A stretch of DNA of 64,000 bases, from contig OX637290.1 of assembly GCA_951799445.1 (NCBI GenBank), positions 31,552,987 through 31,616,986 on the forward strand, written 5' to 3'. The translations under genes and the position numbers were made by a program. The DNA comes from Pseudisothecium myosuroides (taxonomy: Eukaryota; Streptophyta; Bryopsida; Hypnales; Lembophyllaceae). The notes beneath the pieces are model-generated. The model worked only from the letters and a program-made list of their open reading frames with translations, was not told where the DNA came from and did no database searches. Shown here piece after piece: positions 1 to 64,000 of this stretch; within the stretch, counting starts at the first letter, position 1; each line of letters opens with the position of its first letter.

Positions 1-305
1 TATAAAACGCCTAAATTTGGTAAAGAATATGTAACTATTCTCTCTTTACTTCCTTAAATTCTCCCAGTTCAAGAATACCATTTCGGAAATTTATAATCAA
101 AGAACATAAAATTTCGCTGTTACAGTGTATTTGTCATTCGTTTCAGCGACCAATTACTTTCCCAAAATCCCGGAATTCAATTTATCCGTATTTCAAATGC
201 GAAGGGTCATCTTAAGGAAGGCATGTGAATTCTTTCAATCGGGGTGCCTTTACACCAATGTCCCTCGTCAGCATTACTGTTGATAAAAAAAAGGAGATTT
301 CTTAC
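1..305 (-). other. ABCB intron following the NBD1/linker exon
   Basis: AT-rich stretch that begins, on the minus strand, with the donor gtaag directly after the linker exon. No coding exon recognised. It is read as part of the intron leading to the second half of the transporter. Confidence 0.7.
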
Positions 306-3300
306 CTCCTCTCTGAGATAATTTGAGCTGTTTCGACTTCATCCTGATTCGGTTCTGCTTCAGGCATCCTGCTTTGACCCGTGGCTTCTTGCGTTTTCAC
401 GAGCTGCCAGTATGCGCCAGACTCCCCTTTTGCCAGTAATTCAGCATGTGTACCTGTCTCCACCACCACACCTTGCTGGAGCACAGCAATCATGTCAGCA
501 TTTTTAATTGTGGACAGTCTGTGAGCAACAACAACTGTTGTTCTTCCGAGCATGAGCCGATCAAGTGCTTCTTGTACGATCTGCTCTGATCCAGAATCAA
601 GAGCACTTGTTGCTTCGTCAAGTAGTAGAATACTGGGATTCTTAAGCATGGCACGAGCAATAGCAACTCGTTGCTTTTGCCCGCCTGATAACTTCACACC
701 TCTTTCCCCCACCTGCCAAAAAGGAAACATAGTCAAAAAAACTGCCAATTTTGGTTAGTCAGAGATAGTCTTCTCCAAACAAAAGACACATGAATGCTGC
801 TAATTGCAAGTTATTATTGGTAATCACAAAACTTACATATTAAACCTACGTGTAAAGATGAATAAAAAATTGAGTTGAGCCAGATTGGTTCCTCTTAAAA
901 CGCTCGATTGCATACCTGAGTGTCATAACCGTTAGGAAGACTATTGATGAAGGAATGAGCATTTGCTGCTTTTGCAGCTTCTTGGATTTCTTGTAAAGTT
1001 GCACCGTCTTTGCCATACAAGATGTTCTCTAAGATACTGGTGGCAAAAAGGGCAGGTTCTTGGTTGACTAAACCGATCTGCTCACGGAGCCATTGCAGCT
1101 CAAGATTCCTGATATTAAATCCGTCAAGCAGCACCTCACCTGCATTACCGAGGCCCTCGGATGTTAAATTCCAAAGAATGTTGCAAGAGTATTTTATCTC
1201 AGTGACAAGACAAGGAGATCGAGTGGTACTAAAAGTGAAAATATTATAAAGTCAGCTCTTACAAAATAGCAATCTCTACCTGAAGAAGGATCGTAAAATC
1301 TTTCGATGAGAGCAATAATGGTACTCTTTCCTGACCCTGAGCCTCCAACCATAGATGCAGTTTTTCCAGCTGGGATGGTGAGACACAAGTTTTGAAAAAT
1401 CTGAATTCCGGGTCTAGATGGGTAGCAGAAGGCTACACTTTTAAACTGGATTTGGCCGCGCACTTGGCACAGGATTGATCCGTCCCTGTTTCGGCTCACA
1501 AGAGGGTTTTTTGCAATCATTGAAAGTATGTTATATCCTGCTGCTTTCCCTTTTCCAAATGTTGTTAAATTTGGCGCTGCCTGGCCCAAGGCACTGCGAA
1601 CAGTAATCGATAAAGTTATCAGCATCTGCTACCAGCATTTCCAGCAATGGCAGATTGATTATTAATTAAATTATCACGAACAATGGACAAACCATGAACA
1701 GTCACTTACATCCCACTGATGATAACATTCAGGATCGTTGTGAAAGCTTGGCCACCATTGGTTATTTTCTTGAAAACAAGTATGTGCGCATACCACAGTA
1801 GTAAAGCCCATGCTCCAAAGAGGAGACCATATGTGCAACCAACGCCCAATCCCTTAGCTAAACCTCCTTTCTTCCCAAGTTTCAGAGTACTTTCTAAGGC
1901 ATCTGAGTACTTTTTGATAGCCTTGTTCTCTCCCACGAATGAATACACTGTCCGAACTTGTGAAATCGCCTGTCAAAACACAAAGCCCAGGAGCCGATCA
2001 GAAAAGAGATTCAGGACAATACAGTACATTAACGTCTCCTCGAAAACATGATAACTTGTAATGAAAGCTTATCTCACTCTTAGCCGAATTAGATCTCGGA
2101 GCAACCGCAATGACGGACATTCGGAGTTCTGATGGCATTGTAACAAATATACCCCAGCAGGAAAACTCCAAACCACCAAGTAAAGAACAAACCTCTTCAG
2201 AAATTTCTCCAGCTTTTGAGTAGGCTTTCTGGCTTCGACTCGTTAATCCAATCATAACAACAGCGTAGGAGCCTCCAGCGAGTGCAATCAGAGGCACCAC
2301 AGCGAGAGTGACAAGAGTGAGTTGCCACACCGACGTGAAGCCCACCGCAAAGCCAGAAATAAACCTGGCCATGTAATGCACGTAGTTTCCTGCCTGGAAC
2401 CAGATAGATCCCGTCAGTCAACATCTATATTACAAAGGGGGGCTTCAACTATATCTATTGACTTAACGGCGACATTTACAGATAAGAGAATACTTGAGAC
2501 TTTCCCTCACAAATACAGAGAAAAACAGTGTCCGTCAATTTTCTGATGTACCTTCTCGCTAATTGCATCTTGCACCAGCAACGTGTCACTAGATATGCGA
2601 CTAACAATCTCCCCCGTGCTGGCATCAGTGTCGAAAAATCCCACATCTTGAGAAAGCATGGCCCTAAGGTATGCTACTCTCATTCGCGCGGATTGTCTTT
2701 CTCCAGTCTGCATCCAGCATGCGACCTCTGCAATGGAATGAATACAATCAGGAAAATAAATTCCAAGCTTTGTGTACCCCAAGGCTAAATAGTTTCATTT
2801 CCAGTGTGAATTCGTAGTTATCAAAGAACCTGAGCGGAACGACCGTGACACTTTGCCTCAAGTAGCCCATATTGTCGGACCTTGGAGTTGAGATCCTTCA
2901 GTAGAAGTTGTTCTTGTTAAACGAGCTTGTTTTAAAACATAGATGAGTGCTTTCAAGATCCAATCCCTAGAAAGTTCCAAAGCCAGTAAATAGAGAACCA
3001 CCTGATAGTAACCAACTTACCAAGCCATGCAGAAACGAAGACCACAATTGCCAAGTACAGGAAATAGAGAGCGTTCTGCAATGCCATTACATCTTGGTGA
3101 GGAACACGTGTCCATAATTCTCTCAGAATCTTACAACGTGCTCACCAACACAAGAATAGGGAAACAAGTCATCGGCACACTGCAAAGAGAGCCCTTCTAA
3201 GGTAAACTTCAATTCACTTTAAGTGTCATCCAATATCCATCCAGCGTTCTGGACCCCATAGGTTTCAAAGTTTATTCAACAGGAATTCACATGCATGCAA

Positions 3301-3742
3301 TTGAAAAGTCAATTTATTCCTATAAATTAAAGCTTAGAGGTCGGAACAAGATATGAACCTTTGAGACTTCATCACTCATAGTCTCGGGATCGTTGTAGTA
3401 CGTTCCAAAAGCATCAATGAGTTTGCCAAAGAATATGAAGAAAACAGGGATGGCAACACCATGCATGCAAGCACCAGCGGTCCCAAGAAAAATGAGCAAC
3501 ACGTCGTAAGTATCTGCGAAGGAGTAGAGCTTGTAATACGCGACACTCGGAGGTTCTTCTTTTTTCTTTGGCACCTCCACATTCTTCATAGGTCTTGGAG
3601 GTTTTATCTGCTGGAGCTCGACAGACTGAAAATTTGGACGAGCCGAAGGAAAATCTGTCAAATAAAGACCCTCATTGTTCTCAATTTTTATTTTCCTGGA
3701 AATTCCCTCTTCATACAAACCATCCTCCTCCCTCCTGAACAT
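306..3742 (-). CDS. ABCB: ABCB (P-glycoprotein/MDR-type) transporter, N-terminal half, cut by window edge
   Basis: First half (TMD1-NBD1-linker) of a full-size ABC subfamily B exporter, an ATP-driven plasma-membrane pump; the closest resemblance I recognise is to the plant ABCB1/ABCB19 auxin-transporter group. Exons, right to left: 3359-3742, 3021-3075, 2552-2727, 2193-2393, 1710-1969, 1280-1593, 916-1139, 306-712; all introns are GT-AG and phases agree. With Met at 3742: TM1 in the [18 protein letters not shown] stretch, intracellular loop with FFDTD and AISEK, then [17 protein letters not shown]-loop Tyr about 416, Walker [10 protein letters not shown] about 442-450, Q-loop about 490, LSGGQ about 546-550, Walker B ILLLDE about 566-571, H-loop His about 602. 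All NBD motifs are intact. The last exon ends at a strong donor (gag/gtaag), so TMD2-NBD2 lie left of the window. Start choice: an acceptor cag sits one base before ATG 3742; Met 3589 is an alternative giving a typical shorter N terminus. Confidence 0.92.
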
Positions 3743-5300
3743 ACTGAAAGTTATACAGCTAAGTTCAGCTTCGAGGAATAGGGTGCACCACTGGCAACAG
3801 CCCGGGCACGAGTTCTGCTTCTCGATTTTCCTGACGCACTTCAGCCAAATCGTGGCCCCTGCAGCCCTAGCATTGCTGTGGCATCTTCTCTCCGCTGTAG
3901 GTGATTTGACATTCAATCTCCACATTTTCAGTGAAAATAGTATCGAGATGCACGTTGCTTCTCGTGCTAAGAACATGTCAATGTCATTTTGGACTAGCTG
4001 GTCTAATGTAGAAATCTAGTAAAAATCAAATCCCTAATGAGAAATCTCACAATGTTCAATAATATCGGGGTGACGAAAAGATTGTTAGCTGAGGTCAACA
4101 GATACAACTAGACAGAGACGCTGCATTTAGACAAGATCATCAGGGCGTATTACTGTTATTCATCGAGAAGGACCTTAGGGAAATTAAGACCTACAGCAAA
4201 AAATAGAATCCCCATAAAGATACCACCGGATTGAGCACCAAAAATAGTGATTTCATATCCAGACGTGATTTAAAACGGACCCCTAATCAATGCAGGAATA
4301 GTAATTAATTAACCGAAAACGGGGATTTAGTAATAAGCCGGTTAACAAATTTGTGGCATTTCATTTCGCAGCGTAAATTGATTTCTTAAAATGTGTGAAA
4401 GCTTGCTTTTCTAATCTCTTCTGCATTTAGCGCAAGGAGGAAGTGCTCTTACGGCGGTCAGCATCTACTTCAAAACTGTAGATTCATCTTGGACAAGCTC
4501 AAAACTAGTTCAATTCCATATCAAGAAAAGATACGGAGAACAAAACACGGAGGACGATTTCGGAAGCTGCAGCTCACTCCAGCTAGTGACCACAGCTTAC
4601 GGTTCGAAACTGTGGTGGACGAAAAGTAGAGCCGACGTAATGGTAAAACGGCACTGACACTAGGCACGCTGCAGCTAAAATGTAACAATGTTTCGGAATT
4701 CTAAGCGTCGACAATCTAACATTCCATGGCCAGCTAGTGCATGAAGCAATTCATCAGAAGAAGTCCCCGAGAGATAGTGTTATGATCTAAGCCAGCTCCG
4801 CAGGCCATACCTTTCAACGTGTCTGCGTGCTCTAAAAGCAACGTAGCTTCCGTCACCTTCAAAGAGTGAAAGAATCACATGATATAGCCAGTACTCGAAA
4901 TCAGCAAGCCAAAAGTCAGTGACGGTTTAGCACTGCTGAAGCAAGAGATAGCCGGATCAAGGCATGCAATAGCCAATGTGCATCCCCGAACTTAATACAT
5001 TGTCACGAAAATCGGTCGAGTATTGCGTATTCTAGTTTCCTGAGCTGCGTTAAAAGCACAGTATCTCGTTTTGCGTCTCTCTGTTCTTTTGTCAGCATCC
5101 TGAAGTCTCGAGCTTCAACCTCTCAGATATAATCTTAACCCTTTCAAATCGAAGCTGAGCTTGAAACGGCGCCCTTCATATAACTTAGACCACGAATAAG
5201 GACAACTACGTAGCTAAACAGTTCACTCGCTGCACTTTACACTCCATTTGAAAACGACACCAAACGAAAACAAGAAACACGGGAACTCACCGTGTACACG
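3743..5300 (-). other. Probable 5'-UTR intron of the ABCB gene
   Basis: A strong donor (cacg/gtgagt) on the minus strand at 5290 and an acceptor (actttcag) at 3744, one base before the first Met, could frame a 1.5-kb leader intron. Inside there is no convincing coding sequence; the frame between 3743 and 3976 is open but resembles nothing known. The transcription start would then lie between about 5300 and 5500. This is inferred from splice signals only. Confidence 0.4.
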
Positions 5301-5639
5301 CAGCACAACACTTCTCCGTCGAGAACATCACACGCTCCTTCGTTACTGCACCTTGTCTCCAATACTCTCGCATTCTCAACCCGAAACCAGCCGCAAAGAG
5401 GTGCCAAAAAACGGCCTCAAAGCGTCCTTCCCCCGTCTCATTTCCAGCGGCGTCGCCTAGCTTTGTAAGCGCCTTGCATGACCTAGCATGAAAAGAAAAT
5501 TAGGGAAGAGAGAGGAACACACGCAATGCCGGTGCCGATGACGCTGCGCAGATCAACAACTGCAATAGAGCTCACGTGAGGCCAAGCAGAAAGGGTGACA
5601 GTCGCCAGAGCAGGCACCAGCCAGAGCTTGATCAGAGTG

Positions 5640-5900
5640 AAGAGAGAGAGACGACGAGAACTGGACGGAGTGGACGGACGATGACGTTCGTCGTTCGTCG
5701 TTCCTCGTTCGTCGCGGTGGGACTGTACAACGGGTGAGAGCCGGTGGAGCCTCATAAAGAGTGGTGAGAACGGTGACGGCGATTGCCGATGAGCAGTCAT
5801 CACCTGGCCGGGTTGGCCTGGGCCGGGCGGTGACTGGGCCGGGTGACCGGGGGAAGGGGAGGGGGGGCAGGGGGGCAGTCATCAGTCAGTCAGTCCGTCC
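5640..5900. promoter_or_regulatory. GC-rich upstream region of ABCB with G-quadruplex motif
   Basis: An island of high GC in AT-rich DNA. At 5849-5875 the plus strand has four runs of 5, 4, 7 and 6 G separated by 1-2 bases, a textbook G-quadruplex pattern, with further GGG runs from 5825. A cgttcgt-type microrepeat lies at about 5680-5716. It sits upstream of the minus-strand ABCB gene, so the G strand is the template strand. A role in its promoter is inferred from position. Confidence 0.45.
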
Positions 5901-6094
5901 GTCAGTTCCTCCTTGTCTTCAGTTGGGCCTTGAATGCCCGCGGCCACTTGTATTTGCACCCCCTTTAATTGCTGCCCCACTTCTCATCAATTGCATTATG
6001 CGTGTTTGTCAACCACATTGCACTCTCGTGTCGGAGTTGAAATTCTGGCCCTCATGGAGCAGTTTGTTGTTGAAAGGTACCTTTTACTTCAGGT

Positions 6095-7010
6095 AAGGTA
6101 GATGGGTAGAACCACCCATACCCAATCACTGAAGCCATTTCAAGACAGGTATGAGGAGCAGTGGGAGAGGTAGTGGAAATTTTTCTCATCTAGGGGACAT
6201 AACCCATTCCTGACCACTTCAGGAACTACAGGTAGGTGGAGGGCGGTTTCTTCGGAGGGAAAACTTTCCCATGTGCAGAAATAGAGTTTGGATAGTTTTC
6301 ATAATTTTCAGATTTTTTTGTCTAAAAAAAATTACTATGAATTAATCACTTGGAGATTGTGTCCATCCCACATTGGTGATATAGGTCTTGTTATTTCCAA
6401 CCAAGGACTGATTGCAAAATCAACTAAGGGTTGGTTGCAATATTGAGAGTCTTTGAACCAATCATAATGTGCTACAACTGCCTTGAGAACCGTGCCATAA
6501 TTTATCACTGGTCTTGTCTTCCTTCACGGAAAGAGAGAAGTCTATTGTTCTAGAATGGGGTGCTGATCTGGAATGGGGTATCTCCCTTAAGGTAAAAGCA
6601 CCAGTATTCAATCATTTAAGGTATTTGGAAGCTGATTGTGCGCAATAAGAGGTGGTGGAAATTTTTTCCATGTAGGAAGATAGGACATATGGGATTGCAA
6701 AATTTTCAAAATTTTATTCCCAAAATTGAATTTACCAAAATTCCCAAAATTGAATTCCCAAAATTGAATTTTAATAGCCAATGTATAGAGTTCTAATTCC
6801 GATCATTTAAGAACTACTTTCCCGCTTACTATTTATTACTTTCTTGCACACTACTTTGGGACACGTGTCATAACCTTATTAGTTCTAACCTTAAAAAGGA
6901 CCAAAAAACACACATTCGAGCCTTGGTTGGAAATCAGCACCCCTACAGGTTGAATACTAGGCTTGGTATACTAGGCTTGGTTGACTACTGGTGCTTCTAC
7001 TTAAGGTAGA
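6095..7010. repeat. Degenerate dispersed repeats with AAGGTAG ends
   Basis: Holds diverged copies of two repeats that recur in the window. One, with a block near 'caaccaatcataatg', recurs near 21.4, 25.4, 43.0 and 44.7 kb. The other, with 'gggacacgtgtcat'-like core, recurs near 7.6, 11.9 and 26.0 kb. Ends near 6093 and 7003 carry TAAGGTAG. No gene seen. Confidence 0.55.
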
Positions 7011-9207
7011 CAAGCCTATAACCACCCTAATTTGCAATCTGAATATGTTGGGGCCAATTCCAAGACGGGCATATATTTTTTAGAGCTGTGCACTTGTTTT
7101 ATGAATCAAACCCAAGTGGAATTATAATTTTCCAATTAAAATTGTAATTTTTGTGAATTTTTGAAGTAGACTAACCTGAAATTATAAAATCGCCTATATA
7201 GTGGAGTCATAAGCGTCCTATTAACAACTTATAACCACCCTTTTATTTATGGAGTATCTATTAGCATTTAAGTATTGACCAATGAGAAATTGACACGTTA
7301 TCCCTTGTGGCATTAATTATCTAATTTTGTCAGAAAAGTGAATGGATTTGGATGGGTTTGGTGGTGGAATGGGGTCAAAACTAGCCTGGCAAAAATATGA
7401 AGCTGATGATTTTAGGCTGGTTTACATTAGAGGGATAAGAAATATTGGGATTGTGAATTTTTCATTATTTTATTGCTAAAATTGAAATTACTATAAATTT
7501 TGGAAGTCAAGAAGTGTTCTAAACCCATAGCCAATGTCTAGAGTCTTCCACTTCAATTTGCTTATAGTTGAACTACTTTCTTGTGCACTTTGGGACATGT
7601 GTCGTGACTTTTTTCATCCCAATCTTGAAAAGGAGAAAAACACACATTCCAACCTTGAGCGCCTTGTCTAGCTAAAAATAGTGCACCCTACAGGTTGGAC
7701 ATCGCTTCCTAGTTTGGAATGGATGGTCCTTCCTTGGATGAGCCCATTGCAAGCAAAATGGCTACCTTGCCTTCATGGAATGGTTGGAAATTTTTTTATT
7801 TAAATAGTTTTAGTTTTAGTTTACATATAGACAAATGAAGAAGAAGGTGGTAGGAATCTAAATTATGTTTTTTTAACAAAGTATGAATTTCTTATGAATT
7901 TTTGAAGTATATTGTCCTTATAGCCTAAACAAATCACTTGAACATCCACCTAAAAAAATCAAAATCAAATAAATATGTTATTCACCTACGGTGGTCACAA
8001 TATTTTGGTAAAACAAACACAATATCAAGGCCCCAAAATAGTCACTTATTGTGATGATTTTACACACATATTAAGATAGAAGCTCCTATTGTAGTCAGTA
8101 AGTTAACTCATGTTTTCTATTGATCACAACTCAAAATTGTAATAGTAGGTAGGCACGAGTCATTTCATTTGGCCCAAAAGGATGACTCTTTTTTATTGAA
8201 TGCATGATTGTGATGGACCCATTCATTCATTCATGATCATTTGGAATGGATAAAATGTCTAAAATAAGCCTTGCTCTTTTATAATTGTTGAAATTAGCAA
8301 GATTTGTCCTAATCTTTGGATTTTTTTTAAATGACTCATCTTATTTTTTAATTGATTAAAATCTTTTATGAGCGAGTAATGTGGACACATGAAGTTATCA
8401 TGGTTTTATCTACAAAAGAGTCTACTTGCACTAAATTTGATTTTTTTTATGTCACAAGAAATATAAATGTGAAACAAATATTATTTCTATCAACAAGATT
8501 TTCTACTAGGAATAGACTCTGAACTAGGGGAGGCATTTTCTTCAAATGACACATGAAATTAAATGACATTCATCGACATCAAGGGAATAAAGTATAATAT
8601 TCTATATTCCATATAAATTGATTTTATTCTAGGTATATTCAATATATATACTAACATTTATTTTTCAATATTGTACTAATTCTATGAATATTAGATGTTT
8701 TTTGACATTATAAATTTTATTTTCTTATTTTTTCTAAATTTTTAATAATATGTATAGAAGTAGACTCTATGCATGTTATGCAAGGTTATGAACTTCTACA
8801 CTTGAATCAAGAATGTATATAAGCTACTACTTGCACGATTTTAACATGAAGTTGGGCGTAATCAACTTCTCGATCTATTGCCTCTAATGTGTATGTGACT
8901 ATACAAATGCAATATAAACAAGTACATGAGGAGACTAGAATATAAACTAATGATGATTGTTGATTTTGAGTATGACATTAAAACACATATTTTATTCAAT
9001 CATACCAAATATTAATTAAAAAATATATGTTTAATATTTTAATATATGCTGGTTGGTTTTCATAGACAATCCAATCATATAAATTGTGAGTCCCAATTCT
9101 TTAAAACAATCAATTTTTACAACATGGTAGAAATCTTGAATATTGCATATATTGATAGGTTCTTTGGTTTGGTCAAGATACTCAAGTATTAGGGATCAAA
9201 ATTTGTT
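7011..9207. other. AT-rich intergenic DNA, no gene recognised
   Basis: Contains one degenerate copy (about 7380-7745) of the repeat also seen at 6.6-6.95 and 11.68-12.08 kb. The rest is AT-rich sequence without coding signal, RNA gene or clear element ends. Confidence 0.5.
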
Positions 9208-9211
9208 TTAA

Positions 9212-10096
9212 CCCCGAAAGGCCCAAGGCCTTTTTTCTGCCAAAAAACACTCAAAACTGCCATTTCTAAAGCAAGGAGTAAAAAAATTTGAAAAAAAATT
9301 TTTTTGCACATCTAACTGTAGAATCTTATACCAAACTAGTATGAGAATGTGTGGAAAAAATTTCAAAATTTTTGACCGCTTAGATTGCAAGATATCTGCA
9401 TTTAAAGTGAAAAAAACAAGTTTTTCAGCACATTGCGGGACTATATTTTTTGACTTCAAACATTTTTAACTTAAAATTTTTGCACTGCAGAGTTTTGAGT
9501 TTAAATCTTTATAGTGGAGAATTGAGTTGAGAGTCAAGGGAAAAAAATTCAAAGAAATTTAATTATCATTCTTAAAAAAATTGTTAAGTTAGAAGTAGGT
9601 ACAAGATAGAAGGAAAATCTAAAATATTCATATATTTTAGATGGAATTAAAATGCACTAATCCCAATGGTGAGATTGTTTTAGCAAGTAAACTAAACCAT
9701 GCAAAAAAAATTTGAAAAATTGCATTCAAAAATGAATCCTACAGCCCGAAAAACAAGAATGTCCATAACTTTTTCATAACAAATCCAAATGAAATGAATC
9801 AAAGCTTTCCAGATAGAAAAAAAATATAATATATGAGAAAAAAATATTTAAAAAGAAAAATTCAATTTTTGCATATTTGTTTTTGCTGCCCGGGCTGTCC
9901 CTCGTCCCTTGTTTTGAGCTTATTTTGTCATAATAGTTGTTCCCGGGCACCGATTGTGAAAAAAAAAATATTCCCACAAAGCTTATTAGTTTTTCTATCT
10001 TCAAAAAAGTTTCAAAAAATCACAATAAAAAATCAGCCCGTAAATACCTGCCCAAAATCCCATTTGTCCCCCGAAGGGACAATGGGCCTTTAGGGG
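9212..10096 (+). mobile_element. TTAA-flanked MITE, family A copy 1 (piggyBac-like)
   Basis: 885-bp element flanked by TTAA at 9208-9211 and 10097-10100. Left end CCCCGAAAGGCCC, right end GGGCCTTTAGGGG, an inverted pair. The interior is non-coding and recurs in other family A copies (for example the 'actgccatttct' block near the left end and 'cccaaaatcccat' near the right). Precise TTAA duplication plus CCCC/GGGG ends is the piggyBac signature; no transposase is present. Confidence 0.85.
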
Positions 10097-10100
10097 TTAA

Positions 10101-10754
10101 AATGTAGTCCAAATAATATATATAAGCGATATTATTGTCACTAAAACTTTGAAGGAATATACTACTACTCAAGGTAGTTCAAGCAGTACATTGAGAGTTT
10201 GAACAATGAATGGACATCCAAACACTAATTGAATGATATGGTATTTGGATGGATGCAATGTAAATAATGTGAACATTTGGATGAAATTTAGATGAAAATT
10301 GGACAACACCTACAATATTTGAGATAGTATGAGAATAACAGAGACTACATTGTATTGAGTTTATCTAAAATATTGAGAAAGACAATATTAGTGTGCCTTG
10401 CAACTTAGCTTAACTCCAAATATAATATAAATAAATATTGAATAGTATTGACAATAGGTAAATATTACTCCAAAATTAACAAGTTATGATATATATTGTT
10501 TTTATTATCTACCATCCCTCATGCTTGAATGACTTTGGCCTTGGTACACCCATTGAGATGGTCATGAGTTCAAACATGTGCATTGGCAAGGTGCATATCG
10601 CTATAGTCTATCTAATTATGGTGGGGTCAAATGACCTCATTTTTAGATGGGGGCTTAAGAATTTCTCAGGGGAAGAAACATTTCATTTTTTTTATAAGAT
10701 CTACTTCCTAATGGAGGTATCAAGGATGGAATTTTCCATCTAGGTCTATGAGGC
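10101..10754. other. AT-rich spacer, nothing recognised
   Basis: No element ends and no similarity to the other repeats noticed. A short open frame at 10486-10743 has no recognisable protein features and is not called. Confidence 0.4.
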
Positions 10755-10758
10755 TTAA

Positions 10759-11655
10759 CTCTTGATTTCACAAGGCCTTTTTTTTGTCATAAAACACTCA
10801 GAACTGCCAATTCTACCATGTTCACCCCAAAAAATAGAAAAAAAATATTAAAAAAAAATCTAACCACATGATTGTGTACTTCACTTGCTTTCAATTGTGT
10901 GGCAAATTTTTTATGAATTTTGATTATAAAAATTGGAAGATATTAGCATTCAGAGTTGGAAAAAAAACTAAACAATGGCCTGTAATTTCAGATGACTTTG
11001 ATTGCCATTTGTAGAAATTTTTTGCACTATAGACTTTGAATTTTTTTTTTAATTTTTAAAGAATTGAGTTGAAAGTTTAGAAAAAAAAAATTCAATAAAA
11101 AACACATGATTATCATTCTTTATAAAATTGTTGAGTAAAAGTAGGTCAAAGATTGAAAAAAAAACTAAATTGTTAATAGCTCTAAGATGGAATTAAAATA
11201 TAACAATCCCAATGGTGATATTGTTCTAGCAAGCAAAATTGACCCTCTCAAATAATTTTTTTGAAAAATTGTGAGAATTGCATTCAAAAATAAAGCCTAT
11301 GTTATTTTTTCAAAAAAATGCTTAGATTGCCCGGAAAACAAGATTTCCTTAACTTTCTCATTACTAGTCCAAATAGAATGAATTAAAGCTACACATGTAG
11401 AAAAACTATAATATTTTAGGAAAATTTTAAATTTTATTTTGACTTCCTGCAAAATTTTTGTATTGCACGCCAAGTTCAATTATAGGCTTTTTGTAGTATA
11501 ACTTTTGCTCACAGGCACCAATTGAAATAAAAATTATATTCCCATGAAGCTATCAATTTTTTCTATCTTATGAGAAAGTTTCACCAAAAACTGAGGTCAT
11601 AGAAACCTTCCCAAAATCCATCTTGTCCCCTGAGGGGACACTAGGGCTTTATGAG
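10759..11655 (+). mobile_element. TTAA-flanked MITE, family A copy 2 (diverged)
   Basis: 897-bp copy flanked by TTAA at 10755-10758 and 11656-11659. Ends have decayed to CTCTTGATT and TTTATGAG. The interior follows family A in order, including the 'aaaacactcagaactgcc' block at the left and 'cccaaaatccatcttgtccc' at the right, so this is an older insertion. Confidence 0.78.
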
Positions 11656-11676
11656 TTAAATAGTGAATCCACTCTA

Positions 11677-12076
11677 AGGTAGAGCCACCAAAAAACGACC
11701 AAATAAGGAATTCCGACATGATCTAGAGTTGTCAAGGCAAAACAAATATTTTTTAAGAGGTACATCAATAGAAATGACACAGATTGCAAAAAAATTAGTA
11801 ATTTTATCGCTTGAATTGAAATTACTTGAATTTTGGGAAGCAAAAAGTACTCCGGACCTATTGCCAATGTCTAGACTCTTCCAATTCCGATCATTCAAGA
11901 AAAAATTTCCTAATCATTATTTCCTACTTCCTTCCTCACAATTTGGGACATGTGTCATGTATTTATTAGTTCCCACTTAAAAAGGAAAAAAATAACATTC
12001 TAAACTTAATTAGAAATACGTGCACCTATAGGTCGGGAATGGGTCACTGGTCGGGAATGGGTGGCTCTACCTTACC
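11677..12076. mobile_element. MITE with TAAGGTAGAGCCACC inverted ends
   Basis: About 400 bp; left end taaggtagagccacc and right end ggtggctctacctta form an inverted pair. The interior ('ccaatgtctagactcttcc', 'gggacatgtgtcatg') recurs near 6.8, 7.55 and, reversed, 25.9-26.15 kb. No open frame of interest. Confidence 0.65.
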
Positions 12077-12414
12077 TCCTAACAAAAGCATCAAGGATAG
12101 AATTTGCCATCTAAGTCCAAAAAGCTTAGATAATCAGCCCATTCCCAATAGACACTTCATTCATGCCAATCCTTTCTAATTCAAGTTAGCCATCTTCTAT
12201 TTACACTTTGAAAATGATTACATTTTAACCCATATGATTATGACGGCCAGGGTTGGTTTGGGGTACACTTGGAATCAACAACTTCCAAAATCCCTCCACA
12301 ATTTATTCATATGTTTAAAACATATATATGAAAAGAATTCCAAATCCTCTTCCAATTATCAACAATAACCTATGCAAACTAACTAAGCCAATTTCAATTC
12401 ATAGGCCCCATGAT

Positions 12415-12735
12415 GAAATCTACAACACACGTACACTACAAGATTGTACAGTTGAGATTTCTATAACTTAGTGGCATTTACATCTACAATAGAACCTCTC
12501 TAAGCTGATCATTCCCAGACCGGTCTGACAGATTGGTTAATAGAGGTTTATTGACTTCTGGAGGGTCATTTTTAGTCACAGCCTTTGTTATGTGGCCTAG
12601 TCTGGGACCGGTCTGACATGATTGATTTACGGAGGTTTATCTGCTTACAGAGGTTCAACTTAGAGAAGTTCTACTGTATAACACTTCAAAAGCAATGATG
12701 TTTTTGAACCCGAAAAGGCCTTGGTCTTTCAGGGG
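12415..12735 (-). mobile_element. Family B fragment interrupted by a pogo-like MITE
   Basis: Right-hand part of a family B element, matching 27460-27584 in order ('ctacaacacacgtacac', 'agcaatgatgttttt'), ending CAGGGG before a TTCA that replaces the usual TTAA. The unit 12487-12676 is inserted in it. Confidence 0.7.
12487..12676. mobile_element. Emigrant/pogo-like MITE, copy 1
   Basis: 190 bp flanked by TA (12485-12486 and 12677-12678). Left end CAATAGAACCTCTCTAAGC and right end inverted as CAGTAGAACTTCTCTAAG. These resemble the known plant Emigrant/pogo-type terminus with AACCTCT near the end. The homologous family B sequence at 27510-27545 lacks the insert and has a single TA there. Confidence 0.82.
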
Positions 12736-12739
12736 TTCA

Positions 12740-13660
12740 TGTGGTATTCCCTTGCTTGAATTTTTGGAGCTGCTGCAGTGCCATTACTAACTTAACTCCT
12801 CCGTCTCCAGGCCCATGAGTGTGAATTGCACAATATCTTTCAGCTGTTTTTATTTGCATGCCCAAATGACATTGACAGAGATCTGTAAGGCAAAAAAGGC
12901 CTTGGCGAAAGGGATGCGCGAAAGGCTTGGAGCTGGTGGGAATCAAGTGAGCAAGCAAAGGTGTTCATGATGTTGGTTGTGCCAGTACCATTACGAATGC
13001 GAATCCCATGGAGGAGACGAGATGAACGGGTTCACACTGACATGGAAGCACGAAGAGAAAGTGGTGCAGCCAACTTCCAGGGAAACGGAACCTCCCCAAA
13101 TGCAAGAGTCGTTCTTCAGAAGCTGCAGAAAGAATCTATTGTTTGGAGGAAGAGCCCTTTTTTTCTTCTTCTTGAAACACATGGACAATTTCATTAGGGG
13201 ACATTGGAGGCCTCCAGAGGGCTGTTTCAGGGTTGCTTCTCTAGCATGTTCCCCCATTCTAAACCAGCAAATAACGTTGTCAGAATTTTTTTCCAAAAGT
13301 GAAAAAAAATATTAAAATCAAAATATTTTCTTTTCCAAAAAATTTGAGGTGGCACTCTCTCGACCACATCAGACTGCGCATGTGGCAGAGTTCCCAACAC
13401 TGGAAACGTGCTAGGAACTCGTAGTCTTCTAATGGACTCAAATGTCTTCTAATGCCATAGGTAAGGGAAATAGTACACAGAACCAAGGGACAAGTCGTCA
13501 GCAAAAGTCATTTGTATTAGAACTGAAAGAAGAGCCCATTTTGGATACAACAGTTGGGGGAAGTTAACCCAATCTCACGAAGTGGGACCACTAGGCTGAA
13601 AACGCAAGAATTAGGGGGAAATGTATTAAAAAATACTGTATTTTGTGCCATGTTACTTAG
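12740..13660. other. Low-copy intergenic DNA, no gene recognised
   Basis: Base composition is more mixed than the surroundings and several short frames overlap on both strands at 12961-13315, but none has a recognisable domain, splice structure or partner copy in the window. Confidence 0.35.
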
Positions 13661-13679
13661 TCCTATGTTCCTCACCCCC

Positions 13680-14520
13680 ATCTAATTGGGGGCCTTTGAT
13701 TGCAAATATGAACTTAGAATTTGCAAAAGAAATCATGTGTGAAAAATAAAAAATTCTTGTGTTTTTCCCAGGGGTAAAATTTATGCATTTTTACCCTGCT
13801 GGTTTCATTTCATGGGACGGATTTAACGTCTTGCGAAGCAAACTGTTGGCAAATTTGTGATGTTAGTATAGTCTGATCCAAGAGATTTATGAACTTTTCT
13901 TCCCAAGCAAATTTAACTAGCAAAAAGTTCTTGAATTTTAGAAATCTTCTAGCATACTCAAAAATGGATAGATTTCCAAATTATAAATTGTGTTGGAACC
14001 ATAGTGTAGAGAGTACTTGAATGTCATACAACAACTTCTAGTGAAGTGGAGGCAAGCTCATGGTATGAAGAAGTTAGTTTGGCTTCTAATTTTCCATTGA
14101 TAACCTTTTGAAGATAGTCAAAGATTTGTTGCAACACTAGAGCAAAACAATGAACAAGCAAAAAATGATGCAAACAATTCAAGTCGTACGAGATCAAGTA
14201 TCTTTATAGCAATTGCACATTATTGCTCGTATCTAAGATGCCCAATAGAATGCAAGCTATAATTTGAACAAAGATTGGCAATGCTAAATGGTAGATAGTC
14301 TATAGAAAATATTCAAATTTTTGTATGATTTTGAATTTAACATGTATCTATTTGTTATGATGATCAAGTATTCTTCACTATAATTCCAACAGAATTTGTA
14401 ATTTGGACATCTATTCATTTTTTAGTATGCTAGAGCTTCCTGAAGTTCATGAACTTTTACTAGCTAAATCTGCCTAGGAAGAAAAATTTGTAAGATTTTT
14501 AAACACAACTCTACAATGCA
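13680..14520. repeat. Inverted-repeat element with arms of about 140 bp
   Basis: The stretch 13880-14010 (with 'gaacttttcttcccaagc', 'actagcaaaaagttcttg') recurs inverted at about 14350-14490 ('aagttcatgaacttttac', 'cctaggaagaaaaattt'). A block at 13690-13780 ('tgcaaatatgaact') also recurs at 55180-55260. Diverged fold-back transposon is the likeliest reading. Confidence 0.5.
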
Positions 14521-14554
14521 TGTGCTAGCTTACATGAGGTAGGAAACTCCAAAT

Positions 14555-15404
14555 GCTCCAAAAACTGCCATTTTTGGACACATGTAACCGTAGGATCTTG
14601 TAGTACTCTGCTTTGAGAATATGTGGAAAAATTTTCAGAAATTTTCATTGTGTAGATTGGAAGATATTAGCTTCGAAGTGGCAAAAGTCCTTTTTCTGGC
14701 CCTGCAAAAATCCGGGCAGCTGCACTTCACAAGGTCAGATTATTATGAAAAATTCCAAAATGGTTGTGCTTCTTTGGATTCATTCTTCAGGGCAAGTTGG
14801 CTACATGCTTGAAAATTTTCAGATTATTTGGAATTGTACAACATATAGGAAAAAATTAGTAAGTAGAAAGAAGTAGAGAATGGTTCAAAACACTAAATTG
14901 TTAAGAAGTTAATTATGGAATTAAAAAATGCCAATCCCAATGGTTGCAATGTTGTAATAAACAATCTACACCCTACAATTTTATTTTTTTGAAAAATATC
15001 AAAAATTGAGTGAAATAAACGGCTTCAAAGTTTATTTTAGAGTAGACAATCCATAACTGCCCGCAAATTGAAAACCCTCATAACGTTTGACTCATTGATC
15101 AGAATGGAATGATTCAAAACTTTCCACGTATATATAAATCTAATAAACCAATTTCAAATTTTTATTTTTGAAAAAAGTGATATTTTCATATCTTCCCAGA
15201 CTGCCCAAGTTGAGAAACAAACAACATATTAGGCCATAACTTTTGACTCGTATTTCCAAATGTCATGAAATTTGGTGCATATGAAAGACATTCCTCGTCC
15301 CCACCTTCTCTAAATATTTCAGCCCAAAATATGCAAATCTCTAGTCACACGTACCTGTCCAAAATTTCTATGTTGCCAAAAAAGGCATGTTGGTCCTTTA
15401 GGGG
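14555..15404 (+). mobile_element. TTAA-flanked MITE, family A copy 3, left end missing
   Basis: Right end GGTCCTTTAGGGG followed by TTAA at 15405-15408. The left side starts at the 'aaaactgccatttttgga' block without the CCCCTAAAGG terminus, so it is 5'-truncated. Interior matches the copies at 34.8 and, reversed, 17.1 and 59.0 kb. Confidence 0.75.
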
Positions 15405-15467
15405 TTAAATTTATTTTTTTAAATTTAAAAAAATGTTCAAAAAATCTATTTGAAATTTAAAATAAAT

Positions 15468-16050
15468 AAAAAATGTGCTTGAGGTGTGCTTGAAGTCTAT
15501 GTCAAGCACACCTCAAGCACATTTTTTTATTTTTTTTATTTTGCTTTGCTTTGTTGTTTTTTAAATTCAAATGCAATGAGAATAGTGAAAGAGTGCTTGA
15601 GGTATGCTCAAGGTAGACCTCAAGCACACCTCAACCTCTATTTGATTTTTTTAAAACTTTAATTAGAATTTTTTAACACTATTTATTTTTGGAAATTTTG
15701 GTCAAATGAAATGAGAAAAAAAAGAATGTACTAAAAGTGTGCTGGGGTCTATGTCAAGCACACCTTAAGCACACTTTGATTTTTTTGAAGATTTTGACTA
15801 GAGCTTTTTAACACGATTTTTATTTGGAGTTTTGATTAAGAGGAAGTGAGAAAAGTTAAAGTGCGCTTGAAGTGTGTTTGAGGTTTATATCAAGTACACT
15901 TCAAGCATACTTTTAGTTGTTTTTTATTTTTAGTAGAATTTTTGAACACAGTTGTTTTTGGGAGTTTTGATTCAAATGGAATGAGAAAAGTGAAAGTGTT
16001 ATTGAGGTTTGCTTGAGGTAGACCTCAAGCACACCTCAAACACATTTAAA
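15468..16050. repeat. Tandem array of hairpin-forming units
   Basis: Five imperfect units spaced roughly 125-140 bp, each with a back-to-back gtgcttgaggtgtgcttga / tcaagcacacctcaagcac pair. The first hairpin is perfect: 26-bp arms 15468-15493 and 15502-15527 with an 8-base loop. Later units near 15592, 15737, 15861 and 15996 are diverged. No coding sequence. Confidence 0.8.
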
Positions 16051-17104
16051 ATAAAATTCTAAATAGAATTTTTCATCCTGTTTTTAAAAAAAACTGTAAT
16101 TCTTCCCAAATTATTCCAATAAGTTGACGACCTACACTTGGCGGCTACCAACTTGTAGTTAAGAGTGTGTTTGACTTTTGCCCGTGTTGTCTAGTTGGGG
16201 ATGATTGGGGTGTCTCCTCGGCAAGATGGAGCCCGGAAGGAGCAGGATTCGGGCTACCTTATTCCCTGAGCCATGTTTGCGGGAAATGGGTGGAGATGCT
16301 CATAGCCACACCAAATATATTCTGCATAATGAGCTTCTTAGGTTGATGTTTTTGAAGGGATAACTGAGTCACTCCATGTGTTCAAAAATACCACCTAAAG
16401 CTTATTTTTCCAAACTAAGCTTATTGGGATTTTTTATAGATCAAACAAATTTTTACAAGTTTTTAGGAAGATATATTTATAGTATATTTATGTGCAAGTG
16501 CAATAAAGGATATTGAATATGCAATTGCACTTGCACATATATCTATATCTTTAATGTACATATCTCCAAATATATATGCATGTATGTGCATACACACATA
16601 TATTTATATACATGTGTATAATATTGTATTTGTATAAATGAATTGTATACTATATTCATATACCCATTGTGGACCCCAAATATATATATAGATTTAGTAT
16701 TTTAAGCAGTATTTTCTTGTTCATCTACCCCTGAATTTTTAGAGAAAATGGGTGGAGGGTGTTTTGAGGAGATAGTGAACATATAAAAAAAAGTTGATGA
16801 GGTGAATAGTGTGGAGGAGTGCAATATTTTCACTATTTAATATAAAGCATTTTTATATTTCATGCAAATTATTATATCTTATGGTAGTATTGTTAGTGCA
16901 TGTACAAGTTTTTAATTCAAGAACATTGACTTATAACATTACATAATAGTATATGGGGCTTCCATTAGCACTATTGAAGACCCCAAGAATATTGACTCAT
17001 TTGATGTAAGGAATCACCATTTATAAGTTACAAAAATTCGGTCACCTCATTCTTTGAAAGAACACTTATCTCCTTCCTATGATAATTCTTGGGCTTGCAT
17101 CAAG
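16051..17104. other. AT-rich spacer, nothing recognised
   Basis: Contains ATATAT-rich runs around 16480-16700 and no coding, RNA or element-end signal that I could support. Confidence 0.4.
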
Positions 17105-17108
17105 TTAA

Positions 17109-18867
17109 CTCCTAAAGGACCAGCCTGCTATTTTTAGCAACTTAGCAATTTTAGGTAGGTACTTGTGATTGAAAATTTGCATATTTTAGGCCCAAACTTT
17201 AATAGAAGTTGTGGACAAGGAACATCTTTCATGTGCCCTAAATTTCATGACATTTGAAAATATGAGTCAAAAGTTATGGTTTACTATGTTCCTTTTTTTT
17301 TCATCCGAGCAATCCGAGCAGATAAAAAATTACTTTTTTCAAAAAAAAATTGAAATTGGTATTCTGGATTTATATGTACGTGGAAAGCTTTGAACCATTC
17401 CATTTTGATCAATGAGTAAATAGTTACAAAGAATTTTAGTTTGCGGGCAGCTATGGATTTTCTACTCTAAAATAAACTTTGAAGTTGTTTGTTTAAGTCA
17501 CTTTTCAATATTTTTGAAAAAATAAAATCATAGGATGTAGATTTTTTATTACAACATTATAACCATTGGAATTGACATTTTTTTAATTCCATAATTAACT
17601 TCTTAACAATTTAGTGTTTTGAATCATTTTCTACTTCTTTCTACTTACTATTTTTTTCCTATATGTTGTACAATTTCAAATGATCTGAAATTTTTCAAAT
17701 ATGTAGCCAACTTGTTTAGAAAAAATAGTTTGAAGAAGCATCACCATTATGGACATTTTTTCATACAAATGTGACCTTGTGAAGTGCAGTTGCCGTGTTT
17801 TTTGCAAGATGACCATATTCGTTATATTGAGACTTTTTGCAAATTTTGAAACAGAATGCTAGTTATTGTAAATTCATTTTGAAAAATATTAATTGAAACC
17901 AAAAATAAATAATTCTCGAGTAGTGATTCTAAAATAAAATTCTAAAAGTTGATATTGTTACCTGTTTATAAAAAAATACTAATAAAGAGATAAAGCGGTT
18001 TATCTTTGAGTCAAAGGTAAAAATGAAACTGTGAAGAGTCTCAATATAACAAATATGGCCTTCAAGGCCAAAAAAAGTTTTTTTGTTATTTCAAATGATA
18101 ATATCTTGCAATCCACACGGTGGAAAATTCTGAATTTTTTTCTACTCCCTCTGTCTCGAAATAAATCCAGGGTTTCCTAGAAATGGCTAGATTAATGCAT
18201 GAATTGTTCCTATTTTCAAGGGATTGCGGAGACATTGTAGCTTCTACTAAACCCCACTAGATGTGAAAAAATGGAAGTTAAAAGTGAAGCAGCGCATGTT
18301 GAAAACAAGCGGTGAAAGTGAATTTTTTTTGTCCTTTTTGAAATTGCTCTAGTGGTATTAATTTTGATCATTCTTCGCGCAATGTTGGTGCAATGACGTT
18401 CATTGATGTTTATTGTATTCAATTCTAACAATATTTTGTGATTCAACTCCAAGAAATTCTCAACAAGAGATTTATTAGTAGCTGTTTTTGTACAGTTTTG
18501 GGTTGAATTTTTTGCCATTGATTGGTTAGAAGTTGCGTTTTGATTCCCTTTGCAACAATTGAATTGCTATAAAGTCTTTGGAGTGTGACATCTACAGATT
18601 CTTTTGCTTCAGGGTGTTTGAACTAGCTTCAGTTGTTGTCCATCAAGTTGTGGAGAGCCAATTCCGAATTTAATTTGAGACAAGTATATTTGGAAAACCC
18701 TGGATTTATTTCAAGACAGAGGGAGTACATCTTTTCAAACCAGCACACTAGAAGATCTTACGGTTACATGTCTCCAAAAATGTGTTTTTTTCAAAATTTG
18801 GTTCTTGTGCTCAAAATGGCAATTTTCGAGTGTTTTAGGGAAAAACATAGTCAAGGATCTTAAGGGG
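17109..18867 (-). mobile_element. TTAA-flanked MITE, family A copy 4, carrying a nested Stowaway-like element
   Basis: Flanked by TTAA at 17105-17108 and 18868-18871; ends CTCCTAAAGGACC and CTTAAGGGG. Length 1759 bp, of which 581 bp (18145-18725) is a later insertion. Interior is the reverse complement of copy 3. Confidence 0.82.
18145..18725. mobile_element. Stowaway/mariner-like MITE inside family A copy 4
   Basis: 581 bp flanked by TA. Inverted ends CTCCCTCTGTCTCGAAAT and, on the other strand, CTCCCTCTGTCTTGAAAT continuing through 'aaatccagggttt'. CTCCCTC with TA duplication is typical of plant Stowaway/Tc1-mariner elements. No transposase frame. Confidence 0.87.
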
Positions 18868-18871
18868 TTAA

Positions 18872-19280
18872 ATGAGACCCTTCTACAATTAGTGAATAAT
18901 GTAAATGCTATGAATTTCATCATGATAATTTATACATTTTTTCAATTTATATTCTATATGACATAATATGAAGAAAGAAAGGAAAACAAATTGTATATGT
19001 AATATGTGCACTATACTAATTTTTTTAGTGCATACATGTGGCACTTACTTATCAAATTATATATATATTTGGATTACTTTAGGCTAAAATATTATTATAT
19101 AGTACTAATTCCACAAAATAAAACTTTGTAATGACACTAATCTTTGAAATGACATTTGTTATATAGCAACTACCTTTTGCAATATATATATATATATTGC
19201 TATAGATATATTTTTTTTAATAATTCAAATTTTTTCTTAATTTCATAGAATCAAATTGAAAATAGAGAGGTTAAACCAAA
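18872..19280. other. AT-rich spacer
   Basis: No gene seen. A near-perfect ATAT palindrome lies at about 19178-19199. The last 60-100 bases before 19281 may belong to the plastid-derived insertion, since a purine-rich GAGAGG stands 10 bases before its ATG. Confidence 0.4.
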
Positions 19281-19379
19281 ATGAATTTAGAGGTTATTGC
19301 ACAGCTTACTGCTTTGGCTTTAATAGTTGGTTCAGGTCCTTCAGTACTTGCTTTATTAGCGGCCCGAAAAGGCAATCTA
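19281..19379 (+). pseudogene. psb30: Nuclear copy of plastid psb30 (ycf12)
   Basis: Thirty-three codons from ATG 19281 translate to [10 protein letters not shown]...LLAARKGNL, recognisable as Psb30/Ycf12, a one-helix photosystem II subunit normally encoded in the plastid genome and usually 33 residues. The normal stop is replaced by TGC, so the frame would run on to TGA at 19434-19436. It is embedded among nuclear MITEs, so I read it as a plastid-to-nucleus insertion without a transit peptide, not functional. psb30 is kept in bryophytes, lycophytes, ferns and gymnosperms and absent from flowering-plant plastomes. Confidence 0.85.
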
Positions 19380-19429
19380 TGCCTAGTTATTATTATTACA
19401 CTAGTCAAATTTTTGTATTTTGTTATTAA

Positions 19430-19690
19430 TAAGTGAAAGGAGTTTCTAACGCACCAAAAAATGTGACATTTTGATACCATATGTAAAAGTTATGATTCAT
19501 GAAGGGTCAATTTTTTTTGGTAGATGTTGTAAAATCATTTATACCAATATTAGATACATATTGATTTTGGAGATGTACATAGAGTAACGATGGCAATTTT
19601 AGGCATGATGCGGTTTGAGGTGTACGTACCTTAGTTTGGTACTTTGCATGATGCAAGTTCCAAGACTCCTTAATTTTGCCAATTGATGAA
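19430..19690. repeat. Family C repeat fragment
   Basis: Matches 31360-31510 and 33070-33240 in order: 'gtgaaaggagtttctaac', 'gacattttgatacc', 'gattttggagatgtac', then 'ttttaggcatgatgcgg' and a TACCTTAG-like end. It is a copy without the family B insertion found at 31509. Confidence 0.65.
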
Positions 19691-20142
19691 GTGGAATTTC
19701 AAAATAAATTTCAGAATTCCAGATTTCTTCAATATTAAACAGGTAGACAAATCCACTACAATTTACTACAATTGTAAAGGCTCATTTCCACTTAGAGTTT
19801 GCTAACACCAAGTTTTAAGAAATAAAACTCTTGTGTGTCATTTTAAAGTGCAATTTGTACAACATTGACTTTATTGAGTCTTTCTTCGTGTGTCGAAGAT
19901 CTGAGGCAAATACACCAGAGATAGAAACAGAAACTACGATTCAATATGAATATAGCAAAGCATCTGAAGCATAACTACACACTCATGCGATCTTGTGAAA
20001 AGATAGGAGCATTCGGTGGAACCGGTGAACCATACATTTTTCTAGATAGAGATGCGTGGGACAATTAGATTTGGTAATATTGTAAGCGTTCATAGATTTC
20101 TATTGTTAACACTTACTAGAAACAAATAATGTTGTTACCTAT
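19691..20142. other. Spacer, nothing recognised
   Basis: No similarity to the other repeats of the window and no coding or RNA signal noticed. Confidence 0.35.
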
Positions 20143-20146
20143 TTAC

Positions 20147-21062
20147 CCCCTAAAGGACCAAAGTCCCCTTAGTGGACACTTGGGATTTTGGGCAGGCTAT
20201 GTGACTTGAAATTTTGACCTGATTTTTTGAAAAAAAAATTGATGATAGGAAATCACATTAGCTTTCTAAAAATATAATTTTTTTTTCAATCAGTAGCTGG
20301 GAGCAAAAATTATGCCACCCAAAGTCAAAAAACTAGTTCGCTGGGCAAAAAAAAAAACTTAAAAAACTTAGATTAAAACTTTTTTTCTCTCAAAGATCAT
20401 GTTTTTGTCTACATTTGAAGCTTTGATTCATTCTGTTTGGACTTAGATTGAGAAAGTTATGGACAATCTTGTTTTTCAGGCAATCTAAGCATCTTTTTCA
20501 AAAACAACTTATAGAATTCATTTTTGAATGCAATTTTCAAATTTTTTTAATTTTTTTTTGACAAGGTTAAGTTTGTTTGCAAGAACAATCCCACTGTTGG
20601 AATTATGATGTTTTAATGCCACCTAAGAGCTATTAATGATTTAGTATTCTATTCAATTTTGGACCTACTTCTACTTATCAATTTTTTTATATGTGAAAAT
20701 CAAGTTTTGACATTCTGAATTTTTTTTCCCTAACTCTCAATTCAAATGTTCAACATAAATTTTTTTAACTTTATGGTGAGTATTGCAAAAAAAACCCACA
20801 AATGGCTGTCAAAAGTCATCTGAAATTACAATCCACAGTTCAGAAAAACTTCTTTTTCCAACTTCAAATGCCAATACTGTATCTTCCAATCCATACAGTC
20901 AAACTTCATGAAATTTATACCATATAATCTTAAGACAAGTGAAGTATAAGATCCTACGATGAGATTCTAAAAAAAAGTTTTTTGTGGTTTAGGGAGTGAT
21001 CTCAACAAAAATGGCAGTTTTCAGTGGTTTCAGAGCCAAAAAATGCCTCGGTCCTTTAGGGA
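20147..21062 (-). mobile_element. TTAA-flanked MITE, family A copy 5
   Basis: 916 bp; left end CCCCTAAAGGACC after TTAC (20143-20146, one change from TTAA), right end GGTCCTTTAGGGA before TTAA at 21063-21066. Interior is reversed relative to copy 1 (for example 'tggacaatcttgtttttcag'). Confidence 0.82.
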
Positions 21063-21600
21063 TTAAGAGATGGCTCTTTCACAGTAGGCCACTGTGACCA
21101 CCAAATAGATAAGACCAGTCACAATTTTTTCAAATCTAGATTTTTCAAAGATTGACAACTAGTTCTTAGGAGGCAATGCTTCAAAAAGTATCCGTCATTA
21201 GTTGCCGCAACATCAATCTTATCTGAGCTCCCCATCACCACCCACATAAGATCAGTGATTTCCAACGTTTGCAGGTCTAAATTCGCTTGTTCTTACAGGT
21301 TGGTATCTCTAGGAAGCAACCCATTCTTGATAACCCCCCATTTTGGCTATGTAGATTGTTTTCTTTTCGTGAAGGAGGAGAAGAACAATGATTAATTATG
21401 GCACGGTTCTTGAGGTAGTTGTGGTGCATTTTGATTGGCTACAAAACTCTCAATATTGCAACCACCCTTTGGCCAATTTTGTTTTCAGTCCATGGTTGGA
21501 AATAGCAAGCCCTATATCACCGGTATGGGAGGAATACAATCTTCCGCTGAAAAATTCATAATAATTATGTTTTGAGAATTAAAAATCTGAAAAATTATGG
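21063..21600. repeat. Dispersed repeat, family E copy
   Basis: Shares ordered blocks with 6330-6560, 25370-25500, 43000-43140 and 44640-44940 ('tggttggaaatagcaag', 'gattggctacaa', 'attaattatggcac'). Element ends are not clear. No gene. Confidence 0.5.
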
Positions 21601-22400
21601 AAACCTTCCGAATTCTACTTCTGCAGATGGGAAAATTTCCCCACTCAAGAAAACCGCCCTGCACATGGTCAAATGGTCAGCAATGGGTTGCCTCCCGTAC
21701 CCAAATATGTGAAGCAGCTTTAACACCCAGTGGGAAGTGGGAACAGAATGTAAGGACATGTTTCCTCTTTTTTGAATTAAAAAAATTAAACTTCAATCTT
21801 CTGAACGCACTTGACCTAACTTCCAGTAAGCATGTCCAGAAATATCCTCACATGCAGGCTACAGTTCTCATTTCATTGAGACAGAGACACACGTCCTGAC
21901 AACATGATCATCCCATCCTTGGACTGCCTGAAGCTTATTCAGCTAACTTACTTGCTGATAACTCTGTCATTGTTGGCATTGAAAATTGCATGAGAAATTG
22001 ATGACACAGAGGGCAGGGCAGTGGAGTCACTGGAGTGTCGCCTCAAATGAGCTGTGCCATGACACAGGCACACCACCAGCTGTTTCCATTTATAAAAACA
22101 ACAACAGGAGGCTTTCTTGGTGCTGTCCAATGAAAAGAAAGCTGCAGTACCTTAGTTGCTGAAAAGATAGGTCTGCAATTGGTCCTTGGGTTTCATAAAA
22201 AAAGAAAAAAAAAAGAGAGATTGGTCTGCAACTCCACAAACTCAATTGGAAGTTGTGCTATCTCCTCACCTCAAAATTCTTTCATCTTGGACCATAGCAA
22301 ACCTAACTTATTAATGAATGCCCCAACTTCATGCCGGCCTGCAGGAGGATCATGACTTATGTTTACAGGAGACAGACAGAATGCTGGGGTTGTTGCAATT
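21601..22400. other. Low-copy spacer, no gene recognised
   Basis: Short frames at 21597-21899 and 21948-22130 carry no recognisable domain and lack splice support. Nothing else is seen. Confidence 0.35.
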
Positions 22401-22572
22401 AAGATCAGGTGGGTACCCTCTAAACTATCACTTTTTCCCACCGTGCAACTATTAGATTGGTGGAATTTTCATGTTTTTTCTTGTTGGCAAATGAAAGGAG
22501 GTTCCAATGCACCAAAGAAGGCGACATTTGGATTCTGTATGCAAAAGTTAGGAAGGGTCAAAGTTTTTTTAA

Positions 22573-22793
22573 CACTTTACGTACTAAGAATTCATGATTT
22601 TAAATTGCGGACTTTGATTGTGATCATATTGTAGAAAGGATAAACGGCTAATTGGAAAAAAATATTATATCATGAGCTGGAATGAAGAACATTGCATGCA
22701 TTAATTTAAATAAATAATTATTGAAATAAATAAAAATCCCCAAATAAATTCTTCAAAATTGCTTAAAAAAACGTGAGGCCCAATTCGGGCTTC
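22573..22793 (-). mobile_element. Family D TTAA-flanked MITE, copy 1
   Basis: Starts after TTAA 22569-22572 with CACTTTACGTACTAAGAATT and ends at the TTAA (22794-22797) shared with the next element. It is the reverse of 35709-35940 across its length ('gtacgcaa/actaagaattcatgat', 'aggcccaattcgggc'). The outermost bases of its right end seem lost. It lies inside a family C repeat. Confidence 0.7.
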
Positions 22794-22797
22794 TTAA

Positions 22798-23754
22798 CCC
22801 CTCATTGCCTAAGGCCTCTTTGAGTTTTAAAACATCATTGCTTTTGAAGTGCTACAATTATGGAGATCTCAACTATACAATCTTGTAGTGTACATGTTGC
22901 AGATGACGAGAATCAAATTTGGAGTCATTTGGCCACATAGATTGTAAGTTTATAACGTTTTAGTGTTGAAAAGAGATGCTGAAATTTTCCTACCAACACA
23001 TTTGGAGGTGAAATTCGATTTCTAAACCTACTCAAATGGAAAAACTATACACTGTAAAGTGATTCAAAACCACCATACAAAGACATCGGTGAAAAAAAAT
23101 ATCATTCAATTGCCTCATTACGTCTACAAAATGGCTTTGAAATGTTAAAAAAAATAGCAAAAAAAGTTGCAAAAAACACATCTAGGGTTGAACCTCTTTC
23201 TACTAAAATGCTTCTCAGTCACTCATAATTTTTTGAATTGGTATGAAATTTTAGACACACAAACTAGACTAGTATGGGCAACTTTCCCAAAAACATTTAT
23301 TGAAATTGAACACTGTATGAAGAAGAAACAAGCCACCCAAGTTCACTGGAATCCAAAAATGTCTAGATTTTGAACTTCGAAATTGCTCCCAAACATACAA
23401 AACAACTTGGATTGACATGAAAATTTTACCACAATAACTAGACTTCAAGGGGAACATGATCCAATAAATTTTATTGAAAAAGAACATTAGATGAAGGAGA
23501 TACAAGCCCCCAAAGTTGCAGCCTTCAAATGCAGTTTGGTGAACTCAAATTGAACCTGTGAACTTTGATTGGCTTCCAAGACATCATTACATCTTAGGAT
23601 TGATCTGAAAATTTTATCACAGAAACTAGAAGAGAGAGCGCAAATTTTCCAACAAGTTTTATTGAATTTGGACATCGGATGCAAAAGTTACAGCACTTTG
23701 AATTGGACTTGAAACTATGTGAGGACACTTTTGGTCCCCTTAGACAATGAGAGG
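22798..23754 (+). mobile_element. Family B TTAA-flanked MITE, copy 1
   Basis: 957 bp between TTAA 22794-22797 and TTAA 23755-23758. Left end CCCCTCATTGCCTAAGGCC, right end CCTTAGACAATGAGAGG, an inverted pair. Interior recurs at 26618-27584 (reversed) and 31509-32478. No transposase. Confidence 0.87.
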
Positions 23755-24079
23755 TTAATCATGGAAGGGTTACGAGATGTTCCTAAATTGTTTCTTCAAC
23801 ATATGTACATGTTGAACTGGGAGATGTCCAGAGCGCGATGATGACAGTTTTAGGCAGGATACTTGCCTTCGACAGCAATCCTGAAGTGGTAATAATGGTA
23901 TTCCCAGTGTCATACAATAGTGCCACGTAGGGCATCTCCATCCATCCACTGCACGCAAGTAAGTTCACTTAGGCCAATTGGCTCTGAACATGGGAGTACC
24001 AGAACTTATGTGACATGTGCTGACAGGGAGAAAATTGTCCTTGACAATCATGCTCTTCCAAAACTTTCTCCAGAGACCA

Positions 24080-24540
24080 GATAAGGTAACCGACTCATTT
24101 CCAACCACTTAAGCAATTATGCATATTTGGAGCGCAGGTTTTTGGAGTATGGATTTTTTCACATGTACAGTACATATGGGAAGGGGCTGTAAAAGCGACC
24201 CTTTACCAGCTGATTTGCATTTTGGGGGAAGCTAAACTCCTCAGAACAATTTTCAGTAAATTTATGTGGTAAGAAATATGGAATTGGCATCTAACCCAAG
24301 TTGTTTCATATTTTTTGGACATTCATGGAATTAGTTATGAATTTTTGAAGTTGAAAACACAGTGGTTTCTAAAAGCGACCCCCTCCTGAAATGTACACTC
24401 CTGATACATGTTAGAGGCAAAATCTACCAGATCGTTTTTAGAGACAGATCGCTTTTACAGCCCCCTCCCATATATAGAGTTTGAAAGGATTGCATATTTT
24501 TCCAAATTTTTATTACACAAAACGTACTCCCTTTGTCCCA
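24080..24540. repeat. Family G repeat with an empty TTAA site, carrying a family H insert
   Basis: From 'aaccgactcatttcc' this repeat matches 42350-42720. At 24109-24112 it has a single TTAA where the 42.4-kb copy holds a 222-bp element between two TTAAs. A family H unit (24181-24466) is inserted further right. Confidence 0.8.
24181..24466. mobile_element. Family H MITE
   Basis: Inverted ends gaaggggctgtaaaagcgac at the left and, on the other strand, gagggggctgtaaaagcgat at the right. ATAT stands on both outer sides and may be the target duplication. The interior block 'atattttttggac...gaattagttatgaa' recurs at 30.2 and 42.0 kb. Confidence 0.72.
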
Positions 24541-25316
24541 CTAAAAACCTCATAGGCCTCAGAATTCTGATAGGATTTGGTCCAAATTCTCTAGTATTTG
24601 GTTGCAATCTCTGGTTCTAGCTACTAGGGTTACTCTATCAGGTGGAACAAAGAGGGCCCTCCTCTTTGTATGTTCTCTTAGTTTCTTGATTCCTTTTTGT
24701 TGCTTTTCTTTTTGTCTTTTGCTCAGAAAGCTTCCCCACGAGGAATTAACTATATTTTTAGTCTTTGTGCTAGTAATACATGCATTCAAAAACCAACAAC
24801 CCATCCTTAGATCTATACAAAATCTCTAGCTTAGGCACAGTCATTTAGGCACCCAAAATCCATGTGGAAAGTATCATATTTGAACATAATTTGTAAATGC
24901 CACCAGCTCCATCATTCTTTATGACTTAAAGGTTGGTGACAACAATGGGATTCTAAGAACATCTATTCCAATCTAAATATCCGCAAGAAAAAAACCTAGC
25001 CCACTTCATGAACAAATTTTCATAGAGCTGAAGTGGTCACCGAATCCATCATCAACACTATTGTTGTTGTTTTGTTTTTTGTTTTTTTGTTTTTTTAATC
25101 AACACTATTGTTTGAGGAGCACAACAAGGTAAAGGTGCCTCATGTGAGCAAGGCCAAGTTTTCAAGGAGAAAAGTACTCCCTGATCTCTTTACTTGCTCT
25201 CCAAGAGGTCGTTTGACACGGCCAACATTTACTCAACGTTCAAAATTATAAAATAGAGCTTTTTAGTGAGACAAGAATTGTGCTTGATTTGGAGTTTTTT
25301 AGTAGGAGAGAGGGAA
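24527..25316. mobile_element. Stowaway-like MITE with CTCCCTTTGTCCCACTAAAAA end
   Basis: About 790 bp flanked by TA. Left end CTCCCTTTGTCCCACT; right end decayed (agtaggagagaggga). Interior matches the element at 26179-27719 once the nested insertion there is removed. Confidence 0.75.
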
Positions 25317-25359
25317 TAATTTTTATGTATTTTTTAGTAGAAGATTCCCTTGGACCTAT

Positions 25360-26170
25360 AATAGTGATATAGACCTTTCTATTTCTAACCATAGGTGGAT
25401 TGCAAAATTGACCAAGGATTGGTTGCAATATTGAAAGCCTTGCAACCAATCATAATGCTACAACTGCCACAACTTCATAGAAAGAGAACAAACTATAGAT
25501 TTTAAATTGGTCAGCTATTTTACCGTTTTCAAATTGAATTTATTTGGGAAAAAAACATCTTAGATTGAAATTAATTTGTCAAGCTAGTGATTTGACCCCA
25601 TAGATTTTATTTTTTGAAAATAGTGAGAATTGAATTCAAAAACTCATCTTCTATGTTACTTTTTGTTATGAAGATGCTCTTCTTTCTAGCAAAACAAAAA
25701 AACTTCATAAATTTTACACACCTACGGTAGTCCAAATGGAATGATTCAAAGCTATCTATGTAGTGATATTCAAATATATTGTACTATTTGCTTGTCCCCC
25801 AATAAACCGCCAAGTTAGCTTAGCTTGGAATTTCTATACTAAATTTTTTCTATTTTCTTGTAACAATATGGGAGGCACCCCATTCTTGATCACCCCCCTT
25901 ATTTTGGAATGTATTTCTAACCAAGTTTAGAATTTTTTTTCCTTTTCAAGGTTGGAACTAATAAATACATGATACATGTCCCAAGTTGTGAAAAAAAAGT
26001 AGGAAATAATGATTAGGTGAAAAGTTCTTGAATGATCGGAATTGGAAGAGTTTAGACATTGGCTATGGGTCTAAAGCACTTTTTGCCTCCCAAAATTCAT
26101 AATAATTTCAATTCCAGCGATAAAATTATCAATTTTTTGCAATTCATGTCATTTCTATCAATGTATGTCT
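25360..26170. repeat. Family E copy and reversed copy of the 11.7-kb element family
   Basis: 25360-25500 matches family E and contains an uninterrupted 'gatatagacctttctatt', the empty version of the insertion site used at 42.78 kb. 25864-26170 is the reverse of 11677-12076 in part ('ttcttgaatgatcggaattg', 'agacattggctatggg'). No gene. Confidence 0.6.
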
Positions 26171-26178
26171 GAATAATA

Positions 26179-27719
26179 CTCCCTCTGTCCCACTAAAAAA
26201 CTCCAAAAAGCTTTCCTATGAGGGATTAACTACATTTTTAGTCTTTCTGATAGGGATACATGCATTTGAAAACTAGCAATCCATTGTTTAGATCTCTATA
26301 AAATATCTAACTTAGGCACCATTGTTTAGGCACCCAAAATCCATGTAGAAAGTATCATTTTTGACAAATTTGTAAACACTGCCAACTCCATCATTCTTGA
26401 TGATTTAAATGTTGGTAGCAACATTGGGATTCTAGAAACATCTACTGCAACCTAAATACCCACAACAAAGATCCCTACACTACTTCAAGAACAATTCTTC
26501 AAAGTATCGAAGTGGTCACCAAATCCATTGTCAATACTACTGCCTAAGGAAGCACATTGGGTCCAAGGTGTCTCATATTGGCAAGGCCAAGCTTTCTTGG
26601 CGAAGAATGCTCCTTAACCCCAAAGTGACAAAGAGGACAAAAAGTGTCCTCACAGAGTTTCAAGTCCAGTTCAAAGTGCTGCAACTTTTGCATTCAAGGT
26701 CCAAATTCAATAAGACTTGTTGGAAAAGTTGCGTTCTCCCTTCTATTGTTTGTATGGTAAAATTTTCAGATCAATCCAAGATGTGTTTATTTTTTGGAAG
26801 CCAATCGAAGTTCACAACTTCAATTTGAGTTCACCAAATTGCATTTTAGGGCTGCAACTTTGGGGCCTTGTATCTCCTTCATCCATTGCTCATTTTCAAT
26901 AAAATTTGTTGGATTTTGTTCCCCTTGAAGTAACTTATCGTGGTAAAGTTTTCATGTCAATCCAAGTTGTTTTGAATGTTTGGGAGCAATTCGAAGTTCA
27001 AAATCCTGCCATTTTTGGAGTGTAGTGAACTTTGGCGGCTTGTTTCTTCTTCATACAAAGTCCATTTTCAATAATTCTTTTTGGAAAAGTTGCGCATACT
27101 AGTCTAGTTTTTGTGGCTAAAATTTCATGTTAATCCAAGAGTTAATGAGTGACTGAGAAGCATTCTAGTAGGAGGTTCAGCTTTAGATGTGTTTTTTGCA
27201 ATTTTTCTTGCTGATTTTTGACATTTCAAAGCCATTTTGTAGACACAATAATTCAACTGAATGAATTTTTTTTTCACCAATGTGTTTTTATACTAGTTTT
27301 GAATCTTATTTGAGTGTAAAGTTTTTTCATTTGAGTAGGTTTAGAAATCAAACTTCACCTCCAAATGTGTTTTGGGGAAAATTTCAGCATCCATTTTCAA
27401 CACTAAAACATTATGATCTTACAATCTATGTGGCCAAATGACTTCAAAGTTTGTACATGTAATCTACAACATGTACACTACAAGATTGAATGGTTGAGAT
27501 TTGTATAACTTGAAGACATTTAGATCCATAAAGCTTCAAAGCAATGATGTTTTTAAACCCCAGAAATTGAATGTCACTTTGAGGTTAATCACTTCACTTG
27601 CCCCCATGAGGTCGTTCAACACGGCCAACATTTATCCAACAATCGAAATCTAAAAACGGAGCTTTTTAGTGAGACAGAAATTGTGCTTGATTTGGAGGTT
27701 TTTAGTGGGACAAAGGGAG
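26179..27719. mobile_element. Stowaway-like MITE split by a family B element
   Basis: Flanked by TA at 26177-26178 and 27720-27721. Left end CTCCCTCTGTCCCACTAAA; right end inverted as CTCCCTTTGTCCCACTAAA. Total 1541 bp; removing 26618-27584 and one TTAA leaves about 570 bp, shorter than the 790-bp relative at 24527-25316. Confidence 0.85.
26618..27584 (-). mobile_element. Family B TTAA-flanked MITE, copy 2, nested
   Basis: 967 bp between TTAA 26614-26617 and TTAA 27585-27588, inserted in a Stowaway-like element. Ends CCCCAAAGTGACAAAGAGG and GTCACTTTGAGG. Reversed relative to copies 1 and 3. Confidence 0.88.
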
Positions 27720-28929
27720 TATTTGTTTTGCCTTCACTACTCCAGATCATGTTGGAATTCCTTATTCGTTCACTTTCGGGGGGCTCTACCTTACATTTTT
27801 TTCACATGCTTCATTGATCAATGATCATGGGTCAGTTCAGTTTCAGCCAAGGAAATACACTTGGACTATTGGACTTGCTCCTAATTTATTTTTTTGCTAT
27901 GGTCACGTAGATATCTACACTGAATAGGGATATTAAGGGGACCCACACTAATTAATCTACATTCCACACTATATAAATATCTATCTTCAATGTACATCTA
28001 TAGTTACTGAAGTGTGCGGAGGATGTACATCAAGTTTCAAAATCTACAATTTTCTAAGATTAGTCCCTTTAATTGTTTGGTCCCCTTAATACCCCTATTT
28101 AGTGTAGACACACCATGGGTAACAATTAATGGACATATAACCATGTCCCGCCTTGTGTTTATAGTTCAATTACTGTAGCTTCCCCCTCTCCAGGAATTGA
28201 TATGATTCTCATTTGTGCATTCAATGTCCTTCATTGACAGAGTCCTGATACCTACCCAGGCAAGGTACTCGAAGATGATGGCCAAGTAAGTAAGTAAGCT
28301 TAAAGTCCTGATAATAAATTAAGTTAGATTACATTTCACCTTCAAAGTTCAGTTCAAACCACAGCTTCAGTTATCATAAGAACAGCCCCATGAAATTTCG
28401 TTTCATTTGTGCCAAAAATAACAAAAAACAAAAACAGACCCACAGCAACATGCTCAAGCAAATCAATGGAGGACATTCTTCTATCGTACAAGATCAGTGG
28501 TACAAAATCTTTAGAGGTCAGTTGTGGCATGTTGGTGTAGGAGAATAGGGTTGCTCTAATATCAATAAATGAAGCACAACTCAATTTCATAAAGTTGGCC
28601 CAGTCTGGGTATGATAGAGTTGCAAGACCGTACCCGGATAGTAGGTTCGGCTTAAATTAATTAAAAGCAAAAGTGCCAAATTTTTCTGCTAATTTTGGGA
28701 CCAAGTAGCCGAATTTACAAATAAATATTAAGATGGTTTGTCGAAAATCCACAGAACCCATTGAGTCATATCCCAATCTGTCATTTGCCAGTGTACCATG
28801 AAAATGTTTATTTCATAGGAACTTGAAGGGATTACTTCGAAGACATTTTGTGAGATTGTAAGGTGGGGAGGTTGTTTATATAATGAAATCCATTGTCCAT
28901 CATAAATCCTCAAAGGATATGGGATAATT
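27720..28929. other. Spacer, no gene recognised
   Basis: An element end of the TAAGGTAG kind lies near 27782-27794. Otherwise no repeat partner, coding exon or RNA gene could be supported. Short frames on the minus strand at 28354-28590 and 28728-28913 look random. Confidence 0.35.
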
Positions 28930-29350
28930 CAAGATCGCTCATTGTCAAAATGCAGGAATTTTGTTGAATGTTGAACTTCATACCTCATTTTGGTATAGTA
29001 GAATAAGTTTTAAAAAAAAACTTTGAACTAAGAAAAATTGTGAAATCAAGGTAAATTTCATCTCCAAAAAATTTGTTTAAGATTTTAAGCCTCCAATCAA
29101 AAGTTATGGACAAAATTCAGAGAGGATGTTTGAAAAATGTTCCTTCCAATCCTTTTTTGAATTTTGTCCATAACTTGTGATTGGAGGCTCAAAATCTCAA
29201 ACAGATTTTTTGGATATGAAAGTTACCTTGATTTTCCAACTTTTTTTAGTTCAAAGTTTTTGTAAAAAATTATTCTACTATGCCAAAATGAGGTCTAAAA
29301 TTTTACTTTAAACAAAATTCTTGCTTTCAACTTAACTATGAGCAATTGAG
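28930..29350. repeat. Fold-back repeat with arms of about 170 bp
   Basis: Left arm about 28930-29115 ('gctcattgtc', 'cctcattttggtatagtag', 'gcctccaatcaaaagttatg') recurs inverted at about 29155-29350 ('cataacttgtgattggaggc', 'ctactatgccaaaatgagg', 'actatgagcaattgagc'). One arm alone recurs at 58770-59010. Confidence 0.8.
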
Positions 29351-31260
29351 CTCCTTTTGATCCTCAATTTACATATCCCATATAGGTTGCTTTACCTCCT
29401 ACCACTTCACTTATATAAAGATCTTGTCCTCTCAACTTGTCACACTCACATTACCAAATGGCGTTTAAAACTATAAAAGATGGAAGTCCAAAAATTTTAA
29501 TTTTCTAAAATTCATAGCCGAATTTTTCAAAAAATAATATTCTAAAGTGCCAAATATTATTTTGGACTTAAATTTAATATTTGGCACCAAAGTGCTGAAC
29601 GTGCTATCTGAGTACGATAGTCCAAAGATTTGTAGCTATCATAAAATTGTTTGTATCCACACACTCGAACCTGATGCAATCTATTGAGTAGCGAAAGCGT
29701 GAACAATGACACCCCGGACACTCTTTCATCCTCCCAAAGCACTTCTACATCATCAAGTCATTGTGCATGTTGTCCAGTTCATCAGACATGGTTTTAAACC
29801 TATCAACAACCCTAATCTTTGCAAATCTTTCCTCCACCATTGGAGAAGTTGTTAGCCTCCAAAGTTCTCCATCCTATCCACTGAGTTGGCTATATTGATT
29901 GGTGACCTGATAGGTTGAAGAAGTGGACAAACCTTAGGTTTTGAAACTTCAGTGCACACCACCAGTGTGGAAAAACATGCCATGCTTGGCTCTTCGCGTT
30001 CTCTGTGCTTCACATGGCCCTAAACACTTCCAAGGTCGACAACTGCTGGCCACTACTAAACTAGCAGCAATGCATAAGGTAGGAGGTCCATAAAGCGACC
30101 ATCTAAGCGCTGAACCTAAATTTTGGGGAGGTAAAACATCTTGAAATATTTTTCAGTAAATTTTCCTTGAAAGACAAGAAGAAATGGCATGTGGCATAAG
30201 TTGTTTCATATTTTTTGGAGCTTTGTGGAATTAGTTATGAAATTTTGAAGTTGAAATGCCATAGGGCTCCAAAAGCGACCACCTCCTAAAATGTACATTG
30301 TTTGTACATTTTGATTAATTGAAAAAAGCAAAATGTACCTCTGTGTCCTGTTCAGTTCAAAATGCCCTGTCGGAGTTCGAGCCTCCTACCTTACTCGGTT
30401 CCAAATTGCCAAGAAGGTTTAAGGAAAGGGACTCCGTGTTGTGGATTACCTAGCTCGATCGGAATGCCACTTGTTTCAGCAATACTCCATGGCCCACTAA
30501 CAAGCTTGAGAATGCTCTCTGGGAAGTTTTTAAGGATCATGGTCGAGTGGCATGGGCAAAAACTACCAAGTTGTGTGAACAGTATCTGAACAAGGCTGAA
30601 GTCTTCCTCAAACGCTTCAACAACACTTGGCTACAGTCCAAGTTCTTCGGAGTCTGATCTCAGTTCTATATGACTATATGAGATGACATCTTGCACTTCC
30701 CCAAATGGGGCAATTCAATTCAGTTGAGCTCATTGTGTTTGGCTGGCCTAGTTTCACGTGAGGGACTGGGGTGCTTAGGTGTTGTTCTCTTGTTTGTTGT
30801 CTGAAAATGTAAAAATTCTTGCCGAGGTTACTGCCACTGGTTCGCTGTACTTTTTCCGCATTAATGGAAATCGTCTGGATGTTAAAAAATAAAAAATAAA
30901 AAATAAAACTTCAGTGGACAAGGATGCTATTTAAGCCATTGACCATTGAAATTATTTTTTCCAAGTGCTCGTCTGAACTTCTGGGCCTCACTCATTTGCA
31001 CCCTGCTCATTTGAGGTCCTCTTGCAATCAGCCAACTCACTTTTTGTGGTCAAGGATTGGCAGACGCGTGAGCCCCAAAGCCGTCCTTGGAGCCCTGATT
31101 ATTTTCTGCACAACTGTCTGCACAACTGGTCTCTGTGGGATTTCCCATGTACAGGGGGCCTTGTACAGGACAGGACAGTAGTACATTACATTACAGTATG
31201 TACTTACATGAATGGATGTCGGCGGGTTAGACTACTGTACACAAAATAGTAAAATTAGGT
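29351..31260. other. Mixed spacer with a family H fragment; no gene recognised
   Basis: 30074-30300 is a family H-related copy (ends near taaggtaggaggtccat, internal 'aaaagcgaccacctcc'). The part 30340-30900 is more GC-balanced and may derive from an old element, but I recognise no protein in any frame. Short AAAAATAA repeats stand at 30885-30905. Confidence 0.4.
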
Positions 31261-31263
31261 TGC

Positions 31264-32515
31264 CTTAAGGTAGGTATCCCAAAACCGCCACTAATTGCTA
31301 CTGTGCCTAATTACTAGTCTTAGACTGTTCAAATTCTTATATTTTCTTATTGGCAAGGGAAAGGAGGTTCCAACGCACCAAAGAACACGACATTTGGATA
31401 TTGTATGCAAAAGTTATGAAGGAACAAAGTCTGGTTCTAAAAGCATTTCTTTCACAGAGGTACATAACTGATTTTGGAGATGTACACACACTGAAGATGG
31501 TGCTTTAACCCTTCACCGCCCAAGGCCGTTTTGGGTTCAAAAATATCACTGCTTTTGAAGTGATATAGATCTAAATGTCACTAAGCTATAGAGATCTTAA
31601 CCGTACAATCTTGTAGTTTACATGTTGTAAATGATGTGTATCAAATTTGAAGTCATTTGACCGGATAGATTGCGAGATTATAATGTTTTAGTGTTGAAAA
31701 AGGATGCTGAAATTTTCCTAAAAACACATTTAGAGGCGAAATTTGATTTCTAAACCTAATCAAATGAAAAAACTTTAAACTATAAAGTGATTCAAAACCA
31801 ACATACAAACACATTGATGAAAAAAAATATCATTCAATTGACTCAATGTGCTTGCAAAATAGCTTGCAAATGTCAAAAAATAAGCAAGAAAAGTTGCAGA
31901 AAACACAGACGAGGCTGAACCTCCTTCTACTAAAATGCTTCTCAGTCATTCATAACTTCTTGGATTGATATGAAATTTTAGCCACACAAACTAGACTAGT
32001 ATGCGCAACTTTCTCAAAAAATTTTATTGGAAACGGACACTATATGAAGCAAATACAAGCCGCCGAAGTTCACTGTAGTCCAAGAATGCCGGGATTTTGA
32101 ATTTCGAATTGCTCCCAAACATTCAAAACAACTTGGATTGACGTGAAAATTTTACCACAATAACTAGACTTCAAGGGGAATGTAACCCAACAAATTTTAT
32201 TGAAATCTAACAACGAATGAAGGAGATACAAGCCCCCGAAGTTGCAGCCATGAATTGCACTTTGGTGAATCAAATTGAACCTGTGAACTTCGATTGGCTT
32301 CCAAAAAATCATTACCTCTTGTATTGATCTGAAAATTTTACTACACAAACTAGAAGAGAAGGCGCAAATGTCCCAACAAGTTTTATTGAATTTGGACATC
32401 GGATGCAAAAGTTACAGTACTTTGAATTGAACTTAAAACTGTGTAAGGACACTTTTCGGCCCCATGGGCGGTGAGGGGTTAAGGTCAGTGGCGCATTTGG
32501 GATGCCTACCTTACC
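31264..32515. mobile_element. Family C MITE with TAAGGTAGG ends, split by family B copy 3
   Basis: Left end taaggtaggtatccc and right end gggatgcctacctta form an inverted pair. The interior ('gcaccaaagaacacgacat', 'gattttggagatgtacac') matches 19430-19690 and 33070-33240. Its continuity is broken at 31505 by a TTAA-flanked element. Confidence 0.75.
31509..32478 (+). mobile_element. Family B TTAA-flanked MITE, copy 3
   Basis: 970 bp between TTAA 31505-31508 and TTAA 32479-32482. Left end CCCTTCACCGCCCAAGGCCG, right end inverted as CCCCTCACCGCCCATGGGGC. This is the least diverged end pair of family B in the window. No open frame encodes a transposase. Confidence 0.9.
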
Positions 32516-33040
32516 TCAGATAAATTACCTCATGACTCAATACTTGTTCACATGGAGGCGCATGCAACTCTTTAAATTGGGCCTTGAAGTGGTGCACTAA
32601 TCTATGCTATACCCATGGCTCTGGATTGAATGCATCATTGCACAGTAGCAGTGAATATTCACATAGTGTGGACCCTCGAGAAATTAGTGTGAGGCCACCT
32701 AATTTCACTATTTTATGTAGTGGGTATTGGGATATAAAGTGGGCACCTCAAAGGACCTACTTTGTGTGACTGTGCCTACACTAAATAATAAAATTGGGTT
32801 GCCTTGATAATTAGGTTGCCTTCATTAGAAAAGTTACCTCATGACTCACTACTTGTCCAGATGGAGGCACATGCCGTTTTCTAAACCCAAGCCATGAACT
32901 AGTGCACTAATCCATGTAATACACATGGTTTCTACATTACTGCATCTTTCTACAGTCTCTGTAGATATTTATACAGTATAGAATGTTGAGAAATTAGTGT
33001 GGGGGAACCTAATTTCACTATTTAGTGTAGATACTATTAT
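32516..33040. repeat. Direct duplication, period about 308 bp
   Basis: Blocks such as 'acctcatgactca' (32528 and 32836), 'tggaggcacatgc'-like (32554 and 32863), 'gtgcactaatc' and 'cacctaatttcactat'-like occur twice in the same order about 308 bp apart. No gene in either unit. Confidence 0.75.
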
Positions 33041-33240
33041 TAGATTGAACAAATTTTCATGAATTCCAACAAGTGAAAGGAGGTTTCAACATTTCAAAGA
33101 ATGCGACATTTGGGTATCATATGCAAAAGTTATAAACGATCAAAAAAAATTTCCCCAAATAGGTATATATTGATTTTGGAGATGTACATAGAGTAGTGAT
33201 GGGAATTTAGGTCATTGGCGCATTTGAGGGTGTCCACCTT
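33041..33240. repeat. Family C fragment without insertion
   Basis: Matches the flanks of the family B copy at 31.5 kb across its insertion point: 'gagatgtacatagagtag' then 'gggaatttaggtcattggc', uninterrupted. It serves as the empty-site counterpart. Confidence 0.7.
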
Positions 33241-34758
33241 TAACAACGAATGTACTGATAAATAATCAAGGATGTTTGAAGTGCAAGGGTATGTCTCAAC
33301 ATGACTACATTGACTTGTCCAAATGGTCACACTACAAAGTTTTATTTTTGTAGAATTTGGTACAAAAAGGGTAGTCGTACAGGTATTTCAATCATCACTA
33401 ATTCAAAATAGTGTGACTTTGGTAAATTAGTGTCACATACGCTACTAGGTCAAATCAATGTAGTAAGAGAAAAGAAATGAAGAGCTCCGTCTTCTTCCAG
33501 TATGAACGGGTGACTTCAGAGGAAGTAGAATTGAAATCGCCAAATTAAAATTGTCCAATAATGACTAACTTGGTAGGACATAGCCATGAAGCAAAAAAAA
33601 ATAACTCTCATCTTAAGTAAATCGCAAGTTTATTAGAGGTGCAATATTTTACTTTAAGGAAAGGAAACTTGCATGTAGATACTTGAAAAAAATGTAAAGA
33701 TTTTTAACAATGAAGAGTTAATAAATACCAAAGTGATGGAGGGGATTTGGATGTTGATGATAGAGTATGGTCAAATGGTGTAAGGGCAATAGCTAGAATC
33801 AAACAAATTGAAAGGTCTCAAAGAAAATCATTGTGTTGGTCAGGCAACAAATTGAACACCCTAAGACACAAAGAAAAGATAAATGGAGGCACAAATCGAA
33901 TATAGCATTCTTCTTCTTGTGCCCAAAAAATTCATAAATCCAATATGGCATCAACAAAATGTGTTGTCGAGGGATCAATATGAAGCTATCATTGTACAAA
34001 CCAATATTTATAGCTAAATTACTAAATAAAATGTTCTTTTTAAAATTCATTTTGAATTGAAGTATTAATTAGTGATTATCAAAAGATATTGTATGTATGG
34101 GTTAATCCCTAAAGTACCACATTGGATCCTATGTTTTTTTCAAATTAAAGTCTTCAAATTGTTGTGAATCCAGTTTTATTGATTTGTTGATCAATTCCTG
34201 CAATGTTATTGCTTGTTTTTGGTAATACAAAATCCAATGCCATGTGAATATTATATTTTGCAGTACAATCAATCAAATTAATCATCCGAAAAACACAAAT
34301 CCTTCGTCAATAAGGGATTAAACTTAGAATTGTAAATGTCAATGTTTTTTTTCAAATATTTTATATCAATCTTGTTGATGAGAGATAATTTTTTGGACTA
34401 AGAAAATTAAATTTGGATGTCATACATAGTTGCACTCTTTAATTCAAGAGTTATGGCATAGAATTCTAACATTTTACATGGTACAAATGTTAAAAAACTA
34501 ACAAAAGAATTTAAAAAAATGAGTGGACATAATTGAATGGGTATGTTGAACACTTTTATTAGTCTAAAACTTAAAAGGCGAGAACAAACCAAATGGATTG
34601 CCTTGACTTGTTTCCCTTGGACACTTTTATTATCGTAGTCTAAAACTTAAAAGGCGAGAACAAACCAAATGGATTTCTTGGACTTGTTTCCCTTCTATCC
34701 TTGAAAACTTGCTTCAATCAAGGAAGGATGAACCTATCACCAAGTGAGTCTACAAAGT
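33241..34758. other. AT-rich spacer with a short duplication
   Basis: No gene recognised. A unit with 'aaaacttaaaaggcgagaac' occurs twice at about 34565 and 34640. Nothing else supported. Confidence 0.4.
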
Positions 34759-34762
34759 CTAA

Positions 34763-35690
34763 CCCCTAAAGTTCCATGACTATGTTTTCACCAAAAACAT
34801 TTAAAAACTGCCATTTTTAGTACAAGCACCAAATTCTTGAAAAAAAAACTTTTTTGACACATGTAACCATAGGATCTTATAGTAAACTAGTTTTAGAAGA
34901 TGTGGAAAAAATTCAGAATTTTCCACCATGCAGATTGGAAGATATTAGCATTTGGATTGGCAAAAATCCTTTTTTTGTCCCTGCAAAAAACAGGGCAGCA
35001 GCACCTCACAAGGTCACATTTGTATGAAAAAATGTCCAAAATGGTGGTGCTTCTTTGAATTATTTTTCCTAAAAAAGTTGGCTACATGCTAAAAAAATTT
35101 CAAATCATTTGGAATTGTACAATTCTACATATACAAAAAAATAGTAAGTAGAGTAGAAGTAGTCAGGATGATCCAAAATACTAAACTGTTAAGAGTTTAA
35201 TTATGGAATTGAAAAATGTCAATCCCAATGGTTGTAATGTTGTAATAAACAACCTACATCCTATGGAAAAAAAATTCAAAAAATGTTAAGAATTGAGTTA
35301 AATAAACAACTTCAAAGTTTATTTTAGAGTAAAGAATCCATAACTGCCCGCAAACTGAAAAACCTCATAATTTTTTACTCATTGGTCGAAATGGAATGAT
35401 TCAAAGCTTTTCACATATATATAACTCTAGAAAATCAATTTCAAATTTTTATTTTTGAAAAAAGTGATTTTTTCTGATCAGCCCGGACTGCCCAGTTACA
35501 AAAAAAATAACATGTTTGGCCATAACTTTTGACTCCTATTTCCAAATGTCATGAAATTTAGTGCATATGAAAGATATTCCTTGCGCCCACCTTCTATTAA
35601 AATTTCAGCTTAAAATACATAAATCTCTAGTCACACGTACCTGCCCAAAATTTCTATATGACTAGAAAACGCATGCCGGTCCTTTAGGAT
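34763..35690 (+). mobile_element. TTAA-type MITE, family A copy 6
   Basis: About 928 bp. Left end CCCCTAAAG after CTAA (34759-34762); right end GGTCCTTTAGGAT before GTAA, so both flanks have drifted from TTAA. Interior parallels copy 3 throughout ('gaccccactgcc'-like cores, 'cataacttttgactcctatt'). Confidence 0.8.
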
Positions 35691-35708
35691 GTAAAGGTTA
35701 ACTCTTAA

Positions 35709-35940
35709 CCCTTTAGTGACTAAAAAGCCCAAATTGGGCCTCATGTTTTCTTAAGCAATTTGGAAGAGCTTATTTGGAGATTTTTTATTTACTTTAATAA
35801 TTATTTATTTAAACTAATGCATGCAATGTTCTTTATTCAAGCTAATGATATAATAAAAAATTTCATTTAGATTATTCTTTCTACAATATGATCAATCAAA
35901 GTACGCAATGTAAAATCATGAATTCTTAGTACGCAAAGAA
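35709..35940 (+). mobile_element. Family D TTAA-flanked MITE, copy 2
   Basis: 232 bp between TTAA 35705-35708 and TTAA 35941-35944. Left end CCCTTTAGTGACTAAAAAGC; right end decayed. Body is the reverse of 22573-22793. Confidence 0.78.
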
Positions 35941-35973
35941 TTAAGTGATTGACTATGGGTGGTCCTGCCTTAA

Positions 35974-36938
35974 CCCCTAAAGGACCGGATTGCGTTTTTT
36001 AGCTGTATAGATATTTTGGGCAGGTCCGTGTGACTAGAGATTTCCATATTTTAAGCTGAAATTTTAGTAGAAGGTGGGCGCGAGGAATATCTTCCATATG
36101 CACTAAATTTCAGCACATTTGGAAATAGGAGTCAAAAGTTATGGCCAAATATGTTACTTTTTTTCGTAACCGGGCAGTCCGGGCAGCAAGAAAAATTTGG
36201 CAAAAATTTGGATTTTTTTTTAGATATTTTTTTTCTAGTAGATTGTATTTTTGTCTATCTGGAAAGCTTTGATTCATTTCATTTGGATTTGTTATGAGAA
36301 AGTTATGGACATTCTTGTTTTTCGGGCAGTTAGAGCATCTTCTTGAAAAAAATAACTTGTAGGATTCATTTCTAAATGCTATTTTTGCAATTTAAAAAAA
36401 AATAAAAATTCTCATGGTTTAGTTTACTTGCTAGAACAATCTCACCATTGGGATTAGTGTATTTTAATTCCATCTAAAATATATTAATGTTTTAGATTTT
36501 CCTTCTATCTCGTACCTACTTCTACTGAATAATTTTTTTAGGAATGATAATTAATTTTTTTTGAATATTGTTTTTTTTCCTAGACTCTCAACTCAATCCT
36601 CCACTATAAAGATTTGAAGCACAAAACTCTGTAGTGCAAAAATTTTAAGTGCAAAATGTTTAAAGTCAAAAAATCTAGTCCCGCAATGTGCTGAAATACT
36701 TGTTTTTTCCACTTTAAACACAGATTTCTTGCAATCTGAGCGGTCAAAAATTCTGAAATTTTTTCCACACATTCTCATACTAGTTAGGTTTAAGATCCTA
36801 CGGTTAGATGTGAAAAAAAAACATTTCTCATTTTTTTTTACTCCTTGCTATAGAAATGGCAGTTTTGATTGTTTTTTGGCAGAAAAATGGCAGTTTTGAT
36901 TGTTTTTTGGCAGAAAAATGGCCTTGGGCCTTTAGGGG
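35974..36938 (-). mobile_element. TTAA-flanked MITE, family A copy 7
   Basis: 965 bp between TTAA 35970-35973 and TTAA 36939-36942. Ends CCCCTAAAGGACC and GGGCCTTTAGGGG. Near the right end a 30-bp piece ('ggcagttttgattg...') is duplicated in tandem. Interior is reversed relative to copy 1. Confidence 0.88.
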
Positions 36939-36942
36939 TTAA

Positions 36943-37817
36943 ATTCAGGTGGAGCAGCAACCTCACAGCATCATGTGACACAATACTTGCACCTCCAGGA
37001 GTCCATGTACTATTTGAATCCTTTGATAGTCCAGTTGGCATTAAATGTTGCAATGTACGTTTACTGTTGGAAAATGGTATCACATAAATTTGAAGGTTCA
37101 CAAGAATCACCTACCTTACCTGTAAATGTACCATCCGGGCAGTGCAGGTTTGGCAAAAAAAGAAAGAAAAGAAATTTAGAGATAGATGCCAGAAATTATT
37201 TTTTCAAAAACAAAAATTTATGTGGGAGAAAAGAATCTTGTGAATATATTTCTATTTATTTATAAAGCATTTGCCTCAAAGATGGTCTGATCCTACCATT
37301 CACTTACAATACATACTTGTGTTTCTTTGTCTTTAGTGTCACAAGCACAAATACTACTCCCTCCGTCCCAAAATGATTTTTTTGAACTTAAATCTCTGCT
37401 TGGACTTGAATTTTGGCTTGCTTCATTCATTCCCATTGCAAATGCTCTCGGAATTGTTGCTACTCGCTACTCCTCTTCTTTCCACAACGCCACATCATTA
37501 TGGGATAGGGATAGTATTCGATATGCATAAACAAAAGTAAACAAAAAAATTAAAAAACTAGTGGATTGTCATTTGAGGTTTTCGGTGTTCCTTGAGAACT
37601 ACTTTGTTTAGGTCTAAATCCTTATAATTTCTCAAATCATAACATTAAAATGTGGGGTGGAAGTTTTTTTTTATCTCTCCTGAATCAAGGTTAGTTGTGG
37701 TTTGAAGGGGCAAAGACACATTTTTGTCAAACAAAACAACTAAGTTATGGTACTTCATTTATATTAGGGATTAGCTCACAATTGAGAAGTTTGAAGAATT
37801 TAGAAATATGACTGGTA
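36943..37817. other. Spacer with one orphan Stowaway end
   Basis: CTCCCTCCGTCCCAAAATG at 37357, a Stowaway-type terminus, has no matching right end nearby, so the element is broken or only one end survives. No gene recognised. Confidence 0.45.
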
Positions 37818-38053
37818 CAATACAACCTCTCTTAGTGCATACTCTGTTAGTGCATAATATACACTAAGAGAGATTGTACTTTGAAGCCTTTATCGCTGAA
37901 CAGTGGTTGGAGGCCTTGTAGTTAGAAGCCATGTGGTTGGAGGCCCTGTAGTTAGAAGCCACGTTAGGCAGTGAACATTACTGCACCTCTCCAAATGCAT
38001 AAACCTCTCTTAGTGTATAGTCCCAACACCTTGCACTAAGAGAGGTTCTATTG
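37818..38053. mobile_element. TA-flanked MITE, family L copy 1
   Basis: 236 bp flanked by TA. Left end CAATACAACCTCTCTTAGTG and right end inverted as CAATAGAACCTCTCTTAGTG, related to the Emigrant/pogo-like termini. Contains a short internal duplication around 'gtagttagaagcca'. Confidence 0.8.
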
Positions 38054-38639
38054 TATTTATATTTGTTCATGGATGTGATTTAACCATCTGGTTCTTCATG
38101 CAGGTGTCTTAAAAAAACCCTGCAGGATGGGACCCCTCAATGTAGTAGTGTTATTCTTGGGAATTTCAAAATTTCTCTTTGTTGGCGACAATAAAATCCA
38201 TCTTGTAGCCATTTTTGGATAGAAAACATTTTTCATCTACAAATAAGTACTTTATTCATTCAAATTTGATGATTTTATCTATACCTTATTGATTATCATC
38301 CATCATTTGGTGACAAAACAATTCCATTATTTTGGACCCAAAATTGAGTTTTGAAATAAAATCACTCTAAAATTCCACCTTCAGTAAAAAAACTAAAATG
38401 GTGTTATGCAGTTATCCCTCCCACATGTGATATCATTTGAAAGAGTTATACCTGGTGAGCATAAATGATGGATTATTGTACTCACTGCTAAACCCCCACT
38501 CAGTCCGATTCACACTCATTTCTTGGCATTACTTGATTGCATAATTCCATGAAATGAGGATTTATGAGTACTATATTTACATTGGATAACAAACTCTTGA
38601 AAGGACGTTGGAATTGAGAATTTGGGTTGTTCCCATTAA
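38054..38639. other. Spacer, nothing recognised
   Basis: No coding exon, RNA gene or element end could be supported here. Confidence 0.35.
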
Positions 38640-39476
38640 CCCCTAAATGCCTAAGACCTTTTTTAAGCTTCAAGGAATTTGCTTTAAATTGAACAAAAAG
38701 TCAACATTTTGATACAATAGAACCTCTCTAAACCAATAATTGTAGGCAAGTCTGATAAGATCGGCTTAAAGAGGTTTATTTGTTTGAGGAGGTTCATTTT
38801 TAGTCATAGCCTTTGTATTAAGGACAAGTCCAGGACCGGTCTAACAACATCAGCTTACAGAGGTTTATCAGCTTTAGAGGAACAAGTTAGGGAGGTTCTA
38901 CTGTAAGTTGTATCAATTTTTTTTGAATTATAATTGTATAAATCCAAACTAGACATGTTAGAGATCACATTGGAAAAACACACACAACAATATCACTTAT
39001 GGATTGAAAGATTATAATATTTGATCATGAAGGTGTTAAAATTGCAAAAGTAATTCGAAGTCTTCTAATTCTCTTTTTACATGTCAAATCTAAAAAGTTA
39101 GTCACCAAAAAAATATGAGGTTAAAGGACCTAATATGCATAATCCAAATCAATTTATGGTTTCTCAAAATATACTCTACATTTTTTTTAAATGAATATCT
39201 CATGTGATTTTTTCTCTACGATCTAGTCTATTTGAGGCTCATTTCTAAGAGCCCTCAACACTATGGAAGGTCAAGATTGCAAAGGACACCCTACACAAAA
39301 TCTTAAATAGAAAAATCATAATCAATCATTTTCAAGTTCAGATTTTTGATGCTAAAACTAAACTTCAAAAAGGAATTTTCAAAAATATAAACATCTAAAA
39401 ATAGCATTTTGGTTAGGTTTTATTTAACTTCAAAGTATTGTCAACACCAAAATTTGGTGCCTCAGGCATTTAGGGG
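38640..39476. mobile_element. TTAA-flanked MITE, family I, with nested pogo-like MITE
   Basis: 837 bp between TTAA 38636-38639 and TTAA 39477-39480. Ends CCCCTAAATGCCTAAG and, inverted, CCCCTAAATGCCTGAG. The interior is unlike families A and B. It contains the 189-bp insertion 38715-38903. Confidence 0.86.
38715..38903. mobile_element. Emigrant/pogo-like MITE, copy 2
   Basis: 189 bp flanked by TA (38713-38714, 38904-38905). Ends CAATAGAACCTCTCTAAAC and, inverted, CAGTAGAACCTCCCTAAC; body shares 'aggtttat' and 'gtccaggaccggtct' with copies 1 and 3. Confidence 0.84.
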
Positions 39477-39484
39477 TTAATCCT

Positions 39485-39860
39485 TTACCCCACCCTAGGG
39501 GACCAATTTGAAGTGGTGTAGCTGTTGCATCCAACGTCCAAATTTAATAAAACTTGTTGGAAAATTTGCGCTCTTTTTTCTAGTTTGGATGATAAATTTT
39601 CAAGTCAATCCAATTTTTTTTGAAAGCCATTCAAAGTTCACAGGTTCAATTTGAGTTCACTAAACTGCATTTTGATTGCTGCAATTTTTGGGGCTTGTAT
39701 TTCCTTCATCTAATGTTCGTCTTCAATAAAATTTATTGGTTTATGTTTTCCTTAATGTCTAGTTAGTGTGGTAAAATTTTCAATCAATTCATGTCAATCC
39801 AAGTTGTTTTGAACAATTTAAAACTCAAAATTTGGACATTTTAATTTTGTGGAGTTTGCA
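39485..39860 (-). mobile_element. Family B fragment
   Basis: Starts at a decayed terminus (ttaccccaccctagggg) immediately after the TTAA of family I and follows family B in reverse ('aataaaacttgttggaaa', 'gggcttgtatttccttcatc'). The far end is missing; the sequence becomes unrecognisable after about 39860. Confidence 0.65.
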
Positions 39861-40502
39861 AGCAATGAAGGCAAAAAAACATATGAAGTCATTCATTGTA
39901 TACAATTAAATTTTAAAAAAAATAAAAACAAAAAAATAGGAAACATATTGCTCTTTAGAACACTTTCATCTTTGGGATTGACAATTCTCATATTCTTGTC
40001 AAAGTTATTGCATTTGACCTTCAAAGTTGGCTTGTAGTATGGAAAATTACCACTATTTATCCAAATGTTTTTCACTTTTTTTGGGGGTTGCTTGAATGAA
40101 CTTTTAGTGAACAATGGTGTTGAACATTTCTTCATAGGAGTATTTTTTTACTTTTCTAAATAAGAAGATGCCTAATTCACAAATCACTATGATTGTAGTA
40201 TATTTTGGCAATTTCTAATTCCTTATCCTTGATCAAAATTTGAATATAAAATCAATCTTTTTGAATTTTAGCCCAACTCATCAAATGAATCTCATCAAAT
40301 CTAGTTTCAACTCCAATTTGATTATTTGAAAAATTCCTAAAAGTAAATATTTCATTGCAATTTGAACTTTAGGCCTACAACCATAATTGGCTTATTTCTA
40401 ACTTTGAAAAGATACAATAACTTGATTTTCACATGATGCTCTATTATACTGTACTCAAATATTTGGGTTGGCATTTCATGTTGAATGTTTAATTTAAGTT
40501 GG
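39861..40502. other. AT-rich spacer, no gene recognised
   Basis: Some pieces near 39980-40080 may be the remote decayed end of the family B fragment. No coding signal. Confidence 0.35.
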
Positions 40503-40506
40503 TTAA

Positions 40507-41073
40507 CCCCTAAAGGACCGGAGGGATGTTCAGATTTCCAAAATTGTGAAGATCTATTATAAAATGCAACTTAGAAGAATATTTTAATGATGACTCTCAA
40601 ACAATAGTTGTAAAATGCTATTTATAGATCACATCTATAAGGTTAGATCAACAAAAATACATACCAATATTTTTCAATAAAATTTGAAGCCAAGAATTGG
40701 AAATTCCTTCTAAAATCAATTGTAGATTGAATATTTATGATTTTTAAAAGATTTCTTTTCTATAAGTTTAAAATATTGAGTTCTAATTATAATGATTTTT
40801 GAAGATTTTTATTTGATTTTTTGATTCAAGTCATTTTTGAAGGGTCATTTTTGAACTGATATAGTTACTTTTTCAGGCTAGACCTCCCGATACCTTTTGA
40901 ATTATAGAATATTTACAAAGCAAAATCTTGATAATTTGAACCGTACAAATGTTAAAGAACTGTTATAAGAATCTTGAAAAAAAAATGATGGATGAAAAAA
41001 CGCATTTTGGTGAGTTTGGGACGTGTTTCCGTTCATTCATTGTTCAAAATCTGCACTCATGGTCCTTTAGGGG
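40507..41073. mobile_element. TTAA-flanked MITE, family J
   Basis: 567 bp between TTAA 40503-40506 and TTAA 41074-41077. Ends CCCCTAAAGGACCGGAG and, inverted, CCCCTAAAGGACCATGAG. The ends match family A but the interior does not, so it is either a separate family or a deletion derivative filled with other sequence. Confidence 0.85.
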
Positions 41074-41077
41074 TTAA

Positions 41078-41833
41078 AGTAAGTTCAACAAATGCTAAAG
41101 GTCAGAATTAATTGCAACTTGTTTGCAAAAGTGTCCCATCTAGATTCTTACCTAAAATGTGCATCTCTGTACATGAGAGCCTTGCATTGATTTTAGGAAC
41201 ATCTATTTTCAATACTTTGAAAATTTACAATTTATTCAAACAAAGTCCCAAAAATACATTCTTAGAGAATTTAGAACTCTCTTTTGACTATCACCAATCC
41301 CAACCAAGGATTTTACAGTTCAATAACTTTTATAGGAACCATACTCACAAACCTTTATAGGGATACATTTTGGTAGTGTTACCTTTAGACATGAATCAAG
41401 TCAACAACCAATGTTGCCTTATTGAGGCCAAAGGAATGTTGTTACCTAAAGAGTATAAGGTAGAAATACCGGCTCTTTCCACCCCCCCCCGACATGATGG
41501 CTTTATAGGGCGACCTATTGTCAACAAGAGTTGAATGCACCGTTCATTGAAAAAGATTCTCTGTTTGTATCTTTTGGTCCACTTATCTCTCTTTCCTCCT
41601 TGCTTAGGGAGAAGTACCAAAGCTAACCATAATAGGTGAGTCTATCAGATCGAAATGGGTCCAAATGAAACATCCACATTTATATTGAATAAAATATTAA
41701 TTCTTGGGATTTTTTTGGGGTGCATTCTTCCTCATCCTTGTGTTTGCACACATTGACATTGAGCTCAATTTCTCAATGAATTTCCCATATCCTACAGGGC
41801 TGAACTGAAATGCTTAAGTTATTGGAAATAGTG
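41078..41833. other. Spacer, no gene recognised
   Basis: A run of ten C lies at about 41480. Frames at 41112-41360 and 41396-41620 show no domain. Nothing else supported. Confidence 0.35.
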
Positions 41834-42155
41834 AGGTAAGGTAGGAGTTTGTAAAATGGAGCAGGCATTAAAAGCAAACATGACTCAGAGGTACATTTTG
41901 CTTTCTTCAATGTACCACCTATGCACATTTCAGGAGGTGGTTGCTTTTGATGACCACAAATGACCACTTTTTTCCAACTTCAATTTTCTTAAACTAATTC
42001 CACAAAGGTCCAAAAAATATGAAACGACTTGGGTTAGATTTCAATTCCACTTTTCTTTCAAGGAAAATTTACTGGAAAATATTTCAAGATGTTTTACCTC
42101 CCCAAAATTCAGTTTCAGCACTTAGATGCTCCATTTCTGGACCTCCTACCTTACC
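41834..42155. mobile_element. Family H-related MITE with GGTAAGGTAGGAG ends
   Basis: About 320 bp; left end ggtaaggtaggagtttgta and right end inverted as ggtaaggtaggaggtccaga. Interior block 'ccaaaaaatatgaaac' is the reverse of that at 24.3 and 30.2 kb. Confidence 0.72.
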
Positions 42156-42349
42156 TCTACCTTATGTACAGCACTGTACATTACATTACCATAAGCTTGC
42201 TGCAAACCAATGGCAAAGCGCCATGTGCAAGGCCACAATCAGTTACGCAGTGGAAGAGTGGATTCAATTAATACAAACCCTGCATTCAGTCCAACGATGT
42301 CAGATGAGGCAACCCCATCCAGGTTTTGTCCAGCAGACAGAGAAGTTAG

Positions 42350-42780
42350 AGTAACCGACTCATTTCCAACTAAGTTACTTAACCCTTGAACGCCGGACTG
42401 GTGACCGTGGAAATCAGCTCTTTTCCAACCGTGTGACATCATCTACTATAAAAAATTCAAAAGTGCGCAGTGGAGGTCAAACTACTGTGCAAGGTCTCCC
42501 CTTTTTGTACAAAATTATAACGATGAACAATTGCAATTCTGTCCTACATGCAAAGATTCTTTGTCATTCATCGGCCAGAAAATGGCCGCCGCGTCGTTCA
42601 AGGGTTAAGCAATAATGCATATTTGTATTTGGATCGCAGGTTTTTTGAGTGCGGAATTTTTCCCGTGTACAGAAATAGAGTTTGGAAGGATTGCATATTT
42701 TTCCAGAATTTTATTACACAAAATGTAATTACTATGAAATTTTTTAGTGGAAGATTTTCTTTGACATGTAATGGTGATAT
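42350..42780. repeat. Family G repeat, copy with TTAA insertion
   Basis: Parallels 24085-24540 on both sides of the 222-bp insert at 42383 ('aaccgactcatttcc' before, 'gcaataatgcatat' after). Continues with 'gaaatagagtttggaagg', also seen reversed at about 44930. Confidence 0.78.
42383..42604. mobile_element. TTAA-flanked MITE, family K, with empty-site proof
   Basis: 222 bp between TTAA 42379-42382 and TTAA 42605-42608. Ends CCCTTGAACGCCGG and, inverted, CCCTTGAACGACGC. The host repeat at 24.1 kb has a single TTAA at the same point. A related end stands at 53977. No coding capacity. Confidence 0.92.
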
Positions 42781-42985
42781 AGTAGAACCTCTCTTAGTGC
42801 ATAGTGTTGGGATTATGCACTAAGAGAGGTTTATGCATTTGGAGAGGTGCAGTATTGTTCATTGTCTAACGTAGCTTCTAATTACAAGGCCTCCAACCAC
42901 TGTTCACCAATAAAGGCTTCAAAGTACAATCTCTCTTAGTGCATATTATGCACTAACAGAGTATGCACTAAGAGAGGTTCTATTG
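42781..42985. mobile_element. TA-flanked MITE, family L copy 2
   Basis: About 205 bp flanked by TA. Ends AGTAGAACCTCTCTTAGTGC and, inverted, CAATAGAACCTCTCTTAGTG. Outer flanks 'aatggtgata' and 'gacttttctatttctga' are contiguous in the family E copy at 25361-25390. Confidence 0.82.
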
Positions 42986-43735
42986 TATAGACTTTTCTAT
43001 TTCTGATCATAAACTGATTGTAAAGTCAACCAAGGACTAGTTGCAACATTGAGAGCCTTGCAGCAAATCATAATGCGCCACAACTGCTTCAGGAATTGAG
43101 CCACAACTTCACGGAAAGATAGCAGCCTATAGATTGGAAATGGAGTGTGTGTGTGTGTGATCAAAAATGGTTGGCTCTTCCAAATGCGCAAAACCACCAT
43201 CATCACTCTGGATACATTTTCCACATCAATATGTTAATATTTGGAAGAAATGATTTCAAAATCTCTACCAATTTTTTTTGACCCTTCATAACTTTTGCAT
43301 ACAATATTCAAATATTACATTCTTTAGTGCTTTGGAACCTCCTTTTCACTTGCCAAGAAGAAATTACCACAATGGTAATTATGCACAATAGCAAAAAGGC
43401 AATGGTTTTGGGGGTATCCACCTTGTTCTTACTTGCATCCCAATATGCCAAGGTCAAAAGTTTCACCTCATCTTTGAACTTTAAATCTATAATAACAGAG
43501 TGTTTATTTTCTAATATTAGACTAATATGATAAGAAAATTTGCACCATGAGTTCTACACTAAATTATAACTTCTTTGAAAGAAGTTTTCATGTTTTTTGA
43601 ATGTCACTCTCCCTTAATATGAATTGTTTTACTGTTTTAAAAAAAATATCACAATAATTTCAAATTTGCACAAAAAATATACAAGATTTTTAGAATTAGT
43701 AGAAGACATATAATCGCATTTATGAAAAATAAATA
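42986..43735. repeat. Family E and reversed family C pieces
   Basis: 42990-43140 matches family E; a (GT)n run lies at 43147-43160; 43260-43380 is family C reversed ('cataacttttgcatacaata', 'ggaacctccttttcacttg'). No gene. Confidence 0.55.
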
Positions 43736-44162
43736 CTCCCGTTGTCTCGAAATAAATACATGGTTTCTTGAAAAAGGTTAAACTAAAGCATAAAATGTTT
43801 TTATTTGCACGGGAATGTATAGGCACCAAAATTGTCAATTTTTCCCTATTTTGCAACTAGTTCCAGTGCAATGAATTCCAATCAATCTACTGCCTACTCT
43901 GGTGCAGTGAATTTCGGGAAGATCATGTGCATTCAACTACAAGGATTTTCCTTGATTCAACTTAGAAGATTTGGTGTTAGTCAACTTCAATTAGTTGTTG
44001 TCAATGAACTTTAATAAGCTCCTATTATGAAATTGCTATTAGAATTTGTAATTCAATTGCAATCAACTCTTGCATTTCATTTCCATGAACCATTGAACCA
44101 TTAAATTTAATTTGGGACAAGAAATATTTGGAAACCACAAATCTCTTTTGAGACAAAAGGAG
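43736..44162. mobile_element. Stowaway-like MITE related to 18145-18725
   Basis: 427 bp; left end CTCCCGTTGTCTCGAAATAA after TA, right end inverted as CTCCTTTTGTCTCAAAAG. Shares 'tcgaaataaat' and 'ggtttc' with the element at 18.1 kb. The right TA has become CA. Confidence 0.72.
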
Positions 44163-45052
44163 CACAAGAAATCATATTTAAACTGGTAAGTAGCTATTGA
44201 TAAGTGGCTATTGAACCCCAAAGGTTCTCATTTGTTCCTTCAACTTTATTTTTGTCTTGACTTCATTTTATAATTTTCATATGAGCTTCAATTTTAGCCA
44301 CGGGGTCACAAAAGCACCCTATGGTTACAAAGTGAACCCTATATATGTCAATACAAAAATTCAAAAGGTCACTTCAAAAATAAGCTAAACAAGTTTCCAC
44401 CTAAAGATCATCATTGCAATAAGAGGTCAAAGTTCAATTTTGTATATTCATGTGTAGGCTATTAATTGGCCTTGAAATCAAGTGTTCAATGAATGTAATG
44501 TGGTGTATAGATTTTCCTTCTTATTTGAACTTCATAGATCATATCCATCAATACCACATTTCAACTATCCTAAACTCTAAGTTTTGTCCCATACCTTTGG
44601 ATCATATAAGGGAGCCGACCCCTTTCTAACCAAACATCTATTTTTGCTATATAGACTGCTATCTTTTTACTTAGTAGGAGGCGTACAATAATTAATTACG
44701 ACATGGTTCCCAATGCAGTTGTGGCACATTCTGATTGGCTACAAGCCTTTCACTGATATTGATATTTGATATTGCAACCAACCCTTAGTGGATTTGCAAC
44801 CTACCCTTGCTTGGAAATAGCAAGGTCTACATAACAAGTATAGGTCAAATAGAATCTTTAGCAAAAAAATTCATAATAATTATGTTTTGAGAAATAAAGA
44901 TCTGGAAAATTATGGGAACCTTCCAAACTCTATTTCTACATACGGGAAATTCCTCCCTAGAAAAAACTCTCCCTTACAGATTTGCATAATTGCTTATTTG
45001 ATTGGAAAGGGGTCAGCTCTTTTAGGGATTTTAAAAGTTTACATTAGTAATA
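44163..45052. repeat. Spacer plus reversed family E/G repeats
   Basis: 44163-44630 shows nothing recognisable. 44640-45030 carries family E/G blocks in reverse ('tggaaatagcaag', 'ataattgcttatttgattgg'). No gene. Confidence 0.45.
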
Positions 45053-45236
45053 CAATAGAACCTCTCTAAACTGATAGGTCCCGGACCAGTCTGACAGATT
45101 GATTTATAAAGGTTTATTGGCTTCTGGAGAGTCATTTTTAGTCACAACCTATGTGGCCCAGTCCCGGACCGGTCTGACAGATTGGTTTACGGAGGTTTAT
45201 CTGCTTATAGAGGAACGACTTAGGGAGGTTCTACTG
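45053..45236. mobile_element. Emigrant/pogo-like MITE, copy 3
   Basis: 184 bp flanked by TA (45051-45052, 45237-45238). Ends CAATAGAACCTCTCTAAACT and, inverted, CAGTAGAACCTCCCTAAG. Contains two copies of a 'cccggaccggtctgacag'-like block in direct orientation, as copy 1 does. Confidence 0.86.
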
Positions 45237-45553
45237 TACTCGTTTGAACAGGACTACTACTGAGCTCTGCAAGGTGTTAAATGCATCAGAGTTGATTGTT
45301 TTTTTTAATCTACCAGAGCCCAAATTCAATGACCCTGCCCACTTTCCAAAGGACATGAGTTACGATGTATCCACCCCTGCCTGCCCAACTCCTCAACTAA
45401 CACCAACAATAACACGTAAACATCTCACCTACAGTAGATGACAGATGGTGACACTCCTTTAAAATTTAAACATGACTCACACCTCAGTCACAGGAGTGGT
45501 CTGTTTGCACTTGTTTTGTATATTTCAGAAGCATTTTCTAATCAGTGAATTAT

Positions 45554-48500
45554 CTAATAAAGAAGATGCTCAAAAACGGGATCAACGTTTCCACCCCACT
45601 TCTCATGATAGAGACTCAAAAGATGTTCTGCAGGAGTCACGCCTGCAATAAAACTCCGCATATTTAGAAACATAATCATAGTCATCTATAACAGCAAATG
45701 TAATTGCTCCTTGCCTACCAAATTATCAGCTTGAGATCACACAAAACATTCTGGAACACATCATGTCAGATCCAATCTACTGTTGAGTCGTTAGTGAGGG
45801 AGTAGAAGAGGAGCAAATATTGAAGTCAATGGTAAAAATGGTCTCCTAAAAAGAATATTTGATCAACAATACCATTGTCCAAGGGACCAAGACTGCGGGT
45901 TCAAGAAAGTTATGCATTGAGAAAAATAAAGATATACCTGTACTCACAGTCTCCTCGATGTCTTTTAAGAAACCAACCTCGTTGAGGCCTCGTCGACTCA
46001 ATCCACCCTGCTTTCCCAGAAAAGTTTTAGAAAGAGATTTCCACAGCACATCAATTCTTGTCGAAGGGTTACTGGGATTATATCACAAACCCATACCTAT
46101 TAACTACTTATGAGAGTCGGCTTTATTTACGTGTTATAATAAATAGCCAAAATACACAGGTATGAGATGGAACAAATCACTTTGTAACGAAGTCAATACC
46201 TTCGCAAGCTTGAAGATATCCTGTGCCACATGCTTCAGGAGTCCATCCCTAAAGGGAACGTTTAGACCCAACTTTGGAACCTGACAAAGTTCAAACTTAT
46301 CAGATGGTAGTTGTAACCTCATCGATATTGAAAAATAAATGTTAGCAAAACATTAAGGCGAAAAGGATCAAGTGCCCTGCTTTCATAGCTCTCGTCAAAA
46401 TAGTTAATTCACTAAACTACCAATTAATTGATTTTTTAAGAATAGAAATAAAACACTAACCTTTTCGCGGAGCATCGCTCGCTCCCTCTCAGTCCAGTCG
46501 CTAATGATGTCCAAAGCACCTTGAAGCGATTCCTCATCATACAACAAGCCTGTCTAAAAATGACAAACAGACAAGGATAAGAAAACAAAGAACAAACCTT
46601 ACAAGTACTCGTCTTGAACACGCTGCATCGAATTTCATCGAATTTTTACTTGTACTCGTCCGACTTTCATCGAATTCACGTTGAGTAATACATTTAACTA
46701 GCACCTCCAAGTTTCTATTGATAACAATACAGATGCCAACGTACCCAGAAAGCAGGTAAAGCACACAATCGTCGCCATGGACCACCATCAGCCCCCCTCA
46801 TCTCCAAGTAGCGTTTCAGTCTCACCTGCAGCACATGATGTTCGGTCAATGAGGGTCTACATATCGTAGTATCAATCAAGGTCAACATACTAGATGAGTA
46901 CCAATTCAGACAAAATAAACAAGAGCCAGTTACAGAGGTGCAATGACTGACAATGTAAATATCGCATACGCAATTTTACTAATCTGAAACTGAAATGGTT
47001 CTTTTACTTGCTACGATAATCAAATGACAAGACAACAACCTCGGGAAAGATGGTTGTTAAGTGATTTTCCCAATCGCTCAATGTTGGCTTCTCCCCAGGT
47101 AAAACAGGTAACTTCCCAGCCAGAAAATCCTGCAGAGTACAAGAAACGGTTCAACAACAAGCGTTGAGACCCAAATACTCAAAATTCTGTGGCGTCAGTC
47201 CAACTTGTGCAAACTTCAGGACACTAAATGGAACTCCAAGAGCCACAACATTGTGCAGCACATGAGTTTATAAAACACGACCAAGAGGTAAATTGATAAA
47301 GACTGGACGCCAGACAATTTCAACAGTAGTTCGAACAGTTTTACCCTAAATGATAGCCCAGTACAATCAATGTACTGACTGTTTCGATACACGAAGTACA
47401 TGGGCACATCTAGTGCATATTCGACATACTTCTCAAACCTGCAAGACAGTAGCTCTTGAATAAGAAATGGGGCATAAGGTAATAGTTGCACTCAGCCCAA
47501 AATCCGCTCACTCAAATTGTCGAATGAAAAATATCAGAATCTAAAGTTTTAATGCAATGGATTAATCTTCCCAAGAAAACTTCAAATAAAAATAAATAAA
47601 AATTCAGGTCCAGATCTGTGCTCACCCAAAACCATCTTCAAAAACAAACGGCAAGTCTCCCGACCGGTTCTTGTCCACATCGGTCCATATGTGACTGCAA
47701 TAAAAACGAACTCAGTTGTCAATTTGCGAAATTAACATTATAAAGCGACTCAAACGTCTTCCATTTGCTTATGAAACAAGGGCTTAATATTAGTCGGCAG
47801 GGTACTGGTTTTACAAAGTAGACAACGGCGAACTACTCTTACCTTCTGAAACTTAAGAAGCCATTTGGCTTCCCTTCGGTAAAAGGAGAGTTCGCAAAAA
47901 GGGCAGTTGCAATCTGTCAGGGGAACACTTAAATTTAATAAGGCTTAGAAATATATAATAGCATCTCAAGCAAACGCGTGACAATAGTATAAATTCAACC
48001 CAGTTTCCCCAAACGAACAACTTCGGATCGTGCGAAAACCATCAACACATGCAAGAAACAAAGACTCGAACATTTTGGACAGAAAAAGTCATGGAAACCC
48101 TGATACTTACAGGTTGCAGGGCAAGACCCACGCGAAACTTCTTAACCATGTCTTCCTCTGAATCAAAGTCCAGGTTGACCTGCACATGAGTTTAAGCTCA
48201 AGTGGGCCATCATCAACAGTACCAGGAGGGCTAAAGACAGGGTATCATAATATCAAAATCAGGAATATGAGGAAATGACTGTCAATTGCGAGATTTGAAG
48301 TGCCATGACTACAGAGGAAAAGAAGGTGTTGCAAGTTCACCTGTACTGTGCAAGTGCGAAACATCATATCCAGACCAAGCGAGCCAACTTTTGGCATGTA
48401 ATTCCGCATTATCTCATACCTGCCCTGTTTCAATCATTGCAGAATGTTCACTAACGATCCAAAAAGGCAAGTAGGATATTACCCCTCCAGACTCTCTTGC

Positions 48501-50942
48501 ACAAACCACCACAGTTGGAATATAGACTCTGCACCAGTCAGAAACGAGAAATATCATGCAGATTCGCAGGTTATGTCAACAACAGCAGCATGAGAAGTTC
48601 AGTATCATTCTCAAGATAAATAGGAGCTCGGTGCGTCCCTCAAAGCTGCATGATGATGTTGTGTAGGAAAATTATCTACCTTCGGCATAATGGGAGTTTC
48701 TGCCACACTCCACTTCGGTTGGAACCCGATTCCTGCGAACCCCAGGCCAAGCTCCTCTGCAACAGTCTTCACCTGCAAATTCCCTTTGCTTGTTACAGCT
48801 TAAACCCCGTTTCTGAAAATATCCCCATTACCGTATTACTGACCCTTATTTGCATACTCCACACATTCGATAAAGTTTCTGTCGCAAGCCATAAATCTTT
48901 GCAACTTCTAAGAAAAGTTGGAAAAAACTTTCTCGTAGAAAAATGTCATTACCCTTTAAGCAGCGAAGTGAATTGACTCTGAAAGTATGCAACCTCTCTA
49001 AAAATGGCTTTAAGAAAATCACAAAGACAATCAGTGAAAGCAAGCATGTCATTTAGGGTTGGTCTAAGGTCATAAATTTTTTTGCCATGTAAATTACCAA
49101 TAATCTCCACCATTGAGCTAAGAATGCTAATATATCACCGTGTGGATGACAATTCTAAACATCCTTCTGAATAAGATAATCGATATAACAAGCAAAATCT
49201 GCATGTTTGCAAGGTTATTAAAAGATTCATAGCAGATCCTACATGCCATACTAAACCCCAAAATTTAACACCAGTAACATAATCATGAGAACTTCGTATA
49301 CAAACACCAAAAAAATGAGCTTTTGATTGATAAGGAGTGGGTTACTTTTTCAAAGATGTTTATTAGGAAACAGAGACTTATAGCACGCGATAGTTCTGGG
49401 CAAAACCCATCCCTGCAGGTACTTCAAAAGACGAGCGCGCAAGAACGAGAATTCTAGATTGCTCAAAAGAAAGTCAACACTTCTAGACGCACATTATTGC
49501 TACCACCCAGGCTCCCAATGTTTTCGCTATGAGAGCGTGAAAAGTGTGCACAACGATAGTGCGGCAACTGCGAAGGATATTCCAGCGTTTCCTTATAGAA
49601 AGGGTCATGATAAAGATATTCGAAAGTATATACCTGATACAGATGGGAATTGACTTCGGCACACGTTTGATGAAGTGTACGCAGAGGGGCACCGCTCAAT
49701 TCAAACTGACCCCCAGGTTCAAGAGAGACACTTTGACCATGCTGCAAATCTCACCACAACCAAATCTCAATCAACCAAATCTCCAGAATCCTGCGATTCA
49801 TGTACACAAGATTTCCCACTCCCCGCAGGAAATTGAGCAAGGAGCTCCAGAATAAGCAGATACACGTAAACACAATTGCAGCACCTGCCTAAATGCGACA
49901 TCCCAAACTGAGTACATATCGATTCTGAGAATGTACACCACCTCAATATCAGAACTCGTGTCAGTTTTACGTCATCTACCAAAGAATATTGAAACCATAT
50001 CACTATTGCACACATCGCATTCTACTGTGCAATGTGCGTGCAGTGATTGCAAACAAGCGTATATAAAATTGACCATTTCAGTAATAGTAACTGTGCTCAA
50101 AGTGACCAAAGTGTCGCTTCTAGAAGTAGCTATCTTACCCTAAAGGATGAAGTCCTCGCTACACTCAATTGCAAAACTCAGAATTAGGTTTCAATTCGGA
50201 AAAGAGCTGGAAACAGAGAGGCTGCGAGAGCTCACAAATGTCAGTCCAATGATGTTATCCCCCTCCATCACTCTCTCCCACTCAAACCGCTCCGACATGC
50301 CCTTGAGAATTTGACTAATTTGATCGTACGTCATGGGCTGCAGCGAGTCCAGCTGAAACCCAAATTTCTCATGCTCCGTTCCGATCCTGCACAACCCCCC
50401 ACCACAACAATCACAACTACCAATTTGCGACAAAATCCAAGCTCACATTGAATTCCGTAAAACTACAACAACAACAACAGCATCGAAGACTTCCAAAATT
50501 CGAAATTTTTCAAATCCGAATAACAATTCTTCCCAAAACCCCGAATTCAACTTCGAATTCATACACTTAATCAAAAACCCATGACGCACCTCCACTTCTC
50601 CTTAGGTTTACACCCGGACGCCAAGTACGCCACCAAATCCTGCTTCGTCAGGGGCTCCCGGCTCCTCGCTCCATGCTCATCATTCTTCGGTGGACTCGCT
50701 GCGACAATGCACAAATGCTGCTTGGTCCTCCTCTTGCTGCTGCCTGGACCATTCTCTTCGCCGGATGGAATGGCTGGACTGGCACTCCACCTCGATGCCA
50801 ACACGCGACTGCTTCTTCTTCGTGAACCCAGCTGCCCACCACCACACACGACAAGGTTCCGGCTTTCGACAGCAGCAGCGCCCGGCCTGGCGATGGCGAT
50901 GGCGAGGCTCCCTGTAGCGGCTGTGTGGGTCAGGGCGGCCAT
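45554..50942 (-). CDS. GSH1: Glutamate-cysteine ligase, plastid-targeted (GSH1), complete
   Basis: Joins glutamate and cysteine with ATP to gamma-glutamylcysteine, the first and rate-limiting step of glutathione synthesis, in plastids. Exons, right to left: 50590-50942, 50236-50386, 49634-49741, 48680-48772, 48341-48424, 48111-48179, 47843-47913, 47626-47694, 47345-47438, 47040-47129, 46745-46825, 46461-46553, 46200-46280, 45938-46007, 45554-45642; all GT-AG, phases consistent, 531 codons plus stop, close to the plant family length. Residues 1-90 are a Ser/Ala/Arg-rich transit-peptide-like segment; the GCS2-type core starts about 96 with GTEHEKFGF (120-128), [12 protein letters not shown] (174-185), DCTG (357-360), [10 protein letters not shown] (412-421) and ends DPVFEHLLY. 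Cys195 and Cys415 match the Brassica CC1 pair by spacing; Cys358 is present but its CC2 partner position is Val373. ATG has a good context (aaccaccATGGCC). Confidence 0.97.
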
Positions 50943-52061
50943 GGTGGTTCGTTAGTTTTGTCGCCTCGCGGAGGTTTGTCACAACCTGTGGAACTCGCAG
51001 CAACGGGCGAATGATGCGCGAGCCAAAGGGGGACTGGGGGAGTGAGAGTGATGACTGGCTTATTACTGTATGGGAAAGATCTGGCGGTACGATGGGCATC
51101 GGACGGTTGGGGTTGGGTTTCGGGACCGACGGTGGGGATGGATGGCAGCGCGCGTGGTCATAGGCATGCCGAACTTTCGTGGTCACCAGCTCTGTTGGTT
51201 CTCCTGCTGCAGCGGAGGCGGCGGCGGCGGGGACAGCTGGCGTTCATCCACACTCGGGGATGAATTTTCGCAGGATGAATGAGAAAAAAATTGAAAAAAT
51301 TCATCCTCGGCGTTTCACTTGTGAGTTAAGTTACTGGTCGAGTGGTCGTGCATACTAAAGATCCCTTTTTTTCCATTAAAAAGATACTTTTTTGTCATTC
51401 ATCCTGGGCGCTTCAGTTGTGCGCTTCAGTTGTGAGTTATTGTGCTTAAAGATCCTTTTTTCCATCAAAGAGATTAGTTTTGGTAGGAAGAGTAATGATA
51501 ATAGTCAACAATTTTTGAACAAACTTGCTCTAAAATTCGGATAAGTAGTTGCATTCCCTTCCTTACGATTCCTGTAGGCTTGTGGCTTGACCAGAATATT
51601 TGATAAAATGATCTGGGGAATTCAGTCCAAAAAAGAAAGTCTGCGACTCTGCGTGAAGCGCTATGCTGTGCAACACTACTTCTGACATTGGAGGTTGCCT
51701 ATGGCTGGGCTGGGTCGGGCATCTGTCGGAGTGCAGCAATGCGCTCGATTTGGTTCTTCCGTTCAAGCTCTAGGGACCAGGGCTGGAGCTTCCTGTAAAT
51801 GCAAGATCTCAGAATATTGGGTCATATCTCCTATAAGTTAAGGGATTTTCACAAATTTATTTCCCAACTTACTGTCAGTGAGTGCAGATGAATTGGTACG
51901 GATATGACCCTCATCACTCAAAATCCACAGTTCGTATCTCTTTCCTGGCCTCCACTAATCCAATTCCTATCGGTGTCCTACCAAAATACCACTAAAAGTA
52001 CATCCAAAAAGCATGATATACATGATCCTCATGTGCATTCGCACCCAGTTTTTCTTCTCCT
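50943..52061. other. Intergenic region between ZNF830-like and GSH1 genes
   Basis: Holds the GSH1 promoter/5' UTR side and the 3' side of the upstream gene. GC-rich to about 51270, with a (GGC)n run at 51214-51228, then AT-richer. Two near copies of 'cgcttcagttgtg' lie at about 51408-51432, and a similar 'cgtttcacttgtgagtta' at 51310. Frames here overlap GSH1 out of phase and are not called. Confidence 0.5.
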
Positions 52062-53748
52062 TCATATTTCCTTTGCTCTCCAGTCAATGGCAACGTCATC
52101 ATCGTCGTCCTCTTCAGAATCATCATCATCGTCAACACCCATGGCAGCCGGGAAAGCCACTACGCTCTCTGCTTTCACCTTTGCCACCCTCTCTTCTTTT
52201 GCCTTTCGTAGAATCTCAACTCTCTCCATGAGTGACCTAAAACAAAAGAACATATGAACTATCAGTAACAAGCTTGCAACTGAAACAAGAAAAGTATTCT
52301 TCAATGAGGAATAAACTCTTGAATGAGACGAGATATTGCTAATAAAACAGGCCATGACAATTGAAAACCATCATGCTAAGTCCTATATACAATAATGCCA
52401 CTTACATGACTTAGCTACAATCGATTGCTTACAAATCTTGAGCTGTTTAGTAAATACGTAAGAGCCTTGTAGTTAGGAAATAAGTGATACCTTTGCTCGA
52501 TCCCTTCAAGTTCTTCTCTAATATCTGCTGCTTCTTCCTGACAGAACATTGAGCTTTGAGTCAGAGAAAACTTGCGAGAGAGGTGTTAAAGCAAAACTCC
52601 GGCGTGAAGGAAAACTACAGTGGAAGAAAAACGAATAAGAATTGAGTCCTTAGAGCAACAAACCTCATCTTCTTCTTGCTGAACGTCAGCTGCCACCAAG
52701 TCCACCTTGATGCTCTTTTGAAACTCTTTATATTCCTCCCTACAACACATGCATTCGATGAGCAATTGGCAAACAAATTGTGACTTGGAATTCAATACAC
52801 AAGGCAACAACAGATACAGATAGCAGCAATAAAATGCACATGCAAGACATACGAAACCCCACTCATAGACAATCTACTCGAACAATAGATATGGGGAGAA
52901 GATTTCTCACTTGATGTCAACTTTGGGAGGTTCTAAGCCTCGTGCCCGGTGATCCGCGTCAACATTGTCAAAGAAACCTTCAGGAACTTTCCCAGATGCA
53001 ATCTCAGAAGGTGATGAAGATTTTGCAGACTGCACAACTCCATTTTGTGTATTTCTGACTACAGGTTCCTGAATAGCTGGAGCACTAGTGGGTGTCTGCT
53101 GTTTGCCTGCTTCTGCAAAACACGCAATGTAAATTGGTGTAATCAAATCAAATCCCCACTCTCAATCTCCCTCTCCCTTGCATCACAGTGACTAACGAAA
53201 TGTGCATGAAGCGTCATATAGATAATCCAGACGAGATATTAAGATCATCACGAGCGTTTACAAAATATTCTTTCAATAAAATCAATCAATAGTGATCAGA
53301 AATAGTTTTATTCAAGTTAAGAAACACCTACCATCCACGCGCACTCGTTTAGCACTTGGAGCAGCAGAGGAATCGAAAAAATCAGCGGGTAGTTTAGAGG
53401 TCGGCGCACTTGGTGTGTCAAAGAAGTCTGCTGGTAGTCCGGTGGAACTGGAAACGGGAGCAGCTGGTGGACTGGCTTTGGGAGCAGCTGGCGGTCCGGT
53501 TGAGTTTATTTTGGGAACAGGTGGAGGTTTCCTAGCATTCACCTGAAATGCACTTCAAGGAATTAGCAAACAAGCAGAGGAGTCGAAAAAATCAGCGGGT
53601 AGTTTAGAGGTCGGCTGCCGGCACAAGCAATGAACACCCTAAACTGCCAATAAAGAAATCGAGAACTTACAATGCTTGCACGGGTTACAGCTGGGGCGGG
53701 CTTCGCAGACTTTGGAAATCGTCTCTTCACAGGTGGCGGTCCCGTCAT
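52062..53748 (-). CDS. ZNF830: ZNF830/CCDC16-like nuclear protein; N-terminal zinc finger not visible
   Basis: Exons, right to left: 53671-53748, 53332-53542, 52911-53112, 52664-52739, 52491-52537, 52062-52236; GT-AG, phases consistent, 262 codons plus stop. Family hallmarks: repeated LPADFFD (twice in exon 2), VPEGFFD in exon 3, then a charged coiled-coil (EEYKEFQKSIK, EEAADIREELEGIEQR, MERVEILRKAKEERVAK), an Asp/Glu run, and C-terminal IDWRAKEI. Known relatives are nuclear proteins linked to splicing and genome stability and carry one C2H2 finger at the N terminus, about 80-90 residues before the FFD motifs. Here the only in-frame Met is MTGPPPVKRRF, with an in-frame stop further upstream and no other Met between. 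Either a 5' exon was missed or the finger is lost. Exon 5 and 6 boundaries are firm. Confidence 0.82.
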
Positions 53749-53802
53749 TGCTTTTTGTTCCCCCCAAATTAAACCTATCTCGCAACTGGCCACCGATTTC
53801 AC
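53746..53802 (-). pseudogene. Possible remnant of the ZNF830 zinc-finger coding segment
   Basis: Codons directly before the Met at 53748, in its frame, read VKSVASCEIGLIWGEQKAM. This resembles the second half of the family's finger (VKS..W..H..S..H K) with the two His positions replaced by Gly and Gln. Upstream, another frame carries NCVRC. I read this as a possibly decayed or sequence-error-affected finger; the match is short and could be chance. Confidence 0.3.
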
Positions 53803-53861
53803 AGCGGACACAGTTATAGAGTACGCGAAGGTCTGACTCGGCACCTGAGTACCGAATGACT

Positions 53862-53915
53862 TTAGGGTTTTGCGCGTGAAGGGTTTCGGCAGGTAAAACT
53901 CCTCGTTTAGGGTTT
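53862..53915 (-). promoter_or_regulatory. Two telo-box motifs upstream of the ZNF830-like gene
   Basis: AAACCCTAA on the minus strand at 53862-53870 and again at 53907-53915. Telo-boxes are common just upstream of plant housekeeping genes and near transcription starts, which suggests transcription begins close by, at about 53.9 kb. Confidence 0.5.
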
Positions 53916-53976
53916 AAGCATTCCGGCGTTTGAAGGCCACTTTCCACTTGGGCTTAGTTAACACCTGCGGATTTAA

Positions 53977-54050
53977 CCCTTAAACGACGGGCTGGAACAA
54001 TTGTGGAAAGCCCTCGAGTTTCACTATCTCGCTGTCTCATATGTCAATGC
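53977..54050. mobile_element. Orphan end of a family K-like TTAA element
   Basis: TTAA at 53973-53976 followed by CCCTTAAACGACGGGCTGG, close to the family K end CCCTTGAACGCCGGACTGG. No matching right end was found nearby, so it is partial. It lies about 230 bp before the first visible ZNF830-like Met. Confidence 0.6.
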
Positions 54051-55160
54051 TCGCATATTGGTCCTGACATTGCACCACTACGAGAACTTCACGACGAAAT
54101 CCACAAACCTAACATTGAAGGAGTAGAAACTGAAATATTGAAGAGTAAAAAACGACAAGCACCTAGATGTGCGGTGCTATCGAGCAACAATCGAACCCAG
54201 AAAGGTACACAGCGAAATCTCAGATAACAAGATCCAATGACACACCGGTCAGACCTGTGTATTACCTCTGTGGCTCCCAGATTCTCAATAACTCCCAATT
54301 TATTCTCTGAACAGTCCAAGCCAATCACTGTATTAGATTGGAAAATGCGACCAGACTTGCTCATAGAACAAACAAAAAGGTACTACTTAATTCCTGCTCA
54401 AGGTTTCAGAGATGTCCTGTACAGAAGGAAATCCAACTTGGCGCATTCAATCCAACTACTTCAATCAAAGTAAGAGAATTCAGGCCTATGCATTGAGGAC
54501 CTACGATTACTTCAGTTATGAACGTTTTAAAAATTTTACACTTAAAAAGAACAGAGAGCAGGGCAAAGAGAAATTTGGAAAGTGGTACTGATAAAGCGAA
54601 GACTAACCGTGATAAAGATTAGACCGCATTCCCAAGTAAGTGCAGCAGCTGCTAAAGAATAAAAACAATTCAGCATTTCCCAACCCGATGTGCCAATGCC
54701 AATGAATTACTCCATCCTCCTAAACCCTAGAAAAGCCGAAGAAGAAAACAGGAGGAGGCAATCCCAAAACTGCTTCACAACTCGAATCCAGTGATGAACC
54801 GTGATAAACAATAGGAAAATCGCCGACTCCAGAAAAGCAAAATTACGATCGAGTGTTCATCATCTGCATCCCATATTCCAATCCAAATTGAGCACCCACG
54901 AAAACGAAACGGAAAGAAAGAGCCTGACAACAACGATGAGAGGGGGAGAGGGCTCTACAGAATGGGCAGCAAGGCTGTCGACATCGTCGGGGTCGAACCG
55001 TGCAGGCGAAGGAAGGTCCGCTCCAGGATCCGGCATGCCTGCCGTGGCGCCTCTGCACTGTGGAGCACAAATGGAGCCAGAAACTAAGCGGAAACAAAGC
55101 AATTGAGGCCAACGTTGGTCCCCTATTTTGTGCTTCATTAATCTATTTCTCTATACATCT
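54051..55160. other. Upstream region with a GC-rich patch, no gene recognised
   Basis: 54930-55090 is GC-rich with frames open on both strands, including 92 codons on the minus strand from 55138, but I recognise no domain and no splice partner. A telo-box-like aaaccctag lies at 54722. It may hold an upstream exon or a divergent promoter. Confidence 0.35.
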
Positions 55161-56430
55161 CCTAGCTAACTTGGGACGTTTGAATGCAAATATGAACTCA
55201 TAATTTGCAAATTTTATCATGTGTTGCAAATAAAAGTTCCTGCGTTTTCTCTAGAAGTAAAATGGGGACAAAACAACCTCTACATTAGGCTTGTTGCACT
55301 ACTATAGACTTGACTGTCCTAGAGGATTGTCAGCCCGCGCACATGTCCAGTTTTTTCATGCCACCCCTCGGCCCAATGTCCCAAGGCGTTTAGGGTTTCC
55401 ACTTGCAACCCGGTAGTGGAAATTTGAAGCCCTGTTCGCTAATTTTTTTCCACGCCCCATCCACCAAGTCTTGGGAACCTGCGCTCGTAGTTTGCTTGTT
55501 CGCGAAGCTCGGCCTTTTCTCCATGCTCAGCCTTGCGCTTGTAGTGGAGGACACCACCTTCCTAAGCTACGCTCTTTAGCCTATGCTTTTGTAAAATTTG
55601 TATGGTCACTTCCATTTTCCACCATCTTTTTACGAAGAGAGCATATGATTTTATACAATTTCTGTGGCCACAGTTTTAACTTGTGTTAAGGTAATCACAC
55701 CTAATTACGTCAATGCTTGGGGAGCGCACTCCCATTTTTTTGGTACACGTGCGATTAAACAAAGGGATATTTTAATTGCCATGGTCTTAAATTTTCGACA
55801 TGGCTTGGAAATAAAGTAGCATCATTGTAATGGGGTTAGGGTCTTTATAAGTAACAAAGGATAGGGGAAAATAATGAAATTTATCTTTTTTTTATTTCTA
55901 CAATAGCTTTACCAAAAATTAACAAATAAATCTAAATTTTTATTAGAAGTATTAGAGGCACTAAGTTACAGCTGTGTGAAGACAAGGCATCTAGAGGGGG
56001 ATCCAAAGTCTGCTGGTTCACTGTTGTTTTTGAGATGTATCTCAACTGTAAGTTTCTAATTAAGCTTAATTACTACTAACATATGGACTCATTGAAGCCT
56101 AAAGATGAATAAAAGAGGTTTTCTAATCGAATTGGTGGATGATGGCACTCAATTCGACGCCTTCCAAGTTCATTGTTGCACTATGGCGATGTGCGGTTGC
56201 TTGTCAGGAAAGATTTTTGCTGCATTTTGTGAATGGTGTGGTTTTGCAATACAATTTTCTGTGATTGCTTTGTCTGATTTGCCTAGAGCAAATTTTATGG
56301 CCACTTTTAGGTTCAAAGTATTTCTTGATTGGAGAAACTTTGTTTTAGAAGTGTTAGCACTTTATTTTTCAAACTAGTATTTGTTAGACCATAGTTTCAA
56401 TTTGGAACCACAAATTCCTTGAATATACTT
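55161..56430. other. Spacer, no gene recognised
   Basis: 55165-55260 matches 13690-13780, a dispersed repeat end. A 90-codon frame at 56105-56377 has no recognisable features. Nothing else is supported. Confidence 0.35.
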
Positions 56431-56439
56431 TGTGTTTGC

Positions 56440-57590
56440 AAGCACTTCATATTTTGAAATTGCATCCTAAATTTCACTCCTTGTTTTGTACAATCAGGTC
56501 TAATTCATTTACAAACTACTTCTTTGAGTCATTTAAATTTTTTTCTACAATATACTGTATAATTGGCATATTTTTGGTATATTTTTAATGCAATCCCAAT
56601 CAAGCATACCAAATTTCAATTTCAAAAAAACAAAATTTTATTTTTGATGAATTTTTGAAGTCAATTTTTATGGTTTTGCATAATATTTTATTGAAAACAA
56701 TTGGTGACAATTTTTTCTAATTTGATTGTATACATATATAGGAAACATCTATATGCACATCTTTTGTATTAAAAAACACCCCATTAAGTAGCAAAAATAT
56801 GAGCTAGGAAAATTAAATGTGAGGCGTCATACACTACAAGAGAAAGGGGTGTTTTAAGTAGTATTCTAGACATCACGTCTTTTAAGTAACGTCTTTTAAG
56901 TAAGTTTTTAAGTAAAATTTTACTGAAAAGACAATCTTTTCAGTAAAATTTTACTTAAAAACTTACTTAAAAGACGTTACTTAAAAGACGTGATGTCTAG
57001 GACACTACTTAAAACACCCCTTTCTCTTGTAGTGATATGACCAAAATTTGTGAAATAGATATCTTTATATTTTAACAAGATTTTGGCAAAGTAATTATAA
57101 CATCATGCTAAAATGTAAAAAATTAGTTACAATGTGAGGGTCAAATAGTAAAATCTAATTAAAATATAAAGATATTTATTTGATAAATTTTGGTTATATA
57201 ATGCATCACATTTAACTCCTACTAGCTCATATTTTTGTTACTTAATGGAGTGTTTTTTAATATGAAAGATGTGCATATGGATGTTTCCTATATATCTATG
57301 CAATTGAATTAAAAAATTTATCACCAATTGTTTTCAATAAAATATTTTGTAAAACCATAGAAATTGACTTCAAAAATTTACCCAAAATGGAATTTTTCTT
57401 TTTTGAAACTAAAATTTGGTATGCTTAATTGGGATTGCGTAAAAATTGGATGTTAATTATGCAAGACAAAAAATTCTAATTTTTTTTATACACTTTGCAA
57501 TTAAAATTGGAATGGCTCAAATTGAAAATTTGTAAATGAACTAGACTTGATTGTACAACAGTTTTTGAATGTGCAATTTTCCAAAAAGAA
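56440..57590. repeat. Large fold-back element, arms of about 400 bp, with a nested CACTA-type MITE
   Basis: Left arm blocks 'tgtacaatcaggtctaattc', 'caatcccaatcaagcatacc', 'ccatatgcacatctt'-like and 'gagctaggaaaattaaatgt' recur inverted on the right as 'gaactagacttgattgtaca', 'ggtatgcttaattgggattg', 'gatgtgcatatggatg' and 'acatttaactcctactagctc'. The loop lies near 57120. The left arm is interrupted at 56830-57034. Confidence 0.85.
56830..57034. mobile_element. CACTA-type fold-back MITE
   Basis: Nearly perfect inverted repeat of about 205 bp: CACTACAAGAGAAAGGGGTG at the left, CACCCCTTTCTCTTGTAGTG at the right, arms of about 100 bp. Flanked by ATA on both sides, fitting the 3-bp duplication of CACTA (CMC/EnSpm) elements. 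The high arm identity suggests recent origin. Confidence 0.87.
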
Positions 57591-57899
57591 TTTCACTATG
57601 AACCCACGAAGTGTATGAATGTTTTTTTGGGTGTTATGAATTTATAATGAACATAGGGTACATTAAAATATCGCAAGAATTTTTTTAAATGAAGTCTAGG
57701 GTACATGAAATTATCAAAATTTAGAAATTTAGATAAATAAAGTCCTATGGAAATCAAAAAAACTTACCTACATAGCCCCTATGTTATAGAGGCTTGAACG
57801 TAGAATACCCACAAATAACGTACATAGTGCACTTCCCGAGTGTCAATGATTTCAAGTAGGTTTCATCTCAATAAGTACTTTTAATACCTCCACTAATGT
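57591..57899. other. AT-rich spacer
   Basis: No gene or element ends recognised between the fold-back and the tandem array. Confidence 0.4.
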
Positions 57900-57939
57900 C
57901 AATATTAAGTAGAAAAAATAGAAAATTTGGCATAAGTAA

Positions 57940-58720
57940 AATTATAAATGTACAATTGGGTACGTGTGAAAATGGTGTTTTTGCAATTCTAGGGAAAGAA
58001 ATTTTACTAATGCCAACCGTAACACCCTCCCAAGGGTTGAAAAATAATTTTTTCTACCATGAAACTTTGGTATGGAATCATCTCTATGTTAATAAAAAGT
58101 GTGCCAAATTTCAAGGTCAAAAAATTCACTCAAAATAAGATATTTGAAATCTACAAGCATGTGTAGTTGTGAGAAACAATTTCATTACTATCAATTTTGA
58201 CACTATCCCAAGGGTTGAAAAATTATTTATTTACCATGAAATTTTTGTTGTGAAATCATCTCTATGTTGATAAAATGTATGCCAAATTTCAAGATCAAAA
58301 GATTCACACAAAATAAAATATTTGAAATCTATTAGCATGTGTAGTTGTGAGAAACAATTTCATTACTACCAATTTTGACACTATCCCAAGGGTTGAAAAA
58401 TTATTTATTTACCATAAATTTTTTTGTTGTAAAATCATTTCTATGCTGATAAAATGTATGCCAAATTTCAAAATCAAAAGATTAAAACAGAAAAAGATAT
58501 TTGAAATCTACCAATGTGTGTAGCTATAAGAAAAATTTCATTGCTGCCAAATTTGACAAATTTTCAAAGGCTGAATTTTTTTTTGACATGAACTTTTTGG
58601 TATGGGTTATCTCTATGTTGATAACAAGTATACGAAATTTCAAGGTCAAAAGATTCACAAACAAAAAGAAATCTACGAACGTGTATAGTTGTAGGATCCC
58701 CTTGTTGCCAGTTTTGTAGA
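57940..58720. repeat. Tandem array, about four units of 180 bp
   Basis: The block 'cccaagggttgaaaaa' occurs at about 58029, 58208 and 58387, with a decayed fourth near 58565 ('tttcaaaggctga'). Between them 'atttgaaatctac', 'catgtgtagttgtgagaaac' and 'tgccaaatttcaa' keep the same order. Period is 179-180 bp. Non-coding. Confidence 0.87.
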
Positions 58721-58739
58721 CTTGTATTAGGGGACAATT

Positions 58740-59030
58740 TGGCAACGAGGATGGAAAAAATTTGGAGATGATGTGAGAAAATGTAAAATAGAATGTTCCT
58801 TCCAATCTCTCCCTAAAATTCATTCATAACTTTTGATTTGGGACTTAAAATCTCAAACGAATTTTTAGAAATTAAAGTTAGTTTGATTTCTCAACTTTTT
58901 TTAGTTCAAAGTTTTTTGAAATTTTTTATTTTACTATGCCTAAATGAGGTCTAAATTTCTACTTATAACACAATTCCTATGTTTTACATAACTATGAGCA
59001 ATTGAGGTCCTACTAATTTTTTGAGATGTC
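58740..59030. repeat. Single arm of the fold-back repeat seen at 28.93-29.35 kb
   Basis: 'aatgttccttccaatc', 'aaatctcaaacgaatttt', 'ctatgcctaaatgaggtcta' and 'ctatgagcaattgagg' match the right arm of 28930-29350 in order. The opposite arm is absent here. Confidence 0.75.
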
Positions 59031-59045
59031 GACTAAGACATCTAA

Positions 59046-59968
59046 CCCCTAAAGGACCAACATGCCTTTTTTGGTAACATAGAAATTTTGGGTAGGTACG
59101 TGTGACTAGAGATTTGCATATTTTGGGCTGAAATTTTTATAGAAGGTGGGGACAAGGAATATCTTTTATATGCACCAAATTTCATGACATTTGGAAATAC
59201 GAGTCAAAAAATTATGGCCAAATATGTTGTTTGTTTTCCAACTCGGGGAGTCCGGCCAGATAAAAAAAATCACTTTTTTCAAAAATAAAAATTTGAAATT
59301 GGTTTATTAGATTTATATATACGCAGAAAGCTTTGAATCATTCCATTCTAATCAATGAGTCAAACGTTATGAGGATTTTTAGTTTGCAGGCAGTTATGGA
59401 TTGTCTACTCTAAATTAAACTTTGAAGTCGTTTATTTCACTCAATTTTCAATATTTAAAAAAATAAATAAAATTGTAGGAGGTAGATTGTTTATTACAAC
59501 ATTACAACCATTGGAATTGACATTTTTCAATTCCATAATTAACTTCTTAACAATTTAGTGTTTTGAACCATTCTCTACTTCTTTTTGCTTACTATTTTTT
59601 TCCTATATGTTGTACAATTCCAAATAATCTGAAAATTATAAGCATGTAGCCAACTTGCCTTTAAGAATGAATTTAAAGAAGCACAACCATTTTGGAATTT
59701 TTTTAATAATAATCTGACCTTGTGAAGTGCAGCTGCCCAGTTTTTTGCAGGGCCAAAAAAAGACTTTTGCCTCTTCAAATGCTAATGTCTTCCAATCTAC
59801 ACGATAGAAATTTCTGAATTTTTTTCCACATATTCTCAAAGCAAAGTATTACAAGATCCTACGGTTACATGTGTCCAAAAATGATATTTTTCAAAAATTT
59901 GGTACTTGTAATAGAAATGGCAGTTTTGGAGCGTTTTTGGTGAGAACATAGTCAAGGAACTTTAGGGG
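59046..59968 (-). mobile_element. TTAA-type MITE, family A copy 8, with CTAA target duplication
   Basis: 923 bp flanked by CTAA at 59042-59045 and CTAA at 59969-59972. Ends CCCCTAAAGGACC and AACTTTAGGGG. Interior is the reverse of copy 3. The flanking host repeat ('agatgtcgactaagac' / 'agatgtcaacttagac') also occurs at about 60.48-60.59 kb. Confidence 0.87.
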
Positions 59969-59972
59969 CTAA

Positions 59973-60620
59973 ACATTTAATTAGAGATTTTTCAGAGATG
60001 TCAACTTAGACATGCTGATGATTTATTAGATGCTTGCTAAGACAACAACTGAGACGTATAAAATTTTTGTGATAGACATACACAATTTAACTCCTACTAA
60101 TGCTAGTTTGCATATCCCCCATGATTTGTCTTACCTCCTACCACCCCACTTCTATAAAGAGCTTGTCTTCTCATCTCTTTACACTCACAGTAAGTGGTTT
60201 TTGAAGGTATGCAACATAGGTTCCAAGTAGGTTGTATTATATAAAGTGAGTTGTGTACGATAGATTGTGTATGGTATATGACATATTGTATTGAACATTA
60301 TGTTTGGCACATGTGCATTATGTAGAATACGTGTGATTGTCTATATTAATGTCATGTTGAATAATGCATTCAATCACATGAATGGCAAAGGTGACATCAT
60401 TGTGTTCATCTTAATTATACTAGACATTTCGAGAGGTGTGCATGATGAAATGCATTTGTCTAAGTTGACATTGTGACACGTCTTAACGTCTAAGTTGACA
60501 TCTCAAAAATGTCTTAGCAAACATCTAGGTGTCTAAGTTGACATCTCAAAAAACATCATAGCAAACGTGTGGACGTCTTAGTTGATGTCTACAACAATAA
60601 AATTAAAATTTACAAACGGT
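59973..60620. repeat. Short-repeat region with 'aagttgacatctcaaaaa' units
   Basis: 'gtctaagttgacatctcaaa' appears at about 60489 and 60530, with variants at 60466 and 60572, roughly 40-60 bp apart. No gene recognised. Confidence 0.55.
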
Positions 60621-63600
60621 GGAAAAGTGCACTGACGTGGCATGCTACGTCATCTAAAACCTGGATGTCACGTCACTTTTTCTTCTACCATGTTAGGCGC
60701 CATGATATGTCCTATGTCATGGACGGAAAGGATGAAAAAAATCCCTATGTAACTTCTTGTGCCAACGTAGCAACCAAATGGTAGCTTCTCTGCACATTGT
60801 TGACGCATGTTTCTGCAGATGTCTATTGAAAAATATATGATGTTTAAGTGTCAAGTTTAATGTCAAGGCCCTGTCAATCTTGATACAATTTTTTGGACAT
60901 CAAAGTTGATATATGCGGACATCAAGCACAACACTTCAATGCAAAATCAAGACATGAAAAAACTCATGGTTTTCTTATAATGGATTCATCAGATAAATAT
61001 TTTCCTTAAGAATATAAAAAATGCTATTATTGTCTTTTATATTGCACTTTATCATACATATATACATGTCAACTTGGAATTTCAGATGAGCATTAGAGCC
61101 ATGAGGGATTTATTATAATTACAAATATGTCTTCCATGTTTATAATCTCATATTTACAATACAAATACGCGTATGAAAAAAATGATAATCCATTATTAAT
61201 AGGATACATTGTCAATGGTAAATGTACTTAAGAAAGTTTGCTAATAATGAAATTCTCTATTTAGACTTTTTAACTTTCTGACTCTAGAGAAGAAGAAGGA
61301 AGGAAGCCAAAACCCTAGGAGACACTTTATTTTTGTTTGAACATTTGTTCTTATTGGCTTAGACGTTTAGGGTTGTAGAGAGAGGTTTTTTCTAAACACT
61401 TTGAGGATGCTTCTCATGAATTCTAGTGCTACGTGTTTAGGGTTGTAAATAAACGATTCTTTTAAAGAGTTTAAGGATGCTTGTTATGAATTCTATTGCT
61501 ATATGTTTAGAGTATTGAATATTTCGTTTTGAAGGATTGTCCACTACTACTTTCAATTTATGGTTTACGGTTTGCGGTTTCATCATATAGAAAGACAATG
61601 AGTTCAATGGAGATTAATGTTGCTATCATTTTGATTTTAAAGACGATCTGGAATATGTTCTAGGAGTGGAAGACATACTTCATGGAGCTTGTAGAAGTCA
61701 TAGAGTCACTTCTTTTACAACCTTTAAGGACGCCTACTTTCATTTATCAAATTTTGAATTTGAATTTGATTGTGATGAAGACATAGAGGAGACATTTGAA
61801 GGGGTTTGTGAATGGAACTCAAACTTCACGACTACTGACTTACCGTATTTTGTAGAGGAGCCTTCAAAACCTTCATTTCAATAGAATCTTCTCCAAAGTT
61901 TATTCAATTCACACTTGCTAGTAGGAGTCTCATGATTGACTGTTTACGAAGAGATACATTCCCTATTTTCTATAAGATTTGTAAAGCAGGCAAAAATTTT
62001 GGTCCGCTTCTTATAAGCCATGGAAGATCTATAGATTTCAATGATGTTATCTACTTGAAATAAAAAATGTTCCGGAAATAAATCATTAGATTCACCGAAT
62101 TGCTGCATGCAAGAATTACATGTCCTTTTCTGTCTACGTAACCTTGAATAGGTAATTTTTTGCTCATAATTTTTGCGTTGTATGTCCATTTTCTATTAAA
62201 TTTGGAACGAAGGTACATGTAATAATTTCTGACAGTGCGTAATTTTTTAAATTTTTTAAAAATTAGTTTATTATTTTTAAATTGCCCCCGTTTGGATGTC
62301 TACTTTGGCCATTTTGGGGAGAAAGTACTATTTCTGACCTAGAAATGCAAAGATGAAAATTGGAATACAAAGAGTTCTATTAAAGTTACACAAGCCTACA
62401 AAGATATTTTCTTAAAATAAAAGAGTATCCACCTTTTACATGTGTTTAAAATGCACTATCTTTGAGCACATGTAAAGGATATAATTTTTTCCCAAGGATG
62501 CAAATGATTGAAAAGAAGCATCTCCAAGTTTAAAAAAATCAATTTTTTTGGAATTTTTGGAATTTTTTTACTATTTTCTAAAAATCAAATCCCAGAGTGC
62601 CTATTTTCTTGCATTTTTCATTATTTTTTTAATGTACATTATTTTTAGAGATAAAATTTTCTAGGTCTAAATTTCACTTATATATTATTTTGATATTTTA
62701 CAAATTATCCACATTTTATTTTATTATAAAAATTTCATTCCCAAAGTCATGGTACTCAAGTACTAAGGATGTTTTGAGCCAAAGCTGGGAGGTGTTTCTT
62801 GCAACTACACTGGAAAAAACTTCAAAAGTGTTTGAATTTTATAGAAATCATCGATGAAATTCGCCTTTCACTTTCAAATAAGAAGTTATTCCTATTCAAA
62901 ATTAGTCATCTAGATTGTTCAATTTCTATGTCGATCCTAGTGGTAAGCAATTATCACTACATGCCATTACTTCTTTTATATAAAACAAATGGAGTACAGA
63001 CCAAAAGACAAGAGGTATTTTTCAATTTTATATTGAGAAATATTTTAAATTTTATCCAAATTGTTAAGAAACACAACTTTAGAACAATACCTACAAGATT
63101 CCTTGTGAACTTCTTAATGACACACTTAATGAGATATGCAAGACTCACATTGTATTACGCAGTGTATATTATATAATGCATATAAAGATGTAAAAATCCC
63201 GTGATTGAATTCATGCAATTTTTAATGATATTAATTTTATATTTCATTTCTTCATCTTTATATTTTTCAATATTTGACTTCAATTTTAAAAATGCATTTT
63301 TAATTTAACATATGACTTACAAGAACTTTTCGCTCTCATCATTGTATGGTTTATCATCAGTCACAAAATTTTTATTGCGAATCTCTTGAAATACAAAAAA
63401 AATTGTAAGTTCTATTCTTGCACTTGAAGATGGAGTTTCTTCATCATTCAAATATTAATAATATTTCTTCACTATTAACTGAATTGCAAAATATATGTTT
63501 ACAAACCAATATGTGAGAAGTCCAGTTACAAAAATGAGCACTTGGAAACACAATGTATCAAGTGTATAGAGAAATCTTGTTTAAAATATAAAATATCTTT

Positions 63601-64000
63601 TGTTTTACATCAAGTACCTCAAATATATTTTCTAGTACACTTACATACTTTCAAAATACTCTCTTAGCACTTACTTGATGACGTTGATGAAATTTGTTAT
63701 TGGTTCTTTTCGAGAACTTTTTCGAATCACCTACAATTTTGTATAAGTAAAATTTAATTGAGACATAATAATTTAAAAAATTGCATTTTAAAACACATAA
63801 TATAGTATAGATAAATTACACTAAAAATACTTACTTATAACTAGAACTTATTTGAAGTGGTTTACTAAAGTAGAATTTCTAGTATAACTTTCATCAATAA
63901 CACTTTTAATAAAGACAACAATCAAATCTACAATCAATTGATTAACTTTCTCTTGAAGAAGAGTGTACTTTATCCATTCTCAATGTCTTTCGACAGCTTT
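60621..64000. other. AT-rich terminal region, no gene recognised
   Basis: A unit with 'gtttagggttgta' and 'aggatgcttctcatgaattct' occurs two to three times at 61365-61510 with a period of about 72 bp. A 72-codon acidic frame at 61666-61884 has no recognisable domain. The rest, to the window end, is AT-rich with no element ends that I could pair. Confidence 0.4.

What the first reader, a model, noticed from the sequence alone, without database searches (positions are those of the whole stretch)
9208..59972. Several families of TTAA-flanked MITEs, apparently piggyBac-like, in a land-plant genome
About 15 elements in at least six sequence families (A, B, D, I, J, K) begin CCC or CCCC, end GGG or GGGG, have short inverted ends (for example CCCCTAAAGGACC) and are flanked by TTAA. 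TTAA target choice with CCC-type ends is the established signature of the piggyBac superfamily. To my knowledge piggyBac is known from animals, fungi and algae but is not an established land-plant transposon, so a burst of such elements would be new. The superfamily assignment is inference, because no transposase lies in the window.
Basis: partly seen in the sequence, partly recalled or inferred. Interest (0 to 1): 0.88.

Follow-up and report, generated by a model that had tools for sequence, protein, structure and literature searches.

The report
Active piggyBac transposon families in moss
A moss genome is full of cut-and-paste jumping genes of the piggyBac family, known mainly from animals, including full-length copies that look recently active and many short passengers that appear to use their machinery.

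The parts
9208..10100 (.). non-autonomous TTAA element, 893 bp including both TTAA
   Evidence: exact TTAACCC/GGGTTAA pair; one end 200/286 identical to the end of autonomous element L018
10755..11660 (.). decayed relative of the 9208 element, ends mutated
   Evidence: 65% over 942 columns to 9224-10111; one end 192/270 to L018
14549..15408 (.). family A copy, left end truncated
   Evidence: 90% over 891 columns to the 59042 copy; right end 246/298 to L018
17105..18871 (.). family A copy interrupted by other sequence
   Evidence: 82-83% to 14703-15414 and 59043-59749; ends match L018 (232/292) and L021 (114/143)
20143..21066 (.). non-autonomous TTAA element related to the 9208 and 10755 copies; TTAA at left reads TTAC
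   Evidence: 69% over 924 columns to 10773-11663; one end 219/278 to L018; ends
22794..23758 (.). family B copy
   Evidence: 84% over 982 columns to 31505-32482; TTAACCCC left end, TTAACCTC right end
26614..27560 (.). family B copy, right end lost
   Evidence: 84% over 953 columns to 22824-23758
31505..32482 (.). family B copy with both ends
   Evidence: exact pair; related unfilled site at window 33032-33240 reads TTTA where the filled one has TTAA
34759..35695 (.). family A copy, both terminal TTAA mutated; used as genome-wide query
   Evidence: ends 238/293 to L021 and 236/292 to L018; 9,820 first-look candidates, 43 matches listed including itself
35970..36942 (.). non-autonomous TTAA element
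   Evidence: exact pair; 83% over 724 columns to the 9208 element; ends 174/226 to L018 and 142/192 to L017
38636..39480 (.). non-autonomous TTAA element, 845 bp
   Evidence: exact pair; 83% relative over 579 columns in L024
40503..41077 (.). 575-bp MITE with TTAACCCCTAAAGGACC at both ends
   Evidence: 2,974 first-look candidates; the 40 scored (itself 100%, 39 others 94-95%) span at least query 3-574 of 575
42379..42608 (.). 230-bp TTAA MITE
   Evidence: exact pair; related unfilled site at window 24071-24170 holds a single TTAA
59042..59972 (.). family A copy, terminal TTAA mutated at both ends (CTAA, TTAG)
   Evidence: ends 240/296 to L018 and 231/295 to L021
302..4015 (-). part of an ABCB-type transporter gene, used to place the host

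Best explanation
These are non-autonomous members (MITEs and somewhat longer internal-deletion derivatives) of several piggyBac transposon families in a moss nuclear genome. Full-length elements of 5.1-6.8 kb elsewhere in the genome encode a piggyBac DDD transposase. By homology, the transposase binds the short inverted ends, cuts at the CCC...GGG tips and inserts into TTAA, which becomes duplicated; it acts on its own element and on deleted copies that keep its ends. Shown here: transposase genes, matching ends, TTAA junctions on many contigs, near-identical dispersed copies. Inferred: the catalytic steps, mobilisation of the short copies in trans, and present-day activity.
Against: Six of 14 window elements (22794, 26614, 31505, 38636, 40503, 42379) match autonomous ends only at the tip or weakly, so their partner element is not identified. 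The cysteine-rich tail pattern was found in 6 of 11 moss frames. No expression, excision or new insertion was observed. One of the 20 copies carries ATAT instead of TTAA on both sides. In three of the four better unfilled-site alignments the TTAA has changed in the unfilled relative, and two looser ones (L010, L023) show no TTAA there either. The end motif is less dense outside: 1 in 27.6 kb of eight tubulin loci against 19 in the 64-kb window by the same count.
Confidence: 0.95

Rival explanations
1. The TTAA elements belong to another TTAA-duplicating superfamily such as Kolobok, or to an orphan TTAA group like Wuneng/Microuli, and only resemble piggyBac.
For: TTAA duplication is not unique to piggyBac (Kolobok: recalled; PMC6004289 was seen only in the listing. 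Wuneng/Microuli: passage of PMC2872659). Six window elements have no long match to a known autonomous end.
Against: Elements with the same ends encode DDE_Tnp_1_7. In 8 of 14 window elements an end matches theirs over about 200-300 bp. The unlinked 40503 element has the same 17-base tip as the linked 35970 and 15408 ends.
Confidence: 0.04
2. The transposases and MITEs are contamination (for example from an animal or a protist) in a plant assembly.
For: piggyBac is best known from animals; the only matches with an organism name are two fish and a sea urchin.
Against: Hits lie on each of C1-C11. The MITEs lie on the same contig as a moss ABCB gene. The transposases form their own clade apart from the animal sequences. 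The L021 element sits in a repeat whose relatives are in the window.
Confidence: 0.01
3. The families are old and dead; nothing has moved recently.
For: Window copies of families A and B differ by 10-19% and several have decayed ends.
Against: Dispersed 5.4-5.6 kb copies differ by 0-2 substitutions and keep open frames of 1056 and 1091 aa; 39 dispersed copies of the 40503 MITE are 94-95% identical to it.
Confidence: 0.08

Closest known systems
piggyBac (Trichoplusia ni) and piggyBat transposases
   Different: 21-24% identity over the aligned core; 9 of 11 moss frames are 840-1091 aa in elements of 5.1-6.8 kb, against 500-725 aa in 2.1-3.5 kb for beetle elements (PMC12732532, passages)
piggyBac-type MITEs of animals, such as coral CMITEs (PMC2872659, passages)
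   Same: non-coding, inverted ends, TTAA duplication
   Different: land-plant host; window copies 0.23-1 kb rather than about 100 bp
TTAA elements Wuneng (MITE) and Microuli (named in a passage of PMC2872659; that they are from rice is recalled)
   Same: TTAA duplication
   Different: here the coding partner is found in the same genome; I did not compare their sequences
Unnamed environmental transposases P0001-P0003, P0134-P0155
   Same: fall in the same clade as the moss frames in the FastTree; up to 69% identity
   Different: host unknown: Logan, JGI or ENA contigs without organism names

Membership tests
piggyBac superfamily | DDE_Tnp_1_7 transposase in elements with these ends | tested here: met
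piggyBac superfamily | DDD catalytic triad | tested here: met
   10 of 11 moss frames; L026 has N at the second position
piggyBac superfamily | piggyBac fold of DNA-binding and catalytic parts | tested here: met
piggyBac superfamily | TTAA target site duplication | tested here: met
   35 of 40 ends of 20 copies; 24 of 33 divergent ends; six near-identical autonomous copies
piggyBac superfamily | short inverted ends starting CC[C/T]T | tested here: met
   CCCCTAAAGGACC and variants; feature as given in PMC2872659 (passage); a few ends differ, such as CCCCGAAAGG
piggyBac superfamily | C-terminal cysteine-rich domain | tested here: inconclusive
   pattern found in 6 of 11 moss frames with one regular expression
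piggyBac superfamily | precise, footprint-free excision | not testable with these tools
   needs an assay
MITE | non-coding, inverted ends, target duplication, high copy number | tested here: met
   no frame of 130 aa or more in the window resembles a transposase by eye; 9,820 and 2,974 first-look candidates for two families, loose counts
MITE | mobilised in trans by the partner transposase | not testable with these tools
   end similarity in 8 of 14 only
Kolobok | Kolobok transposase in elements with the same ends | not tested
   no Kolobok profile was searched

The most novel reading that the evidence does not exclude
Mosses carry their own long-standing clade of piggyBac transposons. Its transposase gained a large N-terminal extension with a Tudor-like reader barrel that steers insertion to particular chromatin, a plant counterpart of chromodomain-guided integrases.
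Probability: 0.2. Interest if true: 0.82.

Novelty: new variant of a known kind. Interest (0 to 1): 0.7.

Why it matters
It puts autonomous, apparently recently active piggyBac elements, with their swarms of short derivatives, in a land plant. A 2008 paper said that only five cut-and-paste superfamilies had been described in plants, piggyBac not among them (PMC2528002, passage); a 2025 survey of MITEs in 207 plant genomes sorts them into five main superfamilies and its main text does not mention piggyBac (PMC12550479, passages). Annotation schemes that lack the class would miss or misfile it. It raises testable questions: vertical descent or transfer into mosses, and what the added N-terminal part does. 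Moss elements might also serve as plant-native gene-delivery tools (speculation).

Tried and rejected

The plastid (PF00124, PF00223) and GRAS (PF03514) searches meant to place the host did not complete; the ABCB protein was used instead. Genome-wide counts for the 31505, 38636 and 42379 families did not complete. Searches scored 40 candidates each of 9,820 and 2,974; total copy number is not established, and the copies whose ends I read are the best-scoring ones.

Full report
Observation. The window has 13 TTAACCC and 9 GGGTTAA sites, with six exact convergent pairs at 150-1100 bp. In 200 shuffles that keep dinucleotides there are about five of each and 0.3 pairs (maximum 4), but the 17-base tip TTAACCCCTAAAGGACC (up to 3 mismatches) occurs 18 times against a mean of 0.135 and a maximum of 2. 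Self-comparison and inspection of ends give 14 elements or remnants. Family A (14549, 17105, 34759, 59042) shows 81-90% identity between copies; family B (22794, 26614, 31505) 83-84%; 9208 and 35970 share 83% over 724 columns, with 10755 and 20143 as more distant relatives; 38636, 40503 and 42379 have no close copy in the window.

Host. An ABCB transporter gene at 302-4015 (-), continued outside the window in L037, was spliced by eye. Named matches include Ceratodon purpureus (90% over 73% of the query), Sphagnum jensenii (78% over 99%) and Marchantia paleacea (71%). Ceratodon is in Bryopsida. The assembly has 387.9 Mb in 222 contigs.

Insertion. Three copies of one element on C2, C3, C10 differ by 1-2 substitutions over 5,400 columns, and three of another on C1, C5, C8 by 0-1 over 5,611; flanks differ and identity starts and stops at TTAA. 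With TTAA cut off the queries (two of its four bases remained in 2 of 46 queries, because of coordinates), 24 of 33 divergent ends (under 98% identity) in window and loci are preceded by TTAA; five more are so after a shift of one or two bases, and four read TTGA (twice), CTAA and TGAA; background is 0.0043 per site. For family A and for the 40503 family I fetched both ends of the ten best-scoring copies other than the window's own. Strict TTAACCC stands at 14 of 20 and 16 of 20 ends. TTAA itself stands at 18 of 20 ends of family A (the other two read TTAG; read by eye, since the script counts 14 and fails to place or misplaces five) and at 17 of 20 of the 40503 family (one copy ATAT on both sides, one end TAAA). 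Related unfilled sites were found for L021 (two), 31505 and 42379; the last has a single TTAA, while the other three read TCAA, TCAA and TTTA.

Link between window elements and transposase elements. The two ends of each of the 14 window elements were compared with 24 ends of 12 autonomous elements. Of 28 ends, 11 score above the maximum of 150 random window 300-mers (95; median 14), in 8 elements, with 205-298 aligned bases, such as 246 of 298 from the first base. The random pieces were drawn from the whole window, elements included. Family A has one end like L021 and the other like L018. For the other six elements only the tip or weak stretches match, so their partner is unknown.

Copy number. 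Family A had 9,820 first-look candidates, 40 scored, 43 matches listed at 76-100%; the 40503 family had 2,974, 40 scored, all 94-100% and nearly full length. First-look numbers are loose; I give no total. The end motif is found 41 times in the 198 kb of transposase loci (including the elements themselves) and once in 27.6 kb of eight tubulin loci, against 19 in the window by the same count, so density varies.

Relationship. Trees put the 14 moss frames tested in one clade with unnamed environmental proteins (support 1.00 in FastTree; 89.4/95 in IQ-TREE), apart from fish, sea urchin, piggyBat and T. ni piggyBac. Seven frames fall in each of two deep lineages. Three partial proteins (P0003, P0152, P0155) were dropped before the second tree. 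Whether other mosses have these elements was not tested; the protein collection gave no match with a plant name (13 and 29 hits), which is weak evidence because transposons are often masked before annotation.

Literature. In ten paper searches, mostly seen as listings, I found no description of an autonomous piggyBac element in a land plant; the library lacks most subscription journals and all preprints. [quoted passage not shown] in the moss paper PMC10619864 the word only occurs as 'piggybacking' in the passage shown. So the kind is known, its full-length form in a moss looks undescribed, and the enlarged transposase makes it a variant.

Verdict. Observation confirmed; piggyBac assignment supported at about 0.95; current movement likely but unproven.

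Noticed in passing
L012 5900-6187 (-) and equivalents in L009, L019, L020, L026, L027: Conserved ~60-aa region in the N-terminal extension of the transposases, predicted as a small Tudor/SH3-like barrel.
   Followed up: partly
L007 144, L012 2815, L022 3973, L024 922: Four cases of two elements butted together sharing one TTAA (GGGTTAACCC); elements seem to insert into the TTAA of other elements.
   Followed up: partly
L064/L065 (G000:C4:14704555-14705129): A copy of the 40503 MITE flanked on both sides by ATAT instead of TTAA, consistent with rare insertion at a non-canonical 4-bp palindrome.
   Followed up: partly
56486-57558: About 1.1-kb inverted-repeat element with TTGTACAATC at both ends, superfamily not determined; the L021 piggyBac sits in a related repeat.
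   Followed up: no
58028-58659 and 15567-16039: Tandem arrays of 178-bp (3.6 copies) and 135-bp (3.5 copies) units.
   Followed up: no
L017, L018: Two transposase elements on C10 and C6 that are 98.9% identical and also share about 1.15 kb outside the element, so they were copied with flank or lie in a larger unit.
   Followed up: no
P0134-P0155: Related transposases at 37-69% identity, many from JGI metagenome contigs and some from Logan or ENA, host unknown, possibly moss DNA in soil or peat samples.
   Followed up: no
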